Shown here: piece after piece, positions 1-64,000 of the stretch
Numbering within the stretch: position 1 is the first letter of the stretch
Layout: every line of letters starts with the position of its first letter
Assembly (NCBI RefSeq): GCF_004339525.1
Contig: NZ_SMGE01000001.1
Location: 2,542,001-2,606,000, forward strand
DNA length: 64,000 bases
Source: Flavobacterium sp. 90
Lineage (GTDB): Bacteria; Bacteroidota; Bacteroidia; Flavobacteriales; Flavobacteriaceae
Reading direction: 5' to 3'
Position numbers and translations under genes: made by a program
The notes under the pieces: generated by a model
The model's database searches: none
Told to the model about the DNA's origin: nothing
What the model saw: the letters and a program-made list of their open reading frames with translations, nothing else

Positions 1-51
1 AAGTGAATATTATATATTGTTAATCCATCTTTTTAGTTGAATATTTTCCTC

Positions 52-918
52 TTAAAAAGTCTTTTGCAAACTTCCGTTAGTTTTGCTAACCGCTTTTTCA
101 TTTTTATAATCAATCCATTTTTGACCTTTAATTTTTCGCATTAAAATATCAAAATGGCGCATGATGAAAACATTATAAACTGCTTTTGATAAGTTCTTAA
201 TGTTTTTTGGGAAAGCTCTTAAACTCATAGAAAATCCGGGAGTCAGGTATTTCATATAATGCCAATAACCTTCGGGCATATATAACATTTCTCCGTGTTT
301 GAGATTGGTGATATAACCTTCGGCATTTTTTAGGGCAGGAAATTTTTCGTAATCCGGATTGTCAAAATCAATGTCTTCTCGCGAGATCAAAGCGTGAGGG
401 ACCTTGTACAGAAACTTAGTCTGATTTGGAGCAAAAAGCATACATTGTTTTTCTCCATGAAAGTGAAAATGCAAAATATTAGAATAATCAATATCATAAT
501 GCATAAAGACTCTTGCTTTTTCTCCGCCAAAAAACAGCATTGGCATTTGCTTGACCAATTTTAGACCAATATCAGGCCATAGAAAGTCGTTTTTTAATGT
601 TGGGAGCTCTTTCATTAGATTATAAAGAAAGATGCGATAATTGGTAGGTTTTTGCTCCAGAAGATTAATGTAATCGCTCATCTTCATTTTAGTATGAGCT
701 TCATTAAAGCCATCTTCATGATTTACGGGTCTGTCATCGTATAAAGGGACGATGGTTTCGCCTGCGATTTCTTTAATGTATGATAATTTCCATTTATGAT
801 ATGCTGGCCAGTCTTCTGTCAGTTCTTCAATAACAACGGGAATTTGCTTTTTTACATATTGGGAAATAAAATCAGATTTTGAGATTTTTTTTACCCTTTC
901 GATTTGTTTTAACTTCAT
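52..918 (-). CDS. cupin-like (JmjC-type) domain protein
   Basis: The protein has 289 residues and resembles the cupin_8/JmjC-type Fe(II)/2-oxoglutarate oxygenase-like proteins. An HxD pair (H140, D142, in FMHYDID) and a distal histidine (H220, in PEGYWHYMKYL) fit the metal-binding facial triad of that fold. The substrate is unknown; family members hydroxylate proteins or small molecules. The frame is open further upstream to a TTG at 963, but the ATG at 918 starts a normal MKLKQ N-terminus, so I chose it. There is no signal peptide, so it should be cytoplasmic. It lies just downstream of bioB on the same strand with an 82 bp gap, and nothing else links the two functions. The family call is fairly safe and the activity is not established. 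Confidence 0.75.
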   Translation of the reverse strand: MKLKQIERVKKISKSDFISQYVKKQIPVVIEELTEDWPAYHKWKLSYIKEIAGETIVPLYDDRPVNHEDGFNEAHTKMKMSDYINLLEQKPTNYRIFLYNLMKELPTLKNDFLWPDIGLKLVKQMPMLFFGGEKARVFMHYDIDYSNILHFHFHGEKQCMLFAPNQTKFLYKVPHALISREDIDFDNPDYEKFPALKNAEGYITNLKHGEMLYMPEGYWHYMKYLTPGFSMSLRAFPKNIKNLSKAVYNVFIMRHFDILMRKIKGQKWIDYKNEKAVSKTNGSLQKTF

Positions 919-1000
919 CTCTCTAAATAAAAAAATTGCTTCTGACACTAAGTCAAGAAGCAATTTAAAAATATTTTGTGAGATTTATGGACTCTTTTAA

Positions 1001-2089
1001 TTAAATTTTTGATTTGATCGAAGCCTCGAGGTTTCTTTCGATTGTATGTCCAGGTCTTGTCCACTTAGGTTTTTCGCCCAATGGAGCAAATTGAGAATCA
1101 GCTGCTTCAACAGTTTGTGGTTGCGAAACTTTAACAAATGGTTTTTGTGGAATTAAGCCTAACATTTCAAACATTTTCATGTCTTCGTGAACATCAGGAT
1201 TTGGAGTAGTCAATAATTTATCACCTGCAAAAATAGAATTTGCACCGGCAAAAAAGCACATTGCCTGTCCTTCGCGACTCATATTTGTTCTTCCGGCTGA
1301 TAAACGAACTTGCGTGTCCGGCATAACAATTCTTGTAGTTGCTACCATTCGAATCATTTCCCAGATTTCAACTGGTTTTTCTTCCTCCATCGGAGTTCCT
1401 TCAACGGCAACTAATGCATTAATTGGCACAGATTCCGGTTGAGGGTTTAAAGTAGAAAGTGCAACAAGCATTCCCGCTCTGTCTTCGATGCTTTCTCCCA
1501 TACCAATAATTCCTCCACTACAAACGGTAACATTCGTTTTACGAACATTTTCGATAGTTTGCAAACGGTCTTCGAAACCACGAGTAGAAATTACATCTTT
1601 ATAATATTCTTCAGAAGTATCTAAGTTGTGATTGTAGGCATATAAACCAGCTTCTGCTAAACGTTGTGCTTGATTTTCGGTAATCATACCTAAAGTACAA
1701 CAAACCTCCATATCTAGTTTGTTAATGGTACGAACCATTTCCAGAACCTGATCAAACTCTTCACCATCTTTTACGTTTCTCCAGGCAGCACCCATACAAA
1801 CGCGGGAAGATCCGCTTGATTTTGCACGCAAAGCCTGAGCTTTTACCTGACTTACACTCATTAGATCATTACCTTCTACGCCAGTGTTATATCGGGCAGC
1901 TTGCGGACAATAACCGCAATCTTCCGGACAACCTCCGGTTTTGATAGATAGTAAAGTTGATACCTGAACTACGTTCGGATCATGTTTTTGTCTATGTATA
2001 GTTGCTGCTTCATAAAGCAAGTCCATCATAGGTTTATTATATATGGCGATTATCTCGTCTTTTGTCCAGTTGTGTTTTGTAATGCTCAT
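1001..2089 (-). CDS. bioB: biotin synthase BioB
   Basis: This radical SAM enzyme inserts sulfur into dethiobiotin, the last step of biotin synthesis, in the cytoplasm. The CxxxCxxC motif for the 4Fe-4S/SAM cluster is seen in GGCPEDCGYCPQA (C54, C58, C61 from the chosen start, close to the positions in the E. coli enzyme). The conserved YNHNLDTS and RLSAGR segments are also present, and the length is normal for the family. Two ATGs are possible, at 2098 and 2089. I chose 2089 because it fits family numbering and leaves a short leader after the predicted promoter; the other start adds only three residues. No other biotin genes are adjacent, so bioB is detached from a bio operon here. Confidence 0.96.
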   Translation of the reverse strand: MSITKHNWTKDEIIAIYNKPMMDLLYEAATIHRQKHDPNVVQVSTLLSIKTGGCPEDCGYCPQAARYNTGVEGNDLMSVSQVKAQALRAKSSGSSRVCMGAAWRNVKDGEEFDQVLEMVRTINKLDMEVCCTLGMITENQAQRLAEAGLYAYNHNLDTSEEYYKDVISTRGFEDRLQTIENVRKTNVTVCSGGIIGMGESIEDRAGMLVALSTLNPQPESVPINALVAVEGTPMEEEKPVEIWEMIRMVATTRIVMPDTQVRLSAGRTNMSREGQAMCFFAGANSIFAGDKLLTTPNPDVHEDMKMFEMLGLIPQKPFVKVSQPQTVEAADSQFAPLGEKPKWTRPGHTIERNLEASIKSKI

Positions 2090-2112
2090 TAGGTACATTG
2101 TTTTTGAAGGTT

Positions 2113-2143
2113 CAAAAGTAACGAAATTGTTCTAATCAACCAA
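2113..2143 (-). promoter_or_regulatory. predicted bioB promoter
   Basis: On the minus strand a TTG (2143-2141) and TACTTTTG (2120-2113) are separated by 20 bases. This matches the Bacteroidota sigma-A promoter form (TTG at -33, TAnnTTTG at -7). The expected transcription start is near 2107, which gives bioB a leader of about 18 nt or less. Confidence 0.65.
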
Positions 2144-2190
2144 TGCTGAATCCTGTAAATGAATATTTGACAGCGATTTTCAAAAAAGAA

Positions 2191-2236
2191 ACACTCTAAA
2201 ATCACATAATTATATTTTTTTATGATTTTAGAGTGT
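2191..2236 (-). terminator. hairpin terminator after the 145-residue membrane protein gene
   Basis: Perfect 14 bp arms (ACACTCTAAAATCA at 2191-2204 and its complement at 2223-2236) enclose an AT-rich loop. Read on the minus strand the hairpin is followed by a T-rich run, so it probably ends the transcript of the gene at 2263-2700 before the bioB promoter. Confidence 0.6.
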
Positions 2237-2262
2237 TAAATGATCTATTTTATTTTGAAATA

Positions 2263-2700
2263 TTAATCGGCTACATATTTGTTATTCCAATATAACATCA
2301 TCATCAAGGTGACAATGACCGACGAAGCGATTCCTTCAAATAATAAACATATACAATAAGTTGGTACAGAAGGATTTCCTCCAAACATAAAAGTTTCGGA
2401 TAATGTTTTTACATAAGCATCACCACCTCTTGCATAACTGTAAACTAATAATCCAAAAACGCTCAAAGCCACGCCAACTACTGAAGTTGCCATTGCAGAA
2501 ACAGCATTTGACACAAAATTGGTTTCTCCTTCATGCAAATTCATTTTCATGGTTTTGTTTACGCCATAAAATATAAAAAATACATTCAGGGTACGCAGGT
2601 AAAATAAATGAGCTAAACCTAAAACGTTCATCAATAAAAAATAAATTCCTATTCCAAGGAATATCAAAAACCCGTTGGTAATTTCTTTAGGTAATTTCAT
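2263..2700 (-). CDS. hypothetical integral membrane protein
   Basis: The protein has 145 residues and I do not recognise it. About four hydrophobic segments are visible (roughly residues 10-30, 32-50, 66-90 and 110-138) with a short charged loop (KTMKMNLHEGETN) after the second. There is no cleavable signal peptide and no catalytic motif. It appears monocistronic, with a terminator after it and 700 bp of repeat-rich DNA before it. A small inner-membrane protein is all that can be supported. Confidence 0.6.
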   Translation of the reverse strand: MKLPKEITNGFLIFLGIGIYFLLMNVLGLAHLFYLRTLNVFFIFYGVNKTMKMNLHEGETNFVSNAVSAMATSVVGVALSVFGLLVYSYARGGDAYVKTLSETFMFGGNPSVPTYCICLLFEGIASSVIVTLMMMLYWNNKYVAD

Positions 2701-2837
2701 AGTGGTTATTTTTAAAGAAGTTAGTATTAAATATTTGATAAACAGAGTTCTATATCAAATTTACTAAAAAAATAACTACGATGATTTAAAAATGGTAAAA
2801 AGTATGCTGAGGTTGGCGCAAAAAATATTTTGTTGTT

Positions 2838-3395
2838 GTAAAGTGTAGTCCCTACGGGACATTTATGTAGATTGGGTATTGTTTTGCTACCAAGATTTAA
2901 TTCCTAACGGAATATATTTTGATGGAGATTATGTGCCGTTACCAACATTTAACTCCTAGCGGAGTATATTTTGATTGAGGATAATTTGTTGCCAAATATT
3001 AAAGTGCTAAGAATATATCTCGTAGAGATTACATGTTGGTAGAAAAAAAAGTATTCACACCAAATAAATGTCCCGTAGGGACTACACATTTAGGGAGAGT
3101 ATAAGATTGAGCTTCAGCAAAAGTATTTTGCAAGTGATTCTAATATTAATTTCGAAAAAGAAAATATCTCGTAGAGATTAGATGTTGGTAGAAAAAAAAC
3201 ACCCGCACCAAAAAATGTCCCGTAGGGACTACACATTTGGAGAGAGTATAAGATTGAGCTTCAGCAAAAGTATTTTGCGAGTGATTCTAATATTAATTTC
3301 GAAAAAAAAAAGAATATCTCGTAGAGATTATATGTTGGTAGAAAAAAAGATCCGCACCAAATAAATATCCCGTAGGGATTACACATTTTGCAGAA
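2838..3395. repeat. array of interspersed and tandem repeats between the membrane protein gene and ribF
   Basis: The gene-free stretch 2701-3448 is filled by short palindromic words such as CCCTACGGGA, CCTAACGGAATATATTT and TCTCGTAGAGATTA. From about 3013 a longer unit repeats in tandem. The landmark TGTCCCGTAGGGACTACAC starts at 3069 and 3216, and a variant starts at 3366, giving periods of 147 and 150 bp. Units also share TTGAGCTTCAGCAAAAG and TGTTGGTAGAAAAAA. A 60-codon open frame inside the repeat (3182-3364) is not a credible gene. Confidence 0.8.
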
Positions 3396-3448
3396 CAATA
3401 AAAATTACGCTTCCGCGAAAGAATAACGAATGTGATATTTAAAAGATA

Positions 3449-4378
3449 CTAAAGCTCGCTCACAAAAGCTAAAGCATTTATTCTATCCTGATTTAATTGT
3501 TCTTTCAATAAATCTACTGAACCAAATTTTTGCTCTTCACGAAGATATTCCAATAATGAAACTTCGATTTTTTGCCCGTAAATATCAGCATCAAAGTCAA
3601 AAAGATTTACTTCGATGGTTTGTTTTTGCCCATTTACAGTTGGATTAAAACCAATATTCATCATTCCATAAACTTCTTTTTGATCCACAATGGCTTTAAC
3701 AACATAAACGCCGGTTTTAGGAATAAGCTTGTAATCTTCTTCAATTTGGATATTTGCTGTTGGAAAACCAATCGTTCTTCCTAATTGTTTTCCTTTTACA
3801 ACTTCACCGGACAAAAAGTAGTCATAACCCAGATAATCATTGGCAAGAGCCATATTTCCTTCGTTTAACGCTTTTCTGATTTTAGTAGAACTCACAGAAA
3901 CATCCTGAATTTCTTGAGCTGAAATCTGCTCCACTTCAAAACCGTATTCAGCACCAAAAGCGATTAAATCGTCAATGTTTGCCGTTCTGTTTCTTCCAAA
4001 ACGATGATCGTGACCAATAATTATTTTCTGAATATGAAATTGATCTACTAAAATAGAATGAACAAATTCTTCGGCAGTTAATCTGGAGAAACTTTCGTTA
4101 AACGGATGAATAACAAGATTTTCTATTCCGGTTGCTTCCAGAAGTTTCGTTTTTTCAGAAATCGTATTTAAGAGTTTGATTTCTGATTTTTCTTGTAAAA
4201 CCATTCTTGGATGCGGAAAAAAAGTAAGCACTAAACTTTCGTATTTTCCGTTTTCTGTATTTTGAGTAATTCGTTCCAGAATTTTTTTATGACCAATATG
4301 TACACCGTCAAAGGTTCCAAGAGTTAAAATCGTTTTCTTGGTTGACTGAAAATCGTTTATAGAATGAAAGAGCTTCAA
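3449..4378 (-). CDS. ribF: bifunctional riboflavin kinase / FAD synthetase RibF
   Basis: The enzyme phosphorylates riboflavin to FMN and adenylylates FMN to FAD in the cytoplasm. The N-terminal nucleotidyltransferase domain has TLGTFDGVHIGHKKIL and the GHDHRFGR segment. The C-terminal riboflavin kinase domain has GRTIGFPTANI and the MNIGFNPT region. No ATG lies near the family start. I chose the TTG at 4378 (LKLFHSINDF), which fits the usual MK-[IL]-FHS beginning; the next in-frame TTG at 4402 would lie inside a TAAATTTG promoter-like word (4407-4400). No FMN riboswitch-like sequence is visible upstream. The function is secure and the exact start is moderately supported. Confidence 0.93.
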   Translation of the reverse strand: MKLFHSINDFQSTKKTILTLGTFDGVHIGHKKILERITQNTENGKYESLVLTFFPHPRMVLQEKSEIKLLNTISEKTKLLEATGIENLVIHPFNESFSRLTAEEFVHSILVDQFHIQKIIIGHDHRFGRNRTANIDDLIAFGAEYGFEVEQISAQEIQDVSVSSTKIRKALNEGNMALANDYLGYDYFLSGEVVKGKQLGRTIGFPTANIQIEEDYKLIPKTGVYVVKAIVDQKEVYGMMNIGFNPTVNGQKQTIEVNLFDFDADIYGQKIEVSLLEYLREEQKFGSVDLLKEQLNQDRINALAFVSEL

Positions 4379-4574
4379 AACAAATAATTTAAGATGGTGC
4401 AAATTTATACTATCTATTTTAAATTTGGCACTACGACTAATTGATTTTTAATGAGATTCTATTTCTTTTTGTGAAAAATGGGATACTCGTCGAGCAAAAA
4501 GCATTAATTGTCGTATTTATGTAAGAATTTAATTTAATTCGTTTAATTTTGAATTCTAAATACCACTTATTAGG

Positions 4575-7271
4575 ATGAAAAAACAATTACTTTTATTATT
4601 GATTATATTTTGTTGTGCCCAAATTCAAGCGCAAAGTGATGATTTATGGCAAAAAGTTAGTTCAAATACAGCACTTAGTAAAAGAACAGGTACAAGTGAT
4701 TCAGATAGATTATACTATAAATTAAATGCTGAATCTCTACAAGCAAAATTATCTTCTACAACAAATAAAAGTTCAAAAAGTACTACGACTACAATTGCAA
4801 TTCCGAATGCAAAAGGCGCTTTAGAGCGATTTCAGGTTTGGGAATCTTCGAATTTTGAACCGGAATTGCAAGCTAAATATCCGGAAATCAGAGCTTATGA
4901 AGGAAGCGGTTTGGACGATAAAACGGCTAAAATTCACTTTAGTGTAGCGCCAATAGGTATGCAGACTATGGTAATTCGTGCTGATAAACCAACAGAATTT
5001 ATAGAGCAAAATCCGGATGATAAAACCGGATATGTATTGTTTACCTCAAATCACAGTCTTAATAGCACTTCTAAATTAGTTTGCGGACTTAAAGATGTTG
5101 TTTCAAAAAATAAGTCAACAAAAAAGACAGCAAAAACAACTGCAAGTAATAAAGTTTTCAAAACTTTGCGATTAGCATTGTCTTGTACAGGAGAATATAC
5201 TGCTTTTTTTGGAGGCACAAAAGCCGGAGCATTAGCGGGTATGAATGCTTCTATGACAAGAGTTAATGGTGTTTTTAATAAAGATTTAGCGGTACAATTA
5301 ATTTTGATTGCCAATAATGATGCAATAATTTATACAAATGCAACGACAGATCCTTATTCTAAAGCCAGTGATGGAACAGCAGATTATCCTGGTACAAGTG
5401 ATTATCAAGTGTGGAATATTGAAGCACAGAATAATATAACAAGTGTAATAGGTGAGGCAAATTATGACATAGGTCATTTGTTTGGAGCTTCTGGAGGAGG
5501 AGGAAATGCAGGTTGTATAGGTTGTATTTGCAGTAGCCCTCCATCAGTAAATACTATTGGTAAAGGAAGTGCATATACATCTCCATCAAATGGAATACCT
5601 CAGGGAGATACTTTTGATATTGATTTTGTAGCGCATGAATTGGGTCATCAACTAGGTGCAACTCATACTTTTTCTTATTCTATTGAAGGTACAGGAACTA
5701 GTGTTGAACCAGGAAGCGGTTCTACGCTTATGGGTTATGCAGGAATTACGGATTATGATGTTCAAAACAATTCGGATGATTATTTTGCTTATGCCAGTAT
5801 TTTGCAAATTCAGGAAAATCTTGCCACACTAAACTGTCCGGTTAGTACGCCTTTAACTAATAATCCTCCCGTAATTGACGCCGGTTTAGATTATACGATT
5901 CCTATTAGTACGGCATTTGTTTTAAAAGGTACAGGTTCTGATCCTGAAGGGGATTCTGTTACTTATACCTGGGAAGAAAATGATAGTGCCACTACAACAG
6001 ATAAAAGTACTAGTATTGCATATCCCACAAAACCAGATGGTCCATTGTTTAGATCAATGCGACCTGTAAGTTCACCAATTCGATATATGCCAAGTTATGA
6101 TTCAGTACTTCAAAATAAGCTGACGACAACTTGGGAATCTGTTTCGGATATTGCAAGAACACTAAATTTTACATTAACCGGACGTGATAATGCAGCTCAG
6201 GGAAAAGCTCAAACCTATACAGATGCTATGGTGGTAACTGTTGCTTCATTTGCCGGACCATTTGCAGTTACTTCACACAAAGATAAAAATGTAAGTTGGA
6301 CTCAGGGATTGAGTCAAACAGTAACTTGGAGTGTCAATAATACAAATACTTTGGTTGGATCTTCGACAGTAAATATAAAATTGTCTACAGATGAAGGATT
6401 GACTTTTCCGATAACTCTTGCGGCAAATACACCAAATGATGGTTCCGAAGTTATCACACTTCCGGCAAGTGTACCTTCATCAAAAAATTGCAGAATCTTG
6501 ATTGAACCAGTTTCAAATATTTATTATGCATTAAATAGTACGCCATTTGCAATAGGATATACTTCAAAAACAATCTGCGATACTTATAGTTTCGGAAGTG
6601 CTTTCAGTATTCCGTATTCAACTACTTATACTTCTAAAACGGTAACAGTACCAGCATCAACAGGAGTAATTGAGGATGTAAATGTTTCGATAAATGTAAC
6701 ACACGACAGACTTTCTGATTTAGAGATCCAAGTTATAAATCCGCAAGGAACAGCTGTTGTTTTGTTTAATAAAGCCTGTACAGATGTAGCTTCTACCTTA
6801 GTTGCGCAGTTTGATGACGACGGAGTAAATTTGGATTGTAGTAAAATAACCTCGCAAATTGTACTTCCGGTTGATGCTTTGAATGTTTTTAATGGTCAGA
6901 ATCCACAAGGGAATTGGACTTTTAGAGTTCGTGATGCTGTTTTGGGGAAATTTGGAACAATAAATTCAGCTTCGATAAACATTTGCAGTCAGACATTTAC
7001 ATTAGGAACAGAGGATTTCAATACCATAGATTTTGTTCTTTATCCAAATCCAAGTAAAGGAAATTTTACTGTTCAATTTGAAAGTGACGCCACTAATAGA
7101 GTTCAGGTTTATGTACACGATATTTTAGGCAAAAAAGTTTATTCTAACTCTTTTGATCCTACTTCTAATTTTGATCAGAATATTCAATTGCCACAAGTAT
7201 CTGCAGGAATTTATCTTGTAACAGTAATTGATGGAGATAAAAGAACAGTTAAGAAAATTGTTGTGAATTAA
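4575..7271 (+). CDS. secreted reprolysin-like zinc metalloprotease with T9SS tail
   Basis: The protein has 898 residues and an N-terminal signal peptide ending near AQIQAQ. Residues about 190-420 form a metzincin-type (M12B-like) protease. The zinc motif HELGHQLGATH places H354, H358 and H364 with catalytic E355, and a Met-turn is seen at STLMGYAG (M386). An Ig/PKD-like region follows, then a beta-sandwich resembling the proprotein-convertase P domain (about residues 680-800). A C-terminal sorting domain starts at DFVLYPNPSKGNF and ends GDKRTVKKIVVN, typical of type IX secretion cargo. It is therefore likely exported across the outer membrane. It stands alone, divergent from ribF, with a TAATTTTG word at 4544-4551. 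The protein substrate is unknown. Confidence 0.88.
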   Translation: MKKQLLLLLIIFCCAQIQAQSDDLWQKVSSNTALSKRTGTSDSDRLYYKLNAESLQAKLSSTTNKSSKSTTTTIAIPNAKGALERFQVWESSNFEPELQAKYPEIRAYEGSGLDDKTAKIHFSVAPIGMQTMVIRADKPTEFIEQNPDDKTGYVLFTSNHSLNSTSKLVCGLKDVVSKNKSTKKTAKTTASNKVFKTLRLALSCTGEYTAFFGGTKAGALAGMNASMTRVNGVFNKDLAVQLILIANNDAIIYTNATTDPYSKASDGTADYPGTSDYQVWNIEAQNNITSVIGEANYDIGHLFGASGGGGNAGCIGCICSSPPSVNTIGKGSAYTSPSNGIPQGDTFDIDFVAHELGHQLGATHTFSYSIEGTGTSVEPGSGSTLMGYAGITDYDVQNNSDDYFAYASILQIQENLATLNCPVSTPLTNNPPVIDAGLDYTIPISTAFVLKGTGSDPEGDSVTYTWEENDSATTTDKSTSIAYPTKPDGPLFRSMRPVSSPIRYMPSYDSVLQNKLTTTWESVSDIARTLNFTLTGRDNAAQGKAQTYTDAMVVTVASFAGPFAVTSHKDKNVSWTQGLSQTVTWSVNNTNTLVGSSTVNIKLSTDEGLTFPITLAANTPNDGSEVITLPASVPSSKNCRILIEPVSNIYYALNSTPFAIGYTSKTICDTYSFGSAFSIPYSTTYTSKTVTVPASTGVIEDVNVSINVTHDRLSDLEIQVINPQGTAVVLFNKACTDVASTLVAQFDDDGVNLDCSKITSQIVLPVDALNVFNGQNPQGNWTFRVRDAVLGKFGTINSASINICSQTFTLGTEDFNTIDFVLYPNPSKGNFTVQFESDATNRVQVYVHDILGKKVYSNSFDPTSNFDQNIQLPQVSAGIYLVTVIDGDKRTVKKIVVN

Positions 7272-7679
7272 TTTTGCCCACGGATTTTGCGGATTAAACG
7301 GGTTTACACTGATTTTTATTATAAAATAGTTTAATAAATTCTATTGATTAATACCGTAGAGGCGCACAGCAGTGCATCTTGTTGTGGATTAATTTTGCCC
7401 ACGGATTTTGCGGATTAAACCGATTGACACAGATTTTTCGTGTATAATCGTTTATTAATTTTATTGATGATTACCGTAGAGGCGCACAGCAGTGCATCTT
7501 GTTGTGGATTAATTTTGCCCACGGATTTTGCGGATTAAACCGATTGACACAGATTTTTCGTCTATAATCGTTTATTAATTTTATTGATTATTACCGTAGA
7601 GGCGCACAGCAGTGCGTTTTGGCATTGTAAATATAACCTGCGCTAATCTGTTTAATCCGTAAAATCCGTGGCTAATAAC
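7270..7679. repeat. three tandem ~120 bp repeats plus an inverted end copy
   Basis: Units begin AATTTTGCCCACGGATTTTG at 7270, 7391 and 7511 (periods 121 and 120 bp). Each contains GTAGAGGCGCACAGCAGTGC. At 7640-7672 the first part recurs in inverted orientation (GTTTAATCCGTAAAATCCGTGGC), so the cluster is bounded by an inverted repeat. The GTAGAGGCGC word also occurs near 15.7 kb. No gene is present. The array fills the whole space between the protease and comF. Confidence 0.85.
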
Positions 7680-7680
7680 A

Positions 7681-8364
7681 TTAAGAATTCGCAATTGCCA
7701 TACAAACAATACTGATTTTTGTTCCCGGAATTTTTAATAAAGCACGTGAGCAAGCTTCAAGTGTTGCGCCCGTTGTTAAAACATCATCGACAATTAAGAA
7801 ATGTTTGTTTTGATATTCTTCTGTAGAAATAACATCAAAGATATTTTCGATATTATCAGATCTTCCGGCGAGATTCTTTTTTGATTGCGTTTTAGAATAT
7901 ATTTTTCGATATAAAGTCGAATCGTTATACGGAATATTCAATCCTTCGCTTAAAGTTTTTCCAAAAGTAGTAACCTGATTATAACCTCTTTCTTTTAGTT
8001 TTTTTGGATGAAGCGGAACAGGAACCACAAAATCAAAAGGAGTTTCTAAATTCAATTCTTTTAAATCTTCGACATACCAATTTCCTAAAACAAAACCAAT
8101 CTCTTCATGACCTTTGTATTTTAAATTGTGAATGAGTTCCTGAACGATTCCTTTTTTATTAAAATACAAAAGTGCCGATGCGTGTTCGATCTCAATTTTG
8201 CCATAAAACTTTTTGACTGCTTCATTTTTATCATCCAAATGATATTGAGTAAGAGGCATTTCATGCCGACAACTTGTGCATAAAACAGTTTCGTTAGTAA
8301 CCAAAACGGTATGACATCCGGCGCAAACTTTAGGAAAAAACAGGTTGATAAGATATTTAAACAC
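7681..8364 (-). CDS. comF: ComF family protein (phosphoribosyltransferase-like)
   Basis: The protein has 227 residues. It starts with a GTG at 8364 (MFKYLINLFFPKVCAGC). An N-terminal zinc-finger-like part has CAGC and CTSC pairs, and the C-terminal type I phosphoribosyltransferase domain has the PRPP loop FLIVDDVLTTGATLEACS near residue 185. ComF proteins take part in uptake of transforming DNA, probably by helping single-stranded DNA enter the cytoplasm; no other competence gene is adjacent here. The gene is divergent from glyS with a gap of 98 bp. The family call is firm, and the role in this organism is inferred from homologs. Confidence 0.88.
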   Translation of the reverse strand: MFKYLINLFFPKVCAGCHTVLVTNETVLCTSCRHEMPLTQYHLDDKNEAVKKFYGKIEIEHASALLYFNKKGIVQELIHNLKYKGHEEIGFVLGNWYVEDLKELNLETPFDFVVPVPLHPKKLKERGYNQVTTFGKTLSEGLNIPYNDSTLYRKIYSKTQSKKNLAGRSDNIENIFDVISTEEYQNKHFLIVDDVLTTGATLEACSRALLKIPGTKISIVCMAIANS

Positions 8365-8447
8365 AAATAGAAAGAATTTAGTTACAAAAATAACAAAATC
8401 AATCCTGCAATCTTTGTAATTTTTCTTTTTTTTAAACGTACTTTTTA

Positions 8448-8455
8448 TATTTTTG
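8448..8455 (+). promoter_or_regulatory. -7-like element directly before glyS
   Basis: TATTTTTG fits TAnnTTTG and ends only 7 bases before the glyS ATG at 8463. No TTG lies at the usual distance upstream, so the element is only half supported. If it is used, the glyS transcript would be almost leaderless. Confidence 0.35.
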
Positions 8456-8462
8456 CATCACT

Positions 8463-10001
8463 ATGGCAAAACAAGAAGATTTATTTAAGAATGTGGTTTC
8501 GCACGCAAAAGAGTACGGATTTATTTTTCCGTCAAGCGAAGTATACGATGGATTAAGTGCAGTCTATGATTATGCACAAAATGGTGTCGAGTTAAAAAAG
8601 AATATCCGTGAATATTGGTGGAAATCAATGGTTCAGATGAATGAGAATATTGTCGGCCTTGATGCTGCAATATTAATGCATCCAACGACTTGGAAAGCTT
8701 CAGGCCACGTTGATGCTTTCAATGATCCGTTAATTGACAATAAAGATTCGAAAAAAAGATATAGAGCTGACGTTTTAGTAGAAGAATATGCTGAAAAGCT
8801 AAATGTAAAAGCTAAAACAGAAATTGAAAAAGCCAGAGTTCGTTTTGGTGACGCTTTTAATGAAGAAGAATTTGTTACGACAAATGCTCGCGTGGTAGGA
8901 TATCTTTCAAAAAACAAAGAAATTTTAGCAAGACTTGCAAAAGGTATGACTGATGATCTTCAGGATGTAAAAGCTTTAATCGAAGAATTAGAAATTGCTG
9001 ATCCTGAAACCGGTTCAAAAAACTGGACAGATGTTAAGCAATTCAACTTAATGTTCGGAACTAAACTTGGAGCTTCTGCAGAGTCTGCAATGGATTTATA
9101 TTTACGTCCGGAAACGGCTCAGGGTATTTTTGTGAACTTTTTAAACGTTCAGAAATCTGGTCGTATGAAAGTTCCTTTTGGAATTGCTCAAACCGGTAAA
9201 GCGTTCAGAAATGAGATTGTTGCAAGACAATTCATCTTTCGTATGCGTGAATTCGAACAAATGGAAATGCAATTTTTCGTTCGTCCGGGTGAAGAAATGA
9301 AATGGTATCACCATTGGAAAGAAACTCGTTTAAACTGGCACTTGTCTTTAGGATTAGGAAAAGAAAATTACCGTTTTCACGATCACGAAAAATTAGCGCA
9401 CTATGCAAATGCTGCGGCTGATATTGAGTTTAATTTCCCTTTTGGTTTCAAAGAATTAGAAGGTATTCACTCAAGAACAGATTTCGATTTAAAAGCACAC
9501 GAACAATATTCAGGTAGAAAATTACAGTATTTTGATCCGGAATTGAATGAAAACTATGTGCCATATGTAGTAGAAACTTCAGTTGGTTTAGATCGTATGT
9601 TCCTGGCTGTTTTTGCTACATCATTGCAAGAAGAAACTCTTGAAGATGGTTCTACAAGAACAGTTCTTAAATTACCTTCGGTTTTAGCGCCAACAAAAGC
9701 AGCTATTTTACCATTGGTTAAAAAAGATGGATTACCAGATATCGCCAGAAAAATCATTGATGATTTAAAATGGGATTTTACAGTAGCCTATGATGAAAAA
9801 GATGCTGTAGGACGTCGTTATAGAAGACAAGATGCTCTTGGAACTCCGTTTTGTATTACAGTAGATCATCAAACTATCGAAGACGAAACAGTAACAATTC
9901 GTCATAGAGATACAATGAAACAAGATCGTGTGAAAATTTCTGAATTGAAAGACATTATTGAAAACGAGGTTTCTATGAAAAACTGGTTGATGAAAATGTA
10001 A
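8463..10001 (+). CDS. glyS: glycyl-tRNA synthetase (class II, alpha2 type)
   Basis: This enzyme charges tRNA-Gly with glycine in the cytoplasm. The 512-residue single chain is the homodimeric form rather than the alpha2beta2 form. Class II motifs are visible: the motif 2 region FRNEIVARQFIFRMREFEQMEMQ (about residues 250-275), the GIHSRTDFDL segment, and the motif 3 region ETSVGLDRMFLAVFAT. A C-terminal anticodon-binding domain follows (about 415-512). The start MAKQEDLF is unambiguous. The gene is single, divergent from comF, and closed by a strong terminator. Confidence 0.97.
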   Translation: MAKQEDLFKNVVSHAKEYGFIFPSSEVYDGLSAVYDYAQNGVELKKNIREYWWKSMVQMNENIVGLDAAILMHPTTWKASGHVDAFNDPLIDNKDSKKRYRADVLVEEYAEKLNVKAKTEIEKARVRFGDAFNEEEFVTTNARVVGYLSKNKEILARLAKGMTDDLQDVKALIEELEIADPETGSKNWTDVKQFNLMFGTKLGASAESAMDLYLRPETAQGIFVNFLNVQKSGRMKVPFGIAQTGKAFRNEIVARQFIFRMREFEQMEMQFFVRPGEEMKWYHHWKETRLNWHLSLGLGKENYRFHDHEKLAHYANAAADIEFNFPFGFKELEGIHSRTDFDLKAHEQYSGRKLQYFDPELNENYVPYVVETSVGLDRMFLAVFATSLQEETLEDGSTRTVLKLPSVLAPTKAAILPLVKKDGLPDIARKIIDDLKWDFTVAYDEKDAVGRRYRRQDALGTPFCITVDHQTIEDETVTIRHRDTMKQDRVKISELKDIIENEVSMKNWLMKM

Positions 10002-10022
10002 ATTTTTATACTTAATAATATA

Positions 10023-10060
10023 AAATCCCAAATTCCTTTATGGAATTTGGGATTTTTTTT
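10023..10060 (+). terminator. glyS intrinsic terminator
   Basis: A perfect stem AAATCCCAAATTCC / GGAATTTGGGATTT with a 5-base loop is followed by a T8 run. Confidence 0.9.
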
Positions 10061-10246
10061 ATCCAAAAATGTGTATTTTGTCGATGAAATTTGCATTTCA
10101 GCTTTATGTTTTAACATTTGTTCATAATGTATTAACATTGAAAAGTTTAGATAAATGAATTGCGTAATTTTAATTGTATAAAATATATTAAAATTAAATT
10201 TTTTCAGGAGTAATGATGAAACTAAAGCAATAGTTGTCGTGAATTA

Positions 10247-11080
10247 ATGAAAGAACAACATAAACCAATATTGAAAAAGTATTCGTATATTATAATTGAC
10301 GATGATACAGAGAGTATTTTGAAAACCCGAACAATTGCAGAAGGTTTTTCAGAATTGGTTTTTGTGGCTTCGACAACGAATTATCAAGAAGGTTTAAATT
10401 TAGTTTTAGAGCATAAACCTTCAATTGTTTTTCTGGAAATTGATCCCAAAGATTTATCCAGTAATTTGTCGTTGGCTTTTATCAATGAGTTACATCGGTT
10501 TTTATCAATTTTACCTAAGATAATTGTTACAACTTTTACAAAAGAATGGGCTTTTGACGCCATTCAATATGGTGTTTTTGATTACATTTTAAAACCGATA
10601 ATAACAATTGATGTATTAAAAAGTATTCTGAAATTAAACAAGGAAGTTGTTGAGGTCAATACAGTTAGTGCTTCCCAAGAAATTTCAACTTCAATAATTC
10701 CCGCTGAAAAAACTTCTAAAATTGTTGAAAACTCTTTATTAATATGTGTAAAATCTTACGGTGATTATCGCTACATTAGTGCATCAGATATCTCCTATTT
10801 TCAAGCTGATAATAATTCGACTGATATTTACCTAAATTCGGGCGAAATGATAACAGCTTTTAAAACGTTGAAGCATTTTGAGAGTGTTTTAGAGTATCCA
10901 TTTATCCGAATTCATAATAGCTATATTATTAATCGAAATTATATTGCCAGAATTCATAACGGAAACTCAATTTGTTACATAAAAAATTCTTCGAAAAAGA
11001 TTCCTTTTTCGAAAACGTATAAATCAAATGTTGATTTAATTATTGCCGATTTTGCAGCAGGAAATTATTTAGAAGTCTAA
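10247..11080 (+). CDS. LytTR-family response regulator with degenerate receiver
   Basis: The protein has 277 residues. Residues about 12-130 form a CheY-like receiver (IIIDDDTES, a conserved threonine in VTTFT, lysine in DYILKPI). Residues about 165-270 form a LytTR DNA-binding domain (FIRIHNSYIINRNYI). The residue expected to be the phosphoacceptor aspartate is glutamate (E64, in FLEIDP), so normal phosphorylation is unlikely; E may lock an active-like state. No histidine kinase is directly adjacent on its 5' side. A TPR kinase and regulator pair follows 0.5 kb downstream, after a small exported protein gene. Regulated genes are unknown. Confidence 0.85.
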   Translation: MKEQHKPILKKYSYIIIDDDTESILKTRTIAEGFSELVFVASTTNYQEGLNLVLEHKPSIVFLEIDPKDLSSNLSLAFINELHRFLSILPKIIVTTFTKEWAFDAIQYGVFDYILKPIITIDVLKSILKLNKEVVEVNTVSASQEISTSIIPAEKTSKIVENSLLICVKSYGDYRYISASDISYFQADNNSTDIYLNSGEMITAFKTLKHFESVLEYPFIRIHNSYIINRNYIARIHNGNSICYIKNSSKKIPFSKTYKSNVDLIIADFAAGNYLEV

Positions 11081-11255
11081 AAATTAGGCGTTTACATATA
11101 ATTCACGTTCATTGACTATCAATTGGGCATGTTCTACCATAAACCTGTTTTTTCATATAAGTTTTTTTCGTTTGTAGTGTTAGTTTTACACCATGATTCG
11201 CTCCCCAGCGATGATTCTCCAAAAATTTTAAATCAAACACTTAAAACCTCAAATC

Positions 11256-11516
11256 ATGAAAAAGGCAGCTTTAACATTCGGATTATTTTCTTTAATATTG
11301 GTAGCAACTTCATTCGTAACTCCAGAAAAAACAAATAAATCAACAGCAGGAAATATTGATATAAGTGTTGGTGTAGATGGTGGGCAGCTAGGAAGAATCG
11401 GTAGAAAATCAGATTTTGCATATAATACTTCAAATCAGGTAAATGCAGTTGGAAATAAATTTAAAAGTTTTTCTTCTGATAGTCAGGTGACAAAATCTAA
11501 AGTAAAGTTAGACTAA
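11256..11516 (+). CDS. small exported protein of unknown function
   Basis: The product has 86 residues. A signal peptide is clear (MKKAALTFGLFSLILVATSF, cleavage near residues 20-23), followed by a polar mature part of about 65 residues rich in S, N, G and K, without cysteine. I do not recognise a family. It sits between a LytTR regulator and a histidine kinase gene and has its own terminator, so it may be a highly expressed small envelope protein. An overlapping longer frame starting at 11123 lacks these features and is rejected. Confidence 0.65.
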   Translation: MKKAALTFGLFSLILVATSFVTPEKTNKSTAGNIDISVGVDGGQLGRIGRKSDFAYNTSNQVNAVGNKFKSFSSDSQVTKSKVKLD

Positions 11517-11534
11517 GAGAAATAAAATTAGTAT

Positions 11535-11570
11535 AAAAAAAGGTTGTCAGTTTCTGGCAGCCTTTTTTTT
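11535..11570 (+). terminator. terminator after the small exported protein gene
   Basis: A stem AGGTTGTCAG / TGGCAGCCT with G-T pairs and a short loop is followed by T8. Confidence 0.8.
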
Positions 11571-11614
11571 ATGTCTATAGTTTTAGTATTTTTGAGGAAA
11601 ATCATAGACAAACC

Positions 11615-13672
11615 TTGAAAAAATATTCTCAGATATTATTGTTTTTAGTTCTTGTCCTGTTTGGCTGTACCGATAAAAGAACGAAAGATGAAAATGAAAA
11701 TCCTTCAAAAGACAGTCTCTCCACTTATTTCTCATTGGCAAATGATGTTAATTTGCCTTTTCATTATAAACAAAAGTACAATCAGAAAGCATTGGATATT
11801 GTTATTGGTGAGGAAAATGATTCTTTAAATAGAGTTAACTTTTTTAAAATTGCCAATCGCTATTATAACATGGGCGATTGGAAATCCTATCAAAAAATAT
11901 CGAAGCTGATTCTCGAAAGAGCAATAAGCGCTAAAGATTCGTCTAGTATTGCTAAAGCATATACTTATTTGGGAGATTATTATCAGTCAGAATCAGTTTC
12001 GGACAGTGCTTACTTGAATTATTTTAGAGCAGAAAAAATATATTTAGGAATTAATGATGATGTTAATTTGGTAAAAACTTTTATTGCCAAAGCAGATTTG
12101 CAGTTACGTGAAGGTGATTTTTTTGAAAGTGAAATAACTGTATTTAAGGCACTTAAAATTCTTAAAAAGAAGAAAAATGTAAATAAGGATCTTTATGAGT
12201 GTTATAATTTATTGGGAATTATATACAACGAACGGGAGGAATATGATAAAGCATTGGAATATCATAACAAAGCATTATTGTTACTTGACGATAAATCAAA
12301 TTTAGAAGAGTTTCAGCAAAAGGCAATTTCACTGAATAATATCGGGTATGTTTATTTAAACATGCACAATTTTAATCAGGCAAAGAAAAATTTTAAAAGA
12401 GGTCTTGAACAAAAAGATTTATTCAACGGAAACACAGTTCTTTATGCTATGCTTTTAGACAATTTAGCATACTCCAAGTTTAAATCTAAGGAATTTGCCG
12501 AATTGCCATCACAATTTTTTAAAGCTTTGAAGATTAGGGATAGTTTAAAATTGGAATCTGGAATTATATTAAATAAAATTCATTTGTCTGAGTATTATGC
12601 CTTTCAAAGAGATACTTTCAGGGCAATTCAGTATTCGAAGCAAGCATTGGTTTTATCCAAAAAATTAAATACAATAAGAAATATATTAGAATCGCTTAAA
12701 CAAATTGCTGTTGTTGATCCTGATAATGCTTCGGTTTATTCTAAAGATTATATTCATTATAATGAAAAATTACAGAAAGCAGAACGCAGAATGGGAGAGA
12801 AATTCTCTCGTATTGAATACGAAACCAACGAAATAAAGGATCAAAACTCAAACCTACAAGAGAAAAATAAGACTCTGGTTTACGTTTTTAGTATTTGTAC
12901 ATTATTGGGTTTATTTTTCTATGTTTACAAAACGCAACAAGCCAAAAATAGAGAGTTACTTTTTAAGCAGCAGCAGCAAATTGCAAATGAAGATATTTAT
13001 AATTTGATGATTTCGCAGCAAAATGATATTGAGATGACTCGTATCAAAGAAAAGAAAAAAGTTGCTCAGGAATTGCACGACGGCGTTTTGGGCAGAATGT
13101 TTGGTGTCAGAATAAGTTTGGACAGTTTAAATAAATTAGATGAAGCTCATGCAGCGCCAAAAAGAAAGAAATATTTGGCGGAACTTAAACATATTGAGGA
13201 AGATATACGTGAAATTTCGCATGATTTAAATCGTGAAAAATCGGAATTAATTAATAATTTTGTTGCGATTTTGAACAAATTGTTTGAAAATCAACAAAAT
13301 ACTTATATGTCAAGATTGATTACTTCGTTTGATTCTCATATTAAGTGGGAATTAGTAGGTAATACGGTCAAAATCAATTTGTATCGAATCATTCAGGAAG
13401 CACTTCAGAATTGTAATAAATACGCAAAAGCAAGTACAATTGAAGTGGAATTTAAGAGCGAAATCAATCATTTGATTCTTTCGATTTCTGATGATGGAAT
13501 TGGTTTTAATACCAAAAGAACCAAGAACGGAATAGGATTGCACAATATTCAATACAGAGCAGCAGAATGTAAGGGTACAGTTACGATAAAATCTGCCAAA
13601 GGAGAAGGAACAATTCTTCTAATTAAAGTCCCAATTGATCAAAAAATAAACCTACAAAATAATGACAGTTGA
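11615..13672 (+). CDS. TPR-containing sensor histidine kinase
   Basis: The protein has 685 residues and starts with TTG at 11615. An N-terminal signal or lipoprotein-like signal (LVLVLFGC) leads into tetratricopeptide repeats from about residue 90 to 380 (for example YNLLGIIYNEREEYDKALEY), expected in the periplasm. A membrane segment at about 421-438 and a coiled linker follow. The kinase core is of the NarX/DesK (HisKA_3) type: H488 in KKVAQELHDGVLGRM, and the ATPase boxes EALQNCNKYAKA, DDGIGF and GIGLHNIQYRA. It overlaps the response regulator gene by 11 bases, so the two form a two-component operon. A TATTTTTG word at 11587-11594 could serve its promoter. The signal is unknown. Confidence 0.88.
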   Translation: MKKYSQILLFLVLVLFGCTDKRTKDENENPSKDSLSTYFSLANDVNLPFHYKQKYNQKALDIVIGEENDSLNRVNFFKIANRYYNMGDWKSYQKISKLILERAISAKDSSSIAKAYTYLGDYYQSESVSDSAYLNYFRAEKIYLGINDDVNLVKTFIAKADLQLREGDFFESEITVFKALKILKKKKNVNKDLYECYNLLGIIYNEREEYDKALEYHNKALLLLDDKSNLEEFQQKAISLNNIGYVYLNMHNFNQAKKNFKRGLEQKDLFNGNTVLYAMLLDNLAYSKFKSKEFAELPSQFFKALKIRDSLKLESGIILNKIHLSEYYAFQRDTFRAIQYSKQALVLSKKLNTIRNILESLKQIAVVDPDNASVYSKDYIHYNEKLQKAERRMGEKFSRIEYETNEIKDQNSNLQEKNKTLVYVFSICTLLGLFFYVYKTQQAKNRELLFKQQQQIANEDIYNLMISQQNDIEMTRIKEKKKVAQELHDGVLGRMFGVRISLDSLNKLDEAHAAPKRKKYLAELKHIEEDIREISHDLNREKSELINNFVAILNKLFENQQNTYMSRLITSFDSHIKWELVGNTVKINLYRIIQEALQNCNKYAKASTIEVEFKSEINHLILSISDDGIGFNTKRTKNGIGLHNIQYRAAECKGTVTIKSAKGEGTILLIKVPIDQKINLQNNDS

Positions 13673-14360
13673 CCTAACAGCCCCGTTTTCGCAACTTACT
13701 AAGCGAAACATTTTAATAGTTGACGACCATCCTTTTATTATCGAAGGATATAAGAATGCTATCACAAGATACAATCCTAAGGAATATGAATTTCTGATCT
13801 CTCAGGCATACGATTGCAAATCGGCTTATGATTTATTGCAAGACGTTGAAACCCCAAATTTCGACATCGCATTTTTAGACATAAGCATGCCTTCGTATGA
13901 AGAAAAGGATATTTTTTCTGGTGAAGATCTGGCAAAATTGATCATAAAAAAGATGCCCAATTGCAAGATCATTTTGCTGACAATGTACACTGAATTATTA
14001 AAAATCAAAACAATCATAAGAACAATCAATCCAAATGGGTTAATTATAAAAAATGATTTAACATTTGATGAATTACTTTTCGCATTTGATAAAGTAATGA
14101 AGAATGACAAATATTACAGCCAGTCTGTAGTAAAAATGGTCAACCAATCTCCTCATAATTCAATAGAAATTGACCAGTTTGACAAGCAAATTTTATTTCA
14201 TTTGTCAAAAGGAACAGAACATCATACAATGCCGCAATATATTCCGATTTCATTAAACGCAATCGAAAAACGGAAAATCAATCTCAAAGAATTGCTTAAA
14301 ATAAAAACCGGTTCAGATGATGAATTGGTTAAAGAAGCTAAAAGCAAAGGACTTTTCTAA
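13662..14360 (+). CDS. NarL-type response regulator
   Basis: The protein has 232 residues. The receiver domain (about 16-140) has acidic pair D21/D22, phosphoacceptor D73 in FLDISMP, and a lysine in LIIKND. The C-terminal part (about 165-232) looks like a divergent helix-turn-helix of the LuxR/GerE position, since LHLSKG and ISLNAIEKRKINLKELL resemble its helices. The start ATG lies inside the kinase gene, so translation is probably coupled. It should be phosphorylated by the upstream TPR kinase. Its targets are unknown. Confidence 0.85.
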   Translation: MTVDLTAPFSQLTKRNILIVDDHPFIIEGYKNAITRYNPKEYEFLISQAYDCKSAYDLLQDVETPNFDIAFLDISMPSYEEKDIFSGEDLAKLIIKKMPNCKIILLTMYTELLKIKTIIRTINPNGLIIKNDLTFDELLFAFDKVMKNDKYYSQSVVKMVNQSPHNSIEIDQFDKQILFHLSKGTEHHTMPQYIPISLNAIEKRKINLKELLKIKTGSDDELVKEAKSKGLF

Positions 14361-14400
14361 GAATTTTAGATTTAAGAGTATAGATTTTAGATTCAAGCAC

Positions 14401-14443
14401 AAAAAAAATCCTAACAGACTTTAGATCTATTAGGATTTTTTTT
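14401..14443. terminator. bidirectional terminator between the response regulator and thiL
   Basis: AAAAATCCTAA and TTAGGATTTTTTTT arms face each other with A- and T-runs on the two outer sides. It can end the rightward two-component operon and the leftward thiL transcript. Confidence 0.8.
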
Positions 14444-14480
14444 ATGTATTGAGACTTAATACTGCGACTGAAAACTAAGT

Positions 14481-15527
14481 TTATTCACTCAAAGCATCCC
14501 AGCCACGAGCTTTCAACGGAATTTGGGTATTTGCACGTGTAACCAGATTTATTCCTTCGCTTTCGTCTGCCATATGACCAATGATTGAGAAATTTGGATT
14601 TCCCTTTATTTTATCAAAATCGTTGATGTCAATAGTAAAAAGTAATTCATAATCTTCTCCGCCATTAATTGCTACAGTTGTACTATCAATATTAAACTCT
14701 TCACAAGTCGAAATAAACTGAGGATCTAACGGAAGTTTATCTTCATATAAATTACAACCCACTTTTGATTGTTTACACAAATGAATAATTTCAGAAGATA
14801 ATCCGTCCGAAATATCAATCATTGATGTTGGTTTAATTTCAAGAGCGTGCAATAAAGTGCGCACATCTTTTCTCGCCTCAGGTTTTAACTGACGTTCAAT
14901 CAAATAACTGTACATATCAAGGTCAGGCTGACTATTTGGATTCACCTGAAAAACTTGCTTTTCGCGTTCCAAAACCTGTAATCCCATATATGCAGCACCA
15001 ATATCACCGGTTACAACAAGCAAATCGGTTTTTTTAGCGCCATTTCTGTAAACAATCTCCTCTTCGTTAGCTTCACCAATTGCAGTAATGCTAATAATTA
15101 ATCCTTTTTGAGATGAGGTTGTATCGCCACCAATTACATCAACTTTATACTCTTTTGAAGCGTGTGTAATTCCCTCAAATAATTCTTCTAAGGCTTCTAG
15201 AGGAAAACGATTAGAAACAGCCACAGAAACCGTTATTTGCGTTGGTTTGGCATTCATTGCGCAAATATCAGATACATTTACAACAACAGCCTTATATCCT
15301 AAGTGTTTTAAAGGCATATAAGCCAAATCAAAATGTACACCTTCAATCAGTAAATCTGTAGAGACAACTACTTTTTTATCTTTAAAATCAAGAACTGCCG
15401 CGTCATCACCAATACTTTTTAAAGTAGATTCCTGCGTAACATCAAAATTTTTGGTTAAATGTTCAATTAAGCCAAACTCGCCCAATTGCGCTATACTTGT
15501 ACGTTGCGGATTTTTATCTTCGATCAT
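14481..15527 (-). CDS. thiL: thiamine-monophosphate kinase ThiL
   Basis: ThiL phosphorylates thiamine monophosphate to the active cofactor thiamine diphosphate in the cytoplasm. The 348-residue protein shows the PurM/AIRS-like order: GEFGLIEHL, SIGDDAAVLDF, STDLLIEGVHF, NVSDICAMNAKP, VVTGDIGAAYMGLQVL, and the C-terminal MIDISDGLSSEI and NGGEDYELLFTI motifs. It is a single gene, and no TPP riboswitch-like sequence is visible upstream. A TACCTTTG word at 15564-15557 on the minus strand lies 30 bp before the ATG and probably belongs to the promoter, although no TTG is found at the expected spacing. Confidence 0.95.
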   Translation of the reverse strand: MIEDKNPQRTSIAQLGEFGLIEHLTKNFDVTQESTLKSIGDDAAVLDFKDKKVVVSTDLLIEGVHFDLAYMPLKHLGYKAVVVNVSDICAMNAKPTQITVSVAVSNRFPLEALEELFEGITHASKEYKVDVIGGDTTSSQKGLIISITAIGEANEEEIVYRNGAKKTDLLVVTGDIGAAYMGLQVLEREKQVFQVNPNSQPDLDMYSYLIERQLKPEARKDVRTLLHALEIKPTSMIDISDGLSSEIIHLCKQSKVGCNLYEDKLPLDPQFISTCEEFNIDSTTVAINGGEDYELLFTIDINDFDKIKGNPNFSIIGHMADESEGINLVTRANTQIPLKARGWDALSE

Positions 15528-15642
15528 TTTTTCTAAGTTCCAAAGTTTTTAAGGTGCAAAGGTACAAAGGTTTTATTGAACTTAATGGAATGTTGTTTTT
15601 CAACGTCTGATTTATAGATACAGATATGTTTAGATTGCGACG

Positions 15643-15677
15643 AACCTTTGTCAAAGTTTTAAACTTTGACAAAGGTT
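15643..15677. repeat. 35 bp near-perfect palindrome
   Basis: Arms of 17 bp beginning AACCTTTGTCAAAGTTT enclose a single base. It lies in the thiL-DinB gap (15528-15948), which carries no gene and is almost entirely palindromic. Confidence 0.85.
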
Positions 15678-15695
15678 TTTGTAGTCAAATGTATT

Positions 15696-15843
15696 GTAGA
15701 GGCGCACAGCAGTGCGTCTCGAATCCAGTAACCACAATTTAATTCCGCATCAAACCTAACAGGTTTTTAAAACCTGTTAGGTTTAACGTAATGTGAATAA
15801 AATGGGGTTACGTTGCGTGAGACGCACTGCTGTGCGCCTCTAC
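15696..15843. repeat. composite element: 25 bp inverted arms enclosing a CCTAACAGG palindrome
   Basis: The 25 bp arm starting GTAGAGGCGCACAGCAGTGC (15696-15720) recurs as an exact inverted copy at 15819-15843. Between them, at 15755-15781, sits the 27 bp CCTAACAGG...CCTGTTAGG palindrome that is also found in the sugar locus. The arm is related to the tandem repeats near 7.3-7.6 kb and to a partial inverted copy near 42.43 kb. Confidence 0.85.
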
Positions 15844-15884
15844 AGCAGGAAATAAAAAAATATTTTATTTTTTTATTTCCTGCT
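15844..15884. repeat. AT-rich perfect hairpin before the DinB gene pair
   Basis: Arms of 19 bp (AGCAGGAAATAAAAAAATA and its complement) are separated by only three bases. The hairpin touches the outer composite repeat on its left and the putative operator on its right. Confidence 0.8.
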
Positions 15885-15899
15885 GACAAACTGTTGTCA
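15884..15899 (+). promoter_or_regulatory. candidate operator of the WYL regulator, with a -7-like element downstream
   Basis: TGACAAACTGTTGTCA is a perfect inverted repeat (TGACAA and TTGTCA, 4 bp apart), just upstream of a TAATTTTG word at 15911-15918 that could serve as the -7 element for the DinB genes. Assigning the WYL regulator at 17021-17980 to this site is inference from proximity. Confidence 0.5.
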
Positions 15900-15948
15900 C
15901 CGACCCTCGATAATTTTGGAGTATTAAAATAATTAAAACTTTAAAATT

Positions 15949-16434
15949 ATGAAAACATTAGCTGCACAAGTAATTACTCCTGAAGATTTATTAATACACT
16001 GGCAAGGACACCGCGCTTTAACCCGTCGCGTAATTGAATTGTTTCCTGAAAAAGATTTTTTCGAATTCTCGATAGGAGGAATGCGAACTTTCGCAAAACT
16101 AACAGATGAGCTTTTGGCAATCGCTGTTCCGGGACTTAAAGGAATTGTAAATAAAGAAGTGAAACCATTTAGCGAGAAAGCATCAGAAGAATTGATTTTT
16201 AAAGCGCAATATCTTGAAAAATGGGATGAAGCAACCGAAGAAATAAATAAGTATTGGGAAAAATTATCTATTGAAGATTTCAATGAAAACTTTAATCTTT
16301 TTGGTCAGTACGAATTTCCAGTTATTCAAAATATTTTGTATTTTGTTGACAATGAGGTTCATCACCGCGGACAAGGATATGTATATCTAAGAGCTTTAGG
16401 AATTGATCCTCCTTTTTTCTGGGAAAGACAGTAA
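15949..16434 (+). CDS. DinB-like family protein
   Basis: The protein has 161 residues and is a predicted four-helix-bundle member of the DinB/YfiT superfamily. The C-terminal HHRGQGYVYLR signature carries H138 and H139, and histidines H17 and H21 lie in LIHWQGHRAL. Members bind a metal, and many act as thiol-dependent transferases or have no known function. It is followed after 38 bp by a second DinB-like gene and lies opposite a WYL regulator, so the two are probably co-transcribed and stress-controlled. The exact reaction cannot be given. Confidence 0.75.
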   Translation: MKTLAAQVITPEDLLIHWQGHRALTRRVIELFPEKDFFEFSIGGMRTFAKLTDELLAIAVPGLKGIVNKEVKPFSEKASEELIFKAQYLEKWDEATEEINKYWEKLSIEDFNENFNLFGQYEFPVIQNILYFVDNEVHHRGQGYVYLRALGIDPPFFWERQ

Positions 16435-16472
16435 TATGATCAAGACGTTTTTAATGAACTAAATCAAACATC

Positions 16473-16970
16473 ATGAGTTTAAGAAAAATAATGGCAAATT
16501 ATGCTGCCTACAATTTATGGGTAAATCAACAATTTGTGAATTGGCTAACGACAAAATCTGATGAGTTGTTGCACAAAGATGTTCCTTCGAGTTATTCGAG
16601 CATTATTAAAACACTTAACCATATTTGGGAAACAGAGCAATATTGGTTTTCTATAATAACCGAAACTGCTTTGCCCGAAAGGAATGAAAATGTTGATTTA
16701 GATAAGAATGAAATATTTGAAGGTTTATTAAATACGTCTGCTAAATTATCGGAGTTCATTTCATCATTATCAGACGAACAATTATACAAAGCGGTTAAAA
16801 TCGAGAATCCGTGGTTTCAATGTGAGTTGCCAATTTCTGATTATTTATTACAAGTAGTAAATCATGGCACTTATCATAGAGGACAAATTGTAACCATTGG
16901 AAGAAATATTGGTATAACCGACGCTTCAAACACGGATTATAATTTTTATAATGTCATAAAAAACCAGTAA
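16473..16970 (+). CDS. DinB family protein
   Basis: The protein has 165 residues. The three histidines of the classic DinB metal site are visible: H50 in LNHIWETEQYW, and H131 and H135 in VNHGTYHRGQI. It is a different subfamily from the upstream gene, so the pair is not a recent duplication. It is probably cytoplasmic, and the function is unknown beyond possible thiol chemistry. It ends at a strong terminator shared with the convergent WYL regulator gene. Confidence 0.82.
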   Translation: MSLRKIMANYAAYNLWVNQQFVNWLTTKSDELLHKDVPSSYSSIIKTLNHIWETEQYWFSIITETALPERNENVDLDKNEIFEGLLNTSAKLSEFISSLSDEQLYKAVKIENPWFQCELPISDYLLQVVNHGTYHRGQIVTIGRNIGITDASNTDYNFYNVIKNQ

Positions 16971-16978
16971 TAAAGTAA

Positions 16979-17022
16979 AAACTCCCAAAGATGAACTTAT
17001 CATTCGTCTTTGGGAGTTTTTT
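16979..17022. terminator. terminator between the DinB gene and the convergent regulator
   Basis: AACTCCCAAAGA and TCTTTGGGAGTT arms are followed by T6. The last two bases overlap the stop codon of the leftward regulator gene. Confidence 0.85.
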
Positions 17023-17980
17023 ATACTAGTCTTTTTTTATAAGATTCTATTAATTCCAATATTCTGGTTTTAAGACTTTCAGGTTCTATAATTGTAGCAT
17101 AATCACCAAACATCAAAAGCCAGCGAGAAAAGTGATCATGAACATTACGTGACATAAAGGTCATTTCGATCTGTCCATCAATTTCTCTTTCAGAAACATA
17201 ACCATGATATTTTTGTTCATAACGAAGGTGAGTTAGGATTTTTTTCGAAACTAAAATTTTAACTTTAGTTGTTGGAATAGTTTCTGATTTAACCAAATAA
17301 GTTTCTAAAGAATCGTGTTCAATCGTAAATTCCAGATCGGTTTTCTGAATTCCCTGGATTCTGTCTGTTCTAAATTGCCTATAATCTTGTCGAAGATGGC
17401 AATAGCCCAAAAAATACCAATTGTTGTGATCGTGAAAAACACCAACAGGTTCAATGTTTCTATTACTTGCCTGCTCAGCTTCGATAGTTTTATAAGAAAG
17501 AAGAATCTGTTTTTTCTCAGCAATACTTTCGAATAAAACAGCCAAAGTATTAGGCGAACTATCATGAAATAAAGGTTCTTGCGTTTGCATTAAAACTTTA
17601 GATTCAATATTCGAAAGCCAATCTTTGTCAGTACCTCTCAAAACCGATTTCAGTTTATACATCGCCGATGCATAATGAGATCCAAGAGAAGGATCTGTAA
17701 ATTTTTGCATTAGTTTTTCTGCCGCAATAAAACTGCTTACTTCCTCGCGTGTAAACATTACAGGAGGTAATCGATAGCCATCCATTAAGGCATAACCAAC
17801 TCCCGCCTCACTATAAATAGGAACTCCTGATGCTTCAAGAGTTCGAATGTCTCTATAAATGGTTCTCAGACTACAGTCAAAACGATCCGCCAATTCCTGA
17901 GCTTTTACAATTTTTTTGGATTGTAATTGAATCAGGATAGCTACAATCCTATCAAATCGTTTTGGGGTTTCGTCGAGCAT
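17021..17980 (-). CDS. YafY-type transcriptional regulator (HTH + WYL)
   Basis: The protein has 319 residues. The N-terminal helix-turn-helix (about residues 8-60, LADRFDCSLRTIYRDIRTLEASGVPI) is of the HTH_11 type. The central and C-terminal WYL domain (about 145-310) includes NWYFLGYCHLRQDYRQFRTDRI. Such regulators bind DNA and sense ligands through the WYL domain. It converges on the two DinB-like genes, and a TGACAA/TTGTCA palindrome precedes them, which suggests it controls that pair. A TAACTTTG word at 18016-18009 lies upstream on its own strand. The ligand is unknown. Confidence 0.88.
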   Translation of the reverse strand: MLDETPKRFDRIVAILIQLQSKKIVKAQELADRFDCSLRTIYRDIRTLEASGVPIYSEAGVGYALMDGYRLPPVMFTREEVSSFIAAEKLMQKFTDPSLGSHYASAMYKLKSVLRGTDKDWLSNIESKVLMQTQEPLFHDSSPNTLAVLFESIAEKKQILLSYKTIEAEQASNRNIEPVGVFHDHNNWYFLGYCHLRQDYRQFRTDRIQGIQKTDLEFTIEHDSLETYLVKSETIPTTKVKILVSKKILTHLRYEQKYHGYVSEREIDGQIEMTFMSRNVHDHFSRWLLMFGDYATIIEPESLKTRILELIESYKKRLV

Positions 17981-18040
17981 TTTTTCTTTTGGTTCTGGTT
18001 CAGCGGTTCAAAGTTACAAAGGTTTAATGTTTAAAGTAAT

Positions 18041-18073
18041 AAAAAAGCTGTCCCAAATTGAGACAGCTTTTTT
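18041..18073. terminator. hairpin after the first beta-barrel gene
   Basis: AAAAAAGCTGTC and GACAGCTTTTTT arms have a 9-base loop. The A- and T-runs on both sides would let it work in either direction. Confidence 0.8.
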
Positions 18074-18096
18074 AAAATTTGATTTCTGTTTAAATT

Positions 18097-18714
18097 TTAG
18101 AATCTATACAAAACTCCAAATTGCGGCTGATCGAAAATATTTTCAAATAAGTTAATATTTAATTGAAAAGTATCAGATGATGGACCATTTTCAGGAGAAA
18201 CACTATTGTAAGCCAAAACATTTGCAAGAACAAAAGTTACTGCGATATTTTTGGTAACAAAGTAATTTAATCCCACATTAATATCAGCAGTTAAACTGTT
18301 ATTAGTGTCGCTGCCAGCAAGCGGTGTTTCGGTTTTGTTTCTTCCGTAACCTAATCCTGCTTCTGCGTAAGCTTTAAAACGTTTTTTATCCAATTCCAAA
18401 AAATAGTAACGTGCAAAGGCGCCAACTCCAAATACATTGGTTTTAATACCTGTTGCTTCTTCTTTATTGCTGGAATAATCTATTTTTGCTCCAACCGCAA
18501 ATTTATCATTCAATAAGTAACCAAATTTTGGGCTGAATCCGTAATAATCATTTTTGCCTCCGGTGGTGATTTTAATGGAACCTTCAAGAAACATATCGCC
18601 TTTTTGAAAAGTAATACCTTTTGCGGAGTTCATTTCAGAATCAACTTCTTGTTGTTGTGCATTTACAAATGAAAAAGTCAATATTGATACAATAATAAAA
18701 AATTTAGTTTTCAT
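18097..18714 (-). CDS. outer-membrane beta-barrel protein (paralog 1)
   Basis: The protein has 205 residues and a signal peptide ending near FVNAQQQ. The mature part has alternating strands typical of a small 8-stranded porin-like barrel (FGYLLNDKFAVGAKIDYS, VFGVGAFARYYFLE, AYAEAGLGYGRNKTETP) and ends FGVLYRF with a C-terminal aromatic, as outer-membrane proteins usually do. It is closely similar to the gene at 18989-19603, and each has its own terminator. The role is unknown; it could be structural or a narrow channel. Confidence 0.78.
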   Translation of the reverse strand: MKTKFFIIVSILTFSFVNAQQQEVDSEMNSAKGITFQKGDMFLEGSIKITTGGKNDYYGFSPKFGYLLNDKFAVGAKIDYSSNKEEATGIKTNVFGVGAFARYYFLELDKKRFKAYAEAGLGYGRNKTETPLAGSDTNNSLTADINVGLNYFVTKNIAVTFVLANVLAYNSVSPENGPSSDTFQLNINLFENIFDQPQFGVLYRF

Positions 18715-18920
18715 AATAATTCGTTTTAAGTTGTAAGATTAAAGTTATATTTTTAATGTTAAAACCTTTACTGTCTTATTCAAATGAGTTAAAAAGGATT
18801 TTATTGAGTTAATATTGATGTATTTTTATAAGTATTTACTTGTTTAATAAAGTGATGAATTTTGCTTTTTTTTAGATATCAAACCGCGGATTTATTGAGA
18901 GTTAGACTTCTGAAAAAAAG

Positions 18921-18953
18921 AAAAAACCCAAGAACTTTTGTAATTGGGTTTTT
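18921..18953. terminator. hairpin after the second beta-barrel gene
   Basis: AAAAAACCCAA and TTGGGTTTTT arms lie 36 bp past the stop codon of the leftward gene. Confidence 0.75.
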
Positions 18954-18988
18954 CCGGAATTCTATATTAATTTTTATTTCAGTTGTTT

Positions 18989-19603
18989 TTAGAATTTATA
19001 CAATAAACCAAACTGTGGCTGATTGAAAATATTCTCGAACAGATTAATGTTTAATTTGAATGTATTTGAAGATGGTCCATTTTCAGGAGAAACACTGTTG
19101 TAAGATAGAATATTTGCTAAAGTAAAAGTAGCAGCGATTTTTTTTGTAAAAAAATAGTTTAAACCTACATTAATATCAGCAGTAATACTGTTACTTGTAT
19201 CGCTTACACCGTAAGTTTTAGTTTTGTTGCTTCCATATCCTAATCCTACCTCGCCATATGCTTTAAGACGTTTTGAGTCCAATTGTAAAAAATAATGCCT
19301 TGCAAATACTCCAACTGAGAAGATGTCTGTTTTTTTATCTCCAATTTCCACTTTATCGCTGGAGTAATTTAATTTTGCTCCAACTGCAATTTTATCATTT
19401 ATAAGATATCCAAATTTTGGACTGAATCCATAATAATCTGAAGTGCCTCCTGTATTGATTGTAATTGAACCTTCAATAAACATATCTCCTTTTTCAAACT
19501 GAACTCCTTTTGATGAACTTAATTCTTGTTCAATTTGTTGTTGTTGCGCGTTACCAAATGCAAAAACAAATAATGCTAAAACGGTTGTAATTTTTAATTT
19601 CAT
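18989..19603 (-). CDS. outer-membrane beta-barrel protein (paralog 2)
   Basis: The protein has 204 residues and a signal peptide ending near FGNAQQQ. It matches the neighbouring paralog almost strand for strand (SSKGVQFEKGDMFIEGSI, YYGFSPKFGYLINDKIAVGAKL, NSITADINVGLNYF) and ends FGLLYKF. A tandem duplication is the simple explanation. It is separated from its twin by a terminator and about 270 bp, so the copies are probably transcribed separately. A TATTTTTG word lies at 19640-19633 upstream. The function is unknown. Confidence 0.78.
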   Translation of the reverse strand: MKLKITTVLALFVFAFGNAQQQQIEQELSSSKGVQFEKGDMFIEGSITINTGGTSDYYGFSPKFGYLINDKIAVGAKLNYSSDKVEIGDKKTDIFSVGVFARHYFLQLDSKRLKAYGEVGLGYGSNKTKTYGVSDTSNSITADINVGLNYFFTKKIAATFTLANILSYNSVSPENGPSSNTFKLNINLFENIFNQPQFGLLYKF

Positions 19604-19707
19604 AATAATTTTATTTAAGAATTTATTTACAACAAAAATATATAAAATACTTACAATAATTATATTTTTTGTAAGTATTTATTTAAATAAATAAAATATA
19701 GAGCAAT

Positions 19708-19738
19708 AAAAAACCCGATGACGCAAGTTATCGGGTTT
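19708..19738. terminator. terminator after the beta-helix membrane protein gene
   Basis: AAACCCGAT and ATCGGGTTT arms are present. Nearly the same hairpin follows lepA at 21225-21254. Confidence 0.75.
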
Positions 19739-19748
19739 AATCTATATT

Positions 19749-21197
19749 CTAAGCTTTAAACTTTCTAAAGGATTGTATCATTTCATAAATTCCAAAAGCA
19801 ATAAATATTTTTCCGAGAATAAAAATTAGCCAACTCCAGCCATGTTCTAAATATGTTCGCTCATTTTCCAATGGATTGTAAAAGTCTGTTACGAGAAAAA
19901 ATCTAAAAGCACCAACAAAAAAATCGTTGATTTTTTCAAAATTAAAAGTACTTGAGTTTTCAATTCTATATAAAATTGTAAACCAAAACAAACCGGATAA
20001 TATGGTAAAACCTAACGACCAAAACCAGTTTCCAAAATTAGAAGACCATTTTGTTGCCCAAAGAATTGATGTGTCTTTAAAATTTGTGAATATACTTAAT
20101 TCTTCATAATGAGCTGAAAGTTCATAATTTCTATAGGTATTAAAATCAATTTTGTTTTCGGTCTTTTGAAGTTCTTGCTTGATTGCTCGCAATGTCCTTT
20201 TCCATTCTAATATTTTAGATTTATCTCTTAAATATGATTTGTCAAGAACTTTATTTATTTTCATTTCATCAAAATAAGCTCCACCTCCAAATTTCACTTC
20301 AAATAATTTTAAAATATTGAATTCCGCATCTGTAAATGAAGAAGATTTAGCAAAAGTACATCTTGTAATGTCTAAAAAATGAATCTCTGATTTATTAAAA
20401 AGTGAAAACCCTTTAAATTCACATGCAATAAATTTTAATTTTGCATTATTAGAATTTTTGCAGTTTTCAAACCAACTTGTACTTAGAAAATCACAATTTT
20501 CAAATTGAAATGAGCCTGTAAATTTTGATTCGGAAAAAGAAATTTTTGAAAATGAATTTTTATAAAAGCCAGGAAATTCAAATGATGAACCAATCGGCTT
20601 TAAATTGTCTAATGTAGAATTAAATCCTACTCTTTTAAAAATCGTGCGGGCAAAAAATCTATTATTTCCAAATAAGACATTTGTAATTATTGAATTTTGG
20701 AAGGAAATAATATCACTGCTTTTTCCCAATTCATTTCCAAGGAATAAAAATTTTCCATTGATATGATTAATTTTTTCGAATATAAACAAATCAATGATTG
20801 TATTTCGTATGCTGAAATCGGTAATAAGTTTGGGTTTTTCAATTTCTACATCATTTGAGAAATTAAGAAGACCCAATATTAATTTAGATTTTCCATTGCC
20901 TAAATTTAGAGAGTTTAATGCTTTTGTGTTTTTGAATGTTATGCCTTCTAATGAACAATTAGAAAAAGTTACGATGCAGTTGAAAGTGCAGTTTTTGAAT
21001 TCTAAAAGTAATTTAGGTTTATTAACGTTCTTAATTACTAATTCTTTACAGTTAAAAATGCAATTTTCAAAATTGATCCAACTTGACGATTTGAAAGCTT
21101 CAATTACTAAGATATTATCATTTATGTCAAAAACGCGGTCAATAAATTCATTATTTTCTTTTATTATTACATCAAAAGCTATTTTATTAGTAATCAT
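19749..21197 (-). CDS. pentapeptide/beta-helix-like protein with C-terminal membrane module
   Basis: The protein has 482 residues. The first about 310 carry repeated short strands of the form F.NC.F. and A.F....F (FENCIFNCKELVI, FKNCTFNCIVTF, FQFENCDFLSTSWFENC), as in pentapeptide-repeat or related right-handed beta-helices. A charged helical linker (about 320-375) follows. Two membrane segments (about 392-411 and 452-472) enclose a hydrophobic loop (FFVGAFRFFLVTDF, about 427-440). The layout recalls pentapeptide-channel fusions, but the potassium-channel filter TVGYG is absent. There is no signal peptide, so the helix should face the cytoplasm. It is a single gene between two terminators. 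The function is unknown. Confidence 0.6.
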   Translation of the reverse strand: MITNKIAFDVIIKENNEFIDRVFDINDNILVIEAFKSSSWINFENCIFNCKELVIKNVNKPKLLLEFKNCTFNCIVTFSNCSLEGITFKNTKALNSLNLGNGKSKLILGLLNFSNDVEIEKPKLITDFSIRNTIIDLFIFEKINHINGKFLFLGNELGKSSDIISFQNSIITNVLFGNNRFFARTIFKRVGFNSTLDNLKPIGSSFEFPGFYKNSFSKISFSESKFTGSFQFENCDFLSTSWFENCKNSNNAKLKFIACEFKGFSLFNKSEIHFLDITRCTFAKSSSFTDAEFNILKLFEVKFGGGAYFDEMKINKVLDKSYLRDKSKILEWKRTLRAIKQELQKTENKIDFNTYRNYELSAHYEELSIFTNFKDTSILWATKWSSNFGNWFWSLGFTILSGLFWFTILYRIENSSTFNFEKINDFFVGAFRFFLVTDFYNPLENERTYLEHGWSWLIFILGKIFIAFGIYEMIQSFRKFKA

Positions 21198-21224
21198 ATT
21201 TTATAATTTATTCCAAATCTAAAC

Positions 21225-21254
21225 AAAAAACCCGATAACGAAAGTTATCGGGTT
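21225..21254. terminator. lepA terminator
   Basis: AAACCCGATAAC and GTTATCGGGTTT arms lie about 40 bp past the lepA stop codon, with an A-run on the left that reads as T-run on the minus strand. Confidence 0.8.
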
Positions 21255-21293
21255 TATATCTTAATACTTAGTACTTAAATCTCAATACTAAAT

Positions 21294-23090
21294 TTAATCA
21301 TTCAATTTCAAAACAGCCATAAAAGCTTCTTGCGGAATCTCAACGTTTCCTACTTGTCTCATACGTTTTTTACCTTTTTTCTGTTTTTCAAGAAGTTTAC
21401 GCTTACGCGAAATATCTCCACCATAACATTTTGCGGTAACGTCTTTACGAAGTGCTTTAATTGTTTCACGAGCAATAATTTTAGCTCCAATTGCAGCTTG
21501 AATCGGAATGTCGAATTGTTGTCTTGGGATTAATTCACGTAATTTCTCGGTCATTTTTTTACCAATGTTATAAGCGTTGTCTTCGTGAATCAATGCAGAA
21601 AGTGCATCAACCGTTTGAGCATTCAAAAGAACATCCAGTTTTACTAATTTTGAAGTTCTCATTCCTATCGGAGAGTAATCAAAAGAAGCATAACCTTTAG
21701 AAACAGTTTTCAAACGATCATAAAAATCGAATACAATCTCGGCAAGAGGCATATCAAAATTCAATTCAACACGTTCTGTAGTCAAATACGTTTGGTTGGT
21801 AATTTGACCACGTTTTTCGATACATAAACTCATTACGTTTCCTACGAAATCAGCTTTTGTAATGATTGTTGCTTTAATAAAAGGCTCTTCAACTCTGTCT
21901 AAACGAGAAGGTTCAGGTAAGTCAGAAGGATTGTTTACAACAAATGCAGTTTCAGGATCTTTTTTGGTGTAAGCCAAATACGAAACGTTAGGTACTGTAG
22001 TAATTACAGTCATATCGAACTCACGCTCTAAACGTTCCTGGATAATTTCCATGTGAAGCATTCCTAAGAATCCGCAACGGAAACCAAAACCTAAAGCCGC
22101 TGAACTTTCAGGAGTAAAAACTAACGAAGCATCATTCAATTGCAATTTCTCCATAGAAGAACGCAAATCTTCATAATCTTCTGTATCGACAGGATAAATT
22201 CCGGCGAATACCATTGGTTTTACATCCTCAAAACCAGTAATCATATTTGTAGTTGGCGTTTTAGCATCAGTTAGAGTATCTCCAACTTTTACTTCTTTGG
22301 CTTCTTTAATTCCAGAAATTAAATAACCAACATCACCAGCAGAAATTACACTTTTAGGAACCTGATTTAATTTTAAAGTTCCAATTTCATCAGCAAAATA
22401 TTCATTGCCAGTAGCCATGAATTTAATTTTTTGCCCTTTTTTGATTTCTCCATTTACAACTCTAAAGATTACTTCGATTCCACGAAACGGATTGTAATGT
22501 GAATCGAAAATCAAAGCTTGCAATGGCTCATCCACATTTCCTGACGGAGGTGGAATTTTTTCGATAATGGCAGCCAAAATATTTTCGACACCAAAACCTG
22601 TTTTTCCAGAAGCATGAATAATATCTTCTAATTTACATCCTAATAAATCGATAATATCATCACTAACTTCTTCAGGATTTGCACTTGGTAAATCTACTTT
22701 GTTAAGAACCGGAATAATTTCCAGGTCATTTTCTAAAGCAAGATATAAGTTAGAAATCGTTTGTGCCTGAATACTTTGTGCAGCATCAACAATCAAAAGT
22801 GCACCTTCGCAGGCAGCAATAGATCTTGAAACTTCGTATGAAAAGTCAACGTGACCAGGAGTATCGATAAGATTTAAGATATATTCTTCACCTTTATAAG
22901 TATATTCCATTTGAATGGCGTGACTCTTAATTGTGATTCCACGCTCGCGCTCCAGATCCATGTTGTCAAGCAATTGTGCTTTTTCTTCACGAGCTGTAAC
23001 GGTTTGTGTAGCGCCTAATAAGCGGTCTGCCAGTGTACTTTTACCGTGGTCAATGTGTGCAATAATGCAAAAGTTACGTATCTTCTTCAT
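21294..23090 (-). CDS. lepA: translation elongation factor 4 (LepA)
   Basis: This ribosomal GTPase of 598 residues acts on stalled or mis-positioned ribosomes and in ribosome assembly. G1 ([15 protein letters not shown]), G3 (DTPGHVDF) and G4 (NKVDLP) are all present. The [22 protein letters not shown] segment marks domain III, and the C-terminal lysine-rich tail ([23 protein letters not shown]) is characteristic of LepA. A TATCTTTG word at 23189-23182 on the minus strand is a plausible -7 element with a leader of about 85 nt. It is a single gene. Confidence 0.97.
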
Positions 23091-23416
23091 TTTAATATTT
23101 CAATTCTCTTAACGAGTTTTAAGTAATTTCAGGGTATAAATTTGCGCTAGAGCAATTGCTTTAGAGCATGTTATTAAGGCGCAAAGATAGCGCAAAGTTT
23201 TGGATTGTGGAATGTAGTTGTTCGATTTTGAATTTTGTAGACGGAAAGTTCCTCTTAAAGTTTTAAAATGTTCATTATTAGTGATTAATGAAGTAGTGGC
23301 TTAAAGCCAAAAACTTGCAGAATGTTTTTATTAAAGTCTTAGTTTGATTTGTTGTTTGTCAAAAAAATACTTCATGTTACTATTGTTTGAAGAATCTGTA
23401 TTTTTTGTGCGAATAA

Positions 23417-23447
23417 TTGTCGGTTTAAACAAATATGATTATACTTG
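23417..23447 (+). promoter_or_regulatory. predicted promoter of the double-glycine peptide gene
   Basis: TTG (23417-23419) and TATACTTG (23440-23447) are 20 bases apart. The block that starts inside the -7 element (23443-23466) matches the xylB promoter block at 25621-25644 at 20 of 24 bases. The rest of the 23091-23587 gap shows no gene. A 63-codon frame at 23344-23535 overlaps this promoter and has no coding character. Confidence 0.6.
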
Positions 23448-23587
23448 TAGTCATTTGAACCATAAGCCTGATCAGCTTGTGATTTTTAATTTTTACAATT
23501 GTTTTTTATTAGAATCTCTGCGCAGGATTTGCTGATGAAAAACGAGAAAGTGTATTTTGTTTACTAACTATCAAACCTAAAAGAATT

Positions 23588-23821
23588 ATGGAAAAACAAA
23601 CCGTAAAGCTGGCTCAAAAATTTGGCAGACTTTCAAAAGAAGAAATGAAAAATATTAATGGCGGAACATTAGGAACCGTTTGTGGTCCGAGAAATGGCGT
23701 TCCAACTTCGATTTGCCCAAGCGGAAATGGAGTTGCAGCGAATTCAGGAACTGAAGATCCGAATAAGTTCCCGGGAATTGTAGGAGGTTATTGCAATGTG
23801 ATAATCGTATGTATTCCTTAA
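23588..23821 (+). CDS. double-glycine-leader peptide (possible bacteriocin/RiPP precursor)
   Basis: The peptide has 77 residues. The N-terminal part ends LSKEEMKNINGG (G25, G26), a classic double-glycine leader cleaved by peptidase-containing ABC exporters and common in Bacteroidota natural-product precursors. The predicted core of 51 residues (27-77) has four cysteines (C32, C43, C69, C75) and is rich in G, N and P, ending in a hydrophobic stretch. No maturation enzyme, exporter or immunity gene is adjacent, so it is an orphan precursor in this window. It has its own promoter and terminator. The activity is unknown; two disulfides or a modified peptide are both possible. Confidence 0.75.
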   Translation: MEKQTVKLAQKFGRLSKEEMKNINGGTLGTVCGPRNGVPTSICPSGNGVAANSGTEDPNKFPGIVGGYCNVIIVCIP

Positions 23822-23834
23822 AAATAAAGTGATA

Positions 23835-23867
23835 AATGCCCGAAGATTTCTTCGGGTATTTTTTTAT
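23835..23867 (+). terminator. terminator after the double-glycine peptide gene
   Basis: TGCCCGAAGA and TCTTCGGGTA arms are followed by T7. It also lies directly past the stop codon of the leftward Nudix-like gene. Confidence 0.85.
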
Positions 23868-24602
23868 CTAAAACTCAAAATTAAATCCTTTTTCGGTTAG
23901 TTTCTTATAAATCGCCGGATCAAATTTATACAGTTTCGCAGCTCTGTGTGAAACATCTTGTTGTTTTTCTTCAAGAGAAACGAGTAATTTCATGTGAAGA
24001 ATTTTTCTGCGGAAATTTGATTTGTCTAATTCAATTCCTAAAATTTCTTCATACAAATGCATTAATTGTAATAAGGTGAATTTTTCGGGCAATAAATTAA
24101 ATCCTATTGGAGCCTGACGAACTCTGTTGCGCAATTGCATCAAACTAAATTGCAGAATTTCGTTATGGTCAAATATTAGATTCGGAATATCATTAATCTT
24201 GTGCCATTTCGCTTCAATTACAGAATTACTTGCTTTAATATTATAATCTTCCCGATTTAACAAAGTATAATAACCAATCGTAATAACTCTGGTACTTTTT
24301 ACACGATCAGGATCAGTAAATGCTTTTAGCTGTTCCAGATAAATATTGTCAAGACTTGTTAGTTCGTATAATATTCGCAATGCAGCATTATCAACACTTT
24401 CTTCCGGATATAAATGTCCTCCCAAAAGTCCCCATTTACCAATGCTTTCTCCTTCTGCGTGCTGTACTAAGAGAACTTCAAGGTTTTTTTTATCAAAAGA
24501 AAAGATAACACAGTCAAGCGAAATACCTTCAATGACTAATTGTGCATTTGCATTTAAAACAGTATTAGTTTCAAGAATATTTTTAGAAGGTAAAAAAGTC
24601 AT
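23868..24602 (-). CDS. Nudix-like (NrtR/AraR-type) transcriptional regulator 2
   Basis: The protein has 244 residues. The N-terminal Nudix fold (about 30-155) keeps the frame of the Nudix box (GHLYPEESVDNAALRILYELTSL), but REUxEE is replaced by RILYEL, so hydrolysis is unlikely. The C-terminal winged helix (about 160-244) is the DNA-binding part of the NrtR family, in which Bacteroidota arabinose and xylose regulators are known. Its ATG overlaps the stop codon of the upstream twin by one base, so the two are one operon. The last 87 residues differ from the twin at only three positions, while the sensor domain differs widely. Control of xylose or xyloglucan genes is inferred from the divergent neighbour xylB. 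Confidence 0.8.
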   Translation of the reverse strand: MTFLPSKNILETNTVLNANAQLVIEGISLDCVIFSFDKKNLEVLLVQHAEGESIGKWGLLGGHLYPEESVDNAALRILYELTSLDNIYLEQLKAFTDPDRVKSTRVITIGYYTLLNREDYNIKASNSVIEAKWHKINDIPNLIFDHNEILQFSLMQLRNRVRQAPIGFNLLPEKFTLLQLMHLYEEILGIELDKSNFRRKILHMKLLVSLEEKQQDVSHRAAKLYKFDPAIYKKLTEKGFNFEF

Positions 24603-25318
24603 TAAAATTCAAAATTAAATCCTTTTTCAGTCAATTTCTTGTAAATCGCCGGATCAAATTTGTATAATTTGGCAGCTCTGTGCGAAACATCTTGTTGCTT
24701 TTCGTCTAATGCAACCAATAATTTCATGTGTAGAATTTTTCGTCTGAAATTAGATTTATCCATTTCGATTCCTAGAATCTCTTCATATAAATGCATCAAT
24801 TGCAATAAAGTAAATTTTTCAGGCAAAAGATTAAATCCTATCGGAGCTTGTCGAACTCTGTTTCGAAGGTGTTTTAAACTATATGCAAGAATTTCGTTGT
24901 GATCATAAATCAAATCCGGAATACTATTGATCTTATACCATTGTGCATCGGAAGCTGTAAAACCAGCTTTAATGTTATAATCTTCACGTTTTACCAAGGC
25001 ATAATAACCAATCGTAATAACACGTCGAAGCGGGAAACGATCCGGATCTCCAAAGGCTTTCAATTGTTCTAAGTAAATATTATCAAGTCCTGTAAGTTCA
25101 TTCAATAAACGATGTGCGGCATTATCAGTACTTTCTTTTTTATAGATCCATCCTCCCGGAAGTCCCCATTTTCCTTTACTAATACCTTCTCCGTGTTGTA
25201 CCAGAAGTACTTCCAGACTTCCTTTATCAAATCCAAATATGACACAGTCAATCGTGATCGCATTCATTGCGGTTTGTTCGCCTTTTAAAGCAGAATCGTC
25301 GGCTACATTTTCAACCAT
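24602..25318 (-). CDS. Nudix-like (NrtR/AraR-type) transcriptional regulator 1, candidate xylose regulator
   Basis: The protein has 238 residues. The Nudix-like sensor domain has GLPGGWIYKKESTDNAAHRLLNELTGL, in which the catalytic REUxEE is degenerate (RLLNEL). The C-terminal winged-helix domain (RRKILHMKLLVALDEKQQDVSHRAAKLYKFDPAIY) follows. NrtR-family members of this layout act as sugar-responsive regulators in Bacteroidota, for example AraR of arabinose use. It is the first gene of a two-gene operon transcribed away from xylB across a 390 bp control region, the normal place for a local regulator. A sugar or sugar phosphate such as xylose or xylulose is the likely effector, but this is not shown by the sequence. 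Confidence 0.82.
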   Translation of the reverse strand: MVENVADDSALKGEQTAMNAITIDCVIFGFDKGSLEVLLVQHGEGISKGKWGLPGGWIYKKESTDNAAHRLLNELTGLDNIYLEQLKAFGDPDRFPLRRVITIGYYALVKREDYNIKAGFTASDAQWYKINSIPDLIYDHNEILAYSLKHLRNRVRQAPIGFNLLPEKFTLLQLMHLYEEILGIEMDKSNFRRKILHMKLLVALDEKQQDVSHRAAKLYKFDPAIYKKLTEKGFNFEF

Positions 25319-25406
25319 ATGCTATTTAAATTTTGACAAATTAAATAAATAAAATGAATAGTTGTCTTCATCTGGGGTTTATATTTTTCTTAACGAAATA
25401 ATTTTC

Positions 25407-25478
25407 TGACAATCAATAGTTTGTGATATCCTTAAAAATCAGATTTAAAAATAATTATCCTTAAACGACTGATTGTCA
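25407..25478. promoter_or_regulatory. candidate operator region between the Nudix-like regulators and xylB
   Basis: TGACAATCA (25407-25415) and its exact inverse TGATTGTCA (25470-25478) flank two direct copies of ATCCTTAAA (25428 and 25457, 29 bp apart). The arrangement lies in the middle of the 25319-25708 divergent gap. It may be the binding region of the paired regulators. No gene is present in this gap. Confidence 0.4.
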
Positions 25479-25594
25479 AATTGCTAAATCGTTAATTTTT
25501 CAATATTTTTTTATTCCATTTTAATGACTTCTTTGACGTATTCATAAAAATCAAGTTTGAATAATCAGAAATGAAAAAAAATAAACCTAATATT

Positions 25595-25625
25595 TTGTTA
25601 ATATAGAAAAAATGTTTTACACTTG
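25595..25625 (+). promoter_or_regulatory. predicted promoter of the xylB-xylA-sus operon
   Basis: TTG (25595-25597) and TACACTTG (25618-25625) are 20 bases apart, close to TTG-N-TAnnTTTG. The expected start of transcription is near 25631, giving a leader of about 78 nt before xylB. An imperfect palindrome ACTTGACTATAAGT lies in that leader. Confidence 0.6.
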
Positions 25626-25708
25626 TAGTCAAAATAACCATAAGATAAGTTCAACTTGACTATAAGTTAAAAAAGGACAAATCTATAACTAACTTAAAAT
25701 ACCACCAA

Positions 25709-27202
25709 ATGTTTTTTTTAGGAATTGATTTAGGAAGCTCTTCAGTAAAATTATCTGTATTTGATGCAGAGAAAGGGATAACTATTGGAGCAATTAGTGT
25801 TCCTGATTTTGAAATGCCAATTGTTGCCCCAAAATTTGGTTGGGCAGAACAAGATCCGGAATCCTGGTGGCAATTTGTAAAAGACGGAATCAAACAATTG
25901 GGTTCAAAATCTAATATTGATCTAAAGAAAATTGCAGGAATTGGAATTGCCTATCAAATGCATGGTTTGGTTTTGACCGATGAAAATTTAAATCCCGTTC
26001 GCTCTTCAATCATTTGGTGTGACAGTCGCGCTGCAAGTATTGGAGATGAAGTTTATAACAAAATGGGAACTGTAAATTGTCAGCAGGAAATTTTAGGAAG
26101 TCCCGGAAACTTTACCGCTTCAAAATTAAAATGGGTAAAAGACAATGAGCCTGAAATTTTCGCGAAAGCAAAATACATGATGCTTCCGGGAGATTTTATT
26201 GCAGCCAAATTATCAAAAGTAGCACAAATAAGCACTTCAGGTTTATCAGAAGCTGCTTTATGGAATTTCCCAGAAGGAAAACTGGCAACGAAAATCCTTT
26301 CTCAAATGGGATTATCATCGGATATCGTTCCGGAAATCGTTTCAAGTTTTGGAGTTCAAGCTACAATTCACTTAGAAATAGCACAAGAATTAGGATTAAA
26401 TCCTGATGCAAAAATAACCTACAGAGCAGGAGATCAACCTAACAATGCTTTGTCATTGAATGTTTTGAAACCTGGGGAAATCGCTACAACAGCCGGAACT
26501 TCGGCAGTAGTTTATGCCGTAAGCGATGAAGATGTTTACGATAAAAAAAACAGAATCAATACTTTTTTACACGTCAATAATACCGAAGCCGAAAAACGTA
26601 ACGGTGTTTTGTTGTGTATTAACGGTTCCGGAATTTTATACCAATGGTTACGTAAAATCATGTCTGTTGACAGAACTGATTTAATCGCCTACGAAAAACT
26701 AAATGCCGAAGCTGCAAAAGTTGAAGCAGGAAGTAACGGACTTCGTTTTTATCCTTTCGGAAATGGTGTAGAACGTATTTTCAATAATAAAAATGCAACT
26801 TCAGGAATTCAGAATTTAAACTTCAATATTCATCAACCGTCACATTTAGTGCGCGCTGCCTGCGAAGGAATTGTGTTTGCCATGAACTACGGTTTTGATG
26901 TTATGAAAGAAATTGGAGTTTCCGGAAACGTAGTGAGAGCAGGAAATTCAAACTTGTTTTTGAGTCCGGTTTTTAGAGAAATCTTCACGAATACTACACA
27001 AACTACTTTAGAATTATACAATACTTCAGGAGCAGAAGGTGCTGCAAGAGGCGCTGCTTTTGGTTTAGGATATTACAATTCGCTGGAAGAAGCTTTTCAG
27101 GGATTGCAATGTCTGGATAGAATTGAACCTAATAAAATCCTGACAAGTCAATATCAGGATTTATATCAAGAATGGAAAAGTCAAATTAAAATAGAACAAT
27201 AA
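25709..27202 (+). CDS. xylB: xylulokinase
   Basis: XylB phosphorylates D-xylulose to xylulose 5-phosphate with ATP in the cytoplasm. The 497-residue FGGY-family protein starts [17 protein letters not shown] (ATP-binding phosphate 1 loop). It carries the MHGLVL substrate segment near residue 86 and a catalytic aspartate D242 in AGDQPNNAL. The C-terminal ASNP part contains [17 protein letters not shown]. The stop codon is two bases from the xylA start, so the genes are translationally coupled. In this locus it uses xylose set free by the GH31 and beta-xylosidase enzymes encoded downstream. Confidence 0.95.
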
Positions 27203-27204
27203 GA

Positions 27205-28524
27205 ATGAGCACAACTAATCAATATTTTAAAAACATCGATACGATAAAATTCGAAGGAAGAGAAAGTGATAACCCACTAGCTTTTAAATGGTATGATGAA
27301 AATCGTATCGTTGCGGGAAAAACATTAAAAGAGCATTTGCGTTTTTCGATGGCGTACTGGCATACGTTATGTAACACAGGTGGAGATCCGTTTGGAGCTT
27401 CGACTGAAACATTTTCCTGGGATAAAAATGAGAATGTAATTCTAAGAGCAAAGGACAAAATGGATGCTGCTTTTGAATTCATGACAAAATTAGGTTTGCC
27501 TTATTATTGTTTTCATGATGTTGATGTTGTTGATGATGCGCCAACATTGGCAGAATTTGAAACTCGTATTCAAACAATGGTTGAATATGCAAAACAAAAA
27601 CAACAAGAATCAGGTATTAAATTGTTGTGGGGAACTTCAAACTTGTTCAGCAATCCTCGCTATATGAACGGTGCTGCAACGAATCCAAACTTTGATGTTT
27701 TGGCTTATGCAGGAGCTCAGGCAAAAATCGCAATCGATGCAACTATTGCACTTGGAGGTGAAAATTATGTTTTCTGGGGAGGTCGTGAAGGATATATGAG
27801 TTTGTTGAACACAGACATGAAAAGAGAATTGGACCACTTGGGAAGATTCTTGAATACTTGTAAAGATTATGCTCGCAAAGAAGGTTTTAAAGGAAATTTC
27901 CTGATCGAACCAAAACCTATGGAACCTACAAAACATCAATATGATTATGATGCAGCGACTTCATTAGGATTCATCAATAAATACGGACTTCAAAATGATT
28001 TCAAATTGAATCTTGAAGTAAACCACGCAACTCTTGCAGGACATTCTTTTGAGCACGAATTGCAAGTTGCAGTTGATGCTGGAATGTTAGGAAGTATCGA
28101 TGCAAACAGAGGAGATTATCAAAATGGTTGGGACACAGATCAGTTCCCAATAAATCTTCAGGAAGTTACACAAGCTATGTTAGTTATCCTTGAAGGTGGA
28201 GGAATTCAAGGCGGAGGTGTAAACTTTGACGCTAAAGTGAGAAGAAATTCAATCGATTTAGAAGATAAATTCATTGCACACATTTCAGGAATGGATGTTT
28301 TTGCAAGAGGATTAATCTGCGCAGATCAGATACTACAAAATACAGATTACAAAAAATTACGCACACAGCGTTACAGTTCATTTGATGCCGGAAACGGAGC
28401 AAAGTTCGAAAACGGAGAATTATCTCTTGAAGATCTTAGCAAAATTGCCCGCGCAAGTGGAGAACCTCAACCATTAAGTGGTAGACAAGAATTATTCGAA
28501 CAGATTATTTCGAATGCATACTAA
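27205..28524 (+). CDS. xylA: xylose isomerase
   Basis: XylA converts D-xylose to D-xylulose in the cytoplasm with two divalent metals. The 439-residue class II enzyme shows the catalytic FHDVDVVDD segment (H104, D107), [16 protein letters not shown], the lysine in [31 protein letters not shown] and [18 protein letters not shown]. It lies directly after xylB and 49 bp before susC. Placement at the head of the polysaccharide locus ties xylose breakdown to glycan import. Confidence 0.97.
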
Positions 28525-28573
28525 ATAAATTATAAGGTAACTAACTATAAATTTAAACCAATTCTTAACTATT

Positions 28574-31500
28574 ATGAAAAGCAAACATTGTCTTAAAACA
28601 ACATCGCTCTCGTTCTGCATGGCGCTGTTGCTTAGTGTATTTACGATGCAGTCCGGTTTTGCGCAACAGCAATCCCAGGTTGTAAGCGGAAACGTAAAAT
28701 CAGCAGAAGACGGTATGGGAGTTCCGGGTGCTACAGTTGCTATTGAAGGAACTAAGACGGGAACATCAACAGATTTTGATGGAAATTTTAAGCTTGAAGC
28801 AAAAGAAGGCAGCGTAATTGTAATCAGTTTTATGGGATTTAAACCTCAGCGTGTAACCGTTGGAACTCAAAAAACGATTAATGTTACTTTACAAACAGAA
28901 GCAGCAGATCTTAAAGAGGTTGTCGTGATTGGGTACGGTTCTCAAAAGAAAACTCTTGTAACCAATGCTGTTACGCAGGTTAGTGGTGATAATCTTGCCA
29001 AAACCAATACTACAAATGCATTGCAGGCACTTCAGGGGCAAGCAGCTGGACTTCAAATTACTTCTACTTCAGGACAACCGGGAGAAGCTTTGAAGGTAGT
29101 TATTAGAGGTGTAGGTTCTGTAGCAGGAAGTAGTCCGCTATATGTAGTAGACGGAATACTTACGGGAGATATTTCTTATTTAAGCAATTCAGATATTGAA
29201 TCTATTTCTGTTTTAAAAGATGCTGCATCAGCTGCTATTTATGGTTCTCAGGCTGCAAATGGAGTTGTTTTAGTAACAACAAAAAAAGGTAAAAGAGGAA
29301 CTGCGGGAAAAATCACTTTCGATCAATATTACGGTGTACAATCTGTAGCGAGAAAAGTTGATTTATTGAATGCAACTGAATATGCAACAATATTAAATGA
29401 AGCAGCAGTAAACTCTGGTAAAAATCCATATTTTACAAATAGCCAAATTGCAGGACTAGGAAACGGAACAAACTGGATGGATAAAATGTTTACCGATAAT
29501 GCTGCAACAAAAAACTTCTCATTTGGTGCTTCAGGTGGTTCAGATGCTTCAGTTTATTCTACATCATTGGCTTACTTAGGACAAGAAGGAGTTGTAGGAG
29601 GACCGGACCTTTCAGATTATCAACGTTATAATTTCAGATTCAATTCAGAACATAAATTATACAAAGATGTTGTTACAATTGGTCAAAATTTAAGCTTTGC
29701 TTATGTAGATAAAAACGGAATTGGTGTTGGAAATCAATACAGCAACTCTTTAAGAAGTGCTTTTCAGGTTTCGCCTTTATTACCAATGTACGATTCAAAC
29801 GGAAATTATTTTGATACGACAAACAGCACGGAGCCTTGGTTAGCTGGTACAGCAAATCCTTACGCGTTAATGAAGTATACAAATCAAAATGAAAGTAATA
29901 ATCAAAAATTATTAGGGAATGTTTATTTGCAAATTGAACCTATAAAAAACTTAACATTCAAGACTACTTTGGGTCTTGATTATTATGTATCCGAAGGACA
30001 TGCATATACTCCTGTATACAGATTGTCAATTTATGCAAACACCGCTTTTGATAAAGTAAATCAAAACATGAGCAAAAATAAAAGTATTACATGGGATAAC
30101 TTAGTGTCTTATAAATTTAATGTTGCTAGTAATCATCATGTTGAAGCTATGCTAGGTACCTCGTTTATTAAGTACGATGGAACATCTGTAGATGTTACAA
30201 ATGCAGATTCTGTTTTTAATGATTTAGAACATGCATGGATTGATAATACAACGAACAAAGACGGAGCTAAAATTGCTATTAAAGGTAAAAAAGAAGAAAA
30301 TAGACTGATGTCTTATTTTGGAAGATTAAACTACAACTTTAACGAAAAATACTTATTGAACGCAACACTTAGAGCGGATGGTTCATCAAAATTTGCTCCG
30401 GGAAATCAATGGGGTTATTTCCCTTCAGTATCTGGAGGTTGGGTAGCTTCAAATGAAGAATTTCTAAGAGATTCAAAAGTATTAAATTTCCTTAAATTAA
30501 GAGCAAGTTGGGGTCAGGTAGGTAATCAAAGTATTAGATCGTTTCAGTATTTGTCATTAATTAAATCAAATAATACAAATTATACTTTTGGTGATACAGA
30601 AGGTGTACTTACGCCTGGAGCTTATCCACAGAATTTATCAAATACAAATGTAAAATGGGAAACTTCAGAGCAAATTGACCTTGGTTTAGATGCAAGATTT
30701 TTAAACAATGCATTGAATGTAAGTTTTGATGTTTACCAAAAAACAAATAAAAACTGGTTAGTTCTTGCTCCAATTTTAGCTACTGCCGGTGCTGATGCTC
30801 CATTTATTAACGGTGGAGATGTTGTAAATAAAGGGGTTGAGTTAAGTTTAAATTACCAAAATAAAATTGGAGATTTTAATTACAGCATAAGTGCAAACGG
30901 TGCTTATAATAAAAACGAAGTAGGTAAAATACCAACAATCGATGGTCTTATTCACGGATTAAGTAATGAACTTTATGATAATGCCGGTGAATTTTACAGA
31001 GCACAAAACGGACAACCTTTAGGTTATTTCTGGGGATATAAAACAGGTGGTGTTTTTCAAAATCAAGCACAAATCGATAATTATAAATCAGCAAATGGTG
31101 TAGTATTACAACCTAATGCAGCTCCCGGAGATCTTATTTATGTAAATACTAATGGTGATGATAAAATAGATGGTACTGATAAAACGAATATTGGAAATCC
31201 AAATCCTGACTTTACTTATGGATTCTCTTTATCAGGTAGTTACAAAGCTTTTGATTTTTCATTAATGGCAAATGGTGTAGCAGGAAATCAAATTGTACAA
31301 TCGTATAGAAACCAAGCAGGTGCTTACGGAAACTATACTTCTGCAATATTAGATCGCTGGCATGGAGAAGGTTCTTCAAACACAATTCCAAGAGTAACAG
31401 AAGACAATAGAAACTTCACACAATTTTCAGATTTGTATGTTCAGAATGGTGATTTCTTAAGAATTAGTACTGTAACATTAGGATTTGATTTAGCAAAAAT

Positions 31501-31705
31501 GAAACAATCAAAACCATTTTTTGCAAGTCAGTTCAGAGTGTATTTCTCAGTATTAAACCTTTACACTTTTACGAAATATAACGGTATGGATCCTGAAATT
31601 GGATTTGGTTCTTCAAACGATGACCAAAAATTCTCATCAGGAGTTGATGTAGGTTACTATCCACGCCCAAGAACATTCATGTTAGGATTAAATGTTAAAC
31701 TTTAA
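28574..31705 (+). CDS. SusC-like TonB-dependent outer-membrane transporter
   Basis: The protein has 1043 residues. After a signal peptide (cleavage near GFAQQQ) comes a carboxypeptidase-D-like N-terminal extension (VSGNVKSAEDGMGVPGATV), a TonB-box-like stretch (KEVVVIGYGSQKK, about 115-127) and the plug domain with VVIRGVGSVAGSSPLYVVDG and AAIYGSQAANGVVLVTTKKG. A 22-stranded barrel ends in a typical C-terminal strand (PRPRTFMLGLNVKL). With the SusD product, 11 bp downstream, it imports oligosaccharides into the periplasm. Given the enzymes in the locus, xyloglucan oligosaccharides are the likely cargo. Confidence 0.94.
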   Translation: MKSKHCLKTTSLSFCMALLLSVFTMQSGFAQQQSQVVSGNVKSAEDGMGVPGATVAIEGTKTGTSTDFDGNFKLEAKEGSVIVISFMGFKPQRVTVGTQKTINVTLQTEAADLKEVVVIGYGSQKKTLVTNAVTQVSGDNLAKTNTTNALQALQGQAAGLQITSTSGQPGEALKVVIRGVGSVAGSSPLYVVDGILTGDISYLSNSDIESISVLKDAASAAIYGSQAANGVVLVTTKKGKRGTAGKITFDQYYGVQSVARKVDLLNATEYATILNEAAVNSGKNPYFTNSQIAGLGNGTNWMDKMFTDNAATKNFSFGASGGSDASVYSTSLAYLGQEGVVGGPDLSDYQRYNFRFNSEHKLYKDVVTIGQNLSFAYVDKNGIGVGNQYSNSLRSAFQVSPLLPMYDSNGNYFDTTNSTEPWLAGTANPYALMKYTNQNESNNQKLLGNVYLQIEPIKNLTFKTTLGLDYYVSEGHAYTPVYRLSIYANTAFDKVNQNMSKNKSITWDNLVSYKFNVASNHHVEAMLGTSFIKYDGTSVDVTNADSVFNDLEHAWIDNTTNKDGAKIAIKGKKEENRLMSYFGRLNYNFNEKYLLNATLRADGSSKFAPGNQWGYFPSVSGGWVASNEEFLRDSKVLNFLKLRASWGQVGNQSIRSFQYLSLIKSNNTNYTFGDTEGVLTPGAYPQNLSNTNVKWETSEQIDLGLDARFLNNALNVSFDVYQKTNKNWLVLAPILATAGADAPFINGGDVVNKGVELSLNYQNKIGDFNYSISANGAYNKNEVGKIPTIDGLIHGLSNELYDNAGEFYRAQNGQPLGYFWGYKTGGVFQNQAQIDNYKSANGVVLQPNAAPGDLIYVNTNGDDKIDGTDKTNIGNPNPDFTYGFSLSGSYKAFDFSLMANGVAGNQIVQSYRNQAGAYGNYTSAILDRWHGEGSSNTIPRVTEDNRNFTQFSDLYVQNGDFLRISTVTLGFDLAKMKQSKPFFASQFRVYFSVLNLYTFTKYNGMDPEIGFGSSNDDQKFSSGVDVGYYPRPRTFMLGLNVKL

Positions 31706-31716
31706 TAAATAAAAAG

Positions 31717-33291
31717 ATGAAAAATACCTATCTATATATTTTCTGTTTGACACTATTGTCATTGGGTTCTTGTAGTTTAGAAACAGAACCATTGGTACAA
31801 CAAACAGATACAAATTTTTATAAAACAACAGATGACGCCTTTTCAGCATTAGTAGGTTGTTATGATGGTTTGCAAGTTGCAACCGGAGCCAGTGGTTTGG
31901 GAGTTCCTGTAATTAGTGAAGTAATGTCTGACGATTGTTTTGGCGGAACCGGAAATTCTGATGGTTACAATTATGCTGCAATCGATGAATTTGATATTTC
32001 ACGTTCACCTTCAGATGTTGATATGCTTAACGGTAACTGGATTGCTTATTACAAAGCGCTTTATCGTTGTAATGTTTTCTTATCGAAAATGGATCAGATT
32101 GACTGGAAAGGTGATACAGCTTTAAAGAATACATATACATCTGAAACGAGATTTATCAGAGCTTATTTATATTTTGAAATGGCACGTTTATGGGGAAGTG
32201 TTCCTTTGTTAACAGCTCCTTCTTCTGATAATATACCGCAAGCAGCTCCAGAAGAAATTTATAAAGTAATTGCCGAAGATTTAGTATTTGCATCAAACAA
32301 TTTACCTTCAGTTGCTTATAATGCTACAACAAGCGGACGTATTACAAAATGGGCAGCAAAATCTTTACTTGGACGTGTTTATTTATATTATACAGGATAC
32401 TACGGAAAAACTGATTTAGCAGGAGTAGTTACTAAAGCACAAGCTTTAGGACATCTTGAAGATGTTATTGCATCAAGTGGTCACGGTTTAGTAGATGATT
32501 TTTCTACTTTATGGCCAGCAGCTTCAGTTGATAAATATGCAGGAGAAGGCAATAAAGAAATCGTGTTCTCTGTGAAATATTCTTATACAAGTGATTATAA
32601 CGGAAATACGGATGGAAACCACTGGATGGTAATGTTCGGGATGAGAGAATTTTCATCTTACCCTTACGGACGTGGTTGGGGAGTTACAGTAAACTCTAAA
32701 TTATGGAAAGCCTACAGCGCAACAGATACAAGACGTACAGCAAGTGTAATTGGAATCGATGAAGAAAAAATAAAATTCGATAAAATCAATAATCAAAGAG
32801 AATACACAGGATATTACAATAAGAAATATTCGCCAATGGTTGACAAAGACGGTAAAGATATGCCACTAGTTATGGGAAGTCAATATTGGGATATAGGTCA
32901 ATTTCAGGATTATGTTGTGTTAAGATATGCAGATGTTTTGTTAATGGCAGCTGAATTAGGAAGCGGAAGTGCGCAGACTTATTTTGATAATGTGAGAAGA
33001 AGAGCTTACAAAGATAATTTTACAGCTTTACCTGTAAATGCTGATAATATCTTAAACGAAAGACATCTGGAATTTGCTCTTGAAGGAATTAGATATTGGG
33101 ATTTATTACGTCAGGGTGTTGGAAAAGCTTCTACTACAATTGCAGAAACTACAACATTATTAAATGGTGGAGTTGCCGCTACAAAAACAATTTCGGCAGC
33201 TAAAATCCAAGCTACAAAAGGACTACAACAAATTCCAAATACACAGATTACATTATCTGGAGGAGTTTTGAAACAAAATGCAGGTTGGTAA
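31717..33291 (+). CDS. SusD-like glycan-binding lipoprotein
   Basis: The protein has 524 residues. A lipoprotein signal (LLSLGSCSLETEP, C19 lipidated) places it on the outer-membrane surface. The SusD/RagB fold shows TPR-like helices (NWIAYYKALYRCNVFLSKMD, ETRFIRAYLYFEMARLWGSVPLLT) and a C-terminal LNERHLEFALEGIRYWDLLRQG typical of the family. It caps the SusC barrel and binds the incoming oligosaccharide. The next gene (an SGBP) starts 22 bp downstream. Confidence 0.94.
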   Translation: MKNTYLYIFCLTLLSLGSCSLETEPLVQQTDTNFYKTTDDAFSALVGCYDGLQVATGASGLGVPVISEVMSDDCFGGTGNSDGYNYAAIDEFDISRSPSDVDMLNGNWIAYYKALYRCNVFLSKMDQIDWKGDTALKNTYTSETRFIRAYLYFEMARLWGSVPLLTAPSSDNIPQAAPEEIYKVIAEDLVFASNNLPSVAYNATTSGRITKWAAKSLLGRVYLYYTGYYGKTDLAGVVTKAQALGHLEDVIASSGHGLVDDFSTLWPAASVDKYAGEGNKEIVFSVKYSYTSDYNGNTDGNHWMVMFGMREFSSYPYGRGWGVTVNSKLWKAYSATDTRRTASVIGIDEEKIKFDKINNQREYTGYYNKKYSPMVDKDGKDMPLVMGSQYWDIGQFQDYVVLRYADVLLMAAELGSGSAQTYFDNVRRRAYKDNFTALPVNADNILNERHLEFALEGIRYWDLLRQGVGKASTTIAETTTLLNGGVAATKTISAAKIQATKGLQQIPNTQITLSGGVLKQNAGW

Positions 33292-33313
33292 TCTTAACTA
33301 AAAAAGGAAAGAA

Positions 33314-34684
33314 ATGAAAAATATTAAATTATTAGTTACATCATTTTTGATGCTTGCGTTAATGCTTGTATCATCTTGTTCTCCGGAAACGTATTCTTTG
33401 GACGCACCGATGGATAAATCGGATATACATTTTGAAATTACTCAGGATTTAGTCGCAGATCCGGGAGGAAATACTGTAATCATGAAAAACACAACTCCCG
33501 GAGTTGTACTGAATTGGGATTATGGTACAGGGAAATCCAGTAAAGCGGTAGAAACTGTAAAATATGCCTTTAAAGGAAGTTACACGATTAAAATTTCTGC
33601 AGTAACCGGCGGTGGTATTGTTGCATTAGATCCAGTAACAATTACAGTAAATAAAGACAACTTAAACTATGTTAATGATCCACTTTGGACAGCATTATCA
33701 GGCGGAGTTGGTAAAAAGAAATCTTGGGTAACAGACAATGGTAAATATGGATTAGCTCCTGGTGCAATGTCTTATGCAGATCCAAGCACAACTGTAGAAT
33801 GGGGTAACTTTACTCCAAACTGGGAACCTGAAGGAAATGCCAACTCAAGTACAAATGCAGATATGCACTGGGGAAGATACATGACATTCAGCCTTGAAGG
33901 AGGACCTTTTATGACCATTCATGAAGCTGATGGAACAACGATCGAAAACGGATCTTATTTCTTAGACATCAATGCACATACTTTAACAACAACAGGAACA
34001 ACAATCCTAAGACCAGATAATTATATTGCAAACGCAAGTAACTGGAGTGATAATATTAAAGTATTAAAATTAACAGACAATCAGTTAAGAATTGCTGTAA
34101 AAAGAACCAATAGCGAAGGTCCTTGGTGGTATATCTGGAATTTTGTTTCTAAAGATTATGCTGATAATTATGTTCCTCCGGTTACAGTACCAGTTGTTGA
34201 CGAAGGTTTCAATCCAACTTTTGCACCGGGAGAATTATTGACAATGCTTACAGGTGGAGCCGGAGCAGGAAGAGTTTGGAATCTGGACGGAAAAGGAAAT
34301 CCAATTGACTGGGTTGGAAAAGGAAAAGGCTGGACGGTTGATTCTACGAGTTCTTATAACTGGGGATGGAATGATGATTGGGCAAAAATTGCAGGAAATT
34401 CATGGATACGTTTTGACCAATGGGGAGGTAAATTAAACTACACACGCAGTCAAAATGGAGTTGTAACGTCAGGTATTTTTACCATAAATGCAGCGACAAA
34501 TGAAATCAATTTAGGAAGTGAAACACTTCTTCAAAATGCAACAAGCTGGATGAACCCAACTGTAAATGTTATTAAAGTAGTAAAAGCATATAATAAAGAT
34601 TTCCTTCAAAAAGGAATCTGGCTTGGAACATCATATGATACAGGTAAGGACGAATGGTTTGTTTTCCATTACATAGTTCCTTAA
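33314..34684 (+). CDS. putative surface glycan-binding lipoprotein (SGBP) with duplicated domain
   Basis: The protein has 456 residues. The lipobox is VSSCSPE, and the acidic residue after it fits surface export. An N-terminal PKD/Ig-like domain (about 40-115) is followed by two related units. One starts at about residue 121 (LWTALSGGVGKKKSWVTD) and one at about 307 (LLTMLTGGAGAGRVWNLD). Both are rich in tryptophan (HWGRYMTF, WWYIWNF, NWGWNDDW) as in carbohydrate-binding surfaces. Its position right after SusD is where SusE/F or SGBP-B genes lie. It probably binds the polysaccharide chain on the cell surface. No enzyme motif is seen. Confidence 0.75.
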   Translation: MKNIKLLVTSFLMLALMLVSSCSPETYSLDAPMDKSDIHFEITQDLVADPGGNTVIMKNTTPGVVLNWDYGTGKSSKAVETVKYAFKGSYTIKISAVTGGGIVALDPVTITVNKDNLNYVNDPLWTALSGGVGKKKSWVTDNGKYGLAPGAMSYADPSTTVEWGNFTPNWEPEGNANSSTNADMHWGRYMTFSLEGGPFMTIHEADGTTIENGSYFLDINAHTLTTTGTTILRPDNYIANASNWSDNIKVLKLTDNQLRIAVKRTNSEGPWWYIWNFVSKDYADNYVPPVTVPVVDEGFNPTFAPGELLTMLTGGAGAGRVWNLDGKGNPIDWVGKGKGWTVDSTSSYNWGWNDDWAKIAGNSWIRFDQWGGKLNYTRSQNGVVTSGIFTINAATNEINLGSETLLQNATSWMNPTVNVIKVVKAYNKDFLQKGIWLGTSYDTGKDEWFVFHYIVP

Positions 34685-34740
34685 AGTAATTAAGGTTTTT
34701 TTAATAAAATGAAACCATAATTACTTCAAACAAGTAAACA

Positions 34741-34773
34741 ACCGGTAGGGGATTGAAACAGTCACCTATCGGT
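34741..34773 (+). promoter_or_regulatory. hairpin between the SGBP and GH2 genes
   Basis: CCGGTAGG and CCTATCGG arms face each other across about 15 bases in the 130 bp gap. No T-run follows. It may set mRNA stability or partial read-through between the binding-protein and enzyme parts of the operon. Confidence 0.45.
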
Positions 34774-34814
34774 ATGTTTATATTTGTTTTTCAAAACAAT
34801 AAAAGCCTATTAAT

Positions 34815-37304
34815 ATGAATAATAGAATAAAATATTTAAGCGGAGGTTTAACATTAGTAATGCTAATCGGAATTATCCTTTTGGGTTCTTGCAGCAAAAA
34901 GGAAGATACTTTCGATAACAGAAAAGTTTCTTTTAATTCAGATTGGAGTTTTCATTTAAATGATAGTATAACAGACAAAGATACTATTGGAACTTCAACT
35001 AAATGGAGAACCTTAAGTGTGCCGCATGATTGGAGTATTGAAGGAAAGTTTGATGAAAAAAGCCCTGCCGGATATGGAGGCGGATCACTTAATGGAGGCT
35101 TAGGTTGGTATAAGAAAACTTTCAAAATAAACGCTTCTGATAGTAGTAAAGTAATATCAGTAATCTTTGATGGCGTTTACAGAAACAGCGAAGTCTGGGT
35201 AAACGGACATTATTTAGGAAAACGTCCAAATGGATATATAGGTTTTCAATATGACATGTCACCGTACTTAAATTATGGAGACAAAAGCAACGAGATAATT
35301 GTAAAGGTTGACAATTCAAAACAACCAAATTCACGTTGGTATTCAGGATCAGGGATTTTTAGAAATGTCTGGATTGAAACCACAGATAAATTGCACGTTG
35401 CACAATGGGGAACTTATGTGACAACGCCAAAAGTTACTGCCGAAAAAGCTTCGGTAAGTTTTGAAACGATTATTCAAAACCAAAATGCAGCTTCAAAAAA
35501 AGCAACAGTAACAACAACTATTTTTAAAGAAGATACCAAAGTAACATCGGTTACCCAAAATATAACAATTGGTGCAAACGCCAATCAAACCATCAAACAA
35601 TCGGCAGAAGTTGAAACGCCAATTTTATGGTCGGTAGAAAAACCGGAATTGTATACAGCAGTTACCGAAATTTCGCTTGACGATAAAATTGTAGATCAAT
35701 ATAAAACCAATTTCGGAATAAGAGATTTTAAATTCGATGTAGATAAAGGGTTTATCCTTAACGGAAAACAAGTCAAAATCAAAGGAGTTTGTATGCATCA
35801 TGATTTAGGAGCTTTAGGTTCTGCAATCAATACGCGCGCAATCGAACGTCAGCTTGAAATTTTGAAAGAAATGGGCGTAAACGGAATCAGAACTTCTCAT
35901 AATCCTCCCGCTCCGGAACTTTTAGATCTTTGCGATAAAATGGGTTTCATTGTAATGGATGAAGCTTTTGACATGTGGAAACAAAACAAAACCAAATACG
36001 ATTACGCAAATGATTGGGACAAATGGCACAAGAAAGATTTAGTCGATCAATTACTTCGCGACCGTAATCATCCAAGTATTTTTGTTTGGAGCATTGGAAA
36101 TGAAATTCCAGAACAATGGAATGAAAATGGTGTGGCTATAGCCAAAGAATTAGCAGCAATTACACGCGAATACGATAAAACACGTCCATTAACCGCAGCG
36201 ATGAATCCGCCGGTAAATATGAATATTGATGACGTGACTTTACAATTCGAAAAAAAGAATGTACAATTTAATCCTCTTGCAAAATCTGGAGTTTTAGATC
36301 TTATCGGATACAATTATGCGCATCAGACTTACGCGCATCATAAAGAAAATTTCCCTGGAATTCCTTTTATAGCAACTGAAACTACTTCGGGATTACAAAC
36401 TCGCGGTTATTATGATAAAGTTTCAGATACTATAAAAAAATGGCCGGTTAGTTGGGATAAAAAATTTGAAGGCGGTAATCCTGGGAATACTGTCTCGGCT
36501 TACGATCAGGTACAAACGCCTTGGGGTTCAACACACGAAGCAACCTGGAAAGTCATCAAAAAATACGATTTCCTTTCCGGAATGTACATCTGGACCGGTT
36601 TCGATTATATCGGAGAACCAACTCCTTATGAATGGCCATCAGTAAGTTCGTATTTCGGAATTGTAGATTTAGCCGGTTTCCCGAAAGACGTTTATTATTT
36701 GTACCAAAGTGAATGGACAGACAAAACCGTTCTGCACATTTTCCCACATTGGAACTGGAAAGCAGGACAAACCGTAGATGTTTGGGCATATTATAATAAA
36801 GCAGATGAGGTTGAACTTTTCCTTAACGGAAAATCAGTTGGAGTTCGCAGTAAAAAAGGAGAAGATTTGCACGTTATGTGGAGAATTCCTTTTCAACCCG
36901 GAACATTAAAAGCAATCTCTCGTAAAAACGGAAAAATAGTTCTGGAAACCGAAATTAAAACAGCCGGAAATCCGGATAACTTAAAACTTACAGCAGATAG
37001 AAGTAACATCAAAGCCGATGGAAATGATTTGTCATTTGTAACCGTAGATATTTTGGATTCAAAAGGAACTTTGGCACCAAATGCTAATAATGAAATCAAC
37101 TTTTCATTAAAAGGAAACGGAAAAATTGTAGGCGTTTGCAGCGGAGATCCCGTAAGTCACGAATCATACAAAGGTTCAAAACACACAGCGCTTAATGGAA
37201 AATGTTTAGTAATTGTTCAGTCTGAAAATAAAACAGGAAGATTAGAATTAACCGCTAAAGCGAATGGATTAAAACCAGCAACAATTGTAATTACAGCAGA
37301 ATAA
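34815..37304 (+). CDS. glycoside hydrolase family 2 lipoprotein (probable beta-galactosidase)
   Basis: The protein has 829 residues and a lipobox (IILLGSCSKKED). GH2 domains follow in order: a sugar-binding beta-sandwich (about 40-185), an Ig-like domain, and a TIM barrel with acid/base E430 in SIGNEIPEQ and nucleophile E522 in FIATETTSG. A DUF4982-like domain (IFPHWNWKAGQTVDVWAYYN) and a C-terminal Ig-like domain (ILDSKGTLAPNANNEINF) complete it. In xyloglucan loci the GH2 enzyme removes the beta-galactosyl cap from xylosyl side chains, and that is the best prediction here. Being a lipoprotein it is membrane-anchored; surface or periplasmic side is not certain. Confidence 0.87.
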   Translation: MNNRIKYLSGGLTLVMLIGIILLGSCSKKEDTFDNRKVSFNSDWSFHLNDSITDKDTIGTSTKWRTLSVPHDWSIEGKFDEKSPAGYGGGSLNGGLGWYKKTFKINASDSSKVISVIFDGVYRNSEVWVNGHYLGKRPNGYIGFQYDMSPYLNYGDKSNEIIVKVDNSKQPNSRWYSGSGIFRNVWIETTDKLHVAQWGTYVTTPKVTAEKASVSFETIIQNQNAASKKATVTTTIFKEDTKVTSVTQNITIGANANQTIKQSAEVETPILWSVEKPELYTAVTEISLDDKIVDQYKTNFGIRDFKFDVDKGFILNGKQVKIKGVCMHHDLGALGSAINTRAIERQLEILKEMGVNGIRTSHNPPAPELLDLCDKMGFIVMDEAFDMWKQNKTKYDYANDWDKWHKKDLVDQLLRDRNHPSIFVWSIGNEIPEQWNENGVAIAKELAAITREYDKTRPLTAAMNPPVNMNIDDVTLQFEKKNVQFNPLAKSGVLDLIGYNYAHQTYAHHKENFPGIPFIATETTSGLQTRGYYDKVSDTIKKWPVSWDKKFEGGNPGNTVSAYDQVQTPWGSTHEATWKVIKKYDFLSGMYIWTGFDYIGEPTPYEWPSVSSYFGIVDLAGFPKDVYYLYQSEWTDKTVLHIFPHWNWKAGQTVDVWAYYNKADEVELFLNGKSVGVRSKKGEDLHVMWRIPFQPGTLKAISRKNGKIVLETEIKTAGNPDNLKLTADRSNIKADGNDLSFVTVDILDSKGTLAPNANNEINFSLKGNGKIVGVCSGDPVSHESYKGSKHTALNGKCLVIVQSENKTGRLELTAKANGLKPATIVITAE

Positions 37305-37315
37305 TAAGTTACGTT

Positions 37316-37405
37316 CCTAACAGGTTTCCAAAACCTGTTAGGTATTTTATTTAATATCTTAATAAAAATATATTGATACCTAATAGGTTTTGGAAACCTG
37401 TTAGG
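37316..37405. repeat. double CCTAACAGG palindromic element (GH2-GH31 gap)
   Basis: Two palindromes of the form CCTAACAGG...CCTGTTAGG, in inverted relation to one another, are separated by an AT-rich spacer; total 90 bp. Similar double elements lie at 52108-52194 and 53910-53994. Confidence 0.85.
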
Positions 37406-37433
37406 ATAAACTAACATCTAGAATTATTGACCA

Positions 37434-39833
37434 ATGAAAAACTCACAACTAACCACATTGATTTCAGCTTTCATGCTTGGATTTGTTTTGACGCCAAAAG
37501 CATCAGCACAAATCCAAAATGCAGATGTGCTAAATGCTCCGATAGATATAAGTAAAGATTTTCAGAATTATCTGAACACCTTTTATTTTGCCGATGAATT
37601 GATCGCTTTTGATCCTGCAACGGGAAAAGGAACGATAAAATATCTGAGATACAATTACAAAACACGTCAGGCTTTCAACAATATGATGATGAAACCGGAC
37701 GTTGTTGAAGCAAACGAATTTCCAACAACAGAATATCAGGCTTCACCGGAATTACCGTTTCAGATTCAGTTTGTTTCAGACAGAACTATCCGAATCAAAA
37801 CAACTTCAGGACCACAATTTCATCCTGAAAAAGAATCTCTAATGTTGATAAATGGTGTTGCGCCAAACCATCCTGAATTATGGAAATATTCTAAAATCGA
37901 AGGTGGTCACAGTTATACCAGCAAACACGGAAGAGTAGAAATTTTGACAAAACCGTGGCACGTTAAAATTTACGATGAAACCGGAAAATTACTGACAAGT
38001 ACACTTCACGATTCTGATTTTAAAAATACTTATACACCAACACTTCCGTTTTCGTATGTGCGCAGAAACAGCGATTATTCAAGAAGTATGGGAGCAGCTT
38101 TTAGCTTAGAACCAGACGAAAAAATATTTGGTTGTGGAGAATCATTCACACAATTCAACAAACGCGGGCAAAAAGTTGTTTTATGGACCGATGATGCAAA
38201 CGGAATTCAGAATGAAACGATGTACAAACCAGTTCCGTTTTATATGAGCAGCCGTGGTTACGGAGTTTTCATGCACCATTCGACACCAATTACAGTTGAC
38301 TTTGGTAGATATTTTTCAAGTGCAAACGAAATGTATATTGGCGATGACGAAGCCGATTTGTTTTTCTTTATTGGAGAACCAAAAGACGTTTTAGATCAAT
38401 ACACAGATTTAACTGGAAAAGCTGCAATGCCACCACTTTGGTCATTTGGTTTCTGGATGAGTAGAATCACTTATTTTACAGAAAAAGAAGGAAGAGAAGT
38501 AGCAAAAGATTTACGTAAATATAAAATTCCAACAGATGTTATTCACTTCGATACAGGTTGGTTTGATGTAGATTGGAGAAACAATTATGAGTTTTCTAAA
38601 GATCGTTTTCCAGATGCTCAAAAAATGATGTCAGATTTAAAAGACGACGGTTTTCATGTTTGTTTATGGCAATTGCCGTATTTCTCACCAAAGAATACGT
38701 TGTTTAACGAAATCATGGACAAGAATTTAGCCGTAAGAGATCGCAAAGGAAATCTTCCGTATGAAGATGCAGTTTTAGATTTTTCAAATCCGGAAAGCGT
38801 AACTTGGTATCAGGCAAAACTGAAACATTTATTTGATCAGGGCGTTTCTGTTTTCAAAGTAGATTTTGGAGAAGCAGCTCCGCCAGACGGAATCTACCAT
38901 TCAGGAAGAACAGGATTTTACGAACACAATTTATATCCGTTAAGATACAATAAGGCTGTCGCCGAAATTACTCAGAAAGAAAAAGGATACACTTTAATCT
39001 GGGCAAGAAGTACTTGGGCAGGATCTCAACGTTACCCATTACATTGGGGTGGAGATGCCGAAACTTCAAACGGAGCAATGTCAGCAGAGTTACGCGGTGG
39101 ACTTTCATTAGGATTAAGCGGATTCAGTTTCTGGAGTCATGACGTAGGAGGATTTGCAACAAAATCACCGGAGAATTTATACAGAAGATGGGCGCCTTTC
39201 GGAATGTTTACTTCACACGTAAGAAGCCACGGAGAACCTCCGCGCGAACCTTGGTTGTACAGTAAAGATTTCTTAGAAGGATTTAGAAAAGCAGATAATA
39301 TGCGTTACGAATTAATGCCATATATCTACGCTCAGGCGAAAGAAAGTTCACAAAAAGGATTACCAATGATGCGTGCTTTATTTGTAGAATATCCAAATGA
39401 TCCGGGAGCTTGGTTGGTTGATAATGAATATTTATTTGGTTCAAGTATGTTGGTTGCACCACTTTTTGAAGAAGTTACAGAAAGAGACGTTTACCTTCCG
39501 GAAGGAACATGGATTGATTACCAAACTAAAAAAGTATACCAATCAGGATGGCATAAAATCAAAGCGGGCGAAGTGCCAATCGTAGTTTTAGTAAAAGACG
39601 GAACTGCATTACCTCACATCGCATTAGCACAATCTACAAAAGATATGGATTGGAGCAAATTAACTTTGAAAGTTTACGCTAGTGATAAAACCACTTCGGC
39701 TACAGCCAAAGTATTTTTACCGGACGGAGATTCAGTAAAAGAAATAAAAGTTACAAAATCCGGAAACAATTTTGACGTAGTTTCAAACCCGTTACAAGGA
39801 AAAACAACTCTTAAAACAGAGTGGATAAAATAA
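37434..39833 (+). CDS. glycoside hydrolase family 31 (probable alpha-xylosidase)
   Basis: The protein has 799 residues and a signal peptide (cleavage near ASAQ), so it should be periplasmic. An N-terminal beta-sandwich precedes a TIM barrel from about residue 330. The nucleophile is D477 in FKVDFGEAAPPDG, the acid/base is D541 in HWGGDAETSNGA, and the WSHDVGGF and SHVRSHGEPPREPW segments also fit YicI-like alpha-xylosidases. It would release xylose from the non-reducing end of xyloglucan oligosaccharides. This activity best explains why xylA and xylB head the same locus. Confidence 0.88.
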   Translation: MKNSQLTTLISAFMLGFVLTPKASAQIQNADVLNAPIDISKDFQNYLNTFYFADELIAFDPATGKGTIKYLRYNYKTRQAFNNMMMKPDVVEANEFPTTEYQASPELPFQIQFVSDRTIRIKTTSGPQFHPEKESLMLINGVAPNHPELWKYSKIEGGHSYTSKHGRVEILTKPWHVKIYDETGKLLTSTLHDSDFKNTYTPTLPFSYVRRNSDYSRSMGAAFSLEPDEKIFGCGESFTQFNKRGQKVVLWTDDANGIQNETMYKPVPFYMSSRGYGVFMHHSTPITVDFGRYFSSANEMYIGDDEADLFFFIGEPKDVLDQYTDLTGKAAMPPLWSFGFWMSRITYFTEKEGREVAKDLRKYKIPTDVIHFDTGWFDVDWRNNYEFSKDRFPDAQKMMSDLKDDGFHVCLWQLPYFSPKNTLFNEIMDKNLAVRDRKGNLPYEDAVLDFSNPESVTWYQAKLKHLFDQGVSVFKVDFGEAAPPDGIYHSGRTGFYEHNLYPLRYNKAVAEITQKEKGYTLIWARSTWAGSQRYPLHWGGDAETSNGAMSAELRGGLSLGLSGFSFWSHDVGGFATKSPENLYRRWAPFGMFTSHVRSHGEPPREPWLYSKDFLEGFRKADNMRYELMPYIYAQAKESSQKGLPMMRALFVEYPNDPGAWLVDNEYLFGSSMLVAPLFEEVTERDVYLPEGTWIDYQTKKVYQSGWHKIKAGEVPIVVLVKDGTALPHIALAQSTKDMDWSKLTLKVYASDKTTSATAKVFLPDGDSVKEIKVTKSGNNFDVVSNPLQGKTTLKTEWIK

Positions 39834-39841
39834 AAAAGTTA

Positions 39842-40298
39842 GCCACGAATTGCACTAATTTCCACGAATTAAATTGGTGATAATTTGTGTAATTCGTGGC
39901 AAAAAAACAGCCCTAGATTGGAGGGTTTTAGGTCTCGCAGATTTGGCAGATTGAGCAGATTTTTTTTTTAATTTTTAAGATTAGTAAAAAATAGAGCTAC
40001 CGATTAAGAAGATTAAAATCTGCTCAATCTGCCAAATCTGCGAGAGAAAATTAAGTTACAGATTAAAAAAATATATGTCACAGATTTAAAGGGTTCTAAT
40101 GGATTATATCATGGTTAATTAGTTAGAAAAATCTTTTGGAATCTTTTAATCGGTGGCAAAAAACAGTCATAAATTACACAAATTAAATTCGAGATAATTC
40201 GTGCAATTCGTGGCAAAAGAAAAATCCTTAATTGGATAAAAAATAAGTTTTTGTTGAGTTTCTAAATCGGGTGACGTCTCATAAGCAACACCCGATTT
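39842..40298. repeat. cluster of inverted repeats in the GH31-GH97 gap
   Basis: The 492 bp gap has no gene. It holds an imperfect hairpin starting GCCACGAATTGCAC (39842-39900), a perfect 30 bp inverted repeat (39934-39963 and 40015-40044, beginning CTCGCAGATTTGGCAGATTG), a further degenerate copy of the first (about 40151-40213), and a hairpin AAATCGGGTG / CACCCGATTT (40264-40273, 40289-40298) 28 bp before the GH97 start. Confidence 0.8.
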
Positions 40299-40325
40299 AT
40301 TAAAAATGAATTAAGAAAAAATATC

Positions 40326-42332
40326 ATGAAAAATTACCTCATTCTTCCCGCATTAATCCTTTCAGTTTCGATAGGATACAGTCAGAAAAATAAAAATGCT
40401 TACGAATTGGCTTCGCCAAACGGGCAAAACAAAATCAAATTCGAATTAGTAAAAAACGCTCCAAAGTATGCTGTTTCACACGGAAAAACCGAGGTGATAA
40501 CACCATCAGATATGGGATTTTTATTGAAAGGAAATGAAAATTTAAGTTCTGATTTCGAAATCAAAAGCGTGAAAAACTCGACTTTTGATGAAACATGGGA
40601 ACAAGTTTGGGGAGAAAAGAAAAATATCAGAAACCATTACAATCAGCTTTCGGTTCAATTGCAGCAAAAAGCAGGAAACAAACGTAAACTGGAAATCCAA
40701 TTTCGTGCGTTTGATGACGGAATTGCTTTTAGATATGTTTATCCAAAACAAAATGTAAAAGACAGTATTTTCATTATGGATGAAAAAACGACTTTTAACT
40801 TAAAAGAAGATGGAAAAGCATGGTGGATTCCGGCAAACAGAGAAAACCGTGACGAATATCTTTTTAAAGATGCTCCGGTAAGTACACTTGATACCGTTTT
40901 GACTCCGCTTACAATCGAAAGCAAAAGCGGATTAGCGTTGAGTTTTCACGAAGCAAACTTGGTTGATTTTGCCAGTATGACTTTGGTAAACACAACAGGA
41001 ACACAACTTAAATCTGATTTGGTGCCATGGTCTGATGGTGTAAAAGTTCGTGTAAAAGATACTTTTACTTCTTCTTGGAGAACGCTTCAAATAGGGGAGA
41101 AACCAGCAGATTTAATTACCTCTTATTTGATTTTAAATCTAAATGATCCGAACAAATTAAAAAATACAGCAAGTTATTTCAAACCATATAAATACTTCGG
41201 AATTTGGTGGGGAATGCACATTGGTAAATATACTTTTTGGGAAAGCGACAAACAAGGCGCAACAACAAAACACGCCGAAGAATATATTGATTTTACAGCA
41301 AAAGAAGGATTTCATCATTTATTGATCGAAGGATGGAACAAAGGATGGACACCACAATGGTATGAAAATCATATGCATATGTTTAGCTTTACGAAAAGCG
41401 CAGACAATTTTGACTTAGAAAAAGTAGTTGAATATGGAAACAAAAAAGGAGTAGCACTTATTGGTTATCATGAAACAGGTTCAAACTTAATTAACTATTT
41501 AAAAGAAGTTGATGAAGGTTTTGCATTGTACAAAAAATTAGGAATGCACTCGGTTAAAATTGGACACGTAGGTTCTAAATTGAACATGAAAGAAATGCAC
41601 TTCGGACAATTTGGAGTAAATTATTTCAGATATATTCTTGAAAAAGCAGCACAATATGATTTAGCCGTCTTATACCACGAATCTATAAAAGATACCGGAG
41701 AACGCAGAACTTTTCCAAACATGGTTTCGAGAGAAGCAGCACGCGGACAAGAATATAACGCTTGGAGCGAAGGAAATCCGCCAAATCACTTGACGATTCT
41801 TCCATTCACAAGATTACTTTCCGGACCAATGGATTTTACACCTGGAATTTTTGATGTTGAGGTAAAACAAGGATATCCTGGAAAAAGAGTACACGGAACA
41901 ACAGCACAACAATTAGCATTATACGTTACGATTTATGCACCAATCCAGATGATGGCAGATCTTCCTGAAAACTACGAAGGAAAACCAGCATTACAATTCT
42001 TAAAAGATGTTCCAACAGATTGGGAAGACACAAAAGTATTAGACGGAAAAATTGGAGAATACATCACAACCGCCCGTAAAGACAGAAACAGCGCCGATTG
42101 GTATTTAGGAACAATCACAAATGAAAACGCAAGAGACGTAAATGTTTCGTTATCATTCTTAGATCCAAAAGCCACATATGAAGCACAAATTTATGCTGAC
42201 GCCGAAGGAACTGACGAAACACACAATCCATCTGCAGTAGCGATTTCTAAGAAAACCGTAAAAGCTTCGGATTCTCTAAAATTACATTTAGGCGGCGCCG
42301 GAGGAACAGCAATTCGTTTCAAAAAACTATAA
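40326..42332 (+). CDS. glycoside hydrolase family 97 (SusB-like, predicted inverting alpha-glucosidase)
   Basis: The protein has 668 residues and a signal peptide (cleavage near SIGYSQ), so it is probably periplasmic. An N-terminal beta-sandwich, a TIM barrel (WWGMHIGKYTFWES, HHLLIEGWNKGW) and a C-terminal sandwich follow the GH97 plan. Four glutamates, E383 (GYHETGSN), E452 (YHESIKDTG), E470 and E476 (REAARGQEYNA), have the same spacing as the calcium/catalytic set of SusB (439, 508, 526, 532). That points to the inverting branch. An alpha-glucosidase is not an obvious need in xyloglucan breakdown, so its substrate here is open. Confidence 0.85.
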   Translation: MKNYLILPALILSVSIGYSQKNKNAYELASPNGQNKIKFELVKNAPKYAVSHGKTEVITPSDMGFLLKGNENLSSDFEIKSVKNSTFDETWEQVWGEKKNIRNHYNQLSVQLQQKAGNKRKLEIQFRAFDDGIAFRYVYPKQNVKDSIFIMDEKTTFNLKEDGKAWWIPANRENRDEYLFKDAPVSTLDTVLTPLTIESKSGLALSFHEANLVDFASMTLVNTTGTQLKSDLVPWSDGVKVRVKDTFTSSWRTLQIGEKPADLITSYLILNLNDPNKLKNTASYFKPYKYFGIWWGMHIGKYTFWESDKQGATTKHAEEYIDFTAKEGFHHLLIEGWNKGWTPQWYENHMHMFSFTKSADNFDLEKVVEYGNKKGVALIGYHETGSNLINYLKEVDEGFALYKKLGMHSVKIGHVGSKLNMKEMHFGQFGVNYFRYILEKAAQYDLAVLYHESIKDTGERRTFPNMVSREAARGQEYNAWSEGNPPNHLTILPFTRLLSGPMDFTPGIFDVEVKQGYPGKRVHGTTAQQLALYVTIYAPIQMMADLPENYEGKPALQFLKDVPTDWEDTKVLDGKIGEYITTARKDRNSADWYLGTITNENARDVNVSLSFLDPKATYEAQIYADAEGTDETHNPSAVAISKKTVKASDSLKLHLGGAGGTAIRFKKL

Positions 42333-42343
42333 AAGATTGATAT

Positions 42344-42370
42344 CCTAACAGGTTTTAAAAACCTGTTAGG
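42344..42370. repeat. single CCTAACAGG palindrome (GH97-GH3 gap)
   Basis: A 27 bp perfect palindrome starting CCTAACAGGTTTT lies directly after the GH97 stop codon. A partial copy of the GACGCACTGCTGTGCG repeat follows near 42427. Confidence 0.85.
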
Positions 42371-42471
42371 TATTTCAAAACAAAGATTAGAATTAAAAAA
42401 TAGAATTTATAAAAATTTTAGACAAAGACGCACTGCTGTGCGTCTTTACTTAATAACCACAATTTTTTTAA

Positions 42472-44628
42472 ATGAAAAACCTCATTCTGCATATTGTTTT
42501 TATTTTTTCGATCAATTTGGTGTTGTCGCAGCAAAAGCAATATCCTTTTCAGAATCCTAAATTAGATACTGAAAAGCGTATTGATGATTTGTTATCGTTG
42601 ATGACGCTTGACGAGAAAGTTCAGGCTTTAAGCACAAATCCATCTGTAAAAAGATTGGGAGTTGTAGGTACAGGTCATGTAGAAGGATTGCACGGTTTGG
42701 CACTTGGCGGACCCGGAGAATGGGGCGGAAAAAACAAACAACCCGTTACAACCACAACTTTTCCTCAGGCTTATGGTTTGGGAGAAATGTGGGATGTAGA
42801 ATTACTTCAAAAAGTCGCACAAGTCGAAGGATATGAAACCCGTTATGCTTTTCAGAAATACCATCGTGGCGGATTAGTCGTTCGTGCTCCAAATGCAGAT
42901 ATTGCAAGAGATCCGCGTTGGGGACGTACCGAAGAAAGTTACGGAGAAGATGCTTTTTTTAACGGAAAAATGACCGTTGCATTTGTAAAAGGATTGCAGG
43001 GAAATAATCCAAAATATTGGCAAACGGCTTCGCTGATGAAACATTTTCTAGCCAATAGTAATGAAGACGGAAGAACGTATACATCATCTGATTTTGATGA
43101 AAGACTTTGGCGCGAATATTATTCTTTACCTTTTCAAATGGGCGTTGTCGAAGGAGGTTCCCGCGCTTATATGGCGTCATATAATAAAGTAAACGGAATT
43201 CCGGCAATGGTTCACCCGATGCTAAAAGACATTACCCAAAAAGAATGGGGACAAAACGGAATTATCTGTACAGATGGAGGCGCATTCAGATTGTTGCTTT
43301 CAGATCATAAATATTATGCAGATCAATATCTTGGCGCTGCAGCAGCTATAAAAGCAGGAATTAATCAGTTTTTGGATGAATATACAGAAGGAATTTACGG
43401 AGCGCTTTCGCACGGATATTTAAAAGAAAAAGATATAGATGCCGTTATTCGCGGTGATTACAGAGTTATGATTCAATTAGGAATGTTGGATACTTCAGAA
43501 GAAAATCCGTATTCTAAAATTGGAACAAAAAACGATAAAATCGATCCGTGGAAAACCGAAGCACATAAAAAAATAGCTCTCGAAGCAACACAAAAATCTA
43601 TCGTTTTACTTAAAAATGAGAATGGATTATTGCCTTTACAAAAAGACAAATTAAAAACAATTGCCATAATCGGTCTACGTGCAGATGAAGTTCTTCTGGA
43701 TTGGTACAGCGGAACTCCACCTTATACAATTACACCTTTGCAGGGAATTAAAAATAAATTAGGCAACAATGTTGAAATTCTTTACGCTAAAAACAACATT
43801 GACGGAAAAGCAGTTGATATTGCCAAAAAAGCCGACGCTGTAATTGTTATTGTCGGAAACCATCCGGTTTGTAATGCGGGTTGGGCAAATTGTCCAGTTC
43901 CTAGTGAAGGCAAAGAAGCTGTCGATCGTCAATCGCTGACTTTAGAACAAGAAGATTTGATTAAAGTTGTCTATCAAGCCAATCCTAAAACCGTTGTAAC
44001 GTTGATTAGCAGTTTTCCATATGCGATAAACTGGACGCAAGAACACGTTCCGGCAATTTTGCATATGGCACAAAATAGTCAGGAAACCGGAACAGCTTTA
44101 GCCGATGTTTTATTTGGAGATTATAATCCTGCCGGACGTTTGACGCAAACTTGGGTAAAAGACATTACTGATTTACCGGAATTATTAGATTATAATATTC
44201 GCAATGGCAGAACTTATATGTATTTCAAAGGAAAACCATTGTATGCTTTTGGCCACGGATTGAGTTATACCACTTTCAAATACAATTCAATAGAAAGCAA
44301 TTCAGACATAATCACTAAAAATGGCGAAGTAAAAGTTACTGTTTCTATTACAAATACAGGAAATAAAGACGGAGACGAAGTGATTCAATTGTATGTAAAA
44401 CAATTAAATTCAAAAGTAGAACGTCCTGAAAAAGAATTAAAAGCATTTCAAAGAGTTTTCTTTAAAGCCGGAGAAACGAAGAATGTTTCACTAATTTTAA
44501 AAGCCAAAGATTTAGAATATTGGAATACAGCCAAACAGCAATTTGAATTAGAAAACAATACCATGGAAATTCAGTTGGGAAATGCTTCGGATAATATTCT
44601 TTTGAATAAAAAAATAAACGTAAAATAA
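42472..44628 (+). CDS. glycoside hydrolase family 3 (beta-glucosidase or beta-xylosidase)
   Basis: The protein has 718 residues and a signal peptide ending near LVLSQQ. The GH3 N-domain shows RAPNADIARDPRWGRTEESYGEDAF, the KHF motif and nucleophile D268 in GIICTDGGAF. The GH3 C-domain and a C-terminal fibronectin-like domain (GHGLSYTTFKYNSIE) follow. The RDPRWGR...ESYGED layout is common to both xylosidases and glucosidases, so substrate cannot be fixed. It is probably periplasmic and removes terminal beta-linked glucose or xylose. The GH39 gene starts 6 bp downstream, so the two are co-expressed. Confidence 0.88.
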   Translation: MKNLILHIVFIFSINLVLSQQKQYPFQNPKLDTEKRIDDLLSLMTLDEKVQALSTNPSVKRLGVVGTGHVEGLHGLALGGPGEWGGKNKQPVTTTTFPQAYGLGEMWDVELLQKVAQVEGYETRYAFQKYHRGGLVVRAPNADIARDPRWGRTEESYGEDAFFNGKMTVAFVKGLQGNNPKYWQTASLMKHFLANSNEDGRTYTSSDFDERLWREYYSLPFQMGVVEGGSRAYMASYNKVNGIPAMVHPMLKDITQKEWGQNGIICTDGGAFRLLLSDHKYYADQYLGAAAAIKAGINQFLDEYTEGIYGALSHGYLKEKDIDAVIRGDYRVMIQLGMLDTSEENPYSKIGTKNDKIDPWKTEAHKKIALEATQKSIVLLKNENGLLPLQKDKLKTIAIIGLRADEVLLDWYSGTPPYTITPLQGIKNKLGNNVEILYAKNNIDGKAVDIAKKADAVIVIVGNHPVCNAGWANCPVPSEGKEAVDRQSLTLEQEDLIKVVYQANPKTVVTLISSFPYAINWTQEHVPAILHMAQNSQETGTALADVLFGDYNPAGRLTQTWVKDITDLPELLDYNIRNGRTYMYFKGKPLYAFGHGLSYTTFKYNSIESNSDIITKNGEVKVTVSITNTGNKDGDEVIQLYVKQLNSKVERPEKELKAFQRVFFKAGETKNVSLILKAKDLEYWNTAKQQFELENNTMEIQLGNASDNILLNKKINVK

Positions 44629-44634
44629 TTATCA

Positions 44635-46215
44635 ATGAAAAGAAATCTAACCTTACTATTTATTTTACTAAGTCTATTCAATGTCAAATTGTTTGGACAA
44701 AATGCTACTGCTGAAAACCGAATCATAAAAGTAGATTACAATAAAACTTCGGGCGCATTAAATACAATGTTCAAAGAATGCATTGGCGCCGGAAGAGCAA
44801 ACGAAGGTTTACGTGCCGATTGGCAACAGCAATTGGCAATGACCAAAAAAGAATGCGACTTTAAATACATCCGAATGCACGGTTTATTGACCGATGATAT
44901 GGCAGTTTATCGTGAAGATTCAAAAGGAAATCCAGAATACAATTACCAATATATCGACGCTTTGTATGATTTTTTAATCAGCATAAAAATGAAACCTTTT
45001 GTCGAATTAGGATTTATGCCATCAGCTTTGGCAAGCGGAAGTCAGACTATTTTTTGGTGGAAAGGAAATGTTACACCTCCAAAAGATTATAAAAAATGGG
45101 AAGATTTAATTCGGAATTTAACTCAGCATTTCACAGAACGTTACGGAGCCGAAGAAGTAAAAACATGGTATTTTGAAGTTTGGAACGAACCGAATTTATC
45201 TCCGGGTTTCTGGACAGGAACTCAGGCCGAATATTTCAAATTATATGAATACGCAGCGCGCGGAATAAAAAGCGTAAATCCAGCTTATAAAGTTGGTGGG
45301 CCAGCAACAGCGGGAGCAGCGTGGGTTCCCGAAACAATCGATTTTTGTGCTAAAAACAATGTTCCGTTAGATTTTATTTCGACACATACATATGGAGTAA
45401 AACAAGGTTTTCTGGACGAATTTGGAACTTCAGGAACAATCCTGAATAAAGATGAAAATAGTATAAGTGGAGATGTAATCAACTCTCGCAAACAAATTTC
45501 AAATTCGGCTAAGCCAAATCTTGAATTACATTATACAGAATGGAGCACATCATATACTCCGGCAGATCCTGTTCACGACAGTTATCATTCCGCAGCTTAT
45601 ATTCTTCAAAAATTAAAACAAGTTGGCAATGCGGCGAATTCAATGTCATATTGGGTTTTCACCGATATTTTTGAAGAAGCGGGACCAAGATTCACGCCTT
45701 TTCACGGAGGTTTCGGATTATTGAATACGCAAGGAATTAAAAAACCGGCTTATTTCTCGTATTCATTTCTGAATAAATTAGGAGAAACAGAACTTCAAAA
45801 TAAAGACACGTCTTCATGGGCAACTAAAAACTCAAAAGGAAATGTCCAGTTGTTATTTTGGGATTTTACCAATACACATCCGGGAGATTCGATAAATAAT
45901 CAAACTTATTATATCAAGGATTTGCCATCAAAACCAAAAGGAAGTGTAAAAATAGAAATTGGAGGTTTACAAAAAGGAAATTATAAGTTAGAAATATATA
46001 AAGTAGGTTATAAAGTTAATGATGCTTACGCCGATTATTTGGCTTTAGGAAAACCAAGTCAGTTAACAAAAGAACAAGTAAAAAGTATCAAAGAAAAGAA
46101 TAATGGCGATTTGGTTGCAACCGAAAAAATCACCATTAATGCAAACGGAACATTTAGCAAAGACTATAAAATCAATGAAAATGATGTTGTCTTATTCAAT
46201 TTTGTAAAACTTTAA
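44635..46215 (+). CDS. glycoside hydrolase family 39 (probable beta-xylosidase)
   Basis: The protein has 526 residues and a signal peptide ending near KLFGQ. The clan A TIM barrel has acid/base E185 in YFEVWNEPNLSPGFW and nucleophile E302 in LHYTEWSTSY, and the HTYGVKQG segment fits GH39. Family members include beta-xylosidases and alpha-L-iduronidases; the plant-polysaccharide context favours xylosidase. GH39 is not part of the best-known xyloglucan loci, so it may act on an extra side chain or on xylan-derived pieces. It should be periplasmic. Confidence 0.83.
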   Translation: MKRNLTLLFILLSLFNVKLFGQNATAENRIIKVDYNKTSGALNTMFKECIGAGRANEGLRADWQQQLAMTKKECDFKYIRMHGLLTDDMAVYREDSKGNPEYNYQYIDALYDFLISIKMKPFVELGFMPSALASGSQTIFWWKGNVTPPKDYKKWEDLIRNLTQHFTERYGAEEVKTWYFEVWNEPNLSPGFWTGTQAEYFKLYEYAARGIKSVNPAYKVGGPATAGAAWVPETIDFCAKNNVPLDFISTHTYGVKQGFLDEFGTSGTILNKDENSISGDVINSRKQISNSAKPNLELHYTEWSTSYTPADPVHDSYHSAAYILQKLKQVGNAANSMSYWVFTDIFEEAGPRFTPFHGGFGLLNTQGIKKPAYFSYSFLNKLGETELQNKDTSSWATKNSKGNVQLLFWDFTNTHPGDSINNQTYYIKDLPSKPKGSVKIEIGGLQKGNYKLEIYKVGYKVNDAYADYLALGKPSQLTKEQVKSIKEKNNGDLVATEKITINANGTFSKDYKINENDVVLFNFVKL

Positions 46216-46263
46216 TTTCTAAGAAAAAACGAACGATCAAAAACTAAAATAAATTTATTAAGC

Positions 46264-48513
46264 ATGAAAAACAAAATTATATACCTGTCAGTAGCATTGG
46301 CTTTTGCAGCGTTTACTTCTTGTAAAAAAGACGCTCAAAGTTCAGTTTCTGATGCTGATAATTCAGTTCAGAAAGAATATCAAGGAAAAGAAATTGGATC
46401 AGAATATGATGCCGAAATAGATAAGCTGATTTCTCAAATGACGATTGAGGAAAAAATTGGAATGTTGCACGGAAACAGCATGTTTACTTCTGGCGGTGTA
46501 AAACGTTTAGGAATTCCCGAATTAAAAATGGCCGATGGACCGTTAGGAGTTCGTGAAGAAATTTCTCGTGACAATTGGGCTCCGGCAGGATTGACAAATG
46601 ATTTTGCAACGTATTATCCTGCAGGCGGAGGTTTAGCCGCAACATGGAATGCTGAAATGGCGTATACTTTTGGAAATAGTGTTGGACAAGAATTACGTGC
46701 TCGTGATAAAGATATGTTGCTTTCGCCGGCAATTAATATGGTAAGAACTCCACTTGGCGGACGTACTTATGAATATATGTCTGAAGATCCGTTTTTAAAT
46801 AAAAAAATTGCAGTGCCGTTAATTGTTGGTTTACAAGACAATGATGTTATGGCTTGCGTAAAACACTTTGCAGCTAACAATCAGGAAACAAATCGTGATT
46901 TTGTAGACGTTCAAATTGATGAACGTACACTTCGTGAAATTTATTTACCGGCATTCGAAGCATCGATAAAAGAAGCTCATGCATATGCAGTAATGGGCGC
47001 TTATAACAAATTTAGAGGCGAATATTTATGTGAAAACGATTACATGCTAAATAAAGTTCTTCGTGACGAATGGGGATTTAAAGGCGTTGTAGTTTCAGAT
47101 TGGGCTGCGGTTCATTCTACAGTAAAATCTCTGGAAAGTGGTTTGGATATCGAAATGGGAACTCCAAAACCATTCAACGAATTTTTCCTTGCCGATAAAT
47201 TAATCGCTGCTGCTAAAAACAAAGAAATTTCAGAAGCAGAAATTAATTTACATGTAAAAAGAATTTTACGCACTTTATTTCAGGTAAAAGCAATGGGAAG
47301 CCAAAGCAAAGACCGTGTAAAAGGAAGTATTTCGACAGAAGCACATTATCAGGATGCGTATAAAATTGCAGCTGAAGATATCGTTTTATTGAAAAACGAA
47401 AACAATGCATTGCCATTAAAACTAGACGGAGTAAAATCAATTGCAGTAATTGGAAATAATGCAACTAAGAAAAATGCGCTTGGCGGATTTGGTGCAGGTG
47501 TAAAAACCAAAAGAGAAATTACGCCACTTGAAGGTTTAAAAAACAGATTACCATCATCGATAAAAATCAATTATGCTGAAGGATATTTAGAGCGTTACGA
47601 TGTTAAGAACAAAGGAAAATTAGGAGATATAACTTTAAATGGTCCGGTAACAATCGATCAATTAGATCCTGCAAAAGTATTAGAAGCTGTAGAAGCAGCT
47701 AAAAAATCAGATGTTGCGATTATTTTTGCAGGTTCAAACCGTGATTATGAAACAGAAGCTTCTGATAGAAGAAACTTGAAATTACCGTTTGGACAAGAAG
47801 AATTAATTCAGAAAGTATTGGCCGTAAATCCAAGAACAATTGTAGTTATGATTGCCGGAGCGCCTTTTGATATTGATGCGGTAAGTAAAAAAACTTCAGC
47901 ATTAGTATGGAGTTGGTTTAATGGTTCAGAAGGCGGAAATGCTTTAGCCGATGTAATTCTTGGAAAAGTAAATCCATCAGGAAAATTACCTTGGACAATG
48001 CCAAAAAACATTATGGATTCTCCTGCACATGCAACAAACAGTTTCCCTGGAGGAAAAACAGTAAACTATGCCGAAGGAATTTTGATCGGATACCGTTGGT
48101 TTGACACCAAAAACATTACGCCATTATATCCTTTTGGATACGGATTATCATACACGACTTTTGCTTTTGATAATGCTAAAGCTGATAAAACTTCATACGC
48201 ACAAAACGAAACAATTTCAGTTTCTGTAGACGTTAAAAACACAGGAAAAGTTGATGGAAAAGAAGTAGTTCAATTGTACACTTCAAAATCAGATTCAAAA
48301 ATAACACGTGCTGCACAAGAACTAAAAGGATTCCAAAAAACATTGGTAAAAGCAGGAAGTTCAAATACAGTAACGATCAAAATTCCGGTAAAAGAATTAG
48401 CGTATTACGATGTAACGGCTAAAAAATGGACAATTGAACCAGGAAAATACACGTTGAAATTAGGAAATTCTTCAAGAGATATTAAAAAAGAAATCTCAGT
48501 AACAATCAAGTAA
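46264..48513 (+). CDS. glycoside hydrolase family 3 lipoprotein (probable beta-glucosidase)
   Basis: The protein has 749 residues and a lipobox (FAAFTSCKKD). GH3 motifs are MADGPLGVR, KHFAANNQETNRDFVDVQIDERTLREIYLP, and nucleophile D279 in GVVVSDWAAVH. The second domain shows AGSNRDYETEASDRRNLKLP, and a fibronectin-like C-terminus follows. The RNDW/SDW type is typical of beta-glucosidases that trim the glucan backbone from the non-reducing end. It differs clearly from the other GH3 gene, so the two probably have different substrates. GH5 follows after 13 bp. Confidence 0.87.
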   Translation: MKNKIIYLSVALAFAAFTSCKKDAQSSVSDADNSVQKEYQGKEIGSEYDAEIDKLISQMTIEEKIGMLHGNSMFTSGGVKRLGIPELKMADGPLGVREEISRDNWAPAGLTNDFATYYPAGGGLAATWNAEMAYTFGNSVGQELRARDKDMLLSPAINMVRTPLGGRTYEYMSEDPFLNKKIAVPLIVGLQDNDVMACVKHFAANNQETNRDFVDVQIDERTLREIYLPAFEASIKEAHAYAVMGAYNKFRGEYLCENDYMLNKVLRDEWGFKGVVVSDWAAVHSTVKSLESGLDIEMGTPKPFNEFFLADKLIAAAKNKEISEAEINLHVKRILRTLFQVKAMGSQSKDRVKGSISTEAHYQDAYKIAAEDIVLLKNENNALPLKLDGVKSIAVIGNNATKKNALGGFGAGVKTKREITPLEGLKNRLPSSIKINYAEGYLERYDVKNKGKLGDITLNGPVTIDQLDPAKVLEAVEAAKKSDVAIIFAGSNRDYETEASDRRNLKLPFGQEELIQKVLAVNPRTIVVMIAGAPFDIDAVSKKTSALVWSWFNGSEGGNALADVILGKVNPSGKLPWTMPKNIMDSPAHATNSFPGGKTVNYAEGILIGYRWFDTKNITPLYPFGYGLSYTTFAFDNAKADKTSYAQNETISVSVDVKNTGKVDGKEVVQLYTSKSDSKITRAAQELKGFQKTLVKAGSSNTVTIKIPVKELAYYDVTAKKWTIEPGKYTLKLGNSSRDIKKEISVTIK

Positions 48514-48526
48514 TACATCATATAAA

Positions 48527-50038
48527 ATGAAAACTATTTTAAATAACTATGTGCTTAGTACACTTTTATGTTTGTGCTTTTTTAGCCTTTTGGCCTGTAG
48601 TTCTGAAAAAGATACAGAAGACACAAAGTCAGCCAATAAAACGCTGACTGTAGATACTAATAAAATTGATATTGTAAACAAAGGCGGTGATGCAGTTGTC
48701 AAAGTCGCTGCAACTGTTAATGCCTGGACAATTACGAGTTCTAATACAAGTTGGTTACAATTAAGCCAATCTGCTGGAGTTACAGGAACAGTAATCGTAA
48801 AAATAACAGCTTCTGAGAATACAGCTGCCGAAGCAAGAACTGCTACTTTGACATTAAGTTCGCCTGAAGCTGCATCAATTCAAATTTCTGTTTCACAAGC
48901 GGGCGGAGCTCCAGTTGCAGGTTTGTATCCAAGTTATAATACAAATCCAATTGCTGCTGATAATTCAGGAATGTCAAGTTCTGCTGTAGAATTAGCTGCA
49001 AAAATAAAACTAGGATGGAACATCGGTAATACAATGGAAGCAACCGGAAGCGAAACTGCGTGGGGAAATCCAAAAGTTACAAAAGCATTGATTGACGCTG
49101 TTAAAGCAAACGGATTTAATGCCATTAGAATTCCGTGTTCATGGAATCAATATTTAGAAAATTCGGCTACAGCCAAAATTAAAACCGATTGGTTGGACAG
49201 AGTAAAAGAAGTTGTTCAGTATTGTGTAGACAATAATATGTATGTAGTTGTAAATATCCACTGGGATGGCGGATGGTTAGAAAACAACATTACCGAAGCT
49301 AAAAAAGTAGAAAATAATGCGAAACAAAAAGCTTTTTGGGAACAAATTGCAACACATTTAAGAGGTTTCGACGAACATTTACTTTTTGCAAGTGCAAACG
49401 AGCCAGCAGTTGAAGACGCTACACAAATGGCAGTTTTAACTTCATATCACCAAACATTTATTGATGCTGTTCGTTCAACCGGAGGTAAAAATGCTTTCAG
49501 AACATTAGTAATTCAGGGACCAACAACAGACATCGAAAAAACAAATAAATTAATGACAGTTTTGCCAACTGATACAGCAACAAGCCGTATGATGGTCGAA
49601 GTACATTATTATGCTCCGTGGAATTTTGCGGGATTAACAAAAGACGAATCATGGGGAAAAATGTTCTACTATTGGGGAGCAAATTACCATTCAACAACAG
49701 ACCTTGACAGAAACCCAACTTATGGAGAAGAAGCAGATTTAGAGAAAAACTTTAAATTAATGAAAGCGCAATTTGTAGACAAAGGGATTCCTGTTTTGTT
49801 AGGAGAGTTTGGTGCAATTCGTCGTACAACTTTAACGGGTGATGCATTGACATTACACCTAAATTCAAGAGCATATTATTTAAAAACGGTAGTAAAAACA
49901 GCAAGAGCAAATGGTTTATTACCTTTTTATTGGGATGAAGGAAGTCTTGGTGATAACGGTTTTGGAATCTTTAAAAGAAGTGATAACACCGTTTTCGATA
50001 CTCAGGCATTAAATGCATTGATCGAAGGATTACAGTAA
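48527..50038 (+). CDS. BACON-GH5 lipoprotein endo-glucanase (probable endo-xyloglucanase)
   Basis: The protein has 503 residues. A lipobox (FSLLACSSEKDTED) with acidic residues after the cysteine suggests display on the cell surface. A BACON domain (about 35-125, NAWTITSSNTSWLQLSQSAGVTG) precedes a GH5 barrel: LGWNIGNTMEATGSETAWGNP, VVVNIHWDGGW, acid/base E292 in SANEPAV, HYYAPWNFAG, and nucleophile E427 in LLGEFGA. BACON plus GH5 subfamily 4 is the build of the surface endo-xyloglucanase in the characterised Bacteroides ovatus locus. It would make the first cut in the polymer before SusCD import. Confidence 0.88.
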   Translation: MKTILNNYVLSTLLCLCFFSLLACSSEKDTEDTKSANKTLTVDTNKIDIVNKGGDAVVKVAATVNAWTITSSNTSWLQLSQSAGVTGTVIVKITASENTAAEARTATLTLSSPEAASIQISVSQAGGAPVAGLYPSYNTNPIAADNSGMSSSAVELAAKIKLGWNIGNTMEATGSETAWGNPKVTKALIDAVKANGFNAIRIPCSWNQYLENSATAKIKTDWLDRVKEVVQYCVDNNMYVVVNIHWDGGWLENNITEAKKVENNAKQKAFWEQIATHLRGFDEHLLFASANEPAVEDATQMAVLTSYHQTFIDAVRSTGGKNAFRTLVIQGPTTDIEKTNKLMTVLPTDTATSRMMVEVHYYAPWNFAGLTKDESWGKMFYYWGANYHSTTDLDRNPTYGEEADLEKNFKLMKAQFVDKGIPVLLGEFGAIRRTTLTGDALTLHLNSRAYYLKTVVKTARANGLLPFYWDEGSLGDNGFGIFKRSDNTVFDTQALNALIEGLQ

Positions 50039-50051
50039 AAATAGGAATTCA

Positions 50052-50125
50052 CCATATAAGTGATATAAGTTAATTTAAGTTTTACGCATAGTTTGTACTT
50101 ATATTTTCTTATATCACTTACATGG
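50052..50125. repeat. inverted repeat between GH5 and the esterase gene
   Basis: Arms CATATAAGTGATATAAG and CTTATATCACTTACATG match at all but one position across a 38-base loop. The hairpin may act as an mRNA spacer. Confidence 0.65.
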
Positions 50126-50142
50126 TTTAAACAACAAACACA

Positions 50143-52089
50143 ATGAAAAAAATAATCTTTCTTTTTTTACTATTCGGTAGCATTGCAAACGCAAATGTAA
50201 AAATGCCTTTGCTTTTTTCTGACGGAATGGTTTTGCAGCGCAACAAAGAAATTCCGGTTTGGGGTTGGGCTGATGCCAATGAAAAAGTAGAAGTTCATTT
50301 TAACAAACAAATCAAAACAATTCAAGCCGATAAAAACGGAAAATGGATGCTTAAACTTTCTGCCGAAAAAGCCGGAGGACCATTTGAATTAATTATTATC
50401 GGAAAAAATAAAATTACCATAAAAGATGTTTTGGTTGGAGAAGTCTGGATTTGCAGCGGACAATCAAACATGGAATTTCAGATGTATAAAAACTTGGATT
50501 CTGAAAAAGAAATGGCTGATGCCGATTATCCAATGATTCGTCATTTTGGAGTTGCACAAGATTTAAGCGGATTACCAAAAGAAGATTTAAAAGCAGGAAA
50601 ATGGTTAGTTGCCAACAAAGAAAACGTGCGTGATTTTACAGCAGTCGGTTTCTTTTTTGCCAAGAAATTATATGCTGAATTAAAAATTCCAATTGGAATC
50701 ATCAACACATCTTGGGGCGGAACCTGTGTAGAAACCTGGACAAGCCGTGAAGCATTTCAAAAAAGTGATGATTTTAAAACAATGATTGCCGATGTTCCAA
50801 CTTTGAATATGGATTCTATTTCGAAATTATATGCTTTGAGAATGCGCGAAAGAGTCGAGAAAATTCAGGGAACAGAAGTAAGTACAGCCAATGAAATTAG
50901 TTTTAAAGAAACAGCATTTAATGATAAAAGTTGGGGAGAATTAAATACCCCAAGTTTATGGGAAAATCAGCCTTTGGGAGATTTAGATGGCGTGGTTTGG
51001 ATGCGAAAAACCATCACACTTTCAGCAGAAGAAATTAAGAACAAAGCGATATTAAGTCTTGCAAAAATCGACGATGAAGACATTACTTATGTCAACGGAA
51101 TCGAAGTTGGTAAAAATACCCAATGGGACGCAAAACGTGTTTACGAAGTTCCCGCAAACGTATTAAAAGAAGGTACAAATGTTATTGCCGTTAGAATCGT
51201 AGACAACAGCGGCGGTGGCGGAATCTACGGTGATTCAGCAGATTTAAAATTAACTTTAGGAAGCAAAATCATTCCGCTTGACGGAAAATGGAAATACAAA
51301 GTTATCGTTGTAAAAACATCATTATCACCAAACAGTTATCCATCGTTATTATACAATGCAATGGTAAATCCGTTGATTCCGTATGCTATCGAAGGCGTTT
51401 TGTGGTATCAGGGCGAAGCCAATGTTTGGAGAGCAAAACAATATAAAAAAGCATTCCCGTTGATGATAAACGATTGGAGAACAAAATGGAAACAAGGTAA
51501 TTTTCCGTTCTATTTTGTACAATTATCGACTTTCAATGAATTCAATGGCAATAGCAAAGTAGGAAGTCGTTGGGCAGAACTTCGTGAAGCACAACTTGAA
51601 ACTTTAAAATTACCAAATACCGGAATGGCTGTAACGACAGATATTGGTAATGCAAAAGACATTCATCCAACCAATAAAAAAGATGTTGGTTTGCGTTTGG
51701 CGGCAATTGCCTTGAATAATGTTTACGGCAAAAAACAAGTTTACAGCGGACCAACTTTTAAAGCACAGGAAATAAAAGGAAACCAAATCATTCTGACTTT
51801 CGAGAATATTGGTTCGGGATTATCAACTTCAGATAATACCGAAAACGTAAAAGGATTCGAAATTGCTGGAGCAGACAAAGTTTTTCATTCCGCGAAAGCG
51901 ATAATCAAAGACAATAAAATAATAGTTTCAAGTGACGACGTAAAAAATCCGGTAGCCGTTCATTATGGTTGGGCAGACGATGATACAGAGATCAATTTGT
52001 ATAACAAAGAAAAATTTCCTGCGTCGCCTTTCAGAACCGATAATTGGGAAATGATTACGGCAAACGAAACTTACAAAGTCAGTAAATAA
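50143..52089 (+). CDS. SGNH/SASA-family carbohydrate acetylesterase
   Basis: The protein has 648 residues and a signal peptide ending near IANANV, so it is periplasmic. The sialate O-acetylesterase-like fold has nucleophile S108 in CSGQSNMEF and the catalytic D506/H508 in AKDIHPTNKKDVG. GVLWYQGEANVWRA is a further family block, and a jelly-roll insert lies between the two halves (about 245-375). In this setting acetylated sugars such as O-acetyl-galactose of xyloglucan are the likely substrates, rather than sialic acid. No sialic acid genes are present. Confidence 0.83.
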   Translation: MKKIIFLFLLFGSIANANVKMPLLFSDGMVLQRNKEIPVWGWADANEKVEVHFNKQIKTIQADKNGKWMLKLSAEKAGGPFELIIIGKNKITIKDVLVGEVWICSGQSNMEFQMYKNLDSEKEMADADYPMIRHFGVAQDLSGLPKEDLKAGKWLVANKENVRDFTAVGFFFAKKLYAELKIPIGIINTSWGGTCVETWTSREAFQKSDDFKTMIADVPTLNMDSISKLYALRMRERVEKIQGTEVSTANEISFKETAFNDKSWGELNTPSLWENQPLGDLDGVVWMRKTITLSAEEIKNKAILSLAKIDDEDITYVNGIEVGKNTQWDAKRVYEVPANVLKEGTNVIAVRIVDNSGGGGIYGDSADLKLTLGSKIIPLDGKWKYKVIVVKTSLSPNSYPSLLYNAMVNPLIPYAIEGVLWYQGEANVWRAKQYKKAFPLMINDWRTKWKQGNFPFYFVQLSTFNEFNGNSKVGSRWAELREAQLETLKLPNTGMAVTTDIGNAKDIHPTNKKDVGLRLAAIALNNVYGKKQVYSGPTFKAQEIKGNQIILTFENIGSGLSTSDNTENVKGFEIAGADKVFHSAKAIIKDNKIIVSSDDVKNPVAVHYGWADDDTEINLYNKEKFPASPFRTDNWEMITANETYKVSK

Positions 52090-52107
52090 TATTGAAAGAT
52101 TAGATAT

Positions 52108-52194
52108 CCTAACAGGTTTTTTCAACCTGTTAGGTATAATTTTCGAAATAGGAAAAAAGTCAAAATACCTAACAGGTTGAAAAAACGGGTTAGG
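52108..52194. repeat. double CCTAACAGG palindromic element (esterase-GH43 gap)
   Basis: Two palindromes with a 33-base spacer that starts TATAATTTTC; the second arm has a change to CGGGTTAGG. Confidence 0.85.
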
Positions 52195-52228
52195 AGACTA
52201 AACAGAATTAATTTATAGTCTTTCAATT

Positions 52229-53731
52229 ATGAAAAAATGCATTCTCTTATTGATATTTTTCATTACGTTTTTCAGTAATGCACAGCAACAAAAAGCAAAA
52301 GTTGGCGATGATTCGTATCAAAATCCAATATTTGCAGGAGATTATCCCGATCCATCGATTATTAGAGACGGCGAAGATTACTATATCGTACATTCTTCGT
52401 TCAACTATTATCCGGGATTATTGATCTGGACATCAAAAGATTTGGTCAATTGGAAACCCGTAACACATGCACTTAAAAAAAGTGTTGGTTCAGTTTGGGC
52501 GCCGGATTTGGTGAAATTCGACAATAAATTTTACATTTATTTTCCGGCAAATGAAACCAATTATGTAGTATCGGCAGACAATATCAACGGACCTTGGAGC
52601 GATCCAATCGATTTAAAAATTGGCAATATCGATCCCGGACATTTTACAGACGACAAAGGCAATCGCTATTTATATTTTAGTAATGGTGATTATGTGCCAT
52701 TGTCAAAAGACGGACTTTCAGTTTCCGGAGCAAGCAAACATGTATACGATGGTTGGAAAATTCCATCAGAATGGTCGATAGAATGTTTTTGTATGGAAGG
52801 GCCAAAAGTGCTCAAACGTGGAGATTACTATTATTTAACCGTTGCCGAAGGCGGAACTGCTGGACCGGCAACAAGTCATATGGTTATTTCGGCAAGATCA
52901 AAATCGCCATTAGGACCTTGGGAAAACTCACCTTACAATCCCATTTTAAGAACAAATGACAGTTCAGAGAAATGGTGGTCAAAAGGACACGCAACATTAA
53001 TCGATGATGTAAACGGAAAATGGTGGATGGTTTTTCACGGTTACGAAAATGGATATTACAACATGGGACGCCAAACCCTTTTGCAACCTGTAGAATGGAC
53101 AAACGATGGTTGGTTTAAAAGCCCAAAAAACATCAAAACCAATGAACCAATAAAAAAACCGGCAGGAAAAACGATCAAAAGTAATTTTACGCTTTCGGAT
53201 ACTTTTTCAGGAACAGAATTACAACCACAATGGCAGTTTTTTGACCATTTTGACGATCAAAGATTTAAGCTAACTCCAAACGGAATTCAGATAAAAGGTA
53301 AAGGAAACGGAATTGGCAACAGTTCGCCACTTTTATGCACGCCTTCGGATCATTCTTATTCGGCTCAAGTTGAGGTTGAAATAGAAGGCAATGCCACGGC
53401 AGGATTAATTCTGTTTTACGACAATAAGCTTTATACCGGAATTGCTGCCGATAAAGAAAATGTTTTAGCCATTTTACGATCATGGCAATTTCCTACTCTA
53501 AAAGGTATCAATAAAACCCATTTATTCTTGCGCCTCGAAAAGAAAGAACAACTCGTAAATATGTTTTACAGCCTTGACGGAAAAGAATGGATTAAGATCG
53601 AAAACTCAGCCGAAGTTTCGTCGTTTAATCATAACGTATTAAGTGGTTTTATGAGTCTTCGATTAGGACTTTCTTCCGTTGGCGAAGGTCAGGTTACGTT
53701 CAAAAATTTCGTTTACAAAGGCATAAATTAA
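52229..53731 (+). CDS. glycoside hydrolase family 43 (probable alpha-L-arabinofuranosidase or beta-xylosidase)
   Basis: The protein has 500 residues and a signal peptide ending near SNAQQQ. The five-bladed propeller carries the three acidic residues: D41 in DYPDPSI, D93 in VWAPDLV and E190 in FCMEGPKV. A C-terminal beta-sandwich (about 330-500) matches the layout of subfamily 12 enzymes, which act as arabinofuranosidases in other xyloglucan loci. It would clear arabinosyl side chains in the periplasm. Beta-xylosidase is the main alternative. Confidence 0.84.
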   Translation: MKKCILLLIFFITFFSNAQQQKAKVGDDSYQNPIFAGDYPDPSIIRDGEDYYIVHSSFNYYPGLLIWTSKDLVNWKPVTHALKKSVGSVWAPDLVKFDNKFYIYFPANETNYVVSADNINGPWSDPIDLKIGNIDPGHFTDDKGNRYLYFSNGDYVPLSKDGLSVSGASKHVYDGWKIPSEWSIECFCMEGPKVLKRGDYYYLTVAEGGTAGPATSHMVISARSKSPLGPWENSPYNPILRTNDSSEKWWSKGHATLIDDVNGKWWMVFHGYENGYYNMGRQTLLQPVEWTNDGWFKSPKNIKTNEPIKKPAGKTIKSNFTLSDTFSGTELQPQWQFFDHFDDQRFKLTPNGIQIKGKGNGIGNSSPLLCTPSDHSYSAQVEVEIEGNATAGLILFYDNKLYTGIAADKENVLAILRSWQFPTLKGINKTHLFLRLEKKEQLVNMFYSLDGKEWIKIENSAEVSSFNHNVLSGFMSLRLGLSSVGEGQVTFKNFVYKGIN

Positions 53732-53790
53732 GTTTCAAATAATTATATTTAAAAGCTAAAAAATAATAATTGCGTTGATCATTAGGGCGT

Positions 53791-53853
53791 GACCGTATTT
53801 TCAAAAGGCGCTATTTAACAAACCGCTTATGCGCGCCTTTTGCAAATACGGTC
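53791..53853. repeat. GC-richer structured element in the GH43-GH95 gap
   Basis: A 21 bp inverted repeat with one mismatch (arms 53791-53811 and 53833-53853, beginning GACCGTATTTTCAAAAGGCG) has a 21-base loop. A second small hairpin, GCTACTTCGGTAGC, follows at 53865-53878, then a run rich in G+C to about 53903. The segment stands out from its AT-rich setting. No coding frame is evident. Confidence 0.75.
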
Positions 53854-53909
53854 GGGCTATACACGCTACTTCGGTAGCAAGCTCCTATCCCTCACGCGCG
53901 TTTCGATAT

Positions 53910-53994
53910 CCTAACAGGTTTTCAAAACCTGTTAGGTATAATTGTCAAACAGAGTAAAATCCAAGATACCTAACAGGTTGAAAAACCTGTCAGG
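53910..53994. repeat. double CCTAACAGG palindromic element (GH43-GH95 gap)
   Basis: Two palindromes with a spacer beginning TATAATTGTC; 85 bp in total. A further short inverted repeat AACGGATTTTAATCCGTT lies at about 54068-54085. The remainder of the gap (53732-54131) has no gene. Confidence 0.85.
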
Positions 53995-54131
53995 AGATTA
54001 AACAAACTAGGAAATAATTCGAGTCAAAGGCTTTTTAAAGTTCCGGAGGAACGAACTATATTGTAACAACGGATTTTAATCCGTTGAACGTTAGATTAAC
54101 ATTTCAATTGGAAATAATTAAAACCTTATCA

Positions 54132-56531
54132 ATGAAATTAAAAAACACATTTTTCATTTTACTATTCACAACTTTTTGCCTCAACATGACCGCACAATCA
54201 AGTCATGTTTTATGGTATAATAAACCCGCAGAATTTTTTGAAGAAAGTTTAGTTTTAGGAAACGGAAAAATGGGAGCAACTGTTTTTGGCGGCGCAAACA
54301 CGGATAAAATTTATCTAAATGACATCACGCTTTGGTCGGGAGAACCTGTAAATGCAAATATGAATCCCGAAGCGTACAAAAATATTCCGGCAATTCGAGA
54401 AGCACTCAAAAACGAAGATTACAAACTAGCTGATGAATTGAATAAAAAAATTGAAGGAAAAAATTCGGAATCATATTCGCCACTCGGAACGTTAGAAATC
54501 AATAATTCTGAGAAAGGAAAAGCAGTCAATTATTATCGTGAGTTGGATATTTCGAATGCCGTATCAAAAGTGACTTATGAAATGAACGGTATCAAATTTA
54601 CTCGCGAATATTTTGTTTCGGCACCAGACCAAATCATGGTAATTAAGTTGACAAGCAGTGAAAAAGGAGGTTTGAATTTTGATATTAATTTAAAAAGTTT
54701 ACTAAAATCAAATGTCGAAGTACAAAATAATATTTTGATAATGACCGGAGTCGCTCCAATTCATGAAAATCCAGGATATTCAGTTTTACCAAAATACGGA
54801 CAAGTAAAAGAAAGAGGGACAAGATTTACTACTTTAATTCAAGTTAAAAAAACAGACGGAAAAATTACAAGTTCCAGAGATGCTTTAACTTTAAAAGACG
54901 CAACCGAAGCCTATATTTACGTTTCTGTGGCTACAAGTTTTAATGGTTTTGACAAAAATCCTTCGACGGAAGGTTTAAATGATATATCAATTGCGTTACA
55001 AAATCTGAACAAGGCATTTGTACAACCATTCGATAAATTAAAAGAAAGTCATACAAAAGATTATCAAAAATTCTACAATCGTGTTTCTTTAGATTTAGGA
55101 AAAACAACTGCACCGGATTTACCTACAGACGAACGTTTACTAAGATATTCAGACGGAAAAGAAGATAAAAATTTAGAAATCCTTTACTTCAATTACGGAC
55201 GTTATTTGCTAATAAGCAGTTCAAGAACTTTGGGCGTTCCTGCGAATTTACAAGGAATTTGGAATCCATATCTAAATCCGCCTTGGAGTAGTAATTATAC
55301 GATGAACATCAATCTGGAAGAAAATTATTGGCTTGCCGAAAATACAAATCTTTCTGAAATGCATTTGCCACTTTTGAGTTTTATAAAAAATCTTTCGGTT
55401 ACCGGAAAAATTACTGCAAAGACATTCTATGGCGTAAATGAAGGTTGGGCTTCGGCACATAATTCTGATATTTGGGCAATGACGAATCCCGTTGGAAATT
55501 TTGAGAAAGAAGATCCAAGTTGGGCTTGCTGGCCATTATCGGGAGCTTGGTTGAGTACACATATTTGGGAACATTACGTTTTTACGCAAGACAAAAAATA
55601 CCTAAAAAACGAAGGATATCCAATTATGAAAGGCGCTTCGCAATTCTTTTTAGGATGGATGATTACGGACAAAAACGGAAATTTAATTACTTCGCCTTCG
55701 ACTTCACCGGAGAATAAATACATTGCGCCGGATGGTTTTATTGGAGCAACGATGTATGGCGGAACAGCAGATTTAGCGATGATTCGAGAATGTTTTGAAA
55801 AGACAATTAAAGCGTCAGAAGTTTTAAATATTGATGCCGATTTCAGAGCAAAATTAGAAAAAGCACTTTCTAAATTTCATCCGTATCAAGTTGGTAAAAA
55901 AGGAAACTTGCAAGAATGGTATTTTGACTGGAATGACGAAGATCCAAAACACCGTCACCAATCGCATTTATTCGGACTTTTTCCTGGCGATCATATAACG
56001 CCATTAAAAACTCCGGATTTGGCTAAGGCTGCAAAGCAAACCTTGGAAATAAAAGGCGATGAAACAACTGGTTGGTCAAAAGGCTGGAGAATCAATCTTT
56101 GGGCAAGACTTTGGGACGGAAATCGCGCTTATAAAATGTACAGAGAATTACTTCGATATGTAGATCCTGATGGAAAGAAAACCGAAAAACCAAGAAGAGG
56201 CGGAGGAACGTATCCGAATTTATTCGACGCACATCCACCTTTTCAAATTGATGGAAACTTTGGAGGAGCCGCAGCTGTTGCCGAAATGTTAGTACAATCT
56301 GATGAAAACGAAATCCGACTTTTGCCTGCTTTACCAGACGCGTGGGAAACTGGATCAATAAAAGGAATCTGCGCTCGAGGCGGATTTGAAATCGCAATGA
56401 ATTGGGAAAATAAAAAGCTGCAAAAAATAATAATTTCTTCTAAAATAGGAGGAAAAACAACCTTAATAAACGGAGATAAAAAACAAACAATCACTCTGAA
56501 AAAAGGAGAAAGTTTAGAAATAAACTGGTAA
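54132..56531 (+). CDS. glycoside hydrolase family 95 (probable alpha-L-fucosidase)
   Basis: The protein has 799 residues from the ATG at 54132, which gives a proper signal peptide (KLKNTFFILLFTTF, cleavage near MTAQ); an upstream start at 54084 would bury it. The N-terminal domain opens WYNKPAEFFEESLVLGNGKMGA, typical of GH95. The (alpha/alpha)6 barrel shows NINLEENYWLAENTN, the acid E527 in STSPENKYI, HRHQSHLFGLFPGD and INLWARLWDGNRAYKM. It would remove terminal fucose from galactosyl side chains in the periplasm. It is the last gene of the locus and ends it before a repeat. Confidence 0.88.
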   Translation: MKLKNTFFILLFTTFCLNMTAQSSHVLWYNKPAEFFEESLVLGNGKMGATVFGGANTDKIYLNDITLWSGEPVNANMNPEAYKNIPAIREALKNEDYKLADELNKKIEGKNSESYSPLGTLEINNSEKGKAVNYYRELDISNAVSKVTYEMNGIKFTREYFVSAPDQIMVIKLTSSEKGGLNFDINLKSLLKSNVEVQNNILIMTGVAPIHENPGYSVLPKYGQVKERGTRFTTLIQVKKTDGKITSSRDALTLKDATEAYIYVSVATSFNGFDKNPSTEGLNDISIALQNLNKAFVQPFDKLKESHTKDYQKFYNRVSLDLGKTTAPDLPTDERLLRYSDGKEDKNLEILYFNYGRYLLISSSRTLGVPANLQGIWNPYLNPPWSSNYTMNINLEENYWLAENTNLSEMHLPLLSFIKNLSVTGKITAKTFYGVNEGWASAHNSDIWAMTNPVGNFEKEDPSWACWPLSGAWLSTHIWEHYVFTQDKKYLKNEGYPIMKGASQFFLGWMITDKNGNLITSPSTSPENKYIAPDGFIGATMYGGTADLAMIRECFEKTIKASEVLNIDADFRAKLEKALSKFHPYQVGKKGNLQEWYFDWNDEDPKHRHQSHLFGLFPGDHITPLKTPDLAKAAKQTLEIKGDETTGWSKGWRINLWARLWDGNRAYKMYRELLRYVDPDGKKTEKPRRGGGTYPNLFDAHPPFQIDGNFGGAAAVAEMLVQSDENEIRLLPALPDAWETGSIKGICARGGFEIAMNWENKKLQKIIISSKIGGKTTLINGDKKQTITLKKGESLEINW

Positions 56532-56550
56532 AGTTATTTTAGAAACCTAC

Positions 56551-56627
56551 TGTCAGGCTGAGCGAAGTCGAAGCTTCTAGAGAAGGCACGATTTGTATAA
56601 TGGACTTCGACTTAGCTCAACCTGACA
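56551..56627. repeat. inverted repeat closing the sugar locus
   Basis: Arms of 23 bp beginning TGTCAGGCTGAGCGAAGTCG differ at two positions and enclose a 31-base loop. It may double as a transcription end. The following 56640-56730 stretch has smaller TTTTATCCGCGT copies. Confidence 0.75.
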
Positions 56628-56744
56628 AATCAAACCCGTTTTTATCCGCGTTTTTACGAAGTAAATCTGTTTTATCCGCGTCAAAATTATACGCTGATTT
56701 TACTGATTCGCTAAAGCGAAAACGCTGATAAAAAACGGATTTTT

Positions 56745-57302
56745 CTAATTACTTTCTGAAGTTTCTTCTTTTTCAGTTTCCTCTTTTGGTTTATCTGCTT
56801 GGCTTTCTTTAAATTCTTCGTACCATTTTTCGATCGAAGGATAAACGAAAGCGGCTACTTTTTTTACAGGATTATAAAAAATAGATTTATCTAAAGTTTC
56901 TTTTTTGGCGAAAGTTTCATTGAAGTTTATTTTTTCAAAAAGCGCAATAAAAATACTTAGAATTAAGATCGTTTTTAGGATTCTGAAAAAACCTCCGCCA
57001 AGTTTATTTGCCCAGCCAAGAAAAGCAAAATCGGCAATTCCGGTAAGGATTTTGGCTAGAAAATAAACACCAATTACCACTAAAATAAAAGTCAGAATAA
57101 AAGCAGTAACCTGAATCGTGTTTGGATTCCAGGAAACGTGCTTCATGATCATTTCTTTCATTAAAGACGAAAATTTAATCGCAATATAAATTCCCAACAA
57201 TAACGAAATAAAGGAAGCAACTTCTACAAAAAGACCGTTTTTAATTCCTTTGTATAAACTAAAAGCTAAAAGTGCTCCAAAAAGCATGTCTAAAAAACTC
57301 AT
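56745..57302 (-). CDS. CvpA-family membrane protein
   Basis: The protein has 185 residues from the ATG at 57302 (MSFLDMLFGALLAFSLYKGIKNG); an upstream TTG at 57329 would add nine polar residues and is less likely. Four membrane segments span about residues 3-20, 26-45, 60-85 and 95-120, followed by a charged C-terminal tail rich in K and E. CvpA was first linked to colicin V production and is tied to envelope stress in other bacteria; its function here is not known. It is a single gene, convergent with the sugar locus. Confidence 0.8.
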   Translation of the reverse strand: MSFLDMLFGALLAFSLYKGIKNGLFVEVASFISLLLGIYIAIKFSSLMKEMIMKHVSWNPNTIQVTAFILTFILVVIGVYFLAKILTGIADFAFLGWANKLGGGFFRILKTILILSIFIALFEKINFNETFAKKETLDKSIFYNPVKKVAAFVYPSIEKWYEEFKESQADKPKEETEKEETSESN

Positions 57303-57554
57303 ATTTTCTTTGGTTTTATTGAGGCGCAAATATATATCTTTTTTTGAGGTTCAGAGGTTAAGAGTTGCAAAGGTTCAGAGGTTTTTTAGCCCGCGGATTA
57401 TGCTGATTTAGCGGATTATCGCAGATTAAAATTATTTGGCTGATTTATGACTTAAAAATTTTATGATTTGTCGTCAAGGTTTAAAGAATAAAAAAATAAA
57501 ATCAGCGCAAATCTGCCAAAATCCGCGTCATCTGCGTGCCATTTCAATACTATG

Positions 57555-57607
57555 AAAACGGAAGTTTCCGTTTTTTAAGGTCTTTGAATTTGAAGTCCGT
57601 ATCTTTG
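57555..57607 (+). promoter_or_regulatory. small hairpin and -7 element before the 118-residue protein gene
   Basis: The 57303-57668 gap holds no gene. It carries degenerate GCGGATTATCGCAGATT / AATCTGCCAAAATCCGCG inverted copies, a hairpin AAAACGGAA / TTCCGTTTTTT (57555-57576), and TATCTTTG (57600-57607), which fits the -7 element. No TTG occurs at the usual distance. Confidence 0.4.
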
Positions 57608-57668
57608 CAAGCTAAATTTTACGTTTTTTGAATTAATAATTCACAATTCATAATTCACAATTATAAAA

Positions 57669-58025
57669 ATGTCCAGAGATACAATACTAAAAGAGCGATG
57701 GGAAAAGCTCGTCGATATACTTTCTAATCAGTTTTCGCAAGGTGAAGACTTAGATTTAGATGCCATAATTTACCTAATTGGAGTTCAGGAACTCGGAAAA
57801 GTACACCGCGAATTCAAAAAAGATGAAAAATTAAATCTGATGCACATCGCTATTTGCCGATTATTGGAACCTTATGGGTTTTATGAATTCGATTTTTTTG
57901 ATGCTGAAGGATGGCCACATTACAAAGTAAAAGAAGAATTGCCTTCGCTAAAAGCGGGAGAACAATCGGTTTTGATGAAAGAAGCGATTGTGAATTATTT
58001 CTTAGAAAGAGAACTTATCGAGTAG
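57669..58025 (+). CDS. conserved hypothetical protein, 118 residues
   Basis: The protein is soluble and acidic, with predicted helices and no signal peptide or membrane segment. Visible features are AIIYLIGVQELGKVHREFKKDEKLNL and ICRLLEPYGFYEF-DFFDAEGWPHYK. I do not recognise a family. The start MSRDTILKERWEKL is a good cytoplasmic N-terminus. A second, zinc-ribbon protein gene follows 97 bp downstream. Confidence 0.62.
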   Translation: MSRDTILKERWEKLVDILSNQFSQGEDLDLDAIIYLIGVQELGKVHREFKKDEKLNLMHIAICRLLEPYGFYEFDFFDAEGWPHYKVKEELPSLKAGEQSVLMKEAIVNYFLERELIE

Positions 58026-58122
58026 GTTTTTTAGTTTTCAGTCGCAGTCTCAGTTTTCAGAATTTGCTAAACTGTAAACTGCGACTGAACACTTAAAACC
58101 GCGACTGAAAACTAAAAAAAAG

Positions 58123-58650
58123 ATGTGTAGATACGCAATGGTCGCCTACAAACCTCATTATGCTTGTTTTAATTGTCGGAAAACATTTAAGAGAAGACTT
58201 ATAAATGATATAAAAAGAGGCGCAGAATCGATTCAAGAGGCAAAATGTCCTGAATGTGGCGAATTAATGGCAAATATGGGACTTGATTTTGAATCGCCAA
58301 AAAAGGATGATTTAAAAAAATGGGAACATCTGAAAAGTTTATATTCTGTTGGAATCGCTTTTCATTCTTGTGGTTGCAGTGGTCCGGGTTACATTCCTAA
58401 TTCTAAAGAAAAATTAATCGAATATTTTGAGGATTTAAAAACAAATTATCTTAAAAGTATTGATTTTTGGAGAACCCGAATAGAACCAACGACCAAAGTT
58501 GAGCATGATAAAGACAGTCAGAGAAACTGGGGAAAATTAAATGCTATTTCGGCAAACTTTAAAAAAGAGATTGTTAAGAATCAGGATGGAATAGATTTCT
58601 GGCTCAAAAAAGTACAGGAAATAGAAAGCAAAATAAGTCTGATAAAATAG
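58123..58650 (+). CDS. hypothetical zinc-ribbon protein
   Basis: The protein has 175 residues. Two CxxC pairs (C15-C18 in CFNC, C42-C45 in CPEC) can bind one zinc ion, and a third cluster HSCGCSGPG (C83, C85) follows. The rest is helical and charged with a long C-terminal helix. The start could also be the ATG at 58138 (MVAYKPHYA). No family is recognised; a nucleic-acid or protein contact through the ribbon is possible. Confidence 0.6.
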   Translation: MCRYAMVAYKPHYACFNCRKTFKRRLINDIKRGAESIQEAKCPECGELMANMGLDFESPKKDDLKKWEHLKSLYSVGIAFHSCGCSGPGYIPNSKEKLIEYFEDLKTNYLKSIDFWRTRIEPTTKVEHDKDSQRNWGKLNAISANFKKEIVKNQDGIDFWLKKVQEIESKISLIK

Positions 58651-58749
58651 TTGTGAAGGAATATCACAGCTTGCAAAGGAAACTTTAAATTTTAGACTTT
58701 AAACTTGAAACAAATTATGTAAATTTGTATTCTCAATTATTGAAGGAAA

Positions 58750-59769
58750 ATGATAGATAAGATAAAACAACATATAGAGGAAGCTAAAGCCTTTAATGAA
58801 AAAAACAAAGAATCCTTAGAACAATTCCGTATTAAATATTTAGGTAGTAAGGGTTTGTTGAAAGAACTTTTTACAGAGTTCAAAAACATTCCAAACGACC
58901 AGAAAAAAGATTTTGGACAAGTAATTAATACTTTAAAAACAGTTGCCGAAGAAAAAGTTAGACTTATTCAGGAAGAACTGGAAAGTAAAGAAGAAATTAA
59001 AGGTGTTTTTGGTGATTTAACTCGTGCTGCAGAACCAGTTATTATTGGTTCTCGTCATCCGATTTCTATCGTTAAAAATCAAATTATAGACATTTTTGCC
59101 AACATTGGTTTCAACGTTTCCGAAGGTCCGGAAATCGAAGACGACTGGCATAATTTCACCGCATTAAACTTACCGGAATATCATCCGGCGCGTGATATGC
59201 AGGATACATTTTTCATTCAGACAAATCCTGATGTGTTGTTGCGTACGCATACATCATCAGTTCAGGTGCGTTATATGGAAAATCACAAACCGCCAATTCG
59301 TACTATTTCTCCGGGACGTGTTTTCCGTAACGAAGCAATTTCGTCACGTTCGCACTGTATTTTCCACCAAGTGGAAGGATTGTACATTGACAAAGACGTT
59401 TCGTTTGCAGATTTGAAACAAACATTACTTTATTTTACCAAAGAAATGTTCGGAAAATCTAAGATTCGTTTACGTCCTTCATACTTTCCGTTTACAGAAC
59501 CAAGTGCCGAAATTGATATCTATTGGGGTTTAAAAACCGAAACTGATTACCGTATCACAAAAGGAACTGGTTGGTTAGAAATTGGTGGTTGCGGAATGGT
59601 TGATCCAAATGTTCTTAAAAATTGCGACATCAATCCTGACGAATACAACGGTTTTGCCTTTGGAATGGGAGTAGAGCGTATCGCAATGTTGCTATATCAA
59701 ATTGGTGATATCCGTATGTTTTACGAAAATGATGTTCGTTTCTTAGAGCAATTTAAAGCAAATATTTAA
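58750..59769 (+). CDS. pheS: phenylalanyl-tRNA synthetase alpha subunit
   Basis: PheS forms an alpha2beta2 enzyme with PheT that charges tRNA-Phe. The 339-residue protein has an N-terminal coiled coil (about 1-85), then the class II core: [10 protein letters not shown], motif 2 [35 protein letters not shown], and motif 3 [14 protein letters not shown] near the C-terminus. The pheT gene is not next to it, so the subunits are encoded apart. A TAAATTTG word at 58720-58727 precedes the start. A perfect inverted repeat closes the gene. Confidence 0.97.
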
Positions 59770-59778
59770 TTTAAGTCG

Positions 59779-59829
59779 AAAGTCAAAAGTCGAAAGTCTC
59801 AAAGTTTGGGACTTTCGACTTTTGACTTT
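59779..59829. terminator. perfect inverted repeat after pheS
   Basis: Arms of 20 bp (AAAGTCAAAAGTCGAAAGTC and complement) flank an 11-base loop. No long T-run follows, so it may be a repeat as much as a terminator. Confidence 0.55.
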
Positions 59830-59846
59830 ATAACTTTTGACACATT

Positions 59847-60254
59847 ATGAAAGCAGATATAACAATCCCAGAAGTAGAAAACGTGTTTTTAGCCGCTGTT
59901 CAGGAATGGAGCGATGATTTTATGGAAAAAGTGTGGTACGCTTATCTTGTAAACGACAGTGATTTTAATTTAGACAGCGTTATGGTAGTTTCAAAAGCAT
60001 TTGGAACTATTGATGGCGAAATGAAAAAAACATCAGTTTTGCGTCATGCATTTGTTGAAGTTCCGGCAGTTTCAGTAGTAAAAATCGAAATGGTAGAGAA
60101 AAGCTTATTGGTTTTGAACAACGAATTTATGGTGACTTTCTTCATTGATAATAAATTATACGACAAGAAATTCATCTTCAAATCAAACCTAATCAATGAA
60201 AACGATACGGAAGAAGTGCCGATTTTGTTTGTTGAGGGGGTTATGGTGAAATAA
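59847..60254 (+). CDS. conserved hypothetical protein, 135 residues
   Basis: The product is a small cytoplasmic acidic protein (MKADITIPEVENVFLAAVQEW) with alternating strands, for example WYAYLVNDSDFNLDSVMVVSK and FMVTFFIDNKLYDKKFIFKSN. No motif is recognised. It follows pheS at a distance of 77 bp, with the inverted repeat between, so limited read-through is possible. It ends near a strong terminator. Confidence 0.6.
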   Translation: MKADITIPEVENVFLAAVQEWSDDFMEKVWYAYLVNDSDFNLDSVMVVSKAFGTIDGEMKKTSVLRHAFVEVPAVSVVKIEMVEKSLLVLNNEFMVTFFIDNKLYDKKFIFKSNLINENDTEEVPILFVEGVMVK

Positions 60255-60315
60255 GAAGCAAGATTTGTAGATGCAAGAAGCAAGAGAATAGATTATAGAG
60301 AATAGAATAAAGAAG

Positions 60316-60354
60316 AAAGAGCCAAGATCTAAATAATTAGTCTTGGCTCTTTTT
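60316..60354. terminator. terminator between the 135-residue protein gene and gpsA
   Basis: AAAGAGCCAAGA and TCTTGGCTCTTTTT arms face each other across a 13-base loop. The A-run on one side and T-run on the other allow use by both converging genes. Confidence 0.8.
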
Positions 60355-60469
60355 ATATCATAAACAAAAGTCTATATCTAGTCTTGCTTCTTTCTTCTTG
60401 CGTTTAAAAATCTAGAATCTAACCGCTACAATCTTGCTTCTTGCCTCTAAAAGTCTTTCTTCTAAAAAA

Positions 60470-61465
60470 TTAATCCAAAGACTCAGTCAGTTTCTTAAAC
60501 ACAGATTTAGCATCTTTTCCTTCGTACAAAACTGCGTAAACGGCATCTATAATAGGAGTTTTTGCGCCGTAACCTTGATTTAGTTTATAGGCACTTTTTG
60601 TTGCGTAATAACCTTCGGCAACCATACTCATTTCCATCATGGCACTTTTTACCGTATAGCCTTTTCCAATCATGTTTCCGAACATTCTGTTTCTTGAGAA
60701 TACGGAATATCCTGTAACCAATAAATCGCCCAAATAAGCAGAATCATTGATGTTACGTTTCATTTTATGAACCTTTCTAATGAATTTTTTCATCTCACGG
60801 ATTCCGTTACTCATCATAACCGATTGAAAGTTGTCTCCATAACCTAAACCGTGTGCGATTCCGGCAGCGATTGCGTAAATGTTTTTAAGCATTGCAGCAT
60901 ATTCGGTACCAATAATATCATCAGAGATTTTGGCTTTGATATAGTTTCCGGAAAGTGATTTAGCAACAATTCGCGCTTTATCAGGATCGCCACAAGCAAT
61001 TGTTAGATAAGAAAGTCTTTCTAAAGCCACTTCTTCAGCGTGACATGGACCTGTAATAACTCCAATATTGTAATATGGAATATCGTATTGAATGTGAAAA
61101 TGTTCTCCAACAATTAAACTTGTTTCAGGTACAATTCCTTTAATGGCCGAGAATATAATTTTGTCTGACAATGAAACAGTCATATTCTTTAATTCGGCAT
61201 CAAGAAAAGCAGATGGAATAGCAAAGATCACATAATCGGCATATTCGATCGCTTCGTTTATATTATTGGTTAATTTAAGTTTATTGGTATCAAATTCAAC
61301 TGAACTTAAATAGTTTGGATTGTGCTTGTATTTCTGAATGTGCTCGATTGCAGCATCGTTACGCATGTACCACGCAATTTCTGAGAGATTAACGCATAAC
61401 ATTTTTGCAATTGCCGTTGCCCAGCTTCCTCCTCCAATTACTGCAAATTTTAAATTTTCACTCAT
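60470..61465 (-). CDS. gpsA: NAD(P)-dependent glycerol-3-phosphate dehydrogenase
   Basis: GpsA reduces dihydroxyacetone phosphate to sn-glycerol 3-phosphate for phospholipid synthesis in the cytoplasm. The 331-residue protein has the Rossmann motif FAVIGGGSWATAIAKML at its start, AIPSAF, SAIKGIVPET, GPCHAEEVA, the catalytic-lysine region TEYAAMLKNIYAIAAG, and the C-terminal SRNRMFGNMIGKGYT segment. The length is normal. It has a good promoter and shares a terminator with the gene to its left. Confidence 0.96.
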   Translation of the reverse strand: MSENLKFAVIGGGSWATAIAKMLCVNLSEIAWYMRNDAAIEHIQKYKHNPNYLSSVEFDTNKLKLTNNINEAIEYADYVIFAIPSAFLDAELKNMTVSLSDKIIFSAIKGIVPETSLIVGEHFHIQYDIPYYNIGVITGPCHAEEVALERLSYLTIACGDPDKARIVAKSLSGNYIKAKISDDIIGTEYAAMLKNIYAIAAGIAHGLGYGDNFQSVMMSNGIREMKKFIRKVHKMKRNINDSAYLGDLLVTGYSVFSRNRMFGNMIGKGYTVKSAMMEMSMVAEGYYATKSAYKLNQGYGAKTPIIDAVYAVLYEGKDAKSVFKKLTESLD

Positions 61466-61483
61466 TATTTTAATAATTTAAAA

Positions 61484-61515
61484 CAAAAGTACTTAATAAT
61501 GTAGTAATAATACAA
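61484..61515 (-). promoter_or_regulatory. predicted gpsA promoter
   Basis: On the minus strand TTG (61515-61513) and TACTTTTG (61491-61484) are 21 bases apart, which puts transcription start about 12-15 bases before the gpsA ATG. The rest of the 61466-61814 gap holds no gene. Confidence 0.65.
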
Positions 61516-61701
61516 AATCTCATTTAAGAAATTTCTAAAACCCCTTTAATTTCAATGGTTTTCAGGGAGTTTTAAATTAATAAAAAAATAATTTACTATT
61601 TATACAATAATATTAAAGCTCTTACGTTGTAACTGATTATAAATTAGAATTTTAAATGAGTTTAATAAGAATTGAGTTAGTTAGTTTTGTTTTAGTATTT
61701 T

Positions 61702-61739
61702 AAAAAGGCGTTCCTAAATAACTTAAGAACGCCTTTTTT
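61702..61739. terminator. terminator after the iron-type alcohol dehydrogenase gene
   Basis: AAAAAGGCGTTC and GAACGCCTTTTTT arms face each other across about 14 bases, with an A-run and a T-run on the two sides. Confidence 0.8.
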
Positions 61740-61814
61740 GATTTTAATATTTTAGTAACAGTTTACGGTCGCAGTTTTCAGTTTTTAACTGAGACTAAAT
61801 ACTGAGACTGTCAA

Positions 61815-62972
61815 TTAATAGCTCATTTCAACAATTGATTTTACTTTGTCTAAAGTTACTAATTGGTTTTCGCCAAGACCTTTCCAGCCTCTTTCGTCAA
61901 AACGACTTACGATGAAATCCGCAGTTTTAGAATAATCATCTGTGTATTGCGAAAGCTTAGTATCCATTCCCATTGTATGGAAAAATTCTACCGTTTTGTT
62001 AATCGCTTCTTTAGCAACTTCATCTTCAGAACCTTGTAAACCAAAAATTCTTCTTCCGTATTGTGCCAGTTTTCCTTTTTTAGTTTCAAACATCACTTTA
62101 TACAAACTTGGTCCGATAATAGCCAAAGTTCTGGCATGATCGATTCCGTATAAAGCAGTTAATTCATGACCAATCATGTGCGTTGCCCAATCTGAAGGAA
62201 CACCTTTTTGAATCAATCCGTTTAAAGCCATTGTACAGCTCCACATAAAATTTGAAGCCAAAGCATAATCTGTTGGGTTTTCAACAACGCTTGGACCAAC
62301 TTCGATTAAAGTCTGCAAAATACCTTCGGCAATTCTATCTTGTAAATAACCTTCGTGCGGATACGTTAAATATTGCTCCATTACGTGAGTATAAGCGTCT
62401 ACAACACCGTTTTGCAATTGTCTTTTTGGTAAAGAAGCAATTACAGTTGGGTCACAAATAGAGAATTTTGGGAATAATGCGCTTCCGCCAAAAGCAAGTT
62501 TTTCCTGAGTAGCTTTAATCGTAACTACAGAACCCGAATTCATTTCGCTTCCTGTTGCAGGCAAAGTTAAAACAGTTCCAAAAGGCACCGCATTTTCTTT
62601 GATCAGCATACGTTTTTGTAAAATATCAATCGGATTTCCGTCAAAGTTTACTGCTGCCGAAATAAATTTCACACCATCAATTACAGATCCACCACCAACA
62701 GCAAGAATAAAATCAATTTTCTCGGCTTTAATAACTTCAACTGCTTTCATCAATGTTTCAAAATGCGGATTTGGTTCAATTCCACCAAATTCTACAATAT
62801 CAAAACCTTTTAAGTTGTTGATTACTTGCTCGTGTACACCATTTTTAAAAATACTTCCACCACCGTAAGCCAATAAAATTTTAGCATCTTTTGGTACTAA
62901 AGTAGAAAGTTTTTCAATTTGTCCTTTTCCGAAGATTAAATTCGTCGGATTATATAATTCAAAGTTTAACAT
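61815..62972 (-). CDS. iron-containing alcohol dehydrogenase (YqhD/BDH type)
   Basis: The protein has 385 residues. The cofactor region has GGGSIFKNG and GGGSVIDGVKFISAAV (NADPH-type), and the metal site is in GVVDAYTHVMEQYL, the HMIGHELTALY segment and GIDHARTLAI. This group reduces a range of aldehydes to alcohols, as in E. coli YqhD. It is cytoplasmic. The next gene is a DJ-1/PfpI-like protein in the same orientation; both could respond to reactive aldehydes, but that is inference. The 277 bp between them contains short TCTAAG-rich repeats. Confidence 0.87.
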   Translation of the reverse strand: MLNFELYNPTNLIFGKGQIEKLSTLVPKDAKILLAYGGGSIFKNGVHEQVINNLKGFDIVEFGGIEPNPHFETLMKAVEVIKAEKIDFILAVGGGSVIDGVKFISAAVNFDGNPIDILQKRMLIKENAVPFGTVLTLPATGSEMNSGSVVTIKATQEKLAFGGSALFPKFSICDPTVIASLPKRQLQNGVVDAYTHVMEQYLTYPHEGYLQDRIAEGILQTLIEVGPSVVENPTDYALASNFMWSCTMALNGLIQKGVPSDWATHMIGHELTALYGIDHARTLAIIGPSLYKVMFETKKGKLAQYGRRIFGLQGSEDEVAKEAINKTVEFFHTMGMDTKLSQYTDDYSKTADFIVSRFDERGWKGLGENQLVTLDKVKSIVEMSY

Positions 62973-63249
62973 TTTTCTTAGAGTTTCTAAGATGCTAGGG
63001 TTCTAAGGGACTAAGTATTTTGCGTACTCAATATCTAGGAATCTTAGCATCTGTTTATTATTGTTTTTAAGTTTCTGAGATACTAAGTTTCTGAGGTTCT
63101 AAGTTTTTTTTCTTTGGACTTATCGATCAAGCTTAGCATCTTTGTTTTTAATTCTATTTTATGTTTATTGGTGAATAAGAGAGTGAGTTTTTAAGTTAGT
63201 AAGAAAAAACCTTAGCACCTTAGTATCTCAGAACCTTAGCACCTTTTCT

Positions 63250-64000
63250 TTACTTCAATTTTTCCAATAATTTACCTGCTACCAATTTAGATGAAGCTGG
63301 GTTTTGACCTGTAATTAAAAGTCCGTCTTCAACAGCGTATGGTTGCCAGTTTGGACCTTTCGAAAAATTACCTCCATTATGAATTAAAGCGTCTTCCAAT
63401 AAAAACGGAACAACTTTAGTTAATCCTACAGCTTCTTCTTCTTCGTTTGTAAATCCGGTTACTTTTTTACCTTTCACTAAAAATTCATCGTTAACTTTTA
63501 CATTTTTTAAAACCGCTGGAGCGTGACAAACAAAAGCTACCGGTTTTTTGTGTGTATAAAAAGATTCGATCAAAGCAATTGAGTTTTTATCTTCAACAAG
63601 ATCCCAAAGCGGTCCGTGACCTCCTGGATAAAAAACGGCATCATAATCTTTTTGATTAATAGTCGAAAGTTTGTGTGTGTTTTTTAATTTTTCCTGTAAT
63701 ACTTTATCAGCATCAAAACGTTTTGTGTCTTCAGTTGCTGATGCCGGATCATTACTTTTTGGATCAATTGGTGGCTGACCTCCAAGTGGCGTTGCAATCG
63801 TAATTTCGATTCCTTGATCTAATAATTCATAATATGGTGCAGCTAATTCTTCTGACCAAAATCCTGTTTTCTCTCCTGTATTGCCCAGTTTATCGTTACT
63901 GGTTACAACAAATAATACTTTTTTCATACCTTTTTTAGTTGATTTTTGTGCTGTAGCTGATGTGCTGAAAGCTGCGAATGCTATAATCGTAAGTAATGCT
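63250..64000 (-). CDS. exported DJ-1/PfpI family protein (partial at window edge)
   Basis: The class I glutamine-amidotransferase-like fold has ATPLGGQPPIDPKSNDP, the VFYPGGHGPLWDL turn, and the nucleophile elbow FVCHAPAVL (cysteine and histidine present). An ATG at 63927 could start a cytoplasmic form, but the frame stays open to the window edge and upstream codons spell ALLTIIAFAAFSTSATAQ, a signal peptide with a cleavage site before QKSTKK. So the true start lies beyond 64000 and the protein is likely periplasmic. Family members act as chaperones, proteases or deglycases; which applies here is unknown. Confidence 0.83.
   Translation of the reverse strand, partial: ALLTIIAFAAFSTSATAQKSTKKGMKKVLFVVTSNDKLGNTGEKTGFWSEELAAPYYELLDQGIEITIATPLGGQPPIDPKSNDPASATEDTKRFDADKVLQEKLKNTHKLSTINQKDYDAVFYPGGHGPLWDLVEDKNSIALIESFYTHKKPVAFVCHAPAVLKNVKVNDEFLVKGKKVTGFTNEEEEAVGLTKVVPFLLEDALIHNGGNFSKGPNWQPYAVEDGLLITGQNPASSKLVAGKLLEKLK

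Follow-up and report, generated by a model that had tools for sequence, protein, structure and literature searches.

Genes for the catabolism of xylose stand at the head of a polysaccharide locus in Flavobacterium (25709–56531 of the window, by which we mean the whole stretch of 64 000 nucleotides analysed), and the question that this raises is what ties them to the polymer and what switches the locus on. Our answer, in which we are fairly confident, is that this xyloglucan utilization locus (XyGUL) belongs to a regulon controlled by a local repressor of the NrtR family, nudixA, which would most likely sense xylose. By open reading frames, Pfam and NCBIfam, all of the genes named in an earlier, sequence-only reading are found at the place, in the order and on the strand that it gave:

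25709–27202, plus strand: xylB, xylulokinase (Pfam; best NCBIfam match a xylulokinase model at 283 bits, below its cut-off of 380)
27205–28524, plus strand: xylA, xylose isomerase (TIGR02630 in NCBIfam, 664 bits, above the cut-off of 533)
28574–31705, plus strand: susC, TonB-dependent receptor, type 1 cassette with its boundary at ~28.6 kb (Pfam, NCBIfam)
31717–33291, plus strand: susD (Pfam)
33314–34684, plus strand: putative surface glycan-binding protein (SGBP), lipoprotein-like, 456 residues, end of the swapped cassette (boundary ~34.7 kb; its N-terminal part weakly matches 5jmb, E 1e-4; the sole member of the gene set with no Pfam match)
34815–37304, plus strand: GH2, beta-galactosidase-like (Pfam and NCBIfam among the evidence)
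37434–39833, plus strand: GH31, YicI-like, a likely alpha-xylosidase (5f7c 428 bits, YicI 389 bits, BoGH31A 117 bits)
40326–42332, plus strand: GH97, alpha-glucosidase-type branch (Pfam, similarity)
42472–44628, plus strand: GH3 (a) (Pfam)
44635–46215, plus strand: GH39, beta-xylosidase-like (Pfam, similarity)
46264–48513, plus strand: GH3 (b) (Pfam)
48527–50038, plus strand: BACON-GH5, endoxyloglucanase of the Cel5D/BoGH5A kind with a lipoprotein-like N-terminus (Pfam, similarity)
50143–52089, plus strand: SASA acetylesterase (Pfam)
52229–53731, plus strand: GH43, matches including BoGH43A/B (Pfam, similarity)
54084–56531, plus strand: GH95, alpha-L-fucosidase-type (Pfam, similarity)

The first five genes are closely spaced (xylB–xylA 2 bp, xylA–susC 49 bp, susC–susD 11 bp, susD–SGBP 22 bp). 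The claim that xylAB is linked in this way to the polymer locus is borne out at the level of genomes, by 29 loci in which 40–53 bp separate xylA from susC and by one conserved promoter–operator upstream. The gene order is more than chance, because it recurs in related genomes between lepA and colV/pheS; the sample was 28 of the 30 other Flavobacterium genomes of the XylA clade (all except G201 and G315) and 10 of the 40 GH5 genomes lacking XyGUL-clade XylA, chosen among those with the closest GH5. SGBP and GH2 are separated by a stretch that carries a strong hairpin and a consensus promoter (~34.7 kb), so that the enzyme genes may have a start of their own; a single simple operon free of internal signals is rejected on account of the hairpins and this promoter. 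Rfam gave no match within 21000–58000.

Directly upstream of xylB, and passed over in the sequence-only reading, are an operator (25623–25665), a pair of Nudix-WHD regulators in tandem on the opposite strand (23868–25318) and a small peptide gene with its own copy of the operator:

23445–23465, plus strand: second operator copy, TTGTAGTCATTTGAACCATAA, before the peptide gene and overlapping a –7-like box, TATACTTG (23440–23447) (pattern match)
23588–23821, plus strand: gene for a 77-residue bacteriocin-like peptide with a double-glycine leader and four cysteines (sequence; NF047798)
23868–24602, minus strand: nudixB, paralogous NrtR/AraR-type regulator (Pfam NrtR_WHD, AraR_C, NUDIX)
24602–25318, minus strand: nudixA, NrtR/AraR-type regulator, likely XylR (Pfam; similarity to BtAraR)
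25593–25625, plus strand: promoter-like block, TTTTG (25593–25597) and TACACTTG (25618–25625), kept when 17 loci, some with xylBA and some without, are aligned
25623–25643, plus strand: operator site 1, 21-bp semipalindrome TTGTAGTCAAAATAACCATAA (sequence pattern, conservation)
25645–25665, plus strand: operator site 2, weaker 21-bp semipalindrome ATAAGTTCAACTTGACTATAA, 1 bp after site 1 (sequence pattern, conservation)

As judged from sequence, the operator is conserved and is associated with xyloglucan genes. A site scoring at least 17/18 is present in all 37 of the gaps tested between nudixA and xylB or susC (37 of 41 loci, with G117, G222, G327 and G482 outside the set), a count that is partly in-sample because the half-site was read from this very locus. 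Sites of 16–17/18 also occur before xylB in G144, G196 and G100 and before xylA in Neptunitalea (L020), with no XyGUL following; three of ten extra regions (L018, L019, L250) had none. The exact operator gave 79 sites in 63 of 299 Flavobacterium genomes, as against five for the reversed control, and 61 of these 63 genomes have the XyGUL GH5 or XyGUL-clade XylA. The exact pattern is missing from 7 of 64 GH5 genomes and 4 of 31 XylA-clade genomes; a close variant occurs in G222, G327 and G486, and none in G482. Leaving aside those at locus heads and those before the peptide, 12 sites remain; three have no gene and nine precede one, namely GH12 (two), GH74-like (three), GH43, GH39, L-fucose dehydrogenase and MFS, GH12 being the unlinked operator-headed gene of this strain's own genome. 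GH12 and GH74 are families that contain xyloglucanases. The GH43 site of G442 has one mismatch and serves as an example only. A first operator pattern, TAGTCAAANTNACCATAA, was set aside: its exact matches were confined to the XyGUL, and when as many as two mismatches were allowed it gave 12 matches against 23 for the control. It is the exact search that carries the argument, because the half-site form, too, fell below its control in this genome when up to two mismatches were tolerated (11 versus 18).

The second operator copy and the promoter block upstream of it are conserved in 10 aligned loci, and the operator–peptide pair is also present in G333, presumed to be a F. johnsoniae genome. This suggests that xyloglucan feeding and a secreted peptide may be switched on together. 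The leader has 26 residues ending in GG, the mature length is 43–51 residues, and the leader scores 21.1 bits against NF047798 ('bacteriocin-like protein'), below the curated cut-off of 23.5. Clear homologues number 11 in 299 genomes, all 11 at a XyGUL with the operator (a marginal match in G439, which has stops, was excluded); sites near the nudixB/nudixA end in G228, G291, G365 and G457 showed no peptide ORF. A search of the PDB with the peptide gave nothing useful. A serious alternative, to which we would give a little under an even chance, is that the peptide is secreted for signalling or housekeeping and has no antibacterial role. The neighbours are lepA and nudixB, with the genome's three C39 peptidase matches elsewhere, and no export, immunity or thiol-oxidoreductase gene adjoins, unlike in bacteroidetocin clusters (PMC6671954); moreover, dN (0.006–0.12) is far below dS (0.24–1.4) in 25 of 25 pairs, which is strong purifying selection and not diversification. 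Against this, two distinct core types are carried on one leader family, there are four cysteines, and one homologue is named 'bacteriocin' in a source.

It is considered likely, from comparison with characterized relatives, that nudixA binds the operator, that xylose is its effector and that its action is repression. The protein combines a Nudix domain with an NrtR winged helix, as in the NrtR family, scores 183.8 bits against BtAraR (5bs6) and has an impaired Nudix box, in which two glutamates of the REUXEE core (motif from PMC4666351) are leucine. BtAraR responds to L-arabinose and has 21-bp semipalindromic sites; in most Bacteroides genomes two of them stand in tandem ahead of araM with 3 bp between them (PMC4666351). 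BT0791 XylR belongs to the same NrtR branch and goes with xylRBAE (PMC3878776). Alternatively, nudixA might be a passenger and the operator be bound by nudixB, a Crp-like protein or an unlinked factor, as the two Nudix paralogues side by side and the Crp-like palindrome known at Bacteroides xylRBAE (PMC3878776) would allow. We regard this as unlikely: 12 of 40 loci, G300 included, have no separate nudixB, yet in 11 of the 12 (all except G482) a site of at least 17/18 persists; nudixA is found near xylBA or xylA outside the XyGUL as well (G111, G144, L019, L020); and the layout of the sites matches that of AraR (PMC4666351).

With nudixA as the repressor, the following scheme can be proposed. 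When xylose is absent, nudixA dimers would occupy the tandem pair of 21-bp sites, covering the –7 box and the start region of a single promoter, and would block xylB-xylA-susC-susD-SGBP and, via read-through, the enzyme genes. Basal GH5 at the cell surface would cleave xyloglucan, SusCD would import the oligosaccharides, and these would be stripped in the periplasm by GH95, GH2, GH31, GH3, GH43, GH39 and the esterase. Xylose so freed would enter the cytoplasm, where it would both lift the repressor and feed XylA and XylB, the products of the first genes of the same putative transcript. The same operator would also govern unlinked xyloglucan genes (GH12 here) and the secreted bacteriocin-like peptide by the locus, and after loss of xylBA a xylose operator would be left in charge of susC.

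That the substrate is xyloglucan, as the sequence-only reading had it, is supported. The locus is the XyGUL of the genus, and since this has been characterized in F. johnsoniae the substrate is known (PMC11892949): there xyloglucan induces the locus, and growth on that polymer depends on its GH5. The present locus is orthologous and syntenic with the characterized one (G333), and it has the SusCD pair, GH5_4-type endoxyloglucanase and side-chain enzymes of a XyGUL. Its GH5 is nearest to C. japonicus Cel5D (CjGH5D, 577 bits) and then to BoGH5A (275 bits), the order expected of a member of GH5_4 subclade 2D type I; Trp250, part of HWDGGW, lines up with a Trp of 5oyc, and its equivalence to Trp209/252 (Trp252 in BoGH5A numbering) is putative. 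Among the enzymes here, GH97 and GH39 are not known to be part of the B. ovatus set; GH39 was present only in Flavobacterium (PMC11892949). A different or mixed hemicellulose, with xyloglucan secondary, would account for these two enzymes, GH97 belonging to the alpha-glucosidase branch and GH39 to the beta-xylosidases, neither of which simple xyloglucan requires. It is nevertheless very improbable, given the Cel5D-like GH5, the need for the F. johnsoniae orthologue on xyloglucan, the lack of promiscuity toward other plant glycans in the related GH5 enzymes assayed (PMC11892949), the GH12 and GH74-like members of the regulon, and the association of GH10 with this genome's other xylAB operon.

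The xylBA head itself looks ancestral in Flavobacterium and not an added fusion. Its absence is best read as loss because decayed starts of xylB are kept in 4 of 10 xylBA-less loci (G299, G306, G285, G404), where the remnants lie at the exact place and take in 24–49 nt of xylB coding sequence, with best E values from 3e-14 to 5e-30 against a small local database. Presence or absence of xylBA changes at least three times on a skeleton tree built without G482 and G040, and another XylA is present in all 10 xylBA-less genomes tested; xylBA was probably lost three or more times, in genomes that, as far as these ten show, hold another xylA. Recent insertion in some strains is rejected as very improbable, for although 40 of 64 GH5 genomes lack XyGUL-clade XylA, G333 among them, and change counts on the tree cannot separate gain from loss, the remnants stand at the exact place and xylBA-susCD occurs also in Mangrovimonas, Neptunitalea, G117, G040 and G030. 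In four of seven genomes of other genera (G111, G100, G196, G144) XylA-clade xylBA is not followed by susCD, and in G482 no XyGUL adjoins it. The head is not required in F. johnsoniae, since this organism grows on xyloglucan with no xylBA in the locus.

susC-susD-SGBP exists in two cassette forms, ~50% identical, that are swapped between otherwise similar loci (types counted without G117). It is a tentative proposal, doubtful as a whole, that two old forms of the cassette replace one another whole while the enzyme genes are left in place, a pattern to be expected were the import proteins under attack by phages or peptides, and that a pentose-sensing repressor couples feeding to interference, xylose switching on the locus, unlinked xyloglucanases and a competitor-directed four-cysteine peptide. 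If this were true, xylose from xyloglucan digestion by plant-associated Flavobacterium would be a diet signal that arms a weapon.

The kind of locus is already known; what is new is the apparently ancestral state of xylBA, the conserved operator with its regulon, the operator-headed peptide gene and the two cassettes. There is now a concrete candidate regulator, promoter and operator for a locus whose regulator goes unmentioned in the main text of PMC11892949, where 'isomerase', 'regulator', 'NrtR' and 'Nudix' do not occur. The regulon points to distant xyloglucan enzymes by their operator sequence, and its unexpected peptide member makes diet-gated competition testable in F. johnsoniae. The findings suggest that a polysaccharide locus took over the switch of a xylose operon and retained it once the xylose genes had gone. 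SusCD, proposed as a field marker for xyloglucan use, has two forms ~50% identical within one orthologous locus.

How does this compare with known systems? The B. ovatus XyGUL has BACON-GH5, GH2, GH3, GH31 and GH43, all found here too, with the GH31 of the present locus far from BoGH31A; the B. ovatus locus is not known to hold xylBA. The Flavobacterium XyGUL (Fjoh_0772-0782; PMC11892949) is orthologous and lies beside lepA in G333, sharing SusCD, GH2, GH31, GH97, GH39, GH3, GH5, the esterase and GH95 and differing in having no xylBA; it is described as having few insertions and no rearrangements, and the available text makes no mention of cassette types, operator regulon or peptide. That the xylAB link is of a new kind is not supported: in Xanthomonas xylB/xylA and an MFS gene adjoin the XyGUL and are co-induced by xyloglucan oligosaccharides (PMC8245568), and Bacteroidota beta-1,3-xylan loci contain XylA, XylB and SusCD (PMC12125979). 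The Xanthomonas locus differs in being GH74/GH35-based, in another order and with no SusD-like partner (PMC11892949), and the text available from PMC8245568 mentions no NrtR regulator. The bacteroidetocins (PMC6671954) resemble the peptide in having a double-glycine leader, four cysteines and a mature length of 42–48 residues; membership is rejected, as their GG-ending leader is of 15–16 residues and the neighbours do not fit, no ABC peptidase, transmembrane protein or thiol oxidoreductase being adjacent here. Finally, BtAraR (BT0354) and BtXylR (BT0791) are likewise Nudix-WHD regulators (PMC4666351, PMC3878776); AraR also has tandem 21-bp semipalindromes and controls arabinose-polymer loci (PMC4666351), whereas the site sequence here differs and the regulon is centred on xyloglucan and includes a peptide gene.

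The genome that carries the window is a single contig of 6.65 Mb, and named relatives of its XylA are those of [Flexibacter] sp. ATCC 35103 (99%) and Flavobacterium shii (93%), which places the host in Flavobacterium. The sequence-only reading had recognised a xyloglucan utilisation locus (XyGUL) headed by xylose genes, and every gene that it named was confirmed in position by ORFs, Pfam and NCBIfam. The GH5 scores 577 bits against Cel5D structures of C. japonicus and 275 bits against BoGH5A (3zmr); the GH31 is YicI-like (389 bits to YicI versus 117 bits to BoGH31A), BoGH43A/B are among the matches of the GH43, the GH97 groups with alpha-glucosidases, and GH95, GH2 and GH39 each match their own family. 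The substrate is known to be xyloglucan because a 2025 study characterised the orthologous F. johnsoniae locus and found induction by xyloglucan, no growth on xyloglucan after removal of GH5, and curtailed growth after removal of SusCD (PMC11892949).

Among 299 genomes from the genus, GH5 is present in 64 (E <= 1e-70) and the window-type xylose isomerase, the XylA clade, in 31 (E <= 1e-222); comparison of the two lists places GH5 some 18-21 kb downstream of XylA on the same strand in 24 of the 31. Thirty further XylA-clade loci were fetched, 28 from Flavobacterium and two from other genera (G117, G040; G-numbers denote genomes, L-numbers loci or contig stretches), and all except G482 have the order xylB-xylA-susC-susD. 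In 29 loci, the window's among them but not that of G117, xylA and susC stand 40-53 bp apart. Beyond the genus, Mangrovimonas (L016, L017), Neptunitalea (L018) and G030 share this order. Four other genomes from outside the genus (G111, G100, G196, G144) have xylBA without susCD, as Neptunitalea L020 does for xylA, and the xylBA-headed locus lacks GH5 in G222, G327, G486 and G231. Some XyGULs (G359, G309, G127) have two neighbouring GH5 genes, one matching without the BACON part.

The head of the locus is not constant. In ten loci without the XylA clade, including that of G333, presumed to be F. johnsoniae, nudixA lies directly beside susC, and the flanks are unchanged, lepA and colV/pheS bordering the locus at its two ends. 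A tree built from five shared proteins (39 rows) requires a minimum of three changes in the presence of xylBA, but by itself cannot separate gain from loss. Loss is favoured because four of the ten (G299, G306, G285, G404) retain 84-108 nt that align to the leader of xylB and to the initial 24-49 nt of the gene itself; in a search set of eleven loci, the best E values are 3e-14 to 5e-30. All ten also keep a stretch resembling the pre-susC spacer, which places the break upstream of the spacer and says nothing more. From these alignments, xylBA was apparently lost rather than gained; the locus itself is of a known kind, and its xylBA head is a variant that probably represents the older state. 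Another, ordinary XylA is found in all ten xylBA-less genomes and in 16 of 29 XylA-clade Flavobacterium genomes searched, the other 13 having this clade's XylA only (Fisher 0.016, kinship ignored). The present genome has three XylA, one of them grouped in operon-like fashion with GH10, MFS, GH43, an NrtR-type protein, xylB and transaldolase.

Upstream of xylB lie the following features.

23445-23465: second operator, 122 bp before a peptide ORF
23588-23821: ORF for a 77-aa peptide, with a 26-residue leader ending GG and four cysteines
23868-24602, strand opposite to xylB: nudixB, NrtR-family regulator
24602-25318, strand opposite to xylB, in tandem with nudixB: nudixA, NrtR-family regulator
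25623-25643 and 25645-25665: two 21-bp semipalindromes, 1 bp apart

The Flavobacterium promoter consensus is TTG-N17-23-TANNTTTG. The nudixA-xylB gap of 390 bp contains a conserved block of TTTTG, 20 bp and TACACTTG, and the paired semipalindromes overlap this block. A site of at least 17/18 positions occurs in 37/37 gaps tested, with or without xylBA, a count that is partly circular since the half-site was derived from the window locus, and that leaves four of 41 loci outside the set. Ten extra regions gave sites of 16-18 in seven, among them sites before xylB outside the XyGUL (G144, G196, G100) and before xylA in Neptunitalea L020; L018, L019 and L250 have none within the stretch cut. NudixA, the candidate binder, is related to BtAraR (183.8 bits), whose sites are 21-bp semipalindromes, mostly tandem pairs 3 bp apart (PMC4666351). 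BT0791 XylR, on the same branch as both, is associated with xylRBAE (PMC3878776).

Across the 299 genomes, exact TTRTAGTCANNNNNACCATAA occurs at 79 sites in 63, against five for the pattern read backwards; when up to two mismatches are allowed in the present genome, the operator gives fewer matches than the control. GH5 or the XylA clade is present in 61 of the 63, and 11 genomes possessing either lack the exact site. The sites divide into 58 at locus heads (34 in fetched loci, three in L311-L313, 19 unfetched and placed by a distance of 17-22 kb to GH5, and those of G424 and G366 placed by adjacent nudixA), nine before the small peptide and 12 elsewhere. In G424 the operator is followed by GH2, and in G366 no ORF was found within 500 bp. 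Nine of the 12 remote sites have a gene 6-160 bp downstream.

This genome and G300: GH12 (PF01670)
G272: GH43, its XyGUL showing none
G231: GH39
G359, G350, G201: GH74-like proteins
G315: MFS protein
G201: L-fucose dehydrogenase (NF052481, 404 bits versus 300)

The GH74-like label is based on family motifs; in the two proteins scanned, Pfam finds BNR/sortilin repeats together with a type IX sorting tail. No gene follows the remote sites of G365, G239 and G483; GH5 and the XylA clade are both absent from the latter two genomes. A one-mismatch operator precedes GH43 in G442, whose XyGUL likewise shows no GH43. The operator-headed genes are those needed for xyloglucan breakdown, fucose included. 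Immediately upstream of the GH12 with the operator is a gene for a secreted protein of the CAP family (L274 796-1329; G000:1.01 Mb). The G350 XyGUL shows no GH5, and its GH74-like gene (L309 2903-5326), which adjoins nudixA, has an operator to itself, as though one endoxyloglucanase had substituted for another; the layout is the same in G201 (L015 1225-3651).

Clear homologues of the peptide occur in 11/299 genomes, a twelfth match (G439), marginal and with stops, being outside this count. All 11 adjoin the XyGUL, as read from fetched loci for nine and from the distance to GH5 for G288 and G399, and have a 17-18/18 site 109-124 bp upstream. Two types of core are found, the precursors being 77 aa and 69 aa long. 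The gene is real and constrained, as demonstrated by dN of 0.006-0.12 and dS of 0.24-1.4 in 25 pairs. It falls just under the cut-off of the NCBIfam bacteriocin-like leader model, and one of 14 homologues in a large protein set is called bacteriocin by its source. No export or immunity gene adjoins it, and the three C39 peptidase matches in the genome all lie elsewhere. In G300 the peptide, nudixA and both operators are present but a separate nudixB is missing, so nudixB is dispensable for the arrangement. Extra operators near the nudixB/nudixA end, close to the usual position of the peptide but with no peptide ORF (G365, G291, G457, G228; L310, L188, L192, L184), may be what is left of a lost peptide gene.

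The susC-susD-SGBP cassette, SGBP being a putative surface glycan-binding protein, has two forms with SusC ~45-50% identical, each found with and without xylBA; SGBP has 456 aa in type 1 (window) versus 288 aa in type 2 (L013). Between the window and G442, G415 and G250, in 150-base steps, DNA identity is 86-97% in xylA and 71-94% in GH2; over ~28.7-34.7 kb it is mostly 30-72%, reaching 0 at the end of the shorter SGBP. On the tree of other proteins the cassette switches type no fewer than six times, and the SusCD tree conflicts with that tree: the window SusCD clusters with G476 and G464, and the remaining window proteins cluster with G300. Against G300, mid-susC (28855-30954) has 76-92% DNA identity in 150-base steps and susD 91-98%, which suggests recombination or selection inside susC. 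The SGBP-GH2 gap (34685-34814) folds much more stably than shuffled versions of it do (z -6.5), with stem-loops that differ between loci and a consensus promoter at 34753-34786, and possibly sets the ratio of import protein to enzyme. A hairpin at ~40262-40300 upstream of GH97 has its stem (TAAATCGGGTG / CACCCGATTTA) and leader conserved in 14 aligned loci and no match in Rfam.

Sequence, conservation and association are established; the identity of the binding protein, the signal that would release it and the role of the peptide are inferred. New and testable are the operator-defined regulon, its peptide member and the swapped import cassette. Titles and abstract openings in open-access PMC, covering xyloglucan loci of Flavobacterium, regulons of XylR/Nudix type, recombination of SusCD and the pairing of bacteriocins with polysaccharide loci, yielded no publication on this regulator, the operator, the link to the peptide or the exchange of the cassette. 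Xylose genes next to xyloglucan or xylan loci are already known: they adjoin the xyloglucan locus in Xanthomonas (PMC8245568), lie beside a xylan locus in Gramella flava (PMC5306329) and accompany beta-1,3-xylan loci in Bacteroidota (PMC12125979).
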